This document shows positions 1-64,000 of a DNA stretch of 64,000 bases, piece after piece (the stretch's first letter is position 1; each line of letters begins with the position of its first letter). The DNA is from Antedon mediterranea (lineage: Eukaryota > Echinodermata > Crinoidea > Comatulida > Antedonidae). The stretch is from assembly GCF_964355755.1 (NCBI RefSeq), contig NC_092677.1, positions 10,872,601-10,936,600 on the forward strand, given 5' to 3'. The position numbers were made by a program, and so were the translations under genes. The notes beneath the pieces are model-generated. The model ran no database searches, was not told where the DNA came from, and worked only from the letters and a program-made list of their open reading frames with translations.

Positions 1-37
1 TTTTAGATTACAAAGCAGTAAGTCGATTTTGTTTTTA

Positions 38-150
38 AGCTCTGTCTACACTATCAAAGTTTATGTGACAAAAAAATGTGATGAGCCCATATGGACATGA
101 TGATGTCATATCACTACCATATTTGGGCACATCACAGACGAGGTCTCACT
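38..150. repeat. MITE family A copy (CTCTGTCTACACTATCAAA terminus), 3' end unclear
   Basis: It begins AAGCTCTGTCTACACTATCA and carries the family core (GTGATGAGCCCATATGGACATGATGATGTCATATCACTACCATATTTGGGCACATCACA, described here only as the tract 78-135). Related copies occur near 2487-2560, 4756-4875, 5021-5125, 15505-15650, 51605-51675 and 57830-57945. The inverted terminal sequence of complete copies is TAGTGTAGACAGAGCTT. Confidence 0.6.
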
Positions 151-197
151 GAAACATAAAGCATAAATAAAAAATTATTGTTTTGTTTCAATTACAG

Positions 198-278
198 GAA
201 CAAGAAGGGACTGGAATAGATCTGACATCAGGAATAATGGTCACACCATGCAAGTTTCCAGAGCCAACATCAAATTGA
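198..278 (+). CDS. Possible terminal coding exon of an unidentified upstream gene
   Basis: A pyrimidine-rich tract ending in TTACAG is followed by 26 open codons and TGA. The peptide starts EQEGTGIDLTSG and ends KFPEPTSN. Reading is phase 0 from the acceptor. The remainder of the gene would lie upstream of the window. An A/T-rich stretch with AATAAA-like signals follows up to about 950, compatible with a 3' UTR. I do not recognise the protein, and with one short exon this could be a chance open stretch. Confidence 0.35.
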   Translation, partial: EQEGTGIDLTSGIMVTPCKFPEPTSN

Positions 279-1297
279 ACTTTTAACTTTAATATTTAAG
301 TATATTGTTTATGCTACAAAAACAGTTTTATCAATACATTATCAGCAATTAAGATCAGGGTATATACAGTGTATTACATCCGATTTTGGTAAACGTACAG
401 TACCTTATTTTCTTGCATGAATAAGTCTGCAGATAACATGCACATGAATAACTGTACAAGATGGGGTTTTTTTTTTGGGGGGGGGGGGGGTCCTCCTCCT
501 AAATACCAAGCCCTACCGAACAAAGTGTACTGTACTATCAATAAAGTTCTACTTTTGATTGTAATACTGTATAAAAAATTATCAGTCAACTAATATTGCA
601 TTGATTACGACAGGAGGAAATACAATGTTGATTGAATTATTGAAACAAAAAAAAAAGCATGATTTTTTTTACTCTAAATATATTCTATTTCCTATATACT
701 GGTAGGGCTTGGTGTTTAGGAGAACCTGTTTTGTAGTGTTCCACTACAGGTGTGTGGCTGATAATGTAGCCATTTCAGAATTAACTTATGTTGTTGCAAT
801 ACATTCTATTGACTGTATATGTAGTAACTTTTCCAAATTCTTTAAATTTAAAGTTGTTTAATTATGTAAATAAATGTGTAGTGTTAGACTATTCCTGAAT
901 TTTTACCTTGAAGTTGTTGAAATAAATAATTGTTTTGTCATTAAAAGTATTTTATTATAGATTATGTAATAGCTAGAAATACACCACACCAGGTTTTATT
1001 ATTTAGATTTTATTGAAAAAGCTTCTTTAGAGCAAATTCCAATCGCATTATGTACATTAACAGTAATTTGTTTTTACAAAAATGAATATGCAAGTTGATG
1101 CATAATGGCTGGGTACCATGTAAAAACAATTATATTTTTTATCTAAAGAAAGGTTTTAAGGTATTGTAAATAATATACATGATCAATTATGTATTTTACA
1201 CCTTTATTTCATGACCACCTTGTCTTTATACAGCTAAGCTAATTTACAATGACATCACCACATTATGTGCACTGGTACACATAAATTGCATGCATCA
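279..1297. other. Intergenic region with the NUP93 3' end
   Basis: It holds a poly-G run near 475-490 and otherwise A/T-rich sequence. No coding exon is seen. On the minus strand AATAAA (TTTATT at 1205-1210) lies about 90 bases past the NUP93 stop codon and is the likely polyadenylation signal. Confidence 0.5.
1205..1210 (-). terminator. NUP93 polyadenylation signal (AATAAA)
   Basis: TTTATT on the plus strand reads AATAAA on the minus strand, a short distance after the NUP93 stop at 1298. Confidence 0.5.
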
Positions 1298-4200
1298 TCA
1301 GTTCATGAGTACTTCTAGCTGGACTAATCTTGCATTGATATCACCTGGCATTCTGTATGGCAACATCCCCGCAAATGTAATCAGAGACTTAGCCTGGCGA
1401 CGTAAATACTCCAAGTACTGTGAAAATACATAAAATAAAATATTTGAAAGTTGGTTTTAGCATAGGCAGCAAATTAAAAAAAAAATACACATAAAACATT
1501 TGTTTGTTACTGGTCAAAGACTGATCTCCTAGAGGGCCCAGTTGATCAGTGGCTGTGATTTACTAGTAAGATGGTTCTACATTTTTCTAGTCCTTATCCG
1601 AGGACTCGTTCTACCACCAGAACCCTGGAGCAAGTAATTACGCTGTCTCGGCCACTCGCTCGATTTTAGAATATGAAGCAAATTTTTAAACAATGCATGT
1701 TTAATTAATACTGTACTTACAGAATCTTTTCCCACGTCCATTCCTCTCTGTGGCGTCATAGAGCGAGGACTATATGATGGCTTATTTCGGTTTGTCTTGT
1801 ACTTTGTGTACAGTATATTCATGGTAGCTATGAGTACATCTGGCATGCTTCGTCTTATTTCATCTTTATATTGTTTGAATTCTGCAACTCTGTCATCTAC
1901 ACTTTCTGGCGTCAAAGCTACAAGTTTTAATTTCTCAATTGTCTATAAATTAAGATTAAAATTTAAGAAACACTGATAAATAAAGCAATAAATATTTAAA
2001 AAATAAGTTTATTTATGTAATTTCTCTGTCCTCAGCCCATTAGATAGTCAACTTGACCGTCCAATGGGAGCCATTGTTGTCATTCACATGACCGTTTGGT
2101 CATACTACGTGCGCAAGGATGGTTATCATCATTGGACAAGAGAGACAATGGTCTGTTATGGCTACCTTTAACTTAACTAGTTTTAGCTCCAAAATGTAGA
2201 GAGTACAACAGAATTCCAACTCACAGTCAATGCTCTGTCTATATCTTTTGCATAGTAGATATCAAAGAAGGTAAATAGATCAAGAAGCAGGTAGAATGTG
2301 TCGGTTGTGGTTCTAGTGCCAGACAAACACTGCTTCGTGTACCTGTAAATTAAAACATATGCATAATACTTTCCATACTATCACTATTCACAATAGTATC
2401 ACTAGTAGGGCTGCCTACACATAATACTGTAGTACCCCATGTGCACAATTGTTCCTAGTACACACGGGTGTCCTCAGTAGTCCTACTGGCAACAAAAAAA
2501 TGTGATATGACATCATCATGTCCATATATGGGCACATCACTACTATATTTGGGCATATCACTACCATATTTTTCAGTTATAAATATAAAAACCAATGCCT
2601 TACCTTTGTGCAATACTTATGGCCAGATTATGGAGTCTGTCCCTGTTCGAATGCATTGTAGATGGGCTAGCTACCAATGGACTTAATAATTTATTCATCA
2701 ACTCTAAAACTTTCTCAGAGTTTTCTGCCAAGTCATACAACTTTACAGCATCTTCAAATAATCCTTTGTTTTCCGTATCTTTGGCTACCGTTTCGATGAT
2801 TCTTTGTGTGTTATCTTGGAATTTGTCGATTGCTCCAGGCTGGCGTGATCCATCTTCTTTAACTTGCCCAAGAAGCATTTCAAACTCCCTCGTTTCGGTC
2901 ACTAATTCACTGATGCATTTGGCAAATAGATTTTCTCCTTTTGAATCTGTCAGTTTTCTGTAAAAATGTATGCAAAATTTACAATTAATATTTGGAAGAA
3001 AATTGTAGGTTTTGTCATATCATATTACTCTTTTAAAAGCCTTTCTTTTTAAACAAGTTTTTCATTAATTTAAATTATTGCCCCTTCTCATCTATCTTGA
3101 TTTATGTACAGCGCATTGAGAGCTTGCTTATAATGTGCTACATAAGAATGAACTATTATTATTATTATAATATGGTAGTGAATGATAATGAGATAGATAT
3201 AGTACTGAAAATTATGCAACTTACCTAAGAAGGTAAAAATACTGCAATGCTTCTCTTGGATCAGTGGTTTGAAATTTAGCAGCATACAAGCTAACTAGCC
3301 TGGCATAATTTAACCGTCTTAATGGTTCATCATCAGTCGACACTTTTGTTACTAGATAGAAAAATCAACATCTTTAACACTGATTTGTAAGTTTTTTATA
3401 CTGTATTTACTTTTTACTACATCAATGTCCTCAGCCCATTTGTACAGTCAACTAGACTATCCAATGGGAGCCATGTTTGTCAATCACATGACCTTTTGGT
3501 CATACTACGTGCGCAAGGATGGTTATCATCATTGGACAGATATTTTGGTAATAAATAAATGTTATACCGTACTTACACATTTGAGCAGCAATACTTGTAG
3601 GAACATTGAGCAAACCCATTTCGTACAGCACAATAGCAATGTGTACAGCGTGTGAACTCAATGTCTCCATCCTCCACAAGAACTCAATCGCAGGTTCAAA
3701 CTGAGCAGACATAAACAGCACTTTGAAATACAACATCGGATTCTGTTGTGCGTTGAAATGAACTTCCCCGTAATCTTGATATAATTGTCGTTGAAGGTCA
3801 GCAAGCGATGTCTGATCAGGGGTCGCACCGAGGTCACGATCTAGACACACCTGACTGAGTTTAAGCCAAAGGTAGTCGTCTGTTTTATCGGCTACTTCAG
3901 AGTGACTATCAGAGGGATCGCAGTTACCAAGGATACAGAAAACAATTCTAAACCAACCAACAACAACAAAAAAACCACAATTACAGTTGTTCAAAATACT
4001 ATTTCAAAATGAACACCATCCAAAAGGATCAGTTTTGAGAAAGCATAGTAAAATTATTAGGCATGCTCTCAGGCCAAGATGGTCGCACATGACCTTTCTT
4101 GGGTCATGCAAAGAGTAGGTACTCTTTTTCTTGAGAAAGAATGACATCATCATTGAACAAGGTCTAATACCAATATTGAGATAAGCAACCAACTCTTAGA

Positions 4201-7200
4201 ATTGCAGAAAATGTTTTAGCTATGACGGAAGTGAACGTGCAAGTTCATTAATCTCAATTATTATACAGATATTGACTGCTTAGAGGTTAAATATAAGATT
4301 TGACATCCCCGAGGGAATATATATTTCCCGATGCGCTATATACGATTTACGATCCTCGCAGCGGTAGTCATGTGATGCAGTTTCAACCAATCATATCCAC
4401 GGATTTATATAGGTTATGTAATATAAATGTATACTACATACATACCTTTTATATGGGTCAGGACTGTGGCGTACAGCTCGTCTATATTGTAACTTAATTT
4501 TCGTTTCACTGGCTGGTGACAACCTAACAAAAGATATTGTTGTAGTTTTCAGTGTGAATAAATGGCACTGTAGCTTTGTTTTTTACATACCTGTCCTATA
4601 ATTCACAGGGTCTTTGGTTCAGTATAAAATCTTACCTATTTTGATCACTGTGCATATACTCTTGAAGGAAGTCTCTTATTTCTCCAACATCTTGCCTAAT
4701 GAAAAACAACAAACAAATATGTCTTATTATCAAAATGCATTTGAACCTTTCATAAGCTCTATCTACACTATCAAATGTGATGTGCCCATATATAGACATG
4801 ATGTCATATCACTACCATATTTGGGCACAGCACACCTTTTTTGTCAAACTAGTTTTATAGTGTAGACAGAGCTCTAGGCTAGAATAGTATGATATCCTGG
4901 CTTCAACATTCCAGGCAAATTATAATGTTGGCAGTTGCTGGTAATACTATATACACTATAGTACAGTATGAATTGTCTCTTAATGTGTATTTTTTTTTTC
5001 TTATTATTATTATATAAAGCTCTGCCTACACTATCAAACCTTATGCAACAACAAATGTGATGTCATATCCCTACCATATTTGGGCACATCACACTTTTGT
5101 TTTTAGAGTCTAGATAAGGCTATAGACAAAAATTTAAATACAACGCACTTACGATGCCCTATTAAAAGCTTGTAAAGCACCCTCTAAGTCACCGCATCTC
5201 ATACAGTAGTACACCATTGGCCATAGCGGTAACCCATCAACTTCGGCATCCTACATTGACATTTTAAAATACAAATTATTATTTTGTAGTCCTTTCTATT
5301 TCCAAATGTCCATATGTGGGCAGAATTTCTGTTCCATACTATTGAAAAATTTTGTTTAACAAAATCTATTTCAAAACATGTCACAATATGTTAGTACAGC
5401 ACCACCAAAGTGAATATTCAAATTGAAAATGTTGTCAATAAACATACCTCTAGGCCTGGCATTCCCTGTGGTACTTTGATGCGTAAAAATGCCTGCACAA
5501 GGGGGTAAATACCAGGTATACCTCCTAGCCTAGCTTGGTGCTGAGATTCAGATATGTACCCCAACAAATACTGACAGTAATTCTTCTCCAGGTATCTTAG
5601 GGCTTGGTTTACAAACGCAGTTTGAACATCTGGTGAGGTACGATTCTCTGGTACAGTTGAGGTCGACACTAATGGTACAGAGGTCATATGTCGTACCATA
5701 TCCCAAATATCCAGGATGTACTGTGGAAATCATATTAAATATTTTAGTAGCAAGTTTAATTTTCAATCGTGATCAGTAACTTAACAAACACATTCTCATT
5801 CTCACAGGCTGTTGGCAACCATGAACAAAATGCAATCAACAGTATTATTACTGTTAAGTATAGGATATTGATTCCTGTTAAGCTCTATGTCTGCTTGCTC
5901 GTCTAGTTACAACTGGGTTAAAATCCACATAAGGTAAGAATTTTCAATAATTATTTTACTATTAATTAGATGTTTTGCCCTACTCTGACGTAATTTGTAC
6001 TTTATACTAAGTACATTTGAGAATAGAAAAAAATTTGCAAGTAGTTCTCGGGTGGGACTCGAACCCACGACCTCCAGATCACTAGCCTGGCGTTCATACC
6101 TCCAGACCACCGAGCTTGCGCTGATGGCTAGTGGTTATTTTACTATTCATAGAATAATGATTTTATAACCTTTTCAAATAATAATAATAATTAACATACT
6201 TTATCATCGAGTTGTTGGGCGACACTGGTACAAAGTTCAAGAAGATCAGGTGGTAAACCACGTTGCACCACACGTTCATTAAACAAATACATCTAAAAAC
6301 AATTAAAACACAACCATTAATTGGAATCATTGTCTTATATAAACAATGAATATTCAATAAAGAAAATATCCATTTTATTAAAGATCATGTGTTTATCTTC
6401 CAAAAAAAGACTATTGGGTATGTGGTATTATAGCGCCCTCTATTTTTTTGGAATATCGGAGAAATTTTTGTACAGTAATCTCTCTGTAAGTCAGACATCC
6501 ATAAGTTAATTTTCCACTAGACGAATTTGTTCTCATGAATCAAAAGCGTCAGCTTCTACGCCGCATGCATATTCATGTTTCCATCTTCCAAATCCGTCCT
6601 TCGACGAATTCTAGTTCCCTGAGTTTAATCACTTCAGGAAAATTGGTAATTTAATTTATGAGCACTCATGTGAATCGAAAAGCTCAGCAGACCCGAGATG
6701 AACATGAAAACGGCTTTTCGAGTGGAAAGGGTAGCGTGATTTCTTTTTGCTGGAAAATCTGGTTTTACGAAATGGATTGTTAAATACTGTAGTAACAAAG
6801 ACCCTTGTAAAGATTTGTCCACAAACCTGTCTACTATAAGCCATCTGCACATGATCCATACCACTACGACTGGACATCACAATCGAGTCACCCACTGCTG
6901 AATCACGTTCAGGTGCATAGTCTAAAAGATCTTGTCCAGATCCAATCAGAGCATTCAGAAGTCTTTGTTTTTCAGATTCCCATTCACTCTGCATACTGTC
7001 CCAGAAATGCTTTTCGGCTTGACGGAATGTCTAAAAATAAACATACCAAGACTTGTACTTGATAGATTTTGTGTTTTCTGTAAGATGCTACGCACATTCG
7101 TAATTAAAAATAGATTAATAATTAGATAATTGTCTGGCAAAATGACATTCAAGGGGAACAGAGAAAATAAAATAGTAATAGGTCAACTTACATTCCTTTT

Positions 7201-7842
7201 TGTTTCTTCAATAACTGCTAAAAGAGCATTTTCTCTTTCATTTCTTAAAAAACTCTAAAATATAATAAAAAATCTGGATAAATCTCATTACCTATCTACC
7301 GTCCGAATGCTAATTTCATTAGCATACTGGACTCAAAGAAAGATGAGATTGTACTGTAAAACAGAGCAGATATACAATAATTCAATCTACCTGAATATCT
7401 GTGTCAGCAATAGGCTCAAGTGGTTCTAGGGTTCTAGTGGCGCTAAGGGTCTCAAGACGCTGAGAGACCTTCGGTACATCAAGACCTTTGGTTCCAAGTA
7501 GTATAGACCTGTAAGGGAGTGAAAATGTTAATGTACTGTATATAGTAATGCTATTTTGGTCTTATTACAATTCAAAGTTCAAAATTGAATACTTTTTTTC
7601 TTTTAGAAATAAGATGTTAAAATTTAAAATAATTATGAATATGATGGCCATTTTAAATAAACTTACGCTTTGACATTAGCAGTGTCTGGTTGTCCAGTTT
7701 GGGCAGTTTTCGACCATAACCTTTGACCTGCTTCAACTATTTGATGTATGTTACGTTCTACCCTAGGTAGATCACTTCCACTGTCGACGCCTGCCGTCAG
7801 TTGTTCTGCCTGTTGTAACAGGTCATCAAATCCCTCCATCAT
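1298..7842 (-). CDS. NUP93: Nucleoporin NUP93 (complete, 15 coding exons)
   Basis: Nup93/Nic96 family scaffold of the inner ring of the nuclear pore; it binds the NUP62 complex through its N-terminal helix and anchors NUP188/NUP205. Exons, in order: 7842-7667, 7508-7391, 7254-7192, 7030-6827, 6292-6200, 5720-5448, 5250-5153, 4695-4636, 4523-4446, 3947-3577, 3351-3225, 2957-2604, 2342-2225, 1942-1721, 1417-1298. They join in frame to 2475 nt, 824 aa (human 819). The start follows GGTGGC and gives [15 protein letters not shown], close to the vertebrate N terminus. Other clear family signatures are [14 protein letters not shown] in exon 10, [16 protein letters not shown] and [11 protein letters not shown] in exon 12, and [11 protein letters not shown] with the terminal QLEVLMN. 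The donor of exon 4 is GTTTGT, unusual but usable. Introns carry MITEs, a tRNA-like sequence and duplicated short elements. Identity is firm; individual splice sites were read by eye. Confidence 0.96.
2031..2136. repeat. Short interspersed element, copy 1 (NUP93 intron)
   Basis: It begins GTCCTCAGCCCATT and contains GTCCAATGGGAGCCAT, a GTCATACTACGTGCGCAAGG core and GGTTATCATCATTGGAC. The GTCCAATG...CATTGGAC ends are inverted, MITE-like. A second copy with near-identical order lies at 3425-3540 in another NUP93 intron. Confidence 0.6.
3425..3540. repeat. Short interspersed element, copy 2 (NUP93 intron)
   Basis: Second copy of the element at 2031-2136, same orientation, with the same GTCATACTACGTGCGCAAGG core and differing by scattered substitutions. 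Confidence 0.6.
4756..4875. mobile_element. MITE family A, complete copy
   Basis: Left end AAGCTCTATCTACACTATCA, right end TATAGTGTAGACAGAGCTCT, so the termini are inverted repeats about 19 bp long. The interior has the CCATATATAGACATGATG and CACTACCATATTTGGGCAC tracts shared by the family. It sits in a NUP93 intron. No transposase is encoded; it is non-autonomous. Confidence 0.65.
5021..5125. mobile_element. MITE family A, partial copy
   Basis: Starts AAGCTCTGCCTACACTATCA and includes CCATATTTGGGCACATCACA. The right terminus is degraded (TCTAGATAAGGCTATAGAC). It lies in a NUP93 intron. Confidence 0.5.
6044..6116 (-). tRNA. tRNA-Thr(AGT)-like sequence (pseudogene or SINE head)
   Basis: On the minus strand 73 nt fold as a tRNA. 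The T-arm is intact (GTGGG TTCGAGT CCCAC). The anticodon arm pairs CCAGG with TCTGG around the loop CTAGTGA, giving anticodon AGT. The acceptor stem is imperfect: only CTCGG/CCGAG pair cleanly. A T7 run about 15 nt downstream could end Pol III transcription. It lies in the NUP93 intron between exons 5 and 6. The imperfect acceptor favours a pseudogene or tRNA-derived SINE over a working tRNA. Confidence 0.5.
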
Positions 7843-9718
7843 GCCACCTACCAGGTAATATGATTATCCTAAAATTGGCAAGAAAATATAAAAAACATTA
7901 TTCTGTCAAATTATCAAAATATTTGAATATCAATAGCCAATGTATGAATTGAAATATTTAAAATGAAAAGACAGTCTCACTTTTTTGTATGTAAATAAAT
8001 TTTAATTTTAAGAAACACAGTTAAGTCTGATGATGTATACACACAATGCAATAAAATTCACATAAATTAAAAATAGTCACAAATTGTAAAAGCCTAGGCC
8101 TTTACTATTTACACGACTTAATAACTGAAACTAACCACAGGGCGTTGAGCACGTTTACACCGCGAAGAATTAAACCGGCAAGCAACACAGCAGCTATCTA
8201 TATTGATCCGATTGGCTTAAAGAATTTTATTTTCGTGTAAGTCTAGGCAAACTAGATTACTTAGTTCATTGTGAATGCTTAAAACAACAACATTAAATTA
8301 GGTTATTATACAACAAACAACGGAACAAATGTATATCAATTAGACCTCATGTCCATCTTACCTTAGGCTTCGGATTAAAAAAAATGGTACGTGCTTAGCT
8401 TCAAAATGTGTTCAATTACCGCGACAGATTTGTTACGCCACAACCGGACCGTCAGGTGGATTCTTTCATGTATTACTACATCCACCACACATGGCATTTA
8501 AAATGGACGATTCCAAGCTTGGAGGTAGAATGATAGAGGTAAGAAAATCATCCTGAAATGGATCATGGAGGAATTAATGGATGCTCATTGCTTTGTTATT
8601 AGTTTCCGTTTTTGTTAGTTAAAGTGGCTACTGTATTAGGTTATTTAACGTCTGACTCCACGAATTAAATGAATACATTTCAAAATGTTTTACTTTATAC
8701 TTGCGATATGTAAATTCAAGACTATTCTATTTTACAACAGGTGTAGGGTATAATAGTTGGGTATTTACAGGTGGTGGATAGGGTGTTTTATAGTACTTCA
8801 AAAAAGTAGAAGATAGATATTAGATTGATATTATTATTAATAATTGTATCATTATTATTGGTTATTTTATAAGAGTTTAAACATTATTTTAATCCTGCGA
8901 TTGTAATACTACCTGTATAAGTCACTGTCTAATTGATGCCTTGCATTGCAGGAATCCTGCATTGTGTGCGCCCTCTCTTTTTGAAGTGCAGTGCAGTACC
9001 ATTATACTTCCGGTGTCCGGCATTTGCACAAATAAAAACAAACGGGTAGGGAAGGTAGGTTTACAATTAAACAAAATGATTGAAAACACATGAAATCGTG
9101 TAAATAATTGACTTAGAAATAACAGCATTAATTACAGAGTTTCTTTAGTCAACTGTAATAAGCGTTAATTTAATTAGAACAACGTGACGGACAAAAAAAA
9201 AAAAGACGATTCCCATATTTAATTTATGACAACAGCTGCTGCATATGTACTGTAGTACTAGTACTAGCTAGTAGACCTAACCATGGAGTAAAGAATTTAC
9301 TCCATGGCCTAACTAGGCCTACATTTTATAACATAAATTAATATTTTATTATGTAAAAACTCTGACTTGACAGTGAGACTGTCTAAATGAACTGGCCTCC
9401 CTCACTTTAACTCCATGTCTACATTTCACAAGAGAATCCTTGAATTTTATTTTCTTTTAAGTTCTGTTATTTATTTGTTAATTTCGTAGCTTAAGTTAGT
9501 TAAGATAAAAGGTACCAAGCTTGATTAGCTTCGGCTATACCTTGGCTACCTTTTGTATTAAATTGTTTTTTTTGTTTTGTTTGATACAATAAAGAAGATT
9601 CAATTGCGCAAGTCATTTCAAATCATGCATTAAACGTATCCATTTGTGATAGCAGCATGCAACAAGTTTATGGAGAGCTAATTGTCAAATTTTTTTTCTT
9701 TTCACAGATATTTTAAAT
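7843..9718. promoter_or_regulatory. Divergent promoter region between NUP93 and the JmjC gene
   Basis: The two genes are head to head across 1.9 kb. A probable 5' UTR exon of the JmjC gene ends at 8538 with donor GTAAGA. It contains ATGGCATTTAAAATGG from 8491, and spliced to the acceptor at 9707 this gives a short upstream reading frame of about 18 codons ending just before the main ATG. An imperfect hairpin CCATGGAGTAAAG/TTTACTCCATGG lies at 9281-9307. No other coding exon is seen. Confidence 0.4.
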
Positions 9719-11783
9719 ATGGAGAACTTAAAAGAAGAACTAAAAGCACAATTTAAAGAGATTTGTGCCGAAGCAGAAGATTCTGGAATTTCTGGAAACG
9801 AGCTTGCTTGTTTCCAGATTGTCCAAAGGATCAACCGGGTTAAAATACCAGCAAAGAAGTCTAAACTAAGACCAGCTCTTTCGAAAACACTTATTTCAAG
9901 TTTCGCAGTATTGATCGCTCTTGCTACATTCGAAGTTGCTGTTGTTTTTACAACACCGACGGGTTACCCAATAATTGAAGAATACCACAAGAAGATGACG
10001 GAATGGATATTTGACAATATCATTGATGTTGACATGGAAGAAGAACTCTGTATTGTTAATTTCCCAGAGATCGTACAGGATATGTTCCGACCAGCAGTAG
10101 ATTGCAACATGTGCCAGAATGTAACACAAATCGACCGCGTTTCCAACCTAACCATTGAAGACTTCACAAAAATATATGCGTACACTTCACGACCAGTCGT
10201 CATATCAGATGGGATGGCAGGCTGGACAGCTGGAGATCATTTCAGTTTTGATTTTTTTAAGAGCGTTTATTCTGAAGACAGTCCAGCTCTTGAAAACTAT
10301 GAAACAGATTGTCAGTTTTTTCCATACAAGACTGAGTTTGCTTGCTTGGGAGAAGCATTGAACATGACTAAAGAAAGAGCGAAGGAACCTTGGTATATTG
10401 GATGGTGAGTTTTAAAGGGAACTGAGCCTGGATCAGTGGCAGATTGAGGATTTTGAAATATGGGCTGCCCAGGGCCTAAAAATAGTTGAGCGTAATCTTT
10501 TGCATTACAATTTGCGAAATTGAGTGGGGCTCCGGGCGACTTCCACCTCTTGCATTATCTTGTTTCGCCCACTTCTATGTAAGAGGCTAGAATTTGTATT
10601 GCAGTTAAATTATATATATTTTAAAGAACCTTAGCAAGTTGTTTGTACATTTTGCCAGTCTTTTTTTCCTTTACATAAATAGTTTTTAATATGAGTTTTA
10701 TATTTTTACAATAGGAGCAACTGTGACTCATATGCTACAAACATATTGAGAAAACATTACAAACGGCCATACTTCTTGCCACAGAATTCAGAGTCAAGTA
10801 AAACTGATTGGATATTTATGGGTACTCCAAACTATGGCGCCCACTTACATGTAAGTAAAAACCCTAAAAGCCAAGTGGTAACATTAAGCAGAAAAGCGTG
10901 TTTTTCTCACGTAAAATCTGTATCTAACATTGTTTTATTTCTTTGAACAGATCGATTCAGTTGAAAATCCTTCGTGGCAGGCTCAGGTTAAAGGTCACAA
11001 ACTGTGGACGCTTGAGCCGGCTCCAGAGTGTTATTTTCAGTGCCCCAGCCAGTTGCAAATTACAGTGCATCCAGGAGAAATAAGTAAGTGAATGGTTGAA
11101 CTTAAAAAAATTTTCATTTTATGGTAAATTATGATAACAAAGAATGCACTACAGGTTGTGGTTTCTGCCATTATTCAATAAAAATAGTCATTGTGAAATA
11201 AATAATCTGTATTCAGGAGAAAAAAAAGTTATTTAAACTTAAACCTATATGCTTGATCGAAAACAGATATGAATCCATTTAATCTTTGACCTGATGCACT
11301 TGTATTGTTGATGACTGCATTAATATTTCCTGTGTTTTAGTAGGTTTTTTGATTGTGTAATAACAAACAGTACCTTTAGCATTCCATTACTTTAGGTTTT
11401 CACTTAAGTACTGCTTAACAATCTTGACTTAAAGTGTTCTCATGATAATGCAACTGGTTTAGTTTTTTTCCATAGCAGCATTTTCGGGAAATCATAGCTT
11501 GTTTAATTTTTAATTAATAAATAATAATAATAATATTTATTTGGCATATCATCAGGAGCAAGCAATAGGCCTGAACAGTTAACTGCTCTTTCTCCAAAAT
11601 TAACACAACAATCATTTATAAACAAAGTTAGCAAATTACTTACACTGGCATAACACCAATTGTGTTGATTAAACTTGTATTTGTACTTTTTTTTCAGTCG
11701 TTTTGGATACCAACTACTGGTTTCACAAGACACTAATTGTACAGGATGAGTTGAGTATTACGATTGGTTCAGAGTATGATTAA
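9719..11783 (+). CDS. Membrane-anchored JmjC/cupin-type 2OG-Fe(II) oxygenase
   Basis: Four exons (9719-10404, 10715-10850, 10951-11083, 11698-11783) join in frame to 1041 nt, 346 aa. The N terminus (about 57 aa) is charged and followed by one hydrophobic segment, LISSFAVLIALATFEVAVVF (about residues 61-80), predicting a type II membrane protein with a luminal C-terminal catalytic domain. The domain resembles the JMJD6/HIF1AN/cupin_8 fold: SRPVVISDGMAGW opens it, HID in HLHIDSVENPSW supplies the Fe(II) HxD pair, VKGHKLWTL follows, and the histidine in NYWFHKT is the likely distal ligand. The HxD motif is split by an intron. N-x-T/S sites (NVTQ, NLT, NMT) in the domain fit luminal exposure. Substrate unknown. 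The family call is good; a specific orthologue is not claimed. AATAAA follows at 11874. Confidence 0.8.
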
Positions 11784-11873
11784 ATTCAATTATTCTCCAA
11801 TCAAAACACCTGTTTTAACACTAATAACAACATTCAACAATTATGTATTTTACTGTACCAGAAATTAAATTAT

Positions 11874-11879
11874 AATAAA
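11874..11879 (+). terminator. Polyadenylation signal of the JmjC gene (AATAAA)
   Basis: AATAAA lies about 90 bases after the stop codon. A minus-strand AATAAA (TTTATT at 11945-11950) lies just beyond it, so two convergent transcripts appear to end here. Confidence 0.5.
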
Positions 11880-11944
11880 GTGTAAAAGCTATTATTAAAG
11901 ATACAAAATAAAAAAAATCAAACAATTTTGTGTTTTTTTAAATT

Positions 11945-12884
11945 TTTATTGTGCGATTTCTAGCATTGTTATACATTACAAAATGTGAATAATATAAAAT
12001 CCCTGAAAAATAGTATAATCTATAAACTGTAACATAAAAATATTTAAACAAAATTATGCTTTTAAAACTAAATATTCTGTGTAAAAAAAACATTACTAAG
12101 GAATGTGCTCATATAAAAACTTAAATATTTAACAATAACATTGTTCTAGCTTTCCTGTTTTTAAGTATGTGCTTTTTCAATCTGCCAAAACAAATTGTCG
12201 TTATAAGGAGGAAAGTTTAGCACCAGCAGGCGGAAGGCACAATCAAATGAAACTTTAAGGATCTCTTTCAGAACACTAATAGTAATATATTTGACGGCAT
12301 TTCCTTACAAAAGCTGATCCTATGTCTTTAAATACCACAATAGGCAGAACCCAGAAGAGGCCACTGGTTTAGCACTCCCAAGAGGCCCTTAACACTGGGT
12401 AGTTGCATTAGACTACTCTGGGGCACGCCCTGGGTTTAACCAGTGAGCGATCGTAGCCGTTACACCACTGGTTAATAATAGGTTAATTTCTGTAGTAATT
12501 TACTATTGTATAATCATTAATATTATATAATATATCTACGGTATAAAGAAACCATGCATACACAATTTACCCTGTTTTTTAATATAAATTTAAGTTACCA
12601 GTTTTGTTAATATGGAAGTAGAAAGCCTTTTTTGCAGTCAGCAAATGTTTTAAATTTTTACTAAGTAGAAGCCAAGATAAAAAATACAATAGCTTAAAAA
12701 TTCACAAACAGATAAAATATGCACTACATACCATACTCCTTTTAAAATATAAAATAATCAACATTAAAAGTGAAGCAGAAATGCTATAATAAAAAAGCTT
12801 TTTCTACACTATATTGCAAATTTGTTATGGTAAAATTGCCACGTAGTCAAAGGTGACAAGTAAATGGGACTCTACTATGTCTAA
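11945..12884 (-). other. Putative 3' UTR of a minus-strand transcript
   Basis: It lies between the stop of the possible terminal exon at 12885-12964 and a minus-strand AATAAA at 11950-11945. The sequence is A/T-rich with no coding exon. A tRNA-like/SINE remnant (minus strand, CAGTGGTGTAACGGCTACGA) lies at about 12420-12475. Confidence 0.3.
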
Positions 12885-12964
12885 CTAAGAGTACTCGTCA
12901 TAATGACCATTAGCGGCTTTCGATATGCGACAACTTTCAACCCAAGACTTCACGTCATTGAGCT
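12885..12964 (-). CDS. Possible alternative terminal exon of CMTM-like gene A
   Basis: After a TTTTACAG acceptor the minus strand reads a coding-looking peptide (LNDVKSWVESCRISKAANGH then YDEYS) and a TAG stop. Read after one extra base it is GAG CTC. Exon 4 of gene A contains a GTACAG donor at 14800 that leaves exactly one base (CAA G), so the phases match and would replace the last eight residues of the main isoform. This joining is inference. It could instead be the last exon of another gene whose other exons I could not find. Confidence 0.35.
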
Positions 12965-14774
12965 CTGTAAAATCAATTTACATTTGTTCATGAATACCAA
13001 CACCCAGAAGTCTTAAATTGGCCTTGACAAAAATGGTCAAACTCAACATATGCACATAGTACATCCATATGTCCTAGGACTAGGTCTTTGTAAAATCAAA
13101 AGCTCCCTATTTTATTGCACATGGGACCAATGCTAAAAGTCAGCACATACAAATGGTATGATGTATCATTTTGACGAATTCGGACTTTGTACACACAAAG
13201 TCAAATTCTTTATCACCTCGATCTCTCAATTTTTATTTATCCTAACAAGCCTCTCAAAACTAGTTTAAACTAAAATATAAATAAATAAAATAAATTTCAA
13301 AATTTGTGTTTACTAATTATATAATATTCATTTGCAATAATTTCTTGTTTACAGGTGAGTCACATGATAAAATCACTTTTGTGAAAATCTTAAATTTGTA
13401 ATTACTAATACTGTCAGTTAAAACCCCTCCTTTGGGGGAACCCCCTCCTTTGGGGAACCCCTTATTTGAGGAACCCCTCCTTTGGAGAATCCCTCCTTTG
13501 GGAGACCCCTGTGAAAATACTGTATATAATAGATTTAGATTTTAAAACCAATAAAAATAGATACATTGTTGTCTATTCTATAAAACAACACTTTGATATT
13601 GCCAATGTTATTAGCTTGTAAACAAATTTTCCTGTAAACAAATGGTATAAAAGATATCTTTCACAACCTTTAGGAATTTCATATTTATATTAATATTAAT
13701 TTTATATAATTTACATTACATGGAATACACAAACTTGAATATTAGGATTAGGAATATTATAAATGTTATGGAAGAAATTCTATAATATTAAATAGGCTAA
13801 TGCACACAAAATATAGCACACACTTGAAATAACAAAAACCCTAATTGATTTGAACCTAACCTTTTATCTGTGAAGGGATGGTGCTAATATATACATATAA
13901 TAATATCATTATTATAATACTGTAATAAATTATAATATTACGGTAATTGTATTTTTAATATTTATTATTAACAATTATTAAATGATACTATTAATATAAA
14001 AAAACCTATAATTTTTCATAATTATTATTTCTAATATAATTTTATGAAACTTGATAATACCTATGGGCTAATTCTACACAAAATATACAAAGCACACGTG
14101 ATACATTTAATTATCAGTGCCCATCTCTGTAAGCACCATCAAAACACCAATACGCACTAGATGTGTATAAAAGTGCAACACAAGCCTACAAAACTTTTAG
14201 AGCACCAATATCTATGTGAATAACTATTTCAATGCAAACATTTATAAAAGATAATACTACTGTAGTCCACTAATTGAAGACTTCATTTATCTGAAACTCT
14301 ATAAAAGTTATTAAAGTTTTCAAGATTCCACAAGACACCTCCAATATAAATAGAGGGGAATTGCAAACAGTTGATTGAGTGGGTATAGTGACATAAATAC
14401 ACAGTTGGTGGGGGGGGGGGGGGGGGGGCACTTTCCTATCTTATAAGAGAGCAGTTTCACAAATCGCTTTGGGGGCCTCAGTGTATGAGAAATTAGATTG
14501 TACTCCTTGTGCCCACTATTGCGTACTAGGTTAGGCCTAGCCTTTCCACTCTGGTAGGTTAATATTCTCTTTTGTATATTGTTGTTTTTACATACTTTTT
14601 AACGTTACTGCATACAAAACATAGAAAGATCCTCTTTGTTTACAATGTATACCCAACTCATCAACGTTCACTATTTCCCCCTATAAAACTTACCAATAAT
14701 GATCATAGTGTTACGGGCATGTACATCCCTCCGAGGGTATCGCAAACGTAAGGAAACTTTAGGGGGTCATATCC
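12965..14774. other. Non-coding A/T-rich stretch
   Basis: No exon recognised. It holds five copies of a 17-bp CCCTCCTTTGGGGAA repeat at about 13423-13508 and a G run of about 20 bases at 14408-14428. If the alternative exon at 12885 is real, this is intron. Confidence 0.5.
13423..13508. repeat. 17-bp minisatellite, about 5 units
   Basis: Consecutive units vary around AACCCCTCCTTTGGGG. Each unit can fold on itself (CCCC/GGGG). Confidence 0.7.
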
Positions 14775-17496
14775 TTAATATGCGAGGTCTGTTCCTGTAC
14801 CTTGATCGACTCCACCTCCTTCCCCCACCCCCACATCATGCTTCTCTGGCTCCTTACTACGTTCATAATCAGGAACAGCGGTTACAGTTGTGGTTGTAGC
14901 GGTAGTGGTTCTTGATGCTGATTGACGGTCACGTACAGCTAAGAACAAACGAAAACTGAAAAAACAGCTAGTAGCAAAGAGCAAAGTCAAAACCCATGCC
15001 AACAACTATAAAAGAAAATCATATATAATTGATTAAACACTTGCAATTAACAAATTTGATTTGTTGGGTTCCTAGAATTAGTTTTTCACATAGAATGTGC
15101 TATTTACTCATGCATGCAATTTAACTTAAACAAATTTTAACAATAGACTACCCTAAATTTGATCAAATTGTGAGTCTAACTTCTTTAAAGCTCTGGGCCA
15201 AATTTTCATACTTACAGTGCAAAAGACAAGTTTTCCATGCTCTGTGGTGTTGCTATAATATTGCGCCCTCACTGAGGTAATAATAGCGGCAATGAAGAAA
15301 AGGCAAGCAAACACAAAGTTAGAAATCAGTTCCTATATTGAAAAGAAAAAAAGTATAACATCAGTTTAGTTAGTTTGCTTATAAAATATCTTGAAAATCC
15401 TTCCTAAAACTCTTTAAAAGAAATAGACATTTTTATTACATTTATACTAGGTTTATTAAATGTTTTGTTGATTTGAATGACCCATCTTTCCTTGAGTGGA
15501 ACATCTAAATCTCTGTCCACACTATTAAACTGGTTTGACAAAAAAAAAAGTACCATATAAATAAGGTAGCGATATGACATCATCATCTCCATATATGGCC
15601 ACATCAAATCTTTTTGTCACATAAACTTTGATAGTGTAGACAGAGCTTTACTCCGAGGGAGAGGCGACCAGATCACCTCCCCAGAACCCTCTATTTCACA
15701 AGAAGTACAAAATACTGTGTATGTACTGGTATGTAACCAGCTTACCGATAATTCCCAAGCAATGAAAGGGACTTTCTTGTTGAGCTGAAGTAGAAAGATT
15801 ACAAAGTACATAATAGCAGTTATCATCGCAGTCAGTCCGACAAATATCATAAAACCAAGCTTGTGGCTGCTAACAGCACAAAGGATCACCCAGTAGAGAA
15901 AACTCAATACCTAAATAAAACAAAAAACAATTCGCAGAAATGTACTTTAAAATCATCAGTCAGAAATTGTTCTATGTGCACACCAGGGACTAATTTCACT
16001 CTTCTCTGGTGTGCACACTAGGGACTAAATTCACTCTTCCCTGGTGTGCACACTAGGGTCTAAATTCACTCTTCCCTGGTGTGCACACTAGGGACTAAAT
16101 TCACTCTTCCCTGGTGTGCACACTAGGGACTAAATTCACTCTTCCCTGGTGTGCACACCAGGGACTAATTTCACTCTTCCTGGTGTTGTTGTTTAATTGG
16201 ATTGTATTGGAAAATTATTCTTGATTATTGTTTTATGCTCTCAAAACATATGTATCAACAAACAAATTAGTAGTAGTAGTTGCTATTGTCAAAAAAAAAC
16301 TTGCAAGGTAAACAATATTTTCCCACACAGATTCAGGTAAGCGGAATTCCATCAGTTGATTAGGTGTGGCTTGTGATAATTGTACCTTTCACAAGTAATT
16401 TAAAAACATGCAGATATTCTGCATGTTTTTAAATTACTAAATTACTTGTGAAATCATCAGTCCAGACGAAATTATCATTTAATTCCACTTGCCATTTGAT
16501 TGGTTAATTACTGAAAGCATGGAGTTATTCTTTACTCCATGCTGAAAGTGACATTCAATGGTGATAATGAATGATACTATTGAATGTTAAGCTTTTTGCA
16601 AAATGAAGTGCTGCCTCTCGACAATGATTATGGAAGCAGTACAGTTGATTATATATTTTCAGTGTGGAGGTTTGATGTTGTGATACAGAGAAAATTGCCC
16701 ACTGACACTGAGTACACAGTGTTAATTGTATACTACGATGAGTCATACTCCATTGTGTGCCACTTCCCTGTATCACTTACTGTAATATTCCAATTTTTCG
16801 TTATGGATGGCAAATAATCCAATATAAAATTTTCCCTCGAGACTGAGAGTAGTGATAAAAAAATAATGACTTTTACGCACCATTTATCCTCCAATACAAT
16901 TTCACAATTCACACTCTATAGTAGACTCGTATGCATGTATTAATAAATTTAAAAAACATTACCAAGATCAGGAATATAGTTATTTATTAATTATTAATAT
17001 TGATTATAATATAATTATTATTATTAATTAGTCACGGAATTGGAATTAAAATAGTAAATGAATGCACCACTAAAAAAACAATAAATGCCACACATATACT
17101 GAAAACCGTGCCAATATAGCCTCATCCGTGTTGGATAAAAATAATTATTGAGGCCATCTCGGCAAACTACTAAAACTACTAAATGAAAAAAATAAAGACT
17201 CAGGTGTTTATATTATATTATATTACACTAAAGCAAATATAACAGAATAATGTTTATATCGTATATTTACACATACATATACCTCCATGAACTAATAAGG
17301 TAGGACTTTACTATACTAGCCAGCTAGGCCCAACATCCACACTTACGATTTCGAGGATGCGAAGAACTGATGGAATTGAGCGTAGGTATGCTTGGTCAAC
17401 AGCGATACGCCCACCGCTACTGTTTGAGTTTGCAGTGGTGTGATAAGTCGAAGTCGTAGTAGTTGTTTGAATTGTATCGGGAAATTGGTTATCCAT
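14775..17496 (-). CDS. CMTM/MARVEL-domain four-TM protein, gene A
   Basis: Four exons, 17496-17347, 15910-15746, 15332-15216 and 15005-14775, all phase 0, give 220 aa. The N-terminal tail is short and Thr/Ser-rich (MDNQFPDTIQ...), then AYLRSIPSVLRILE leads into four hydrophobic segments: FLYWVILCAVSS, MIFVGLTAMITAIMYFVIFL, FVFACLFFIAAIITS and LLAWVLTLLFATSCFFSF. The order and the RAYL-RS-PS start are typical of CKLF-like MARVEL (CMTM) and plasmolipin proteins, which act in vesicle trafficking and membrane organisation. The C-terminal cytosolic tail is Thr-rich and ends DLAY. Gene B, 3 kb away on the same strand, has the same four exons with exons 2 and 3 of identical length (165 and 117 nt), so the pair is a tandem duplication. 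A 35-bp minisatellite lies in intron 1. The CMTM subtype cannot be decided. Confidence 0.82.
15505..15652. mobile_element. MITE family A, complete copy
   Basis: Left end AATCTCTGTCCACACTATTA and right end GATAGTGTAGACAGAGCTTT form inverted termini. The interior matches the family core on the opposite orientation (GATATGACATCATCATCTCC). It lies in intron 2 of CMTM-like gene A. Confidence 0.65.
15975..16183. repeat. 35-bp minisatellite, 6 units
   Basis: Six head-to-tail units begin TGTGCACACTAGGGAC and end CACTCTTCCCTGG. The outer units share CACACC and TAATTT variants, while the inner four have CACACT and TAAATT. Located in intron 1 of CMTM-like gene A. Confidence 0.9.
16384..16451. repeat. 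Long near-perfect hairpin
   Basis: The left arm TTTCACAAGTAATTTAAAAA-CATGCAGA is followed by TAT and its inverse TCTGCATG-TTTTTAAATTACT, then AAATTACTTGTGAAA. The stem is about 28 bp with a short internal duplication. Confidence 0.8.
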
Positions 17497-20400
17497 CTTG
17501 ATTATTGTTTTATGCTCACAAACCGTACGTATCACCAAACAAATTAGTAGTAATTACTATTGTCAAAAAAACTTGCAAGGTAAACAATATTATTTTCCCA
17601 CACAGAAGTCAAAGATCCCCAGGTACGCGAAATTCCATTGTCCGATTAGGTGGCGCTATAACTTTTAATATGTGTTTAGCTGGAATTCATTACTAATTAA
17701 TTTAGAATAATTATTATAAAATATTAATTTTATTGCGCTGCCATTATGCTGTGTCCAGGTATTTATCTTTCTGATTTTTAATATTTTATAGTACAATAAA
17801 AAAGATACCAATAGTTGATTAGATTTAATAGGTGTATTTGGTGCAAGAGTCAGTTAAGGTTTCCTCTAATATATATTATTATTACTTGCCAATTATCAAG
17901 GAACCTCTCTGGATACAAATTGTAACATTTTTTGTTTATATTTTATATTAATAATAAATGACTGTGTAAAAATAGCTATTGCCTGAAATAGCTACACATC
18001 TCCAAAACACATCTTCATTATTTAATAGAATGAAATACACAACAGAACAAAGACACTGTTGTCTCTACAGAGTTTATTCAACAATATGCCAATATTTAAA
18101 TACATTGTATTATTTAAAATGTAATACATGTACACAGTATTTTACTGTTATATAAAATAACCAACTACTACAGTACAAAACTACATATTATATTTATAAG
18201 TTCTAGTAATGCTAGGTTTGCGGTACACGATGCAGGTTTTCCAAACAGGAAGAGATTGTCTCAACATTTCGGTTGATTTGCTACAAACCATCCCTTCCGG
18301 AAAACCTACATGGTGTACCACAAACATAAGATACAAGTATGTTATAACATATAGAATAAAACTTATTTTACCTGTCTATACTGATCTCTACTAGTCCAAT
18401 AAAACACATGCATTTTCTAAAAGAACTATTGGGTGGCAAGTACATATATAGAGTGATGAATAAATATTTCAATTTTTGCTTATTTACTTCTGAATATATA
18501 TATACTACCTATGTAAAGTTCATGTACAAGTTTAAATTTTAACCAACTTTTTTTGAAAATCATTTCATATCATGAGGTATTATTAAGCGTGTTAACATGT
18601 GCGTATTGACAAATATAATGTTTTTGATAAAAGGTAAACCAGTAAATGTTTTCCTTCACCCTATTCATTTGAAAAGTTTATATAAAACCAATAAATACAT
18701 AACATTCTGGTAGAAAATGGAGATTTAAAAAAATATAAGTTAAACAAAAATAGAAGTAACCCTTTACTAATCTAACAATACTATAATATACTAGTACTGT
18801 ATATCGGAAAAAACAGACCTCTTTCTTTTATAGTGTAATTAATGAACTAATAATAATAAAAAGTATGTTTTTTTTGTATACAAATTTAGATAATTTGATC
18901 CGTTATTCATAAAAAGTGTTAAAGCATCTAAATGGCCATTATGGTTTATGCATGATACAACATATTAGCAGATCTTCCACAGGTTTAGTTATTTTTTCTT
19001 TTTACTAGAACTACAGTGTAGATTCCATCTCAAGTATATTTATGACACGCCACGTGTGCCAAAATGTTTTTCTTTTACAAATATTAAGCCGAATCGCAGT
19101 CTGTAACCTACACTACATATTAAAGGACAACCTTACAGAGAACCATATTTTGACAACATATTAGGGATGTACATATGAATTCAGAACAATTTCGAGATTT
19201 ATGATATCGCCGTGCACGAAAATTACTTGTAAACACACTTTTTAAAATAAATCTTAAAAATATAAATGTTAAATTTTGTTGTTGTTTCTTTTGCCTATCT
19301 GGATATTGAAGTGTTTTTTCAAAATAACAGCCTAATAACATTTTGGCAAATTTAAGCCTAATGCAGGTAAAATTAGCAATTGAAATGACGGGTACCTATC
19401 TCATGAGGTAGATTTTGCCAAGCACACTTGATGTCACAGTAATTTACGGCTGTACGAGCGCGCGCAGAAATATCATACATCCCTAATACATCGTCAAAAT
19501 AGGGTTCTTGAGAAAGTTGTCCTTTAAGATATCAAGGCGTATTCTACTGTACTGTAGGTTGCTATTAAAAGGGGTGGGTATCAGCTGGTTAAGCTATGTG
19601 GACCTTACAACTCTTCCCCTAACACATGTACAGGTCTAGATATTAGCACATAGTTTGGTTTTAGACATGTGTATCATATTCATTATATCATTTATATACA
19701 GTATTTAAAATGCAAGAAATGTAAGCTTAAGCAAGGTTTGTTTTTGGGGCAAGCATAAAGGCCAAGTTACACGATGAGCAGTAACGGCAAGCGCAATACC
19801 CTATCCTCAGCAGAAACTGCCCGGCGGCTCTGTGCTTTGTGTAATGGTCATAAAGAATAACATAGATTCTATATTTTTAATACAGTTACCCCTCGTCTGT
19901 GTAAATTGGCCTCAGGTGGCACATTTATCTAAAATCAATGTTCCACAATATGTTGACAGGTGCAATGTTTACCCATTAAATGTGTACATAAAAGAACATT
20001 GCAACCTGTTGAATAAACAACACTCTGTCCAAACGGCATACAGTAAAGTACTGTATACCACAGCACTCTGTACAAATGACATACAGTAAAGTACTGTATC
20101 CCACAGCACTCTGTGCAAACGGCATACAGTAAAGTACTGTATCCCACAGCACTCTCTACAAACGGCATACAGTAAAGTACTGTATCCCACAGCACTCTGT
20201 ACTAACGGCATACAGTAAAGTACTGTATCCCACAGCACACTGTACTAACGGCATACAGTAATGTACTGTATCCCACAGCACTCTGTACTAACGGCATACA
20301 GTAAAGTACTGTATCCCACAGCACTCTGTACTAACGGCATACAGTAAAGTACTGTATCCCACAGCACTCTGTACTAACGGCATACAGTAAAGTACTGTAT

Positions 20401-20593
20401 CCCACAGCACTCCAAACAGCATACATGATATTCTTTATGCCAGTACTGTAGTAAAGTATACCACAACACAATGAAATGTAAAGTAGGCTTTACCAATGTA
20501 CAGGGTGACTGAGGTACATAGATTGAAAACAGAGACAGAAACAAGACAATTGATACAAAGAGAAGAGAAGTCAAATTAGTACAAAATTCTGAT
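17497..20593. other. Spacer between the two CMTM-like genes
   Basis: It includes the gene A promoter side (17497 onward) and the gene B 3' region. Sequence is A/T-rich. A 43-bp minisatellite occupies 20037-20412. No further coding exon was recognised. Confidence 0.5.
20037..20412. repeat. 43-bp minisatellite, 9 units
   Basis: Units start CATACAGTAAAGTACTGTAT at 20037, 20080, 20123, 20166, 20209, 20252, 20295, 20338 and 20381. Each contains the palindrome TACAGTAAAGTACTGTA. It lies just past the stop codon of CMTM-like gene B and could be in its 3' UTR. Confidence 0.92.
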
Positions 20594-23012
20594 TCAAATA
20601 CTGTATGCAGGTGGTGGGCCGTAGGGATCCACCTTCTCAGGGTATTGTTGCTGGTGGGCACTTTCAACAACCATTACAGTGGTGTTTGTTGTGGTGGTAG
20701 TTTTTGTTGTGGCTGGACGTCCACCTCCACTACGCCTCTGACAATATGCTGTACAAGAGTGGTAGCTCAGATATAAACTTGCAGCATACAGTAAAAGCAA
20801 TATCCAGGCAAGGAGCTGTAGAATATTAAAATATACATTCAAAATACATTCACTGCAAACAAAATCAGAAGTTACGCCCTGTACGCTTAGGATTCCTAAT
20901 TCTTTCATAAACCGCAATTCTTTGACAACCTAATTATTTGGATCAGTCCATTTTCAGAGGGTTGGTGGTACAATACAAGATTTATAGTGGAGCAGTAGCT
21001 TAGTGGTTTATATGCTTGCTTTCATATCTCAAATCCAGGGTTCAATCCTATCTTTTTACTCTATTCCTTAAGCCTCAAATGTGCACCGCACGGTCAGGGT
21101 TCAATCCTGTCTATGCCAGGTAACTCATGACTATTCCTAAGTCTCATTTAAGGCTTAGGGCGTAAGTTATAGTTTATCCATTGAAGAGAATTCAACAATA
21201 TAATATAAATAAAAATATGATACATTTAGTACTTACAGTGCAAAATACAAGTTTTCCGTGAGCAGTATATCCTCTGGATTGTCCAGCTTCAACAGAGGTA
21301 AGAATAGCTGACAAAAGGTACAGGCCTGTCATCACACAGTGCAATATAAATTCCTGCGGTGAGAAAAAGATACCATAGTTTTTATTGTTATGTCAAAAAG
21401 AGTGTCCCCTCTCGATTAATGCATCTTTGGACACAATATTTGTAGCTGTGAGTAAGAGGCTTGAGAAATTGGAAGTTACTAAAAATATAACAGCCCGTCA
21501 CCAATCGCACTTAAGTGAGATACTGTATTTCCCTTAAATATGGGAAAGTATTTCACTTAATAAATATTTATTAAATATTTCCTTAAATTTTATTCACTTG
21601 GATAGAATATTTTTATTAATTTTAAGAGTACAGTGAGGGTTTCTTAGCCTAAGTTTGAATGGTGAATACGACAGGAAAATATGTTGGGAAAATGTTGTGG
21701 CATCAAAACTACAAATTCACTGGCTTCATTGTATGTACAATATAATGAAAAGAACATTTACCTAGTAAGCCCATCAGCCTTCATTAGAAAAGGTCACATT
21801 CATTTTGACTCACTTTATCTGTATTCTGTGTCTTTACATGTGTAAACTGACTTTGGGGTTGGGTCAACCGGCTCAGCTACAGTGATTAAGTTCACTTAGG
21901 TTGACCCTGGTCTTCCCAATTTCATTTTTTTTTGTTATGTACATATTGAAATAGACCGAATAAATAATGAAAGGATATATTGTTACATCGAGGCATTAAA
22001 TTTTAGTTTTTATACTTGCTTTTAAAGTGGTATTCGGAACAAAAATGATTAAAATTGTAATTTTAAAGCATAATTAACTTACAGACATTTCCCAAGCGAT
22101 GAATGTAATTTTCTCATTGATTCTGAATAGAAAAACGACAAAATAGATGCCTGTTTGTATCATTGAGCATATTCCAACAGTAACCATGAATCCTAAATCC
22201 CACCAATCTGCTGCTACCAGAATTACCCAATAAAAGAATGCTAATATCTGGAGGAAAAAGCACAAACATACATGTTACTTGTCTCTGAACAGTTTAGCAA
22301 TTAACAAAAATATGTTTTATATAAATTTATATACAAAACTAGGCCTACTACGTCGATTGATCAAAAGACAATCATTTTAACTTTGTTTAAAATGTAGACA
22401 GAAGGATGATTAAAAAAAATGTTTTGTGTTTGCTGGGTAATAATATAGTCTAGGCCTCTAGGCCTAGATTATGCATCGAAGTGGGATCCCTGCCGTGTAA
22501 TTGTTACGGTTTTTGTAAGAATTCAGATTTAATTCTCATTCTCTTATTTATTCTTTAAAAAAATTATTAAAGGATTGTCAAATAATGTTTTTATTTTTAA
22601 CCTTGAATTATTAATAACAACAAACAAACAGTATTTATTTAATAATTTATGACATTATGGATCTTGATCCCATTATTATTAATGATTTGAGAGCAATTTA
22701 GTCAGATCTAATTACGAATTAGTAGGACCCTACTAATACGTAATAGGATAATACTTAACCAGTACAGTATTATTAACCAGTAATTAGAAAAGAGCTTTTT
22801 GGTCAGTACACTACAGTAGAAGCTAGGCCCAATGAGATTCTTACAATTACGATGATGTTTATAATGCCGGGGCGTGACCGCAGATATGCCCGGTCCATGT
22901 TATCGAAGATAGATCCCTGGTTTCGCCGCGTTTGATATCCATCGTCGGTAGTCCCTGTCGTTGTTGTGGTCGTAGTAGTATGGATTGTATCTGGAAATTC
23001 GTTATCCACCAT
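20594..23012 (-). CDS. CMTM/MARVEL-domain four-TM protein, gene B
   Basis: Four exons, 23012-22845, 22247-22083, 21353-21237 and 20815-20594, all phase 0, give 223 aa. The N terminus MVDNEFPDTIHTTTT parallels gene A; the start was chosen on that match. AYLRSRPGIINI leads into four hydrophobic segments (LAFFYWVILVAA, MVTVGICSMIQTGIYFVVFL, FILHCVMTGLYLLSAIL, LLAWILLLLYAASLYLS). HGKLVFCT at the end of exon 3 is identical in both genes. The tail has a Thr-rich stretch and ends GPPPAYSI, a PPxY-type motif that in other proteins binds WW domains, including those of NEDD4-type ubiquitin ligases; gene A lacks it. Family as for gene A, with the same uncertainty over CMTM subtype. Confidence 0.83.
20990..21190 (+). 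repeat. tRNA-derived SINE-like copy
   Basis: It shows an A-box-like TAGCTTAGTGGTTTATATGC and a B-box-like GGGTTCAATCC, repeated once (GGTCAGGGTTCAATCC), followed by an unrelated tail. It lies in intron 3 of CMTM-like gene B. A related tRNA-like unit is at 37620-37815. Confidence 0.45.
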
Positions 23013-24110
23013 GTCTATGCTTTTTGGAAAATAGTAGTAGTAGATACACTAAAAACGTGTCACTGTCCGTAATTTTAACGGCAAGAAAACTGATTCTAGC
23101 TAGCCAGCCTAGTAGGCCTATCTCCTTTGTGATGATGATCGATAAACCACTAAAAAAGTACTCTACACAGTAGGCCGCTATGTCCCTGCTGTTCATTGGC
23201 CCATCCCAAATGAAACTGTCCATGATTGCTGCGTTTTGATTGGCCAATGGTCACATCATATATAAAATCAAAGCAAGAACTCAAAAGCACGTGATGGCAT
23301 GTGCATTTCTCCGATCTAGTACTTGTCAAATTTGTATTTTCTGCTCTAAATTTAATTATTACCAAAAACAAAACAAAAACAAATCAAAACAAAGGTTAAT
23401 ATAATAGATTAAGACTTGGTATCCGGCTGCAATTAGCTTACGTGGTTTATTTTAGGCTTCTCTTCCTTACACGGTGCTCTTTTATTTTCATAAAATTCAT
23501 TTTTGTTATCAAATCTGGGATTGTTTAAACAGTTTTTATACTTATCAAAATGTTGAATGTATTTCCCCTCAAATAACACTAGTGATAAAAGTGACTTTTG
23601 ACGTGTTGTATAAAATATTTGTTTCATAAAACTGACTTTTGAATGCGGCGGCAACTTCAACTTTGGAGACACACTTCTTTTAGTGCTAGAGTTAACAGTT
23701 AAAAAGTACCAGTATAAACCTATATCTTTAGTTGGTAGAGGTTAGATAAATTTTAGATGCGTAGTTTGCTATTATATTTTCTATATACTTACATATCAAG
23801 CATTAAATGACGCTTAAATTGAATGTTCCCATTATATAAATTTAGCCTTGTAGACTATTCCTAATGTTAGGCCATAAGTTATATAAAATTCCTACAATCA
23901 AATAAGTAAATAATGAAACCTCTATTTTATTAGGCCTACTCGTTAGTTTAATAGATAAGCTGTATTGTACTAATGATAGCTCGCTTTAAACTTTAAATTC
24001 ACATTTTCTAATAGTTTTGTCTAGTATAAAAATAAGTAGGCCTAGTTATGCACATTTTGAACCCTTTTTATACATAATTATATTTAATGTTAATGATTTA
24101 AACTCCTGTG
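23013..24110. other. Upstream region of CMTM-like gene B, no gene recognised
   Basis: It contains the presumed promoter of gene B. A minus-strand open stretch at 23433-23672 has no recognisable domain and no convincing splice context. Confidence 0.4.
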
Positions 24111-24113
24111 CCT

Positions 24114-24690
24114 AAAACGTGGTTCCCACTAGCGACGCAACACAAAGACGTAACGCAACGCAAGTGAATTGACCAATCACAAGCGATGGCTTATTCGCTT
24201 GTTATTGCTAAAGCGTGGTTCCCACTTAAGCTTGGTTCCCACTAGAACGTAACGTAACTATAACTTCGCTTGTCATTGGTTAAAACGCTTGCGTTGCGTT
24301 TACGTCCTTGCGTTACGTTCTAGTGGGAACCAAGCTTGAGCGACGCAACACAAGGACGTAACGCAACGCAAGTGAATTTACCAATCACAAGCGATGGCTT
24401 ATTGGCTTGTGATTGCTAACTGTCTATAACTTTGCTTGTCATTGGTTAAAACGCTTGCGTTGCGTTTACGTCCTTGCGTTACGTTCTAGTGGGAACCAAG
24501 CTTAAAGCGTGGTTCCCACTAGCGACGCAACACAAGGACGTAACGCAACGCAAGTTTGACCAATCACAAGCGATGGCTTATTCGCTTGTGATTCTAACAA
24601 CTGTCTTTAACTTCGCTTGTCATTGGTTAAAACGCTTGCGTTGCGTTTCCGTCCTTGCGTTACGTTCTAGTGGGAACCAAGCTTTAATCT
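24114..24690. mobile_element. Cluster of palindromic MITEs (family B)
   Basis: At least three full or partial copies are packed together. The unit runs from AGCGTGGTTCCCACTAGCGA to TCTAGTGGGAACCAAGCTT, about 180 bp, and is almost wholly an imperfect palindrome (ACGTAACGCAACGCAAG against CTTGCGTTGCGTTTACGTCC; CCAATCACAAGCGA against TCGCTTGTCATTGG). The copy at about 24504-24684 is complete. A separate complete copy lies at 54136-54314 in a CYLD intron. Confidence 0.8.
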
Positions 24691-25179
24691 ACTAAATTCA
24701 GTTGAGTTAAAATACGTTTTTGATAGCCTTGCATTAATTTTCTAATATTAGTCCTTTTAGACCGGCAGCCCAGAGACATTTGGTTAGATGAGCTAGGTAC
24801 CAATATCTGACTATTTGAGTGTGTTGGGGGTCACTTGAAGTGAATGAAAATGGGAGTCTGCCGGGTACCCCCTGCTGCGTCTAGACCGGGGGGACCCCGA
24901 AACGTGCTAAAAAATCGGCACAGGTTAGATGAGAAAGATACCACCCAATTTTACCACCATGGGATGCCCATTGGCATCCTTATAACAGTATCACAAACGA
25001 CAGACTTTTTCTCTGCTGCAAAAGGCCCGCCAGACCCCCTGAGGGAGGGCCTAAAATGGGGTTAGCATAGATGAGTGAGGTACCACTCAAAATCAATTCC
25101 AAACGAACAAGTTGTGTTCATACAATACTAAATGGATAACAACAGACTAATTGTCTGCTGCACCGCAAGTGCCAGACAC

Positions 25180-25720
25180 CCCAAAGTTAGACTAGAGGCC
25201 CCCCTTCCCCCAACTAACCCAGCTTAGATATTGTAGATACCACCAGCAACCAATGTTATATGATTTAGCACATTGTAAGCAATACCAAATGACCTATTAC
25301 AGACTATCTGAACACTGCCCTGGCCCTGGCAGACCCCTCTAAAGTTAGACTAGAAACCCTCTTTCCCCAACTAGCCCAGCTTAGATATTGTAGATACCAC
25401 CAGCAACCAATGTTATGATTTAGCACATTGTAAGAAATCACCAAATGACCTATTACAAACTATCTGTACACTGCCTTGACCCTGGCAGACCCCTCTAAAG
25501 TTCGACTAGAGACTCCATTCCCCCAACTGGCCTAGCTTAGATATTGTTGATACCACCAGCAACCAATGTTATAATTATGATTTAGCACATTGTAAGCAAT
25601 ACAAAATGACCTATAACAGACTATCTGTACACTGCCTTGGCACTGGCAGACCCCTCTAAAGTTCCCCCATTTACCCCAAGTATATAGCCTACCTTAGATA
25701 TTGTAGATACCACCAGCAGC
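25180..25720. repeat. ~157-bp tandem repeats in the left PLE arm
   Basis: Three to four units each contain GGCAGACCCCTCTAAAGTT, AGCTTAGATATTGTAGATAC and ACCAGCAACCAATGTTAT. The inverted counterparts lie at about 29230-29800. Confidence 0.85.
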
Positions 25721-26247
25721 AAAAAAATAACCACCCAAAACAACATGTTTAATTGAATAAAGTTTAACTTTAATCGAACTAACACAAAACAATTGAAAAT
25801 ATATCAATGACGATAAAATGACCATTACCATTCTAAAGGGGAAAATAGTTTAAGAGTTTCAATTAAAACTTATATAATTATAAGCCAAATATATATAACA
25901 AGTATGGATTCGGGTAAATTTAGCATTCCTTGCCTTTGGATGTCAAAGATACATCCGTCTGTAACTCTTGGACATATTTTGAGAGAAAGCTTAGTAATCA
26001 CCCTAATCAAATTCAGGATGGTAGTAACTTAATCTAAAGTGATTTGATTAATTAATAGTGGGTAATTTTAAATGCTGTATATTATAATCTTAATCCTGTA
26101 TTCATATGTATATATATATATTTATAAATCCAAAGGCAAATTACTGAAAAAATGACAATGCTGTGGGTATCAGTGGCTGGATCTCAATGGAGATACAAAA
26201 AAAAAAGCGAAAAGCTAAATCAAAACGATAAAGTAAACAGCCAGAAA

Positions 26248-26290
26248 AGTTAGCAGAGCTTTCGCGCAACACTAGCCCTTCATCAGTGCA
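26248..26290 (-). ncRNA. Hammerhead-ribozyme-like core, left arm
   Basis: On the minus strand CTGATGA is followed by AGGGC-TAGTGTT-GCGC, then GAAA, then AGC-TCT-GCT as a 3-bp stem III with a 3-nt loop. That is the type I hammerhead order known from Penelope-like retroelements. Stem II has a C-to-G mismatch (GGGC/GCGC). Stem I pairing is not obvious by eye. Activity is not claimed. Confidence 0.5.
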
Positions 26291-26529
26291 AGTCTTATAT
26301 AGATGCGTTGAGGCTGCAAACGTGCTCAATTGGAATCAAGAGCGAATATATATTTTTATAAAGTAGATGGAACACGGACGTCTACTACACGGTGTTTCAC
26401 GTTAAACGATCTTCAGATAGACTGAACAATACCGTATCTCGATCGAAAAAAATATTTAAAAAAAAAATTATAAATATATATAATTTTTTTTTATGTACTT
26501 TATTTATGTAGATATGTAGTACTGTATCT

Positions 26530-28344
26530 ATTAAAAAAGGTATTTGAACAAAATTAGAGATCTCAATGAGATCCAAATTGACAATTGCCGCAAAATCCTC
26601 ACTGAGTTTGACGTTGAAATTCACTCTAGAACTAAGAAGTTGAAAAGAGAACTTCCTGCATCCTAGTTTCAAAACAAACTCAGGATTATCGCCAATGACT
26701 GCCGTAAACAATCAACGATAATGGCCCGAAGGGAACATCACAAATTTGGTCTACCATGCAGACTTGGTCATTTCAACACAAATGACTCTACCTTCGGATG
26801 ACTTCAGGGCTTTTAGGAAACCCTGCAGAAGGTTCGTTGGGACATATAACAAGAATCAGAGCAACACCTCTGATTCAGTTGTTGAAATTGTCGACTTTCC
26901 GAAGGAGAGAAAAAACTTCCTTCCCGAGGACTTAAATTCTGCCCAAAACCAAGGCAGGTCGGCGCACAACAACTATCTTTGGATATAGAGTCTTTTTCTA
27001 GAAGATTACGATTACGTGAATATTTTGCTGATTCAGACAGCAGCACCACGCAAAACGAAGGCAACGTTAACAAATTTAAACCAAAAAGTTCCTGGAATCC
27101 ACCTAAAAATCGTTGTCCAGCTTTAGAAACATTTATCCAGGCTATTGAGGAGGATGTACAAAACTACGTCCCGAGTCCAGATAAACGTGACAATCTCAAA
27201 ACAAGAGAGGCAGGCCATTGCCAAATTGCGTCAGCGTAATGATATCATCATTAAACCCGCTGATAAAGGTTCTGCCACTGTTGCTATGGACATCAAATTT
27301 TATTAAGAGGAATCCTTAAGACAGCTTCATTATATATCGTAAACTCACAACGGAACCCACCCCGGAAATTGCGGATAAGGTGGCAAAATCTGTTTCTGTG
27401 ATGGTAAAAAAAAACACTCCATCGATCCTAAGATTTACAGTTACCAAATCCACTAGTAGCGTTGATTTTGTGGACACTATAGTGACCATAGAAAATGGTA
27501 CTCTCAAAACTGACCTATTCCGTAAACCCACTGATAAAAATATGTACCTGCTCCCTAGCAGTTGTCATCCCCAACATTGTACTAAAAACATACCGAACAG
27601 TAAAGCATTACCTATCAGACGTATCTGTTCTTCAGATTTAGATTTTCAGAATCGTACCGAAGAACTAACCGGACATCTCCGGAATAGAAATTACAAACCT
27701 ATCAACCTAGGTTGCCTCCATTACGGGGCTATTAATTTATTGAGAAACATATGCCCATTCTACAGTCCACAGAACGTCTCAGGACTGTTTTTCCGGAACC
27801 ACCCATTATTGCATTTCGTAGACCTCCCAACCTTCGTGATATATTAGTCAGATCCAAATGTAAGAGTGAAATTAACTCTCATGACAGTCAAAATTTGGGC
27901 AGTCACCTTTGCGGCAAATCTTGCAAAACTTGTTCATTGGTTGATTCTACTGAAAAATTTAAGAGTAACCAAACTGGCCACATTTTTCGGATAAGACAAT
28001 CAATTAATTGTCTAACCAAAAACGTCATTTATCTCATATACTGTAATATTTGTGGCAAACAGTACGTCGGAGAAACCAAAAACACTCTCCGTATGAGAAT
28101 GACACAACACAGATCAGCTATCAACACATTAAAGCTTGTTCAACCTGTAGCCGAACATTTTAATTCATCTGGTCACTCGATAACAAATTTCAGAGTTATT
28201 GCAATATTCCATGTGTCAAATGGAGCGACAAAACTTGCAAAGACAAGGAAAACCACTGGGAATTACAACTTAAAACCACAAAACCTTTTGTACTTAACAT
28301 TAGAAACATACTCCCAGGTTGGTAAAATTATTCCATTGTCTACC
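26530..28344 (+). pseudogene. Degenerate PLE reverse transcriptase/GIY-YIG protein
   Basis: Fragments of one protein are spread over several frames. 26530-26980 has stops and frameshifts but keeps PLE N-terminal features. 26979-27236 contains SFSRRLRLREYF and WNPPKNR. 27237-27300 contains IIIKPADKGSATVAMD, the conserved start of the PLE RT. Near 27420 the text jumps to the thumb region (VDTIVTIENGTLKTDLFRK, PTDKNMYLLPSSCHP), so the RT palm with its catalytic aspartates is missing. A frameshift near 27750 continues to PPIIAFRRPPNLRDILVRSK, a Cys cluster (CGKSCKTC) and the GIY-YIG nuclease VIYLIYCNICGKQYVGETKN (about 28025-28085) with HFNSSGHS downstream. Another frameshift alters the C terminus. 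The copy cannot be autonomous. Confidence 0.85.
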
Positions 28345-28646
28345 TAAATTTAAGTATCAATATTAACCACCATTTAAGCTGTTTTTAGTCGCGTGGACGC
28401 GACTCTATAGTTCACTATGTCGGCGGTCGGTCGGTCTGTCGGTCTGTCTGTCGGTCCGGTATCACTATGCGTTTTAGCACGCGACTTATGGCTGTTGGCC
28501 GTGTTTAGTTTCATTCCAAAATTGTTTATACTGTATCTCTACCAAGCTACCTTCTTTGTTTTCTACTCTTATTCAGACTCCACCCTGTCTCCTTTTGTTG
28601 TATTTCTTTTATTCCTGTCCACCCAGGCAGCACTTGCCAGCTCTTA

Positions 28647-28700
28647 TCCTTCACTTGCAATGATGAAGGGCTAGTGTTGCCCGAAAGCTCTGCTAACGTT
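28647..28700 (+). ncRNA. Hammerhead-ribozyme-like core, right arm
   Basis: ATGATGA (CTGATGA with the first C changed) is followed by AGGGC-TAGTGTT-GCCC with a fully paired stem II, GAAA, and the AGC-TCT-GCT mini stem III. It is the inverted counterpart of 26248-26290. The changed first core base predicts loss of cleavage. Confidence 0.5.
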
Positions 28701-29229
28701 TCTGGCTGTTTTACTTTAGCCTTTTGATTTAGCTTTTCACTTTTTTTTTGTATTTTTATTGAGATTCAGCCACTGATACCCACAGCATTGTCATTTTTTC
28801 AGTTATTTGCCTTTGGATTTATATATATAAATATATATAGAGGATTAAGATTATAATATACAGCATTTAAAATTACCAACTATTAATTAATCAAATCACT
28901 TTTGATTAAGTTACTACAATCCTGAATTTGATTAAGGTGATTACTAAGCTTTCTCTTAAAATAGGTTGCAAGAGTTACAGACGAATGTATCTTTGACATT
29001 CAAAGGCAAGGAATTCCAGATCCTCACAATTCTTAGCAGGAATGCTAAATTTACTCGAATCCGTACTTGTTTATATTTGGCTTATATAAGTTTGAAGTGA
29101 AACTCTTAAACTATTTTTCCCTTTAAAATGGTAATGGTCATTTTATCGTCATTGATGTGATATATTTTCAATTGTTTTGTGTTAGTTCGATTAAAGTTAA
29201 ACTTTATTCAATTAAATATGTTGTTTTGT

Positions 29230-29800
29230 GTGGTTTTTTTGTTGGTATCTACAATATCTAAGGATATACTTGGGGTAAATGGGGGAACTTTAGAGGGGTC
29301 TGCCAGTGCCAAGGCAGTGTACAGATAGTCTGTTATAGGTCATTTGATATTGCTTACAATGTGCTAAATCATAATTATAACATTGGTTGCTGGTGGTATC
29401 TACAATATCTAAGCTAGGCCAGTTGGGGGAATGGAGTCTCTAGTCGAACTTTAGAGGGTCTGCCAGGGCCAAGGCAGTGTACAGATAGTTTGTAATAGGT
29501 CATTTGGTGATTGCTTACAATGTGCTAAATCATATAACATTGGTTGCTGGTGGTATCTACAATATCTAAGCTGGGCTAGTTGGGGAAAGAGGGGTCTCTA
29601 GTCTAACTTTAGAGGGGTCTGCCAGGGCCAGGGCAGTGTTCAGATAGTCTGTAATTATAGGTCATTTGGTATTGCCTACATGTGCTAAATCATATAACAT
29701 TGGTTGCTGGTGGTATCTACAATATCTAAGCTGGGTTAGTTGGGGGAAGGGGGGCCTAACTTTAGGGTGTCTGGCACTTGCGGTGCAGCAGACAATTAGT
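29230..29800. repeat. ~157-bp tandem repeats in the right PLE arm
   Basis: Inverted counterpart of 25180-25720, with units marked by ACATTGGTTGCTGGTGGTAT and AACTTTAGAGGGGTCTGCCA. Confidence 0.85.
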
Positions 29801-30190
29801 CTGTTGTTATCCATTTAGTATTGTATGAACACAACTTGTTCGTTTGGAATTGATTTTGAGTGGTACCTCACTCATCTATGCTAACCCCATTTTAGGCCCT
29901 CCCTCGGGGGGTCTGGCGGGCCTTTTGCAGCAGAGAAAAAGTCTGTCGTTTGTGATACTGTTATAAGGATGCCAATGGGCATCCCATGGTGGTAAAATTA
30001 GGTGGTATCTCTCTCATCTAACCTGTGCCGATTTTTTAGCACGTTTCGGGGTCCCCCCGGTCTAGACGCAGCAGGGGGTACCCGGCAGACTCCCATTTTC
30101 ATTCACTTCAAGTGACCCCCAACACACTCAAATAGTCAGATATTGGTACCTAGCTCATCTAACCAAATGTCTCTGGGCTGCCGGTCTATT

Positions 30191-31047
30191 TGTATTGTAA
30201 CAATTAGGACGTTGGATGTATGTATTATCAATAATCATGTAATAATCAAGAATTTCCATTTTGTTGGAAATTCTGCCGCACGAAGCGTAAAATTATTCTA
30301 ATGACTTGGTGTAATTAACAATCTATACTACGTACGTACCAAAGAACTTCTGAGTTCTTTTGGTACGTACGTCGTACCACCAGTATTATAGTTGGTTACG
30401 TCATTTCTATATTAAAGAAATTGGAAAATCCGATGGAGCGACGCGTTATAATAATTCATTTTTGCGTTTTGTGTAATATGTAACGAACTAACTAACAAAT
30501 TGTTCTAAGTTAAATATGACGCGTTTGATGTTGAAACGCAGTTTCCAACGCACATGATGCCAAGGGGATTCCTGAACAGGTATTTACAGAGAGAAGAAGA
30601 GTGATAACATAAAAGAAGAAGCTGGAAGAAAATGTTTAGTGAAAATTAACTGTACATTTGAAAGTGTAATCGACAACGTAGGCCTAGATATGTACACATT
30701 GACAAATTCATAGGTAAACCATGTGGTTTAATTTGATTCCTGTGTTAGTTTATAGTATAATACTATAGAGACTAGGCCAAGGCTAGTCTAGGCCTAGCTT
30801 AGCTAGCTAGGCTACCCGGATTCACCTTAGCTAGGCTCTAGACCGCGCCTCCTCATCATTATGTTATCTACCTAGACCTACGCAAGAAAGAAAGAAAGAT
30901 ATGTATGGCCTGGCCTGGTGGGCGGGTATTGGAAGGTTTTTTGGCGCGCGGGTGAGCAGCTAGCCAAACCTATATGACCTGCCTGTTATAATAATAATAT
31001 ATTACTATACTATAACTAGGCCTACTACACTACTAGGCCTAACCTAA
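30191..31047. promoter_or_regulatory. Region upstream of CYLD, possible 5' exon and promoter
   Basis: It has a long hairpin at about 30332-30373 (ACGTACGTACCAAAGAACT inverted across CTG). Possible first-exon donors are GTATTTAC at 30577 and GTAAACC at 30714, but no coding start is seen. CYLD's first coding exon opens with a splice acceptor at 33355, so an upstream non-coding exon must exist; its location here is inference. Confidence 0.3.
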
Positions 31048-32628
31048 TTAAAGGGGGGTTCCGGGTTTAAAATGAATAGTAAAAAATGTAAAATATATTT
31101 GTTTGTCTCTTGAACGGTAAAAGTTTCAATTTATATAAGCGCCCAGTGAAGCAGAACGAAGGCTGTGAAATCAGGCCAGATTACAAGTGCAGCTACGGCA
31201 AAATCACACTGTGGTTACAAAATAGGAAATTCGTGAAATGGTCCATCTTCCGACGACTCGTTATCAAAAACCATATCAATTACTTTTGTAAAATTATACT
31301 TATCTCATGTAATTTTAGTCGGTCTTCCCATTTATAAAGTCAATTTTTTATGAAAATTCATCAAAACAGTGAAAAATTAGATATGTTTGCACTTTACGTT
31401 TGCCGATTTTCGCACCGACTTAGGGAAAAATCAAAATCAATGAAGCGTAACGTATACTGTACATTCCTGCTGAGGATCGAGCGAGACGAAAATACACGTG
31501 CTCTCTCTGCTGCCCATGCCTGGCATCGTCACGTGATAAGCAGATACAACAATACCAAACTGGTCGGGTCGAGTATACCCCGTCTATAATCACAACATGA
31601 ACGATGTACAGTATTTGATTGAAGGTCGACTTGACCTACCGGATTGGTATAGATAATATAGCTCGAATGAGAGAGTTGGAATATTTGTGTAGTGCAGCCT
31701 ATAGTAAAAGGCCTGGTAGTATCAATTCGCATAGGGTCTACTACACTAGCTAGCTCAATTTTTAACTGGGCCGGATCGGCTAGGTCTCCTTCCTACTACC
31801 TGGTCTACTTGCTTGATGCATGAGTATCCGCTTTTTTGGAGAGTAAACTAAGCCTATTTTATTTTAGGCCTACTTAGACGATCGGGACACCATACGTGTG
31901 GACGGCGATCGGACCTTGTTTTGCTTCAATATTTACAGCCGATTTTGTAGAACGTTTTAGGTTTAGATTGTTTAGGAGTTTGGTTGATAGGATGGGTTTT
32001 GTTATTTATGGGCCAATCGTCTAGTAGTAGGCTAGCTAGGCCCATGGGCCCCATTGTTTTAACGTAGCCATCGTGGCATGGAATCCCTAGTCAGAATGGC
32101 TCTCGCCCATATTATTATTAGGCTAGGCCTAGAGTAGTGTTGTACGTGAAGCCGATAATACGATCTGTACTATAGAGGTATAAAAATAGTATAATTTATG
32201 ACTCCGTATCTGTACTAAATTTTGTATTTCATTAAATGTCAAATAAATATATGCTACTACTGTTATTATTACACTTTAGGCCTAGCTTAGAAAATCTACA
32301 AAAAATGTATTTCACAATGATCGGGTGGTCGTCGTTTGACAGGGGAGAGAGATGTAAATTAGTTGACAAACACAACGTACATGACGTCGCGAGTTTGGAA
32401 TCCACTGGTGACGTGATCTTGTGAATATCTCATGAACATTAATGAGCTTCCCTAAGCTGCTGAAAAACAGACTTTCCATGAATTTACCCTAAAATGTATA
32501 TGAAATTAAATTTTTTTAATTTCTCGTTAATACTTCTTCATTCTGACATGTCTATATTGTTATAATATTTTTTATTTAATAAATAAACGATATTTAAAAC
32601 CAATTTTAAACCCAGAATCCCCCTTTAA
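31048..32628. mobile_element. TTAA-flanked TIR transposon, non-autonomous (piggyBac/Kolobok-like)
   Basis: Element 31052-32624 is bounded by TTAA on both sides. The termini are AGGGGGGTTCCGGGTTTAAAA and, inverted, AGGGGGATTCTGGGTTTAAAA: 19 of 21 bases match. TTAA duplication is typical of piggyBac and Kolobok. The interior shows no transposase. Confidence 0.7.
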
Positions 32629-33355
32629 TACTGTAACTATCTCCTTTTGAAATGATAAAGATGAGGAAAATCAATAAATGAATATAATATTAATAAATAA
32701 TAGGCCTATTATTAATAAACAAGCACACTGGACTTGTGACAATGACCTCATATGTAAACTATTACAAAATATGAGCTGTAGGTAGTTGTTTTTAGGCTAT
32801 ACAGTATTACTGTACTGCTCCTGTAAACTTACTTGATTACCACGCCTACTGTACAGCAGCTTACCTTTAAGGATTATTTGATGGTATATATGAATAATTG
32901 TATTTCTAAAAGCGTTTAAAGGCATCAAGATTTGTGATTAGTAACAATTTGGAGTATTAACATTTTTATTTTCACCAATAATCAATCGGAAAGCGATGAA
33001 TTAGGTTATAAAATAATAATTAATGTTCAGTTTTCTTTAGTTGAAATATTTTCAACAAATGAAAATATTAACCCCATTCAACTTTTCTAAAGTAAGTAAA
33101 TTTTAAATCAGTTTAACCACTGCTTCTATCAAAGGCTAACCTAACAAGTTGGTAGAACAGAAATGGTGCACAAATCATTCACAAACTTAAAAAAAAATCA
33201 TGAGGATGGAAGATTGTTAGAATTTAGAGAAGTAATATGAGGCACATAATTAATTTAAATATTGTATTAATATTGAAATCAACTTCCAATCAAAAGTTAA
33301 GGAACTTGCAATGTATTTGTGTGTAATGTGAATTTGTTTTTATTCATTTTTTAGA
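32629..33355. other. A/T-rich sequence before the first CYLD coding exon
   Basis: No exon or repeat structure recognised; probably intron 5' of the CYLD start codon. It ends in a pyrimidine-rich acceptor TTTTTATTCATTTTTTAG. Confidence 0.4.
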
Positions 33356-33382
33356 TGTAATTCAGATAACTACTTTTCCAGC

Positions 33383-36300
33383 ATGGCCACCTCTAGTAAT
33401 ACTTACTTTATAGTTATTGAAGACTTTGAAGTGGATAATGGTGTAAACAAAGGAAAGAAGATTGTTAAAGGAACTCTTTTGAAGTGTTTAAATGAAAATA
33501 TCAATAAACGTTCTTTGTATATGGTAACAGTGGATACAAATGGAATTTCTTTTGGTTTTCTGAGAAACCCGCATACAGTTAAAGAGATAAAATCAGAATA
33601 TGTGGATTATTTACTTGGGATACCTCTTATGAGAAGAATTGAGGCTTTTAAGGAAGGCTTCAGGCTCCTCAGAGCTGTGGAAGCAAAAGTTGGAGAAACT
33701 GTCAAAGTTCCTATCTTAATAGACCATAGAGAGTGTTTTGCAGACGCTATTATTCAATCCAAAGACAAAATTGATGATGAGAGAGGTCGTTTATTTGGTG
33801 TTGAACTACTTGTAAGTTTTAAACTTATATTAATAATAATAATTGGTTATCCGCACTTGGCGGATAACCCCTTGTTATTGTCACAATCTTTTTTTTTTTC
33901 TATATTCTTCTTTCTTGCCACGAATTTTGATTGCAGCATATCTCTATTTCTGGCCAAATTTCTGGCTCCAATAATGTAGTTTCATTTTTTACCCTTAATA
34001 AAGTTTCCTCGTGCGTGCAGTGCGTTAGTAGAGTAAACAAAATAACATTCGGGAAATGGTAGAGTCTAACGGAGATTTAGCTAAACAAACACGTGCATTT
34101 ATTGCGGACTATATAAACAGCAAGGCCGGCCGCCGGCTTCGGTGTTGTTGGGTAATAAATAATCGAGCCGGGATGGTATAAATTTTTCCCCCGACAGAAA
34201 CGTTTTTCCCTGTGCTTTGGCCTATATTATCTGCACGTTCAACAACGATACGAGTGTTCGTTTGCTAGAAATATTTTTAGCATATACGACGTACCGTCGT
34301 ACATAATTTTGTAGGCCTAGGCCTGCGCTAACTGCACTTTCGCACCTCTTGAGCATACCCAATCTAAAAACATTCACCCGCTGCACGGCGGTGACGGTGG
34401 GTGACTGTAAAAGTCTTAGGACACGATTTTCGCGTTGTACGGAAGCCACCAGCCAAGCGTAAAAAACAAAAATAACATAGCCTTCAGGGGATTTCTGAAA
34501 ACTGTAGAACTTATTAACTTGATAACTGTATGAATGCTGTACGATTAAAAACAATTTGAACAATTGTTTTGATCATATAAAATACAACAACAATTATTTT
34601 TTTTAATCATACAGTGATTTAGGCATGGCTCTCTCTCCCCAAATGCCTTACAAAAACGTTCAGGGAACAGTGTATAGACCTATTGACATAGATAAATTAA
34701 CTAAAATGTTTTTACCATTATATATCAACAATTTTTAATTTTGGCTAATGACCGATTCATTTGGCTAAATAAAAAAATTGGACTTGATTAGATAAACTGA
34801 TTTGACTAAAAAAAATATTTTGACTTTCGCCAAATGTTAGTGCTACCCCAGTGACGTCATCGTATGGCCACTCGAATATAAAATATAGGATTTTTTTCTC
34901 TTTCGTCATAGCTCATCACATTTAATGTAGCGCATCTCCACTTATCCGTATTCCATTTTTCCCTATATTTTGATATTGTTTAGGTCAATCAATTATCATT
35001 CACACCATTTACCATCAAAAGCATGAAACACTTCATCATTACAGTATATCAATATGATTGTTATAGGTTCTCAGATTGAAAAGTGATACTCATGATTAAA
35101 ACATTTTCTGGAAGCTGTAGAATTGTAGATACGAATTTTGCGCATCGGATGTTGGGAAGTCATCATGGCCAGTTGAATTATAAAAGTCGAATTTGCATAT
35201 TTTGCGTCATAAATAAGCGGGCATTCATATTCTACATATCCAAATTTCTTCAACACGTTAATATGTTGTTGCTCAGATAATTTTTTTCCAAAATTGCTAT
35301 CTACGTGTTTCATTTTGATGATGTCATCATGTTACAAATTGGATTAAAAGGTACCGAGATCGAGTCTCACCTTGGGAAATGAAAAAAGATTTTTTTTTAT
35401 TATCCGTATTGTGTGTTCAATGTTATTTCTTAGTGCATAGATTATAATTATTATATACATGATTTATAATGAAATCTAGATAAAAAGTAACTTATGTCTT
35501 TATTATGTAACAAATGTGGTTTATGACATTATACGAATTGTGATACCGGCTATTGTATTTACATTAGCAAGATCCTACCATATATTATTAAATAATTAAA
35601 TTCTGAGAAAATCAATCAATCAATATATCTTTAAAAAATCAATTACCGTACTGACGCGGGTATAAGCCCATACTCGGGTATAAGCCCACCCCCGACTTTT
35701 GACTAATTTTTATGAAAAATGAGGCACTCGGGTATAAGCCCACCCATTAATTCGAAGATCTAGTGTGTGTCATAATACATATTTTTGTATTTGGCGATGT
35801 CCATACACCGAATACACCTACCTACCTTTGATCATAACCAAGCTAGGCTAATATACGCTAGGCCATATGAGGCCTAACGGTCCTGTTTTGTTTACACTCC
35901 ATCGCGGTCGAAGATCGCTTCACACACGACGCTACATACAAGTCGCCAAAACGGAAAACCACTATTTGGTATCGGCTGCCATAAACAAGCTTATTAAATT
36001 TCTTTGGTACATTTCTATTTAACGAACATTGTATACTTGCTTTTCTGCTTGATAAATTCTTGTTCAATTGATGTTTAAAATAAGATATTCTACGATAAAT
36101 TACACGAACTGTAAGCTTAATTTTCCGACACTCTACACCTCGTGTATTTAGAGGCAACGTCGTACACGTGAGGGCGCTCGCATGGTGGAAATACACAGTG
36201 TGCATGTGCTGTTTTGACGATCTGCATTTTTGGATCCTCGGGTATAAGCCCACCCCTCAAACTTGACGTGATTTCATGTTCGAGGGGAGTGGGCTTATAC

Positions 36301-39300
36301 CCGCGTCAGTACGGTATCTTTATTTAAATCGATGCATAACCTATAGTTCGTCATAGTGACAAATTAAATCTAGTTTAACTAGAAAAAAATTTCTTAATGT
36401 AGTATTGTAACTTTTATTATTTTTGTTTTTTTTTGTCATTTTATTTTATTTCAGAAAAGTACATTTATAAGTATAGCAATATGCTCATTCTCCCACCACC
36501 ATTTTTTTAGTTTTTGTTTTTCAATACATCTTTTTTTTTCTATAGTCCGATAAAGGTTGTGGTTCAACTGATGGATGGTTTTGGGATAAATATTACTTCA
36601 AGTGTGAGAAGGATTGCGGGTTGTTTGTGCCTTTTGACAAATTGATATTTGATTCATCAAATTATGTAAAGAATATCATTGATACTTTCAAACCTGGAAC
36701 AAAGGTCACTTGCTTCACTAATGAGACAAGAGATAAATGGATAAAAGGTGTGGTGAAGAAACTGTTCCCACATCAACAACCAATTTTTGCTGCAGTTGAA
36801 TTTGTAAGTCTGCCTTTGCTTTGAGAATTCAAATCTCTTAAGCAATCTCTCAAATAGTTTTCTTAGATTTTTTTAGATGGAGATGGATAATTAGGGATAA
36901 AAGAATTACAGTAGTTTAGATTAAAAAACACTGTATCTTTGCCATTTAATTTTTTAATTACACATCACATGCCATGACATCTGATTGGTTTAGAAAGAAA
37001 GGCTTTTTTTTTTTAAATTTGATTGCTTTGTACTTTTTTTAAGGATGGTTATGTAAAAGAACTCAATTATACTGGACAGTTCGGCAGTCAGTTATTTTTC
37101 GAACCTATGGAGAACGTAGCACTTCTGGAAGTTAGTTATATGAAACCATCTTCTCTTTTTGAAGGTATGAATTTATAAAGTTACTATTGTTTCATGGTCC
37201 ACTGACTTAATCTATAGTTCCAGTGTTACAATGAGGTGGGAAAGTATTAGTTCATATGGGGTACAGCATATTACCAACATTGTAAAAATCATCATTATTG
37301 TGTGTGGGGATGTGTGCAACATACATATTTATTGTCACAATAAGCACATTAAATCAAGAATAGAAAAAATTGACGACTGAAGGACAAAATGAGATAATAA
37401 AGTCTTGATTTATTTTGCTTATTCGCCCCTTTGAAAGTTAGTCTCTAACTTATGGCTGAAACTTCTTATGGTGATTGTTTCAGTGTTCCTGCAGGTTTTA
37501 CTTAAATTGGTTTACTGAATACTAGAATAAAGGCAAATCAAGGTAAAATTCTGTAAAAAATGTAAACCATTGTTCAGCAATATAGTTTGTTTTTGGTATA
37601 AGCATATAATTAATATTGGAATGGAGTTGTGACTTGGTGGTTATAATGCTTGGCTACCAATCCTGGGTTCAAGTCCTGTCATATGTCAGGATTTTTCTAA
37701 TGACAAACTCCACTCCCAAAAACTTGTAATAAGACTTTGTTTATGTAGAGCATCTTATGTATATGTTAGTCTTGTAAATGGGATTACAACCTTAAAAAAG
37801 GATAGTGAATGAATTTAATTATTAATAATAAATTGTTAATTATTAATTGTACTTTCATCATATCCAGAACTTATTACACATGTGTATACAGCATTATATA
37901 ATAATAATTAATACACATATTAAAGGGACACAGGATCAATGTAGACACCCTTTATTTGGACCTAATGGTGACCTCAGTCTTACTGTATATCTATATATAA
38001 ATTTACGTAAGGGCAAAATTCGGTAAATCGCACGTTATTTCTAGAATGTTTCCTCGATGGTATATAAAGTTGGTTTGAATCTCGGTACTGATTTTAACCA
38101 CCTGATGTAACCCTGTTTACGAATTAAATTGAGTTAGATAATTAGTTATTGACAATTAAAACGAATTTAGGTTTAACAATTTGCCCCAAATAGGGGTGTT
38201 TTCTGATCGTGGTATAAACTGTCTAATGGATGTCCTCTTGAAAAATACCTGCACACAATAATACGAGGATGCTTCGCATTTTCCTATCTCCTCCTACGAT
38301 AATTTTTTTTTTAATAGCTGAAAACCGGTTGAACAGCTCGAGTACAGTATACAGTATATGTTGAAGACAGGCTGATTTTCTTTAAAAAAAATACTGATTT
38401 GATAGATTTAATATATGTTTATACAAATGTATTGACTTGCGATGAATGGAACATTCCAATCTCTCAGACTTCCAGTTTGTACAGGGCTGCAAATTAAGGG
38501 GTATTTGGTCGCATTTGCGACCTACTTTTTCTGTTTGCGACTAAAGAAACAGAATAGGTCGCGCATAGCGCGACAAGATCGTCTGCTTGTGCGAGTTGTT
38601 TCAAATTGAAGTCGGGTGTGTTTTCCCTATTTCAAACACTGTGTAATTTAATCTCTCTACTATACTACGGAAGGCTCAGGAGTTGCAACTAGTCACCGCC
38701 GCCGCAAAGGAGTCAGGTTCATTCAAGCGTACAAAGCCCCAAACATTTTACACTCGTTGTGATTGGAAGTTCGTCCATTTATTGCATGCTGCCTTACCCA
38801 ATCACACAAAAGAACACCAAACACACAGCACAGTGTGACGCGCGGACGACACAAACCTCGTGGAAAATCACCTCCGTTTTAAAGAAGGAATATAAAATCA
38901 ATTGTACCGCCGTACACAGAAGTTAGCCAGGGCGGGCGGCGGCGGTAGATACAAAGGATTGTCGCCGCGCAGTCATCAGCATTTTTTAGGCAGTATGTAA
39001 TTAATGATATATATAATAATATCTATTCATTATATAGATTAAACAGCAGTATTGTTTATCAGTAGATTTAATACTTTATTCCAGATTCTGATTATCGAAA
39101 ATTATATATCAGAGAAAATACCGCAACTTTTCCTACGAAGTAGCTTCGTAGATAAAACAGGCTACGTTGTTGGCTTTGTAGGTTACATTGTTTGGCTTCG
39201 TTAGTAACCTAAATAAACAACCTCACGATGTTCTTAGTAAGTAACAAGAAGGTGTGAAAATTATTATTTAATGTGTTATTTTTGACTGGCGGAGGAGGAC

Positions 39301-42300
39301 CAATTGTACATAATGTACTAAGAAATATATAATATAATAGTTTTTATTCGTAAATGTTTCATTCGTGTGTGTTTTTTTACTCTCAACGGCGAATATAAAT
39401 TTCCCACAATGTAAACGTAGAGACACGATCCAACACAATGAACTATGCCAACTAATAAAAATAATATAGCAAACGTCCAGTCGATCCAGAAAGATGCAAA
39501 CAAAAAAATCGTAAACAATTCATTCTAAATATAGTATCAGAACGTTCAATCGGTCGCTCAAAAAGCCTGCCGACAGAAGACCGTAATTAATACAGACCGA
39601 GTTTTTTGGTCACATGTCATGAAACGCGATACTCTGTTTTACCACCGCAAACCTCTCGCATGTTTTTTTTTACTCGGTACGAGGGGGGGATTGCTACAAA
39701 ACAGTGTACCTGAATTTTGCGTCACATGAAACGTAATACAGCTCTAAACTGTTCCCACGGTTCGCACGTTTTTCCCCTCCAAATTCTGGTCGGGTCTTTT
39801 GTTGTAATAATAATTTACCATGGATGTAATTTACAAAGGCCTATGTTAAATCTTAACATGGAATATATATTTATTTTGCATATATTTTGTTGGTGTCCTA
39901 GCCAAGGTGTTGTTGTTTTTATAATTCGCTAAACCAAGGTAGGATTGAATCATGTAGGCCGCCGAAACTCTCTCTGCGTGAGCTGATGGCCTCGGGCCCG
40001 ATTTCGTCTCGTCGGCGGATGTCCTGCCAAATTAGGACAACCGATGTGTAGGGCGGCTACAATTAAAAATTAACGTCTAGGATTTTAATTAGCCAACAAT
40101 ACATGTTTGTTTCCATTGTTTATGCTCCTAACTAAAGGCGATGACATTGGTGTTTACAAATTACTAACCCTACGAACCACCCTACGATCGACGTGTAGAT
40201 ATTATCATAAAATCGTAGGCATGGCAACGAACAATACTTTGGAAATTATAGGATATGTTTAGCGAACAATGACCTACGATCTATTTACGCGTAGGCTACG
40301 AAAGGTTACGCGTATATACAAAGCAGTAATTTGTTTCGGTACCGTAAAAATAATAGATCTTGCGTGAATAGGCCTATAAGTGGCGCATCAGGACCAGTGC
40401 CTAAATGTGCATAACCCAAATTAATTGAATTCTTCAGTGCTGAATTTTTATGTGCTCAGAAATCGATTGAAACAACCTATAATTACTCAAAAATCCCCCC
40501 CCCCCCCAAGCGGGGCCATTGGCGGCCCTCTGACCCCCAGCTTAAGGTTGTACTGTATTTCATTTGTGTACACCCCCACCCCCCCCCCCCCACTAAACTA
40601 AAAACGGATCTGCGCGGATGGGGTTTGAGGGAAGGGGGTTAGTTGTCGATGAAAAGGTGCTACTAAAATAATTGGTGGTGCTACCAAAAATTATTATGAG
40701 CCATCATACAAATTTGATAGTGCTACCAAGTAAAAAAGTTAATTTGCAGCCCTGTTGTAGGTAAATTTATGAGCCCTTGGTTTAACACAAGTAGGTATTT
40801 TTGGTCGCCATATGAAACGAAATTTTTTTACTGTGAATGTGGTTACTGTTAGATATATAAACACATATACAAAGAACATTTATTACTGTGACTGTGGGTA
40901 GGCTCTACTGCTGGATATATAAACACATAGGCCTATAAATATACATATACACATAAACACTTTATTACTGACAGTTGCTTCTCAACGTTTGTATTAATTA
41001 ATAATTATAAAAAATATAAACGTCGCAGTGGTGTATTGTTACATGTACTTTACTATTCCAATCGACTATGACAGGGATAGTTTTAACTCTAATGTTATAC
41101 AAAATACATATTGGGTTTGTTTAAATGAGTTAAAATAAAAAATTTGGACTCATTTTTAAAAATGTTGTTACAACCGCTAATGTAGAAAACGCCAGCTAAT
41201 GTCAATGTAGAACAGTCCACCGCTTACTGTATGTAGTAAAACCTCCAGCTTATGTAGAAACACCAACAGCTTATGTAGTAAATAAAAATCAACACCAGCT
41301 AATGTAGAAACAGTCAACAGCTCAATGATGAGAAGCGGTCCCTTAACAGAGACAGTGGTCATTCAATAGAGGTGGTCACTTACCAGATGTCATTGTGATG
41401 GGAGATGGTCGATTATGAGAAGCAGTCCCTTAATAGAGATGATTGTCCTTTAAAAGAGGTCGTCACTTACGAGAGGTGGGGTCGTTAAGAGAGGTGGTCC
41501 TTTAAAAGAGTCGTCACTGACGATTATGAGCGGTCCTTTAATAGAGAGAAAGAGGTCGTTGTCCCTTAAATGAGGTGGTCACTTACAAAAGGTGTGGTCC
41601 TTAAGAGAGGGGGTCGCTTAGGAGAGGTGGTCGCTTACGAGAGGTGGTCCCTTAACAGAAATGGTTGCTTACCATGTGTGGTCGTTTTAGAAAGTTGGTT
41701 GCTTATGAGAAGTGGAAAGACTGATAGCTAAGTAAAGATCGATGCATTTGCACATGAATGAGACATTTTTGTAAAATATATAACATTTTCTACATTAGCT
41801 GGCGATAGTAACTACATAAGCTGGGAGGCAATTTTCGTTACTACATAAGCTGTTGACTGTTTCTACTTTAGCTGGTGTTGATTTTTATTTACCACATAAG
41901 CTGTTGGTGTTTCTACATAAGCAGGAGGTTTTACTACATAAGCGGTGGGTTGTTCTACATTAACGGCTGTTTCGACATTAGCTGGCGTTTTCTACATTAA
42001 CGGTTGTAACAGATGTATTGTCCCCAAAAAACATGAAAAATGAAGATCAATTAAATCAGACTTTGAATATGTTATTTTGTAGTTTTAATAAAGTTAATCA
42101 CTTCCATAGAAACAAATACGAAAACAAATTATATTATATACAGTATATATACACTTATAAAATGACCAAACAAATGGTTAAATTCAACCAAAAAGCCATT
42201 GGCTGGCAGCCAATTTGACCATGTTTTGCTTTAAATTACATTTTTTCAGGTAAATATATAATTTTTAATTTGAAATCGCCAGTTTTTTTACGCTGAAATT

Positions 42301-45300
42301 ACTGTGTATTCGAGAACCATCTGTGGACATGACCTAGGTGGTACGCGAGCAAAGTGAGCGTACCATCTACTTGAAATAATTCATTATAAGGCTTCAACCC
42401 TTTATAAGCATAACACAGACATTAAGTATCCCGGACAATTGAAAAGAAAGACATGAAACAACTTAAAGAACTAGCCAATGAAAGATCAGACTGGAAGAAA
42501 CTGGTAAAAGAGATTTACGGAGCAGCCCAAGCGGAAATGTCAGCAGACTTTTCAGCGGAAAGGCAGTAATCAATCAAGGCTTCAACAGTAGTTATGATTA
42601 AAAGGCAAAGAGGGAATAGTTTCTCAATCATATTAATGCTTAAATCTAAAGTGCCTTATTTATATCTTTACACTATCTTTTTTAGGTGGTAAATCTAGCA
42701 AATCTTCTATAATCAACAATGTAGTTTCCTTTTTCACACCGGATAAATCAATGAACAGCAGGACTAACACATATGAAGAAGAAGTCATAAAGTCAAAAGC
42801 GGGTATTTTCTCCCTGTGATTCAAACAATAAATTGTTAAATTTACACATTATATCCTGTTTGCAGCAGCAATTAGTAGCAGCAGTAACAATTAGAATTTA
42901 TAGCAGCAATTAGTATTAGTAGCAGCAGCAATTAGTATTAGTACCAATTAGTATTAGTAGCAATTAGTATTAGTAGCAGTAGCAACAGTTAGTAGCAGCA
43001 GCAATTAGTATTTATAGCAGCAATTAGTATTAGCAGCAGCAATCAGTAGTAGTAATAGTTGCAGCAGCAACAGTTAGTTACTGCAGCAATTAGTATTAGT
43101 AGCAGCAATCAGTAGTAGCAGCAGCAACAACAGCAATTAATATTAGTAGCAGTAGCAACAGTTATTAACAGCAGAAATTAGTATTAGTAGCAGCAGCAAC
43201 AGTTAGTTGTAGCAGCAATTATTATTAATAGGAGCAGTAGCAATTAGTATTAGTAACAGCAGCAGCAATTAGTGGCAACAGCCATGTACTAGGGACAGCA
43301 GCAATTAGTAGCAACAGGGAAGTAGTAGTAGTAGTAGTAGTAGTAGCCAATTAGTATTAGTAGCAGCAGCAACAATTTATAGCAGCAGCAATTAGTAGCA
43401 ACAGCCAAGTACTAGGGACAGCAGCAATTAGTAGCAGCAGCAATTAGTAGCAACAGCCAATTAGTAGTAGTAGTAGTAGCCAATTAGTATTAGCAGCAGC
43501 AACAATTCATAGCAGAAACAATTAGTAGCAAAAGCAGCATTTAGTGCTCAGTAAAAATTAGTAGTAGAAGTATTCGTAGTAATTAGCACACGACGCACGG
43601 CAGTAGTTATCTAGGATACTGTAATTGCTTTTTAAAACATGACACTGATTCTTATTAACTGACATTTTTATCATCTAGTTGCAAATAATTCATCACCATA
43701 TTCTTCATGGGAGAAAGATTACTCAAAGGGTAGCAAAAAAAAGAAAACACGAAATGAGGAAGAAAGAGGTATTCAACATTTTTAATTGTAAAGTATAGAT
43801 AAGCCCATTCAAACTAGTAGCAATTTGAAATTGGCAGATTTTTTTATGTTTATGTTTTTTTATTAGTCACATGGGTAGAAGAAGACCTGATGTTGAGGAT
43901 TTCAAATACTATGTCACTAAGATGGTTAGAGTTTGGAAAAAAGCTTAAAATAGCCCAAAAGGAGCTTGATAAATTAGGTAGAAAGACTTATTCTTCTAAG
44001 GAGAAATCACGCCATATGCTTCAGGATTGGCAAGAAAATAATGATGAGACAGACAAGCTAGGAGTACTTGCACGAGTTTGTAAGGAGCTTGGTGAAGAAA
44101 ATTTGTGTAATAAAATACTCCAAGGTAGATATTTTTTGTATTGTTATATTTTAATGTGTTTACAATTTTATACTTGTGGATGGAAGTTAGATTTTAAATT
44201 AGCGTTGTGTCTTACCATCAAGAAATGAAATTGTACTTGAGAGTTTTGAGTTTGAATGTTACTGAGACCAAGTCTTCAATAGGGTTTGAAAGCTGAAATG
44301 CTAAATGCCTATTTTAGTCATGTAGTAGAGACTACTCCAATTTTTATCCATAAGCAAAATAGAAACATACAAATCAATGAAAATGATAATGTAATGGGGA
44401 AAAATTACTTTTGATATTTTTATTTATTTTTATTTTATTCAATCGAAACAAAGCTAGAACTGTTTACAGCACCTTGATTGATCCTAACATTGATCAAGGG
44501 CTTCTCTCATAAAAATGATAATGTAATGGGGAAAAATTACTTAACTTAAATATTTCTATTGATATTTTTATTTATATTTATTTTTATTTTATTCAATCGA
44601 AACAAAGCCAGGACTGTTTACAGCACCTTGATTGATCCTAACATTGATCAAGGGCTTCTCTCGTCCAGTGCCCACCTTGACCAGAGGAAAGGCATGGGCC
44701 AATACATCTGAGGCAGATAATAGATGCAGGTGCTGCCATAAGAGTCAGCAATGCTGATTTCAAATGCTTGTGGGCATGTGCAGTTTTTGTATTTGCTCTT
44801 TTCATCTTTTATAATTTGTTTTTATTCTACAATTATCAAAGGTTTGGATGATGATATTTTAAGATTTGTAGCACAAGAGGCTAAATACAGCTGGGAGAGT
44901 CTTGCTGAACAATTAAATGTGTCTAACATTGAACAGATTAGAAAAAGAAAAAGTGGTGATCAGGAAGCAATGTGCTTAGAGGTACTGATGATTTGGAGAA
45001 CAAACCAATCACATGCATCAGATAAAGTTACATTTCTTGCATCTTCTCTTGATCAAATTAAATTAGAATCTGTGTCAACATTTTTAATTCAAGGTAAAAT
45101 ATTTATTAATTATCACATCTTCTTATACATAGATGGTCCAGGGTTGGCATTTATCAATTTTTGCTTATATTTTTGCTTAAGCTGAAATAGTTTAGAAGTA
45201 CTTAAGCAAATAACTTATAAATTCTTTTATTACTACAGTACTTATTTATAACTTATTTATCAAACCGCCTCAGCAGAAAATTTGTCTTAGGTAAATTTTT

Positions 45301-48300
45301 TCTTAAGACAAAAAAATCTTTGATTATGCGTGCGCATTATCTTTTTTGTCTTAGTGAAGATGGCGCTATTACATTTTATCTCTGCATTTTCACAACAGAG
45401 GGCACATTCTGATTATAATGCTTTTATTACTTAAAATAGAGAAAGAGCACAAAAGTCAGAAATACATACCAAAATCAGTTGCTGTAAACTCAAACCAATA
45501 CATCTTATAAAGTAGCTTCTGGATATTAGTCACACCGCAATATTAGTTTTACTCATCTAATTCCTAGGCCATCTAACTGAAAATCGATATCATTATTAGC
45601 ATCCATGATACCATGAATACTGCAATAGAATAGCCTTTCTAGATGTTATCCTGTAGTGACAGCAACAACTTCTCTATAAACATGATTCCTTTATATTGTT
45701 TGAATTAAATGAAGGAAGTTAACATTTCACTCGCACATTACAGTTATAGCCGTAACCTAAAATAGGGTTTTTCTTTAATGAGATTTAATCTCTCTGTTTA
45801 AAAAGTATATATGGCATATTTGAAGGCAGCAGAAATATATTACTCAGTTTTATTTTTTAGGACTTGACAGTAACTTTCTAGTACAACTTTCAGTTGAACT
45901 TTCAAAATCATGGCAGGATATTGCTAGACAGTTAAAAATGACAGAAAGGGAAATCATAGAAATTAAGAAATCATCTTCTGATGAGTCCAAACAGGCTCAC
46001 CATGCATTCATGACCTGGAAAAAACAACAACCTTCAGAGACTGATCAACTTGGTACACTAGCAAAGGCTCTGAAAACTTGTGGTCATGAGGAAATGGCCA
46101 AACACTTGATTGGTGGTATGTATACATTTTGTATATTCATTATTCATTTCATTATTTTTATCTTTTTCAATATTTACATTTAACTATAAAAAAAATGAAT
46201 TGGGGAAACCAGGGTCAACCTAAGCGAACTAAATCAATGTGGCAGAGCCGATCTGAACCAATCCCAATTCAGTTTACACAATAAAACAAAACAATTAGAA
46301 GGGTAAAAATAAAATGGTACAATGAATCAAAACTTTAGTTTAGTAACGCAACTTTAGAAATTTCACACCAACTCAGCCCCACCATAGTTCATGAGTTCTT
46401 ATTCAGGTATATTTATTCATAAAATAGAAATCAATAGTACAACGGCAGCCAAAAGGCTGAAAAGTAGTATTTTACAATATTTGATAAAAAAAATATATAA
46501 ATATGTATAAATAGTAAAACTTAAAATTTGTCCACCGGTAAGTTAAATAGTGCCAGCCTATTCAATATTCATTGAAACATCATCATTAATGCGTCAGGCT
46601 AAGAAAGGGACTGGTGAAGATCTAAATCTCTCTGTACGATCAAACGGGATTTTGAGTCGAGGCTTACACGCAGACCTTAGGGTTGTAGTAGATCTTTAGA
46701 AGGTGTCTTGGCTTTCTTAAGTATAATCAAAGTGTACAAACGTCGACATGCTTTAGCAACGATATCATTCAGGCGATTTATAAAATATGACATATCTAGA
46801 TGGTCGGAAATGTCACACTCACGTTATTATAAATGTATTAACAATTGAAGATATTTTTAATATGAAAAATGAGGTACTGGCCTATATTTTGAGTATTTAT
46901 TTTTAAAGGCAACAGAAATAGGAATTTTAAATAGATGAAAAACGACACAAACAAACCCATGGACTAGGCCTAGACTCGGATGTTAACAGTTTCATTTTAA
47001 TCACATTTCCCATTTCTGAAATTCAAAAATAATACCATATCATCTTCGTTAATATTATTTATGATGATAATAATACAAAAATGAAAAAATCTGCCTTTTA
47101 TAATCTATATATAAATTTACATAAGGACAGATTCGGTAAATCGCGCTTTAATTCTGTTTACTCGATGGTATATAAAGTTAGTTCGTACTTTCGGTACTGA
47201 TTTTAACCTGATGTAACCCTGTTTAGTAATTAAATTGAGTTAGATAATTGTTATTGACAATTAAAACGATTTGCCCCAAATAGGGGTGTTTTCCTATCGT
47301 GGTATACACTGTATGGATGTCCATCTTGAAAAATACCTGCACACAATAATACGAGGATGCTTCGCCTTTACCTATCTCCTTCTACGATAATTGTTTTTAA
47401 TAGTTGAAAAACTGCTTGAACAGCTCGAGTACAGCATCATAATCTTGAAGACAGACCAATTTTCTTTAAAAAATTCTATTTTGATGGATTTAATATACGT
47501 TTATACAAATGTATTGATTTGCGATGAATGGAATATTTCAATCTCTCAGTCTCTCCCAGTGTAATTATTTGGTTTAACACAAGTAGGTAAATTTATTGGC
47601 CCTTGGTTGATAAACTTAAATCAGTTAGATATTAGTGTTGCAATACTTTGACAATAATATTGTAAATACGTATTAACCATTTTTGGTCGCCATTTGAATC
47701 GCACATAATAATCAAATAAACTTTATTACTGACAGTTGCTTCTCCACGTTTGTATTAATTAATAATTACAAAAACGTTGTAGAGGTGTAACGCTACATGT
47801 ACTTTACTATTTAAATCGACTATGACAGTGACAATTTTAACACAAGGTATTAAGTCGCAAATGCTGTACTGTATTAGTGGTATATTATTTATAGGCCTAT
47901 AAAACATGAACAAATATTTCGTTCCTGAGTGGATATAGAATATATTTAAAAATTGTGCCTCTTTGTACCCATCCTCTTCCCTATCCCTCAACCCTAATGT
48001 TGCATACAAAACACACAAAAAAAGGCTTATTTTGTGACAAGTTTCTCTTTCGGAAGTAATTCCCAGGGTGCTAATTTTAGTTGACTACATAAATCATTGT
48101 GTCTATTTATTCGTTTCTGTAAACGACAATGTATTATAGATCTGCGGTACGTACATTTGAAATCGCAATTTTTTACGCTGAAATTACTCTGTATTCGAGA
48201 ACCATCTGTGGCCACGACCTAGTTACAATAAAATTACTTTTACCTTTTTACTTCATATGTATGTTTTGTGATAGATCTGGAGGATGGGGATATTCACAAA

Positions 48301-51300
48301 ATCGCAATAAGGCTGAAAATTGATCCGACGATTATGTGTACAGCACTAAATTTCCAACTTTCACATAAGATATATTTTGACAAGAAATTTTCACGCGATT
48401 TTGCTAAAATAAAAGCAATGATTTCAAAATGGAGAGCACAGCAAAATCGTAGAGAAGACAAGAAACAAAAGTTAATAAGTTTATTGAGCAGTAATGGTTT
48501 TGATTCTGTTTTAAAAGAGGTTTTCTCAAGTAAGTAGGAAAGTTATGTTATTGAGGTAATTAATAGGAATTATTTAGAGAATTGAGTATGTACCCTTCTA
48601 TCATTAGGAAGATTACTCTCTAGATGTAACAAATATGTTAACAAATTTTAATGCAGTTTATTTCCAATAAGGTCAAAACAAATGTTAACTTCTAATAGAG
48701 ATCATCAGTGTTTCTTACTTTGCTTATCGTAAGTGATTTTATTATTTACAGAAGAATCCATCCAAGCAAGTCAAGTTTCAAGATCAGAGATAAGTAAGAA
48801 CTGTAAATTACAAGACATATTTCTTGCACTTTTTACATCACTGCACCCAGATTAACTTTTAATATAAAATAGGTTCAATTAAATACTGGTTTAATAATTA
48901 ACCAAAATTAAAATATAGACACAAGATCTTTTCTGAGTTTATTATTGTATTTCAGTTCATATATTTTAGTAATGAACTGGAATTAATTATTTTACAGTTG
49001 TATCTACAATCTATGGAAAAAACGTATCAAGACAAGATTACATACCACAGACAAGTATTTTTGTATTTATTAAATGACACATCTATAGCTATACCTTGTT
49101 TGCTTCCCTGTAGAACTTAACTCTTAGCATGAACTGTGTTCAACCCTTTTATTGTTTACTGGTTTAAAAACAATTAATTCATTATTGAATATCTTATTAT
49201 CAATTAATTTTAGTAATGAATATTGATTAATAAACAGGCCCCTATTGATCATAATGTAATGCGATATTTATATAGCGCTATTTCATGAAGATCAGAGCAC
49301 TGTCGACTTAGATGTTACACCTTTTTTAACAATATTCTTGTCCCCTAAGGGTCACATCCTGTCCATCGGCAGCCAACTACGGCGCCATTACGTCTGTCCA
49401 CGACAGTGTCTGTGTGAACTAGTACACCGGGTAACCCCCTACTTGTCTCGAAAGATGTACTAGGTTCTTTAAAGTGCACACGAGCAATATGCATACACTG
49501 GACCTACTGTACGGTTTATAGTCCTTTTCCGAGAAGACTTGTTCTACCACCAGAACCATGGACCGCGTGAGTCTCGAACCCTTGCCGATGTTATGGCTAT
49601 GGATTATGGTTCCACTGTCTTAACCACTCGGCCACTCACTCACTATTGATGGGTTTTGTCATATGTGTCAATATCATCTGTGGCCAGTTGTTGCAGATGT
49701 AGATGGTCATACAGTTCCTGTATTTTTGTCCTTTTCTGATAAGTAGCCACAATTATCTTCCATTTAATTGTGTCATTGTCTTTTGATTATGTCCCCATAT
49801 TTTTGTTTTGTGACTTCCAATTTTCTCCTACCTTATCATAGATATTCCTTGAACCAAACATAAATTTCGAATGAAAAAGAGTCTGTTTATTCTCTTGTTT
49901 TAGTTCCCTTATTTTTATCACTGGTTTAACAATTAACCAAAAATATTTATCAACAGCAGAATCAACACGCCATAGAAGCAACATATCTCATCCAAGAAAC
50001 AAACCAGAAACAGGTAAGATCTGTTTCTATCTTTTAGTACAAGAAATACTTTGTTTGTTCGGCATTCAATAATTGTAATCCTTCAAGCGCCTTTGAGCAT
50101 GTTTTTTTAATGAAAAGGGCTCTATATAAATGTGGTATATTGTATAGGCACATCCTTCAACTCGTTTAACATTACCATTCTTTTTTTTAGGACTTGATAG
50201 TGACTTTCTTGTACACCTTTCTATTAAACTTTCAAAGTCATGGCAGTATGTTGCTAGACAGCTTAAAATGGCAGAAAAAGAAATCAGAGAAATCAAGAAT
50301 TTATCTTCTGATGAGTCAAAACAGGCTCACCATGCATTCATGACCTGGGAAAAACGACAGCCTTCACATACTGATAAACTTGGTACACTAGCAAAAGCTC
50401 TGAAAGATTGTGGTCATGATGAAATGGCAAAACATTTGACTGGTGGTATGTACTGTGTACTAATCTCTAGAACAAGTCCGTCTTCCTATAACAATACTAA
50501 AAGAGGATGATTTTTATGTGTAGTACTCTGATAACATGTGTCTTGTGTATCATTTTGTATTTGCACCTCATGACAGTCAATATTGCATGGTAGTATGTAA
50601 TTATTGAGACATAACTTTTTCTTTTTACATGCTTAAGTTTTCTATGTTACATCATTTTTATAATCAGTTAAAATATTACCATTTAACTAGAGGGAAACAA
50701 ACTCAGCAAGTTCACCCTCTAAGTTGATATTATACAAATATTGCCTGCTTAGATGTAAAATATATAATTTGACATCCCTGAGGAAATGATATTTTGCTCA
50801 AAGAAATATAATTCTCGGGAGCATAATATCATTTCCCGAAGGGATGTCAAATCTTATATTTTACTGATATAAAAGGTGATACCTGTTATATTATATAGCC
50901 AACAACAAGTAGAATATCTACTGGGTCGGGTAGCTAGGCCTCCTTTATGTAATAAGCCTGCCTAGTTAGCATTGCATTCACCTTACCTTGCGAAGAAAAA
51001 TATACAGATAATTACCAATTAATGATTCCTTGGCAATAAAATATTCACTTAGCCCTAGGTATTTTGAATTAACAGAAGAATTTCCATCAATAACTACATT
51101 AATAATGATAATAATATTATCAGGTAGGCCTAGACTGAATAAATAATTCGTCTTCTTTGAGCTGAATGTTCAGTGTGCTGCGCGTACCAGGCTACTACTG
51201 TGAGTATTGACAGTCTTTCGTCGCATCTATAGAGGGCGAATAACAAAATGAGGGCGCTATGTATGCATAGTTTAAATAGTTGATTTATTTCTTCAAGCAA

Positions 51301-54300
51301 GTTATGTGGCGTGCCGTGTAAAACGTGGTCTTGTGATGATGTGGACTAATCTTCGCGAGTTCAAGTCCCAGTAGATGACTTTTGTTTATTTATCGCCAAA
51401 CGCGAGTGTTGCCACATGCAAATTACACAGTCAATATCAAACTCCTCGAGAATTTACTGGATTTTATATGTTTAATGACAGGGACACGATAATCACGCAA
51501 AAATTACTCGGTCAATATCATCGTATTTGAGGAAATATACGATTTATTTTATAAGGTTTTTGTAATATTTTTATAAAATAATTCTGAGTGGATTATTAAC
51601 CTTAAGCTATGTCTACACTATCAAAGTTCATGTGACAAACAAATATAATGTGCCCATATATGGACAGGATGATGGCTTTAATTTGTTTTCTATTTAGAAG
51701 ATGAAGAAGAGAATATCATGGAGATGGAGGTTGATGTGGATGACAGTTTTGTTTCAGATGAAATATTAGATATTATTGCAGAAGCATTAAAAGAATTTGA
51801 CGTAAATTCACTGCAAATATATTTCAAGATAAGGAGCTCATCTAGGCAATCTTATACAACAACCTTTGACAAATCAAATTTGTTGAAGACATTAAGAAAA
51901 ACTGAGACTGATTTTAAATCTAAGCTTACTGAAGCTCTGGATAGTGTTCACAGGACAGATTTGGCTGACCTATTAAAAGGTACTATACAATTATTAGCAT
52001 CATATCTACTGAAGAGACTCTGCTACACATTATCCTGGACCCACACAACAATTGTAATGGGTTGACCAGGCCTACTACAATACAAGAATGGACCCACATA
52101 ATTTTAATGAGTCAAAGGGCCCACTGCAATAGTAATGTAGATTGGACCCACACAAAAATTGTAATTGGCTGACCAGACGCATTTAATACAATATTATCAT
52201 TACATTGGTAAAATATTTGTGCCTCCCAGCTATGTATACTTTGAGGGGAATAGAGACTTCTTCCTAAAATGAGGAATTTTATTCAATTGATTTATTATTG
52301 ATGTTTACAGAAAAAACATCTCAAGAAGACAACATTACAAACCAGACAAACAAACCAGGAAGTGAAGAAATGGTTAATACTAGACCATTTTACCAGCATC
52401 AGTTTAGCATTGGAACAATGGTTGAAGTAACTGCTGTAGGCATGTCCATGTATGGTGTAATTAAATGGATTGGAGATATACCAGGAATGGAACACAAAGG
52501 TCGATTTGCTGGTGTGGAGCTGGTAAGTTTCTTTGTTAAAAATGTTTTGAATAACAAAAATTCTGTACCTACTGTACTTCCTGAGATTGTAAACTGAACT
52601 GTAAACTAAATTAGATTATTTAATTAATTAATTTTTAATCCACAAAAATGCAAATTTCTTTTCATATATTTTTGGTTTATCTTTGTGTGTTGAATAAACA
52701 AGAAAAACTGCTGTAAATCTTTATGCACTTAACTTTTCTATCATGTTGTACTTGGTAATTTCTCTAGGAGGAAGATTGCTCTGCTGCAACAGATGGCAGG
52801 TTTGGTGTTACACGTTACTTTAAAACTTTACCACACAGGGGTTTTTTTATACAAATATCAAAATGCAAGCCTGATGGTCGGTTTTCCGGTCCTATTGAGC
52901 ACACTGGAGGAGCACAAAGGCGAGGTAATTATCATATAAATTGTTCTACATCATTTTTATAGCCATTTTTGTATACTCTACAATTCAATGGTTATAAAAT
53001 ATCGTTCCTGCTTTCCCATATACTTTCTCAGTAAGTTTTATTGTAACTAAACAACGTTCCCTTCTGTTTTCTATTTTGATTATTATAGACAATGTTTTTG
53101 ATAGCCCATCGATAAAGGATGTCACGGTTCCACCCATGATGTCAAAGGTTCATCCACACGGAGCAATGGGTATCCAAGGAGACCAGAACTCGTGCTACCT
53201 TGATTCAACTATTTTTAGCATGTTTGCATTTGTTAGCGTTTTTGATGAGTTACTGCATCGCCCAAAGAATGCTAATGATATTGAAGGGTACAGTGAGGTA
53301 CAGAGAGTGCTTAGAGAGGACATAGTTTACCCATTAAGAAGGTACAAGTATACAGTACATACACCTTTATGCTTTTAACAAAAATAATATTACATTTATT
53401 ACATTATTATATTACATGTAGAAGATTACATTTTATCATAATAAACCATAATGTCAAAGTAACAGAAAGGTAAAATTCTATATAATGAGTGAGAAGTCAA
53501 ATTTATATATATTTATATGGTATAGTTTATTCCATTCTGTAAGGGGCGGGTTTCCCGCTGTTGAATGAGTATGAATAAAATAAAAATAAAATAAAATAGA
53601 AGTCAAATTCAACATTTTATTCTTTTTATTGTATCATCCTTAGATGATAATTGATGTTTCTTCTTATGGTTATTAGTTTTTATATATATTGTCATCCAAG
53701 ATTCATGGACCAATAAATTAGATTTTGTAATTTATATGTCCATGGTTGAACACTGAAGACAATCTGGTGAGGCCCTCTATTGCCCACGGTAGACACAATG
53801 CTGTGATCACCAGGAGATAGCCTACAGCTTTTGAATAGTCTAGTTCACTAAAGTTTTTTATTGCAATAATGTATACAGGACCCACGGATCAATGTTCCAT
53901 CCAAAGGACAATGAATCAACGACAGTAAAGCATCTAGCCTAAGGACACAAACCAAATGTCACAGACAGGTCTCAAACTCTGGCCTGCTCACATGCCAGTC
54001 CAATTACCATTTTTAATGAAAACTAATCCTTTGGAAGAGTAGGGTTTACCCCGGTGCACTGGTCCATTCAGCCCCTGTCATTGTGGACAGACAAACAGGC
54101 TTCTTCAGTGGCAGCATTCAACACAAAATGACCCTTAAGCGTGGTTCCCACTAGCGACGCAACGCAAGGACGCAACGCAAGTGAATTGACCAATCACAAG
54201 CGATGGCTTATTCGCTTTTGATTGCTAACTGTCTATAACTTCGCTTGTTATTGGTTAAAACGCTTGCGTTGCGTTTACGTCCTTGCGTTACGTTCTAGTG

Positions 54301-57300
54301 GGAACCAAGCTTTAGGGGCCGGGATAAGAAATTTACGTGTGTGTCATCATCTCAGTTAGTCTGCAGCCACAGGTTATTCCCCAACATTTACTTAAGAAAG
54401 CCTTCTTAAATTGTTTATTCTGTTGCTTCATTTTATAAAACATTCATTTTCTGAATTTTTTAGTTTGTTTATAGATATATTTGTATTATTTTTTGTTTAT
54501 AGGAATGGTTTAGTAAAATTTGAAAATATATATCAACTTCGAAAACTTCTGGATAAACATGGAAGTACTGTTGGTCTGACAGATCAGGAGAAAGACCCAG
54601 AGGAGTTTCTTACAACACTTTTACAAGAAGTATTGAAAAGTGATCCACTCTTTAAAATCAAGTATGTTATAAGAGACTTTGCTATTACTGTCTTATTAAT
54701 ATTTTTTTTTTTTGGCTTGTACCGTATTTATTATTTGTTTTTTTTAAATTTTCTTTTTCAATTGTATGCAAAAGGGAAAAAAGTAGTAAGCTTTCCCAAT
54801 TTATATTGTAAAAATTATATATTATGTATCTTCTTTGTCAAAATAAATGTGAAAATGAATGAATATAATTATGAATATTATATTAATATATTTATATTAT
54901 TTTTTGGTACAGGTTGTCATATCGGTCAAAGGTCAAAAAACCCATTTTCATTACATCAAATAGAAATGTATATACTTTGAACAATTTGACATAAAAATTA
55001 GCTCTCTGTGTACCTGAAATATGGGTCAAAGGTCAAAAACTGTATTTCCAGTTCATTTTTTGGTTAAAGTTTTCAATCGACTTGATAGGAAAGTCCTTGC
55101 TTTGAACAATTTGACTCCAAAAGCAAAAGTCTGTGGTCAGTAGTTTTAAAGATATCACATATTACTGCAAAACGGCTGCCATTTTGAATTATGCAAATTA
55201 TGTGAACCGCAAGGGTCAAATTTGTGGCGCCCGGCAGAAATTGAAATAGTATAGGACGGGCAACCTATACACAAAATTTAAACCAAAATATCCCAAACAG
55301 CCCCCACTAGAAGAACTGATGTAGTGTAATTAGATTAAAAATGTTTTAAAAAATGTTAGTAGAGACTTTGGTAACAAGCTTCAATCATGGTAGCCCTAGA
55401 AGGGTGAACCTTTGGTTGCACAATATTTCTAACAGTGTTTTGTGCAAGCTATTTTAAATTAATTTCTTTGTATCTCTTTTAGGGTTTATGGATCACCAGG
55501 CATGCAAGAAATGAACTTCTATCAGATGTTCATGGAGCGTGACACCACGTTGAAACAAATTCCAACAGTCCAGATGCTTTTGGAGCAGTCGTTTCTTGAT
55601 ACGGACATCAAGCTAGCTGAAATCCCATCATGCTTTGTGGTACAGATGCCTCGATTCGGAAAGGCTTATAGGTTGTACGAGAGAATTCTACCAACACTTG
55701 AGCTTGATATTACACAAATGCTGGACAACTGTAAGTTATTTTACACAATAAAAATAGTAATTTTCTAGTCTTTTAGTACTACTGTACATGTAGTTGTAAG
55801 TAAGTAAGTAATATTTATTGCTTTCCAAATACAGTACAAATATATAAAACAGTATAATGTAAATGAAATAAAAAGAGAAACATTAAATATAAAAATACAA
55901 GACTAGACAAGAAAATAAGCATGGAAAGCAGGGGATGGCCCTTTAAGCCCAGAGGCATTATCAACATTGACCATACCTATAAATGAGTCACCAATATTTT
56001 TTAATAGTAACAAATCTCATTCACATCATTTGAGAAGTATCCCCTTATCCTATATAAGTAAAAATGTCACGATGATTACTGATCAATTTATAGACTTATA
56101 TATTTTGGATTTGTTTATTAGTTCCCAGGCCATGTATTGTTTGTGGAAAACTAGCATCATTAGAATGCCGTGAATGCAGCAGTGCAAAACTAGGAGGTGA
56201 ACAGATAGCGGGTTACTGCGAGGATTGTTACATACTTGTAAGCAAAATGCCTTAGATTTTTTAAGAAACGGGGAGAACTCAGATGTTTGTTTTAATGTTT
56301 CATTAATTTATTATTTATTTTATTCTTCATATCCAGTTATACTGTACCTTATACCATTCATTCATTCATTGCAAATTGTACAAAAAAGTTTACATAAACT
56401 CCTTTGAAAGTTAAATCTTGCATTATGAATTATTTATTACACAAAAATCGTATGTATTACCTAATAATAATAATACTATATATTAATATGTTATACAGCA
56501 TCACAAAAAACCTATAAGAAAAGCACATGACGAGCCTAGAAATTTGAAAATTCAATAAATATCTTGTGTATATTTTATTATTAGAGTTACACCTACTTCT
56601 ATATAATACTATTAAAAAATGTTTTTACAGCGTCACAGAAAAGCTGAGAGAAGAACACATGAAAAGCCACGAAAATTGGAAGTTCCTGAGGACTTTCCAA
56701 ACGAACTTACAGAGGATGAGGAGTGTGATGCAATAAGCACTGAGAAAATGGAACTATTTGCTGTTGTGTGTATTGAAACAAGCCATTACGTGGCTTTTGT
56801 AAAATCTGGAGAAGAAAAACACTCAAAATGGTTGTTCTTTGACAGTATGGCTGACAGAATAGGTAAGATTTCATCTTTCTTTGTTGAAGTGGATAAGTTA
56901 TACCAAAGATGTAACACTTGATGCAAGTCTATAACCAGGATTTGTACAGGCGTAATACAATTTCAATCTTTCATCTAAATAAGTAATAATTGAAAGTATA
57001 GACATGTCTCTGTAGTCTTTTCTTCGTCAGTACATCTATAAATGGATGACTAACTGTAGTTAGGAGCAGGGATTCTAGTAGACAAACTTATGATTTTACG
57101 ATACTTCAGGAAATTACCTGTGAGGGCAGAGGGTATTACTAAATAGTAGCATAGTAGGCTAGATGAAATTTGACTTCTGCCGTGTTAGTATTGGCCAAAA
57201 ATTAGACCTATTTACTAGCATTTGTTTCAAGAAAGGAAAACCAGAGTTAGTTTGAACCTTATGAACCCATAGTACCAATCCTGCTGTTTGTAAGCTTAGA

Positions 57301-57583
57301 TGTTCAGCAGTAGAGACATATGCCAGCATGTATACCAAAAGTAATGACTCCCCCATGTACTATCAACTGTTGCCACATGGCAAGCAACATGTATTGTATT
57401 TTTTCAGGAGACCAGGATGGTTTTAACATCCCAAAGATAACAGAGCTTCCACACTTCCGAGATTGGATTGAACACCCAGAAAAACATGAACATTTAAGTG
57501 ACAAAGAGTTGGAAGAGCCATTAAGAAGACTATTATGTGATGCATATATGTGCTTCTACAGAAGTACTACAGTGCATCCATAG
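33383..57583 (+). CDS. CYLD: CYLD-type K63/M1 deubiquitinase with a Death-domain array
   Basis: Twenty-two coding exons: 33383-33811, 36546-36803, 37044-37164, 42686-42802, 43679-43768, 43867-44124, 44842-45093, 45861-46115, 48275-48529, 48752-48793, 48998-49054, 49957-50013, 50191-50445, 51698-51979, 52311-52522, 52768-52924, 53089-53341, 54503-54661, 55483-55730, 56122-56237, 56631-56862, 57408-57583. They close in frame at 4281 nt, 1426 aa. CAP-Gly 1 is about 100-185 (GCGSTDGWFWDKYYF), CAP-Gly 2 192-265, CAP-Gly 3 943-1020 (HKGRFAGVELEEDC), USP 1060-1426. Catalytic residues: Cys1068 in GIQGDQNSCYLDST, His1343 in ETSHYVAFVK, Asp1362 in WLFFDSMADR. The B-box-like zinc insert (CIVCGKLASLECREC) is at 1256-1290. 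Residues 340-910 are Death domains, absent from vertebrate CYLD. In vertebrates CYLD trims K63 and linear ubiquitin from NEMO, TRAF2 and RIPK1 and restrains NF-kB. Exon 48998-49054 has a weaker donor (GTATTT) and may be optional. Confidence 0.93.
33845..33869. repeat. Perfect 10-bp hairpin in CYLD intron 1
   Basis: GGTTATCCGC and GCGGATAACC are inverted across the loop ACTTG, 25 bp after the exon 1 donor. Probably the end of a small mobile element. Confidence 0.6.
35645..36316. mobile_element. TIR transposon, non-autonomous (TACCGTACTGACGCGGGTAT ends)
   Basis: Left end TACCGTACTGACGCGGGTAT-AAGCCCA, right end its inverse, a 27-bp match. The tract CTCGGGTATAAGCCCACCC recurs subterminally at least four times, inside both ends. 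It may use a TA target. Located in CYLD intron 1. Its interior has an open stretch without recognisable transposase motifs. Confidence 0.7.
37620..37815 (+). repeat. tRNA-derived SINE-like copy in CYLD intron 3
   Basis: A-box-like TGACTTGGTGGTTATAATGC and B-box GGGTTCAAGTCC are followed by a tail containing TAGAGCATCTTATGTATATG. It resembles the copy at 20990. Confidence 0.45.
38477..40759. mobile_element. hAT-like TIR transposon inserted in repeat C
   Basis: Element 38482-40754 (2273 bp) has perfect 16-bp inverted ends CAGGGCTGCAAATTAA and is flanked on both sides by TTGTA. CAGGG termini recall hAT elements, though most hAT duplications are 8 bp. No transposase is recognisable; the interior contains a GC-rich block near 38640-38960. 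Confidence 0.7.
41162..42012. mobile_element. Foldback element with long inverted ends
   Basis: Ends are TGTTACAACCGCTAATGTAG on the left and the inverse of its counterpart on the right (TTCTACATTAACGGTTGTAA). The left 160 bp and right 165 bp are inverted copies built from short units (AGCTTATGTAG, AGCTAATGTAGAAA). The middle, 41335-41715, is a loose run of GAGAGGTGGTC.CTTAA units. Confidence 0.75.
42451..42570 (+). pseudogene. Possible LINE ORF2 C-terminal remnant
   Basis: An open stretch reads MKQLKELANERSDWKKLV and on to AERQ stop. The LxxLAxERxDWxxLV pattern resembles the C-terminal end of non-LTR retrotransposon ORF2 proteins. It lies in CYLD intron 3, directly before exon 4. Confidence 0.4.
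42686..42802 (+). CDS. CYLD: CYLD exon 4: linker after CAP-Gly 2
   Basis: Phase 1-1 exon of 117 nt. The peptide is Ser/Asn/Lys-rich (GKSSKSSIINN, SFFTPDKSMNSRT, TYEEEV). No domain. Acceptor TTTTTTAG is strong; donor GTATTTTC is weak. Confidence 0.7.
42860..43590. repeat. AGC/AAT/AGT trinucleotide-rich repeat in CYLD intron 4
   Basis: About 700 bp built from AGCAGC, AATTAGT and AGTAGT motifs, with a recurrent AGCAGCAATTAGTATTAGT unit and a pure AGT run at 43322-43345. Confidence 0.9.
44395..44650. repeat. Tandem duplication of ~125 bp in CYLD intron 6
   Basis: AATGATAATGTAATGGGGAA...CCTTGATTGATCCTAACATT occurs twice in succession, with an extra TTAACTTAAATATTTCTATT in the second copy. Confidence 0.8.
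47103..48232 (+). repeat. Repeat family C copy 2 (uninterrupted)
   Basis: Collinear with the interrupted copy in intron 3 and located in CYLD intron 8. It ends about 40 bp before the DD4 exon. Either an interspersed repeat or a segmental duplication within the gene. Confidence 0.7.
49250..49650 (-). mobile_element. tRNA-derived SINE, full-length-looking
   Basis: On the minus strand it opens GTGGCCGAGTGGTTAAGACA (A box, Ser/Leu-tRNA type) and has B box GGGTTCGAGACTC, then about 300 bp of body ending near TATATAGCGCTATTT on the plus strand. A fragment of the same body (GTTCTACCACCAGAACC) is at 1608-1625 next to a NUP93 exon. It lies in CYLD intron 11, between exons 48998-49054 and 49957-50013. 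Confidence 0.6.
50755..50868. mobile_element. Palindromic MITE (family D)
   Basis: Arms TATAATTTGACATCCCTGAG and its inverse (CGAAGGGATGTCAAATCTTATA) enclose GATATTTTGCTC and GAGCATAATATC. A degraded relative is at 4290-4340. Confidence 0.7.
51605..51675. mobile_element. MITE family A fragment in CYLD intron
   Basis: Starts AAGCTATGTCTACACTATCA and stops after CCATATATGGACAGGATGATG, directly before the acceptor of exon 51698-51979. Confidence 0.5.
54136..54314. mobile_element. Palindromic MITE (family B), complete copy
   Basis: From AGCGTGGTTCCCACTAGCGA to TCTAGTGGGAACCAAGCTTT, matching the cluster at 24114-24690. Located in a CYLD intron. Confidence 0.8.
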
Positions 57584-57708
57584 ACATCTATACTTTATAA
57601 CATATATACTAAAAGTAACTGTGAGGTTACTATTCTTTGATTGTGTTTTGGGTCACTATTGGAATTGTTGGTTACTATTATTGTTGAAACTTGAAATAGA
57701 ACCCATAA

Positions 57709-57736
57709 AATAAAACCCGAAAAATACATAAATAAA
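57709..57736 (+). terminator. CYLD polyadenylation signals
   Basis: Two AATAAA hexamers (57709-57714 and 57731-57736) lie 126 and 148 bases past the CYLD stop codon. Confidence 0.55.
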
Positions 57737-57829
57737 AGCTATAATAATTGTTTATTTGGAAGCTACACTTCTGAAAAAGTTGCACACTTCTTGAATGAAG
57801 GTACGTCCAGCTCTGTAACATATTATATT

Positions 57830-57945
57830 GTGGGGATATTCCCAAATATGTTTGTGATATATGACATCATCATGTGTATATGTGAGCGAATCACACTTTT
57901 TTGTAGATAAAGATAAGTTTGATAGTGTAGACCGAGCTTTAGAAT
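57830..57945. mobile_element. MITE family A copy, degraded left end
   Basis: It ends TTTGATAGTGTAGACCGAGC and contains ATATGACATCATCATGTGTA, in the inverse orientation to the copy at 4756. Confidence 0.5.
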
Positions 57946-58098
57946 GATTATACTGTCAGTCAACTATCATGCACTTTACCCTGATTTTAAAAATAAAATA
58001 GTAGATTGATGATTATTAGAAAGGTGTAGGTAATATATTTTACAAATATATTTCTGATAGTCCTGATAGGGATGTACAAATTGAATAGTATTTCAAAT

Positions 58099-58198
58099 CT
58101 CAGAACAAAAATCTCAGCAACATCTGTGTGTAGTAATTGTTTACACTTCTCAGAACAAAAATCTCAGCAACATCTGTGTGTAGTAATTGTTTACATTT
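58099..58198. repeat. 50-bp tandem duplication
   Basis: CTCAGAACAAAAATCTCAGC and the following 30 bases occur twice, practically identical. Confidence 0.9.
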
Positions 58199-58960
58199 TC
58201 CTCTGGATGAGGCCTCATCCAATTGTCACTACATGTACATTATGGTAAACGATATTTTTTATTTCAATCAATCAATATTAGATTTAATTCCATAAGTTCA
58301 ATTTCTATAATAATATTTTTTATTAAAATGTTTACAGAATTCTCTTGTTGTTTGTGGTTACTCCATGGTGGTTCATATGGAGTCACGGTTATAAAATGAA
58401 GTACATTATACTCAAATAAATGTTAAATTAAATATAAATAATGAAATACTCACCTTTACTTTATATTTACCTTTATTCTAAATTTATTTCTAAACACAAT
58501 ATTAAGTTTTAATAATCACTCTTTCCTAGGTAAGACTAGACTAACCTATGTTAAATTAAACATATAGGTATGATAAGGTATGATAATGAAATTGGGTTTT
58601 TTTGTGTTCAGATGGAAACTCTATAACCGTACATAAATATTTAAATAATATTTTCAGTACATTCTAAGTGAAATAAGAAGAAAATGTGCAAAAATGTATT
58701 ATTGAACACAACAAAACTATTATATTAAATGTTAGAAACAAATATCTAAAAAAAAATTGCTTACAAGATAAGGGTTAACATTTTTTTCACTGTAGGTAAA
58801 TTTGTTTTTTGTTTTTTATTAATTATGTATATAAAGTGAAAAATAGTTTTAATACAGGTAATTAGTTTTTTGGTTTGAAAATTAATTACTTTACGAATTG
58901 AAAATAAATCAAAATGAAAGATGTGTTTTATTGTGGATGTAGTAAGGTGTGACTGTAAAC
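58199..58960. other. Intergenic A/T-rich sequence
   Basis: No gene, RNA or repeat recognised. Confidence 0.4.
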
Positions 58961-58964
58961 AGTC

Positions 58965-59262
58965 AAGATGGTTCTGTAGCAGATGGTTCTGTAGCAGATG
59001 GTTCTGTAGCAGATGGTTCTGTAGCAGATGCTTCTGTAGCAGATGCTTCTGTAGTAGATGCTTCTGTAGCAGATGGTTCTGTAGCAGATGCTTCTCTAGC
59101 AGCTGATTCTCCAGCAGATGCTTCTCCAGCAGATGCTTCTGCAGCAGATGCTTCTGTAGCATATGCTTCTGTAGCAGATGCTTCTCTAGCAGATGCTTCT
59201 CTAGCAGCAGATGGTTCTGTAGCAGATGCATCTGCAGCAGATGCTTCTCTAGCAGCAGTTTC
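58965..59262. repeat. 15-bp minisatellite, about 20 units
   Basis: Units vary around AGATGCTTCTGTAGC. With a period of five codons, both strands stay open: plus reads DGSVADASVADAS-like repeats, minus reads LLQKHLLQNH-like repeats. Open frames here are expected from the repeat alone. Confidence 0.93.
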
Positions 59263-60900
59263 TTAATATATGGACCTCTGTGGTTTAACAGATGCCTCGA
59301 TGCTTCCCTGCTTATAGGTTCAATTGTATGACAGATATCTACCAATAATTCAACTTCATAGTATTTACACATATGCAAAATGCAATACAATGAAAACTTG
59401 TTTGCTGATTTTGATAGAGAACATTACAAACGAAAAAGATACTACACACCAACTCGGTATTTAAACGTGCATTCTAATTTTATTCAACTTCTATAAAGGC
59501 AATTTAAAATCAAAATTGTTCGTGAGAACGATAGGTTCAACGAATTCTGTGAATGAACTGAGTCTAAATATATGTGTAGGCTTATTTTTGTTTTTTTGCA
59601 ACAAACTTTCCTTTCTTTCCTTTTCAATGTTCAGTGCGATGGAATGAAACAGGACTGTTAATGAGAACTTAAAGATTATGGTGTACTGTGGCTGTGTTGT
59701 TGCTTTTAACTTGCTTGAAATGGCAAAACAAAATTAACTTCGAAGTATGTTTACTTTAACTTTACTTTAAAATACCCCTAGTCCAATTTTGGCGTTCAAA
59801 ATCAAAGTTTTAATTAAAAATGAAGATTTAATGCCAATTAAATAGATTTTTTGGCAACGTCGCCATTTGAAACAACAATATAATTATATTGTACAGGTAC
59901 TTTAACGTTCTTTTTATCAGGAAGAAATGGCTCTTTCTCAAGGTGAGACCCGACCCTCAGTTCGTAGCTAAAGCTATGCTGAATCTGGTAACAGGAAACA
60001 CTTTTTTATATTTATGAAATAACATTATATGTTGTATTTAATAATTAGTAGAAAACAATGTTTACTAGTATTAAAAAAACTCCTTAATGTTGTACTATTG
60101 AATTTTGACAAGGAGTTTACAATATCGTGCAATTTTTTTTGAATAAATAGGCAAATGTCAACGCTTTTATTTGTTACGTACCTGAATATGACTATAAAAA
60201 AATTGGTGATAATAACCAATCACAGTATATCATATATATATATAGCCATATTATCGCATAATTGAAGTCAATTTTACCCATTTTCCAATAATGTGGGTTT
60301 TATTCGTCGTTTTTTTATTATATTATCCTATAATTGTTGGCTACAGAAATGTTCTTGTATTTTTTTTTTACGTAACGTACAATGACTGAATATTATTATT
60401 ATAATGAATATTATCGGATCATTGAATTTTGAAAAGTCTATGTTTTGGCCATTTTGCAATAGTTTTTGCAATAGTTTTTTTCCAAAAAAATACAAAATTT
60501 CAAGCCTTATATTTTTTTAAGTAACTGGTATTATAATTTACATGCGCCAAGTATGTTATAGTAACCAGTTACGTAAAAGATAAAAGCGTCGACAATCAAT
60601 TAGTTATGTCATATATATTACTTATCGCATAATTATTGAATTTAAAAAAGTGCATATTTTGGCCATTTAAAAATCCAAATCCCTGTACTATAGTAGACCT
60701 ACAAAGAAATTTTTCGAAAATTAGCCAAATTTCGAAAAAGTTTACATAACTAGTTACTATGGCTCTATGCACATATATGTCAATTATGTTACCAAAATAG
60801 GCCTACGCACTTTTTTAAATACTGTTATTATGCAATAATATTGCTATATATGTGCAACTTATAGACGTACAGTAACCATTTATGTAAACAATTTTTCGAA
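59263..60900. other. Intergenic sequence grading into satellite
   Basis: No gene recognised. From about 60230 related tracts recur (ATCGCATAATTGAAGTCAAT, TTGGCCATTTT), which look like degenerate relatives of the satellite that follows. Confidence 0.4.
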
Positions 60901-60949
60901 AAGTAAAATATTAAAAGGACCGAAAATCGGGCATTTTTCGTAAATTTTC

Positions 60950-63900
60950 ATGTACTATAGTACAGGGCCAATTTTCGACCTTTTTATTTTTCGATAAAAC
61001 TAGTTACTATAGCACAATTGACATGCGCAGAACCCATTATTCGACTCTGCGCATGTTTATTATACTATAGTAACCATTTATGTCAAAAGTGGTTACTAGA
61101 GCACAATTGACATGCGCAGAACCCATTATTCGACTCTGCGCATGTTTATTATGCTATTGTAACCATTTATGTCAAATATTAAAAGGGTCGAAAATCGACC
61201 ATTTTTCGTAAATTTTCCTGTACTATAGGCCTAGTACAGGGATTTTTTCAAGAAATGGCCAATTTTCGACCATTTTATTTTTCGATAAAACTAGTTACTA
61301 TAGCACAATTGACATGCGCAGAACCCATTATTCGACTCTGCGCATGTTTATTATACTATAGTAACCATTTATGTCAAAAGTGGTTACTATAGCACAATTG
61401 ACATGCGCAGAACCCATTATTCGACTCTGCGCATGTTTATTATGCTATAGTAACCATTTATGTCAAATATTAAAAGGGTCGAAAATCGGGCATTTTTCGT
61501 AAATTTTCCTGTACTATAGTACAGGGATTTTTTTCAAGAAATGGCCAATTTTCGACATTTTTATTTTTCGAAAAAACTGGTTACTATAGCACAATTGAAA
61601 TGCGCAGAACCCATTATTCGACTCTGCCTATGTTTATTATGCTATAGTAACCATTTATGACAAAAGTGGTTACTATAGCACAATTGACATGCGCAGAACC
61701 CATTACTTGACTCTGCGCGTGTTTATTATGCTGTAGTAAACATTTATGTCAAAAAATAAAAGGGTCGAAAATCGACCATTTTTCGTAAATTTTCCTGTAC
61801 AGGGATTTTTTCAAGAAATGGCAAATTTTCGACCATTTTATTTTTCGATAAAACTAGTTACTATAGCACAATTGACATGCGCAGAACCCATTATTCGACT
61901 CTGCGCATGTTTATTATACTATAGTAACCATTGATGTCAAAAGTGGTTACTATAGCACAATTGACATGCGCAGAACCCATTATTTGACTCTACGCATGTT
62001 TATTATGCTATAGTAACCATTTATGTCAAAAAATAAAAGGGTCGAAAATCAGCCAAATTTCGTAAATTTTCCTGTACTATAGTACAGGGATTTTTTCAAG
62101 AAATGGCCAATTTTCGACCATTTTATTTTTCGATAAAACTAGTTACTATAGCACAATTGACATGCGCAGAACCCATTATTCGACTCTGCGCATGTTTATT
62201 ATACTATAGTAACCATTTATGTCAAAAGTGGTTACTATAGCACAATTGACATGCGCAGAACCCATTATTCGACTCTGCGCATGTTTATTATGCTATAGTA
62301 ACCATTTATGTCAAATATTAAAAGGGTCGAAAATCGGGCATTTTTCGTAAATTTTTCTGTACTATAGTACAGGGATTTTTTTCAAGAAATGGCCAATTTT
62401 CGACATTTTTATTTTTCGAAAAAACTGGTTACTATAGCACAATTGAAATGCGCAGAACCCATTATTCGACTCTGCCTATGTTTATTATGCTATAGTAACC
62501 ATTTATGACAAAAGTGGTTACTATAGCACAATTGACATGCGCAGAACCCATTACTTGACTCTGCGCGTGTTTATTATGCTGTAGTAAACATTTATGTCAA
62601 AAAATAAAAGGGTCGAAAATCGACCATTTTTCGTAAATTTTCCTGTACAGGGATTTTTTCAAGAAATGGCCAATTTTCGACCATTTTATTTTTCGATAAA
62701 ACTGGTTACTATAGCACAATTGACATGCGCAGAACCCATTATTCGACTCTGCGCATGTTTATTATACTATAGTAACCATTTATGTCAAGAGTGGTTACTA
62801 TAGCACAATTGACATGCGCAGAACCCATTATTCGACTCTGCGCATGTTTATTATGCTATAGTAACCATTTATGTCAAAAAATAAAAGGGTCGAAAATCGG
62901 CCATTTTTCGTAAATTTTCCTGTACCATAGTACAGGGATTTTTTCGAGAAATGGCCAATTTTCGACATTTTTATTTTTCGAAAAAACTGATTACTATAGC
63001 ACAATTGAAATGCGCAGAACCCATTATTCGACTATGCCCATGTTTATTATGCTATAGTAACCATTTATGTCAAAAGTGGTTACTATAGCACAATTGACAT
63101 GCGCAGAACCCATTATTTGACTCTGCGCGTGTTTATTATGCTATAGTAACCATTTATGTCAAAAAATAAAAGGGTTGAATATCAGCCATTTTTCGTAAAT
63201 TTTCCTTACTATAGTACAGGGATTTTTCAAAAAATGGCCAATTTTCGACCTTTTTATTTTTTGATAAAACTGGTTACTATAGCACAATTGACATGCGCAG
63301 AACCCATTATTTGACTCTGCGCATGTTTATTATGCTATAGTAACCATTTATGTCAAAGGTGGTTACTATAGCACATTTGACATGCGCAGAACCTATTATT
63401 CGACTCTGCGCATGTTTATTATGCTATAGTAACCATTTATGTCAAAAAATAAAAGGGTCGAAAATCGACCATTTTTCGTAAATTTTCCTGTACTATAGTA
63501 CAGAGATTTTTTCAAGAAATGGCCAATTTTCGACCTTTTTATTTTTCGATAAAACTGGTTACTATAGAACAATTGACATGCGCAGAACCCATTATTCGAC
63601 TCTGCGCATGTTTATTATACTATAGTAACCATTTATGTCAAGAGTGGTTACTATAGCAAAATTGACATGCGCAGAACCCATTGTTCGACTCTGCGCATGT
63701 TTATTATGCTATAGTAACCGTTTATGTCAAAAAATAAAAGGGTCGAAAATCGGCCATTTTTCGAAAATTTTCCTGTACTATAGTACAGGGATTTTTTCAA
63801 GAAATGGCCAATTTTCGACCTTTTTATTTTTCGATAAAACTAGTTACTATAGCACAATTGACATGCGCAGAACACATTATTCGACTCTGCGCATGTTTAT

Positions 63901-64000
63901 TATACTATAGTAACCATTTATGTCAAAAGTGGTTACTATAGCACAATTGACATGCGCAGAACCCATTATTCGACTCTGCGCATGTTTATTATGCTATAGT
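60950..64000. repeat. 283-bp satellite array, runs past the window end
   Basis: About eleven units; the tract ATGGCCAATTTTCGACC recurs at roughly 61255, 61540, 61819, 62105, 62385, 62668, 62950, 63233, 63517 and 63804. Each unit has two copies of an imperfect ~65-bp palindrome (CTATAGCACAATTGACATGC to GCGCATGTTTATTATGCTATAG), separated by TAACCATTTATGTCA, plus the palindrome CCTGTACTATAGTACAGGG. A three-unit block of about 848 bp is itself repeated. Confidence 0.93.

Follow-up and report, generated by a model that had tools for sequence, protein, structure and literature searches.

A CYLD deubiquitinase locus of Antedon mediterranea with a predicted array of Death-type domains, four of which recur beside a RING/B-box exon

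To our knowledge, the CYLD deubiquitinases of vertebrates and flies are without Death domains. CYLD reaches receptor complexes such as TNFR1 through SPATA2-HOIP, as described in PMC5031558 and PMC8511506. The window analysed here, a stretch of 64,000 nucleotides of Antedon mediterranea DNA, holds one CYLD locus, and the DNA gives good support for an in-frame Death array within it: six Death-type exons (D1-D6), each phase 1-1, are located at 43867-51979, downstream of the N-terminal CAP-Gly exons and upstream of CAP-Gly3. The preliminary description of this DNA knew of no such CYLD, in agreement with a literature search in which no Death-domain CYLD was found among the matches listed. In the same search nothing direct was retrieved for a TRIM protein with a Death domain, and the accessible part of PMC8195603, on bacterial Death-like domains, does not mention CYLD. 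If true, a Death array built into CYLD itself would represent a second, direct route for placing a deubiquitinase on Death-domain assemblies, and the enzyme may thus plug directly into cell-death and immune signalling complexes.

The gene model at 33383-57583 consists of 18 coding exons, replacing an earlier count of 22, and translates in one frame into a protein of 1344 amino acids (Table 1). All 17 junctions are of the GT-AG type and maintain a single frame; since the exon boundaries were picked for consensus, frame and homology, this one-frame splicing does not constitute an independent test. One CYLD gene was found in the genome, and the six USP matches found are all exons of this locus. 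Exon E4 is doubtful as a coding exon, because its donor is weak and its codon usage is non-coding-like (147 of 800 open intronic windows score equally high); it was not accepted as a firm coding exon.

Table 1. Exons of the CYLD gene model, in window coordinates.
Exon	Position	Strand	Description
E1	33383..33811	+	start codon, N-terminus, CAP-Gly1 first half; Pfam CAP_GLY 129-176, 1whl 134-178
E2	36546..36803	+	CAP-Gly1 remainder, presumed degenerate CAP-Gly2 start; probable decayed 3'-end copy on C11
E3	37044..37164	+	presumed CAP-Gly2 end; exits in phase 1; no recognition in Pfam or PDB search
E4	42686..42802	+	optional linker exon, doubtful
D1	43867..44124	+	Death domain, phase 1-1; Pfam Death 36.7 bits; C11 copy 72% aa
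D2	44842..45093	+	Death domain, phase 1-1; Pfam 18.5 bits (under cut-off); C11 copy 84% aa
D3	45861..46115	+	Death domain, phase 1-1; Pfam 47.2 bits; C11 copy 76% aa
D4	48275..48529	+	divergent Death domain, phase 1-1; no Pfam Death match; genome profile 15.3 bits
D5	50191..50445	+	Death domain, D3 duplicate, phase 1-1; Pfam 45.9 bits; 79% aa to D3
D6	51698..51979	+	putative divergent Death domain, phase 1-1; RTD near expected last-helix position
CG3a	52311..52522	+	linker, then CAP-Gly3 first half; gene model, Pfam, PDB match
CG3b	52768..52924	+	CAP-Gly3 second half; gene model, Pfam, PDB match
U1	53089..53341	+	USP, Cys986 (NSCYLD)
U2	54503..54661	+	USP; gene model, PDB and genome USP matches
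U3	55483..55730	+	USP; gene model, PDB and genome USP matches
U4	56122..56237	+	B-box-like zinc insert (CIVC, CREC, CEDC)
U5	56631..56862	+	USP, His1261 and Asp1280
U6	57408..57583	+	final USP exon, stop codon

The USP region (residues 977-1342) matches the CYLD structure of PDB entry 2vhf with an E-value of 4e-106. The motifs of Cys986, His1261 and Asp1280, which we take to be the catalytic residues, are present and aligned with 2vhf, in line with the intact Cys, His and Asp reported before. In addition, Cys pairs at 1175, 1186 and 1203 align with the B-box-like insert of 2vhf, and together may form a zinc insert. CAP-Gly1 is recognised by Pfam CAP_GLY (33.9 bits, with a cut-off of 26.5) and by its match to 1whl, and CAP-Gly3 by Pfam (50 bits) and by the CYLD CAP-Gly3 structures 1ixd, 7owd and 7owc. 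For CAP-Gly2 the segment at its expected place, encoded by E2 and E3, gave no Pfam match and no PDB sequence match at E-values up to 10, and it is not firm as a recognised domain. Of the single reading frame from a CAP-Gly pair to the USP domain that had been proposed, the frame, CAP-Gly1, CAP-Gly3 and the USP domain are retained, but the second member of the pair is not recognised. When the genome was searched for CAP-Gly family members, none of the 15 matches listed fell at this locus, probably because introns split its CAP-Gly domains.

When the Death-type exons are scored singly with Pfam Death (gathering score 22.6 bits), D1, D3 and D5 are above the cut-off and D2 is below it; D4 and D6 give no match. 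An independent profile, based on 20 further Death domains that this genome encodes, yields 36.7, 26.5, 41.4, 15.3, 42.2 and 12.1 bits for D1 to D6, respectively, and none of 500 shuffles per exon reaches the score of any of them, so that the 'five to six' Death domains of the preliminary description are a fair estimate. Profile comparison of D4 with the other Death exons gives a probability of 66%. The best of five AlphaFold models of D4, obtained with an alignment of sibling exons, has six helices and a pLDDT of 87.8 (56.6-70.6 for the other four), and in Foldseek Death domains make up the top 20 matches of the D4 model, although none of them has E <= 0.001. The assignment of D6 as a Death domain is the least certain of the six. 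Its codon usage is coding-like, the best of its shuffles scored 9.1 bits, and bDLD3 recognises it within the full protein (27.7 bits, with a cut-off of 27.1) but not alone (17.8 bits); its probability in the profile comparison is 0.3%. A single-sequence structure model of D6 shows low confidence (pLDDT 60.5) and no six-helix bundle. Apart from the D3/D5 pair (79%), the Death exons are 13-29% identical to D3 or D4. A search of the PDB with a profile of seven sequences of the D1/D2/D3/D5 type returned RIPK1 (3.7e-8), PIDD and FADD first, and THO complex subunit 1 and TNFR1 next; the whole CYLD-model protein also matches PIDD and THOC1, weakly.

A second open copy of D1-D4, in identical order, is present on C11, in the region C11:5417720-5413598, where it is followed in frame by a TRIM-like RING/B-box exon (zf-C3HC4 32.7 and zf-B_box 29.5 bits, both above cut-off). 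The TRIM-type RING/B-box has at least 116 related matches in the genome, with 113 of 332 candidates scored. Upstream of the C11 cassette a decayed sequence resembles the 3' end of CYLD exon 2, of which it is probably a remnant. Including 20-base flanks it scores 69, where the highest of 60 shuffles reaches 48 (8.3 kb region). In two tests on a 2.9 kb region, which was picked after the match was known, none of 600 shuffles each scored as high (maxima 57 and 48), and 29 pieces of real genomic sequence scored 43.5 at most. Without the flanks the score is 63, which at least one of 60 shuffles equals (maximum 63.5). The exon 2 trace suggests that the array probably adjoined CYLD exon 2 at the time of copying. 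Remnants of E1, E3, E4, D6 or CAP-Gly3 above the level of shuffles were not found on C11. The upstream 2.9 kb, examined for phase-1 candidates that have a GT[AG]AG donor, yielded no first exon for the C11 gene, and a further C11 stretch, L025, has no open frame of 120 codons. The duplication of the D1-D4 cassette beside a RING/B-box exon and a probable exon 2 remnant is new relative to the preliminary description, from which it could not be seen. Tentatively, CYLD and the C11 ligase could be a matched ubiquitin eraser and writer sharing one address tag, with the cassette copied from CYLD together with exon 2 sequence and the two enzymes competing at the same Death-domain assemblies by removing and adding chains. 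A real C11 gene would mean that exon shuffling has equipped opposing enzymes of the ubiquitin system with one docking cassette, and nature would thus offer a test of whether ubiquitin editing can be re-routed by address tags alone.

Judged from the two genomic copies, the D1-D4 cassette as a whole is evidently under constraint. Neither copy contains a stop or frameshift, length changes comprise whole codons only, and all eight GT/AG splice sites of the C11 exons are intact. The exons are 79-89% identical in DNA, whereas the introns are unalignable past the exon edges. A functionless passenger array, brought in by exon shuffling and decaying since its insertion, would accord with the dN/dS of 1.0 for D4, with the value of 0.51 for the four exons combined (95% bootstrap 0.36-0.71), and with the wide interval (0.18-0.95) around the 0.42 for D3 versus D5. 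The four open exons with their retained splice sites, the dN/dS of 0.30-0.43 for D1-D3 (point values without intervals) and the conservation of exons next to diverged introns make such decay very improbable. A separate gene nested within a CYLD intron and skipped by the CYLD mRNA deserves more weight, even though the preliminary description considered two genes excluded by the agreement of frame. As it stated, all six Death exons are phase 1-1 inside a conserved protein, but the conclusion was too strong. The end of E3 and the start of CG3a are both in phase 1, so that any Death exon can be skipped with the frame kept, and a common frame is no proof of a single transcript. At 20 Death loci chosen by the analyst from the Death matches of the genome, phase-1 boundaries were observed for 11 of the 14 acceptors and 7 of the 9 donors scored. 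With the sampled Death exons being mostly phase 1, a match with the phase of the host intron is expected by chance in about one in three cases, and frame agreement was rejected as one-gene proof. A nested gene would be compatible with this chance match and with a CYLD that remains in frame without D1-D6; an in-frame ATG in E4 could serve as its start and D6, open for ~28 codons beyond its donor, as its last exon, and on C11 the cassette stands in a different gene context. Nevertheless, D6 is just 331 bases 5' of CAP-Gly3, with matching phases, and exon 2 sequence probably accompanied the array when it was copied to C11, an indication of neighbourhood rather than of splicing; we consider a nested gene improbable.

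The reading that we favour, with moderate confidence, is a CYLD deubiquitinase in which an array of six Death-type domains links the N-terminal CAP-Gly exons to CAP-Gly3 and would dock to Death-domain assemblies. Direct recruitment is the likeliest function of the array as far as can be deduced from its sequence, and is plausible because the array profile matches the Death domains of RIPK1, PIDD and FADD first. The array, presumably included in the CYLD mRNA, would bind the Death domains of other proteins in assemblies of receptors or adaptors through several weak contacts that sum, and thereby bring CAP-Gly3 and the USP domain, with its predicted deubiquitinase activity, to K63- and Met1-linked ubiquitin; a SPATA2-HOIP bridge would not be needed for such recruitment. 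As all Death exons are phase 1-1, splicing could yield CYLD with fewer or zero Death domains, tuning recruitment. A regulated cassette, by which CYLD exists with and without parts of the array and splicing switches recruitment, would make use of six symmetrical exons that keep the frame for any subset and of the D3/D5 duplicates, at 79% amino acid identity suited to alternative use, but is rather unlikely. Alternatively, the array might drive CYLD oligomers or filaments that raise or restrain deubiquitinase activity, with no docking of partners. The matched structures include Death filaments of RIPK1 and TNFR1 (9kv7, 9v9e, 9v9c) and six linked copies would favour avidity; the low identity of the exons to D3 or D4, D3/D5 aside, fits several partners better, and self-assembly seems unlikely to be the function.

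In comparison with human and zebrafish CYLD, the protein shares the Cys-His-Asp motifs of the USP domain, the B-box-like insert and the order of CAP-Gly1 and CAP-Gly3, but differs in the six Death-type exons that precede CAP-Gly3 and in its unrecognised CAP-Gly2. In the SPATA2-HOIP system CYLD is recruited by a PUB-domain adaptor, whereas the CYLD of this locus would carry a docking module of its own. A search of this genome for the SPATA2 PUB domain gave no match, but as the control genomes gave none either, the negative is weak. The best solved matches of the array profile, the Death domains of RIPK1, PIDD, FADD, THOC1 and TNFR1, belong to kinases, adaptors, an RNA-export factor and receptors; we know of none among them on a deubiquitinase. 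The C11 model, finally, resembles the TRIM-family RING/B-box ligases in the RING and B-box exon at its end, but differs from them in that this exon is preceded by four Death domains in common with CYLD.

The window (C8:10872601-10936600 in a genome of 354 Mb and 18 contigs, with an animal gene content) contains a CYLD gene that was rebuilt exon by exon, with boundaries picked by splice consensus, frame and homology. The model comprises 18 coding exons (E1–E4, the Death-type exons D1–D6, CG3a, CG3b and the USP exons U1–U6) in a single frame encoding 1344 residues, and each of the 17 junctions is GT-AG; the preliminary description had counted 22 exons, and the extra four were not recovered in the rebuild. 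Linker exon E4 is doubtful as a coding exon, since 147 of 800 open intronic windows score as high in codon usage. Codon usage is likewise poor in the short exon U4 (115 of 800), which is kept in the model on the basis of its homology to CYLD. Immediately after the gene lies a tandem repeat of low complexity that is open on either strand, and elsewhere in the window some open frames look, by eye, like those of a Penelope-like element encoding a GIY-YIG endonuclease. Two neighbouring genes resemble Nup93 and a JmjC-type protein.

Coordinates of the CYLD locus, its surroundings and related loci (bare positions count within the window)
Feature	Position	Strand
Nup93-like neighbour	1580-7030	-
JmjC-type neighbour	9653-10405	+
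Penelope-like open frames	27320-28344	
CYLD gene	33383-57583	+
Linker exon E4	42686-42802	+
Death-type exons D1–D6	43867-51979	+
Tandem repeat	58764-59423	
Modelled single-frame gene joining four CYLD-like Death domains, a pair of linker exons and the RING/B-box exon (L001)	C11:5417720-5413598	-
Triple-BIR open frames	C3:17.08, 25.29 Mb; C4:16.58, 16.72 Mb; C9:13.67, 14.17 Mb	
Death matches near triple-BIR frames	C3:17.17, 25.21 Mb; C4:16.63 Mb; C9:14.04 Mb	
Death exon clusters beside Roco-like frames (L023; L024)	C3:23.69 Mb; C5:13.01 Mb	

The encoded enzyme is identified as CYLD from its predicted protein. Residues 977–1342 match the CYLD USP structure 2vhf with an E of 4e-106, followed by 3wxg, 3wxe and 3wxf from zebrafish CYLD, and the Cys, His and Asp motifs, described earlier as intact, are all three found, as are B-box-like cysteine pairs in the USP. 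A USP-domain search of the genome yields six matches, all of them exons of this gene, and the N-terminal 270 residues yield three, all at this locus. The proposed N-terminal CAP-Gly pair and CAP-Gly3 are recovered in part: CAP-Gly1 and CAP-Gly3 are recognised, and CAP-Gly2 is recognised neither by Pfam nor by a PDB sequence search at E up to 10. None of the 15 matches listed in a CAP-Gly family search of the genome lies at the CYLD locus, probably because introns interrupt these domains.

Between E3 and CAP-Gly3 lie six exons, each coding for a Death-type domain. Taken alone, D1, D3 and D5 exceed the Pfam Death cut-off, D2 reaches 18.5 of the 22.6 bits needed, and D4 has no Pfam match; D6 marginally matches bDLD3, a bacterial Death-like domain, with 27.7 against a cut-off of 27.1 in the full protein and 17.8 alone, and carries, judged by eye, an RTD near the expected position of the last helix. 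Among the 149 matches listed in a genome-wide Death search (150 of 181 candidates scored) are D1, D3 and D5; D2, D4 and D6 lie outside them. A profile of 20 other Death domains from the same genome, with the CYLD gene and its C11 copy left out, scores D1–D6 at 36.7, 26.5, 41.4, 15.3, 42.2 and 12.1 bits; none of 500 shuffles of each exon equals the real score, and two other segments of the CYLD protein, used as controls, fall below zero. The five to six Death domains proposed earlier are a fair count: D1, D3 and D5 exceed the Pfam cut-off, D2, D4 and D6 exceed their shuffles, and D6 is the weakest. Profile comparison with other Death exons gives a probability of 66% for D4 and 0.3% for D6. In structure prediction, the check suggested at the time, the best of five D4 models (from a sibling-exon alignment) is a six-helix bundle with pLDDT 87.8 (other models 56.6–70.6); the D6 model is of low confidence and not a bundle. 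The first 20 Foldseek matches of the D4 model are all Death domains, none with E below 0.001.

Phase agreement over 24 kb had been taken to exclude two genes, an argument that does not hold: phase 1 marks both the end of E3 and the start of CAP-Gly3, and each Death exon is 1-1, so that any subset of the Death exons can be skipped. At 20 Death loci hand-picked from the genome-wide search, 14 have a scored acceptor (11 in phase 1) and nine a scored donor (seven in phase 1), and the sole coincidence required for the frame match is a host intron likewise in phase 1. The Death exons might thus form a separate gene within a CYLD intron, a reading left some room by the ATG in E4 and by the frame of D6, which runs on open for ∼28 codons beyond its donor; we consider it unlikely, and the Death exons probably belong to CYLD.

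The strongest new evidence is a second copy of the D1–D4 cassette on contig C11. An array search of the genome gives 10 matches, six in the CYLD gene and four on C11, in the same order (D1, D2, D3, D4). In the C11 cassette all eight GT/AG sites are intact, length changes involve whole codons only, and stops are absent. Protein identities between the loci are 72, 84, 76 and 60% for D1–D4, with dN/dS values of 0.41, 0.30, 0.43 and 1.0. As a whole the cassette is, to judge from substitution patterns, constrained (pooled dN/dS 0.51, 95% bootstrap 0.36–0.71); D4 is either unconstrained or diverging. The introns of the two loci do not align past the exon edges. D5 probably arose from D3 by a later duplication within CYLD, since the D3–D5 dS of 0.27 lies, by a small difference, under the 0.36 of D3 between loci.

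Downstream of the C11 cassette, and in phase with it, come a pair of similar 63-base linker exons and then the last exon, which encodes RING and B-box zinc fingers; the whole has 745 open residues. The RING/B-box exon is one of a large family, with at least 116 matches in the genome, and an 80% identical copy lies directly upstream. A pattern search for the first exon (phase-1 candidates with GT[AG]AG donors in 2.9 kb upstream) found none, so the Death-RING/B-box gene counts as a model. Approximately 1.6 kb before D1 lies a decayed stretch resembling the 3′ end of CYLD exon 2 together with the donor site, of which blastn recovers 37 bases (E 4.9e-5). Scored with 20-base flanks, the stretch reaches 69, against 48 for the best of 60 shuffles over 8.3 kb and 43.5 for the highest-scoring among 29 real genomic pieces, and none of 600 shuffles of exon or region reaches 69; without flanks it falls to 63, a level that one or more of 60 shuffles attain (maximum 63.5). 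The simplest reading is that a part of CYLD comprising exon 2 and D1–D4 was copied to C11, where exon 2 would have decayed and the Death exons would have been kept and joined to the RING/B-box exon.

Elsewhere in the genome, triple-BIR open frames with near-equal scores occur at six places on three contigs, five of them ∼56–129 kb away from a Death match whose score is the same or similar; both possibly belong to one large repeated element. At two further places Death exons cluster near open frames that resemble, by eye, COR/winged-helix portions of Roco-type proteins.

A profile of D1, D2, D3, D5 and three C11 counterparts matches 33 sequences of solved structures at E up to 0.1, in the order RIPK1, PIDD and FADD, next THO complex subunit 1, TNFR1 and ankyrins. 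The preliminary description knew of no CYLD with Death domains, and there is none among the papers listed in literature searches; such CYLDs may already be present, unremarked, in public databases. SPATA2 has no match in the genome, which carries little weight, as control genomes are equally silent. According to two reports, CAP-Gly3 of CYLD binds ubiquitin, and SPATA2 bound to HOIP brings CYLD to TNFR1 complexes (PMC5031558; PMC8511506). Whereas known CYLD reaches these complexes via an adaptor, the built-in Death array proposed here would let the enzyme enter Death-domain assemblies directly.
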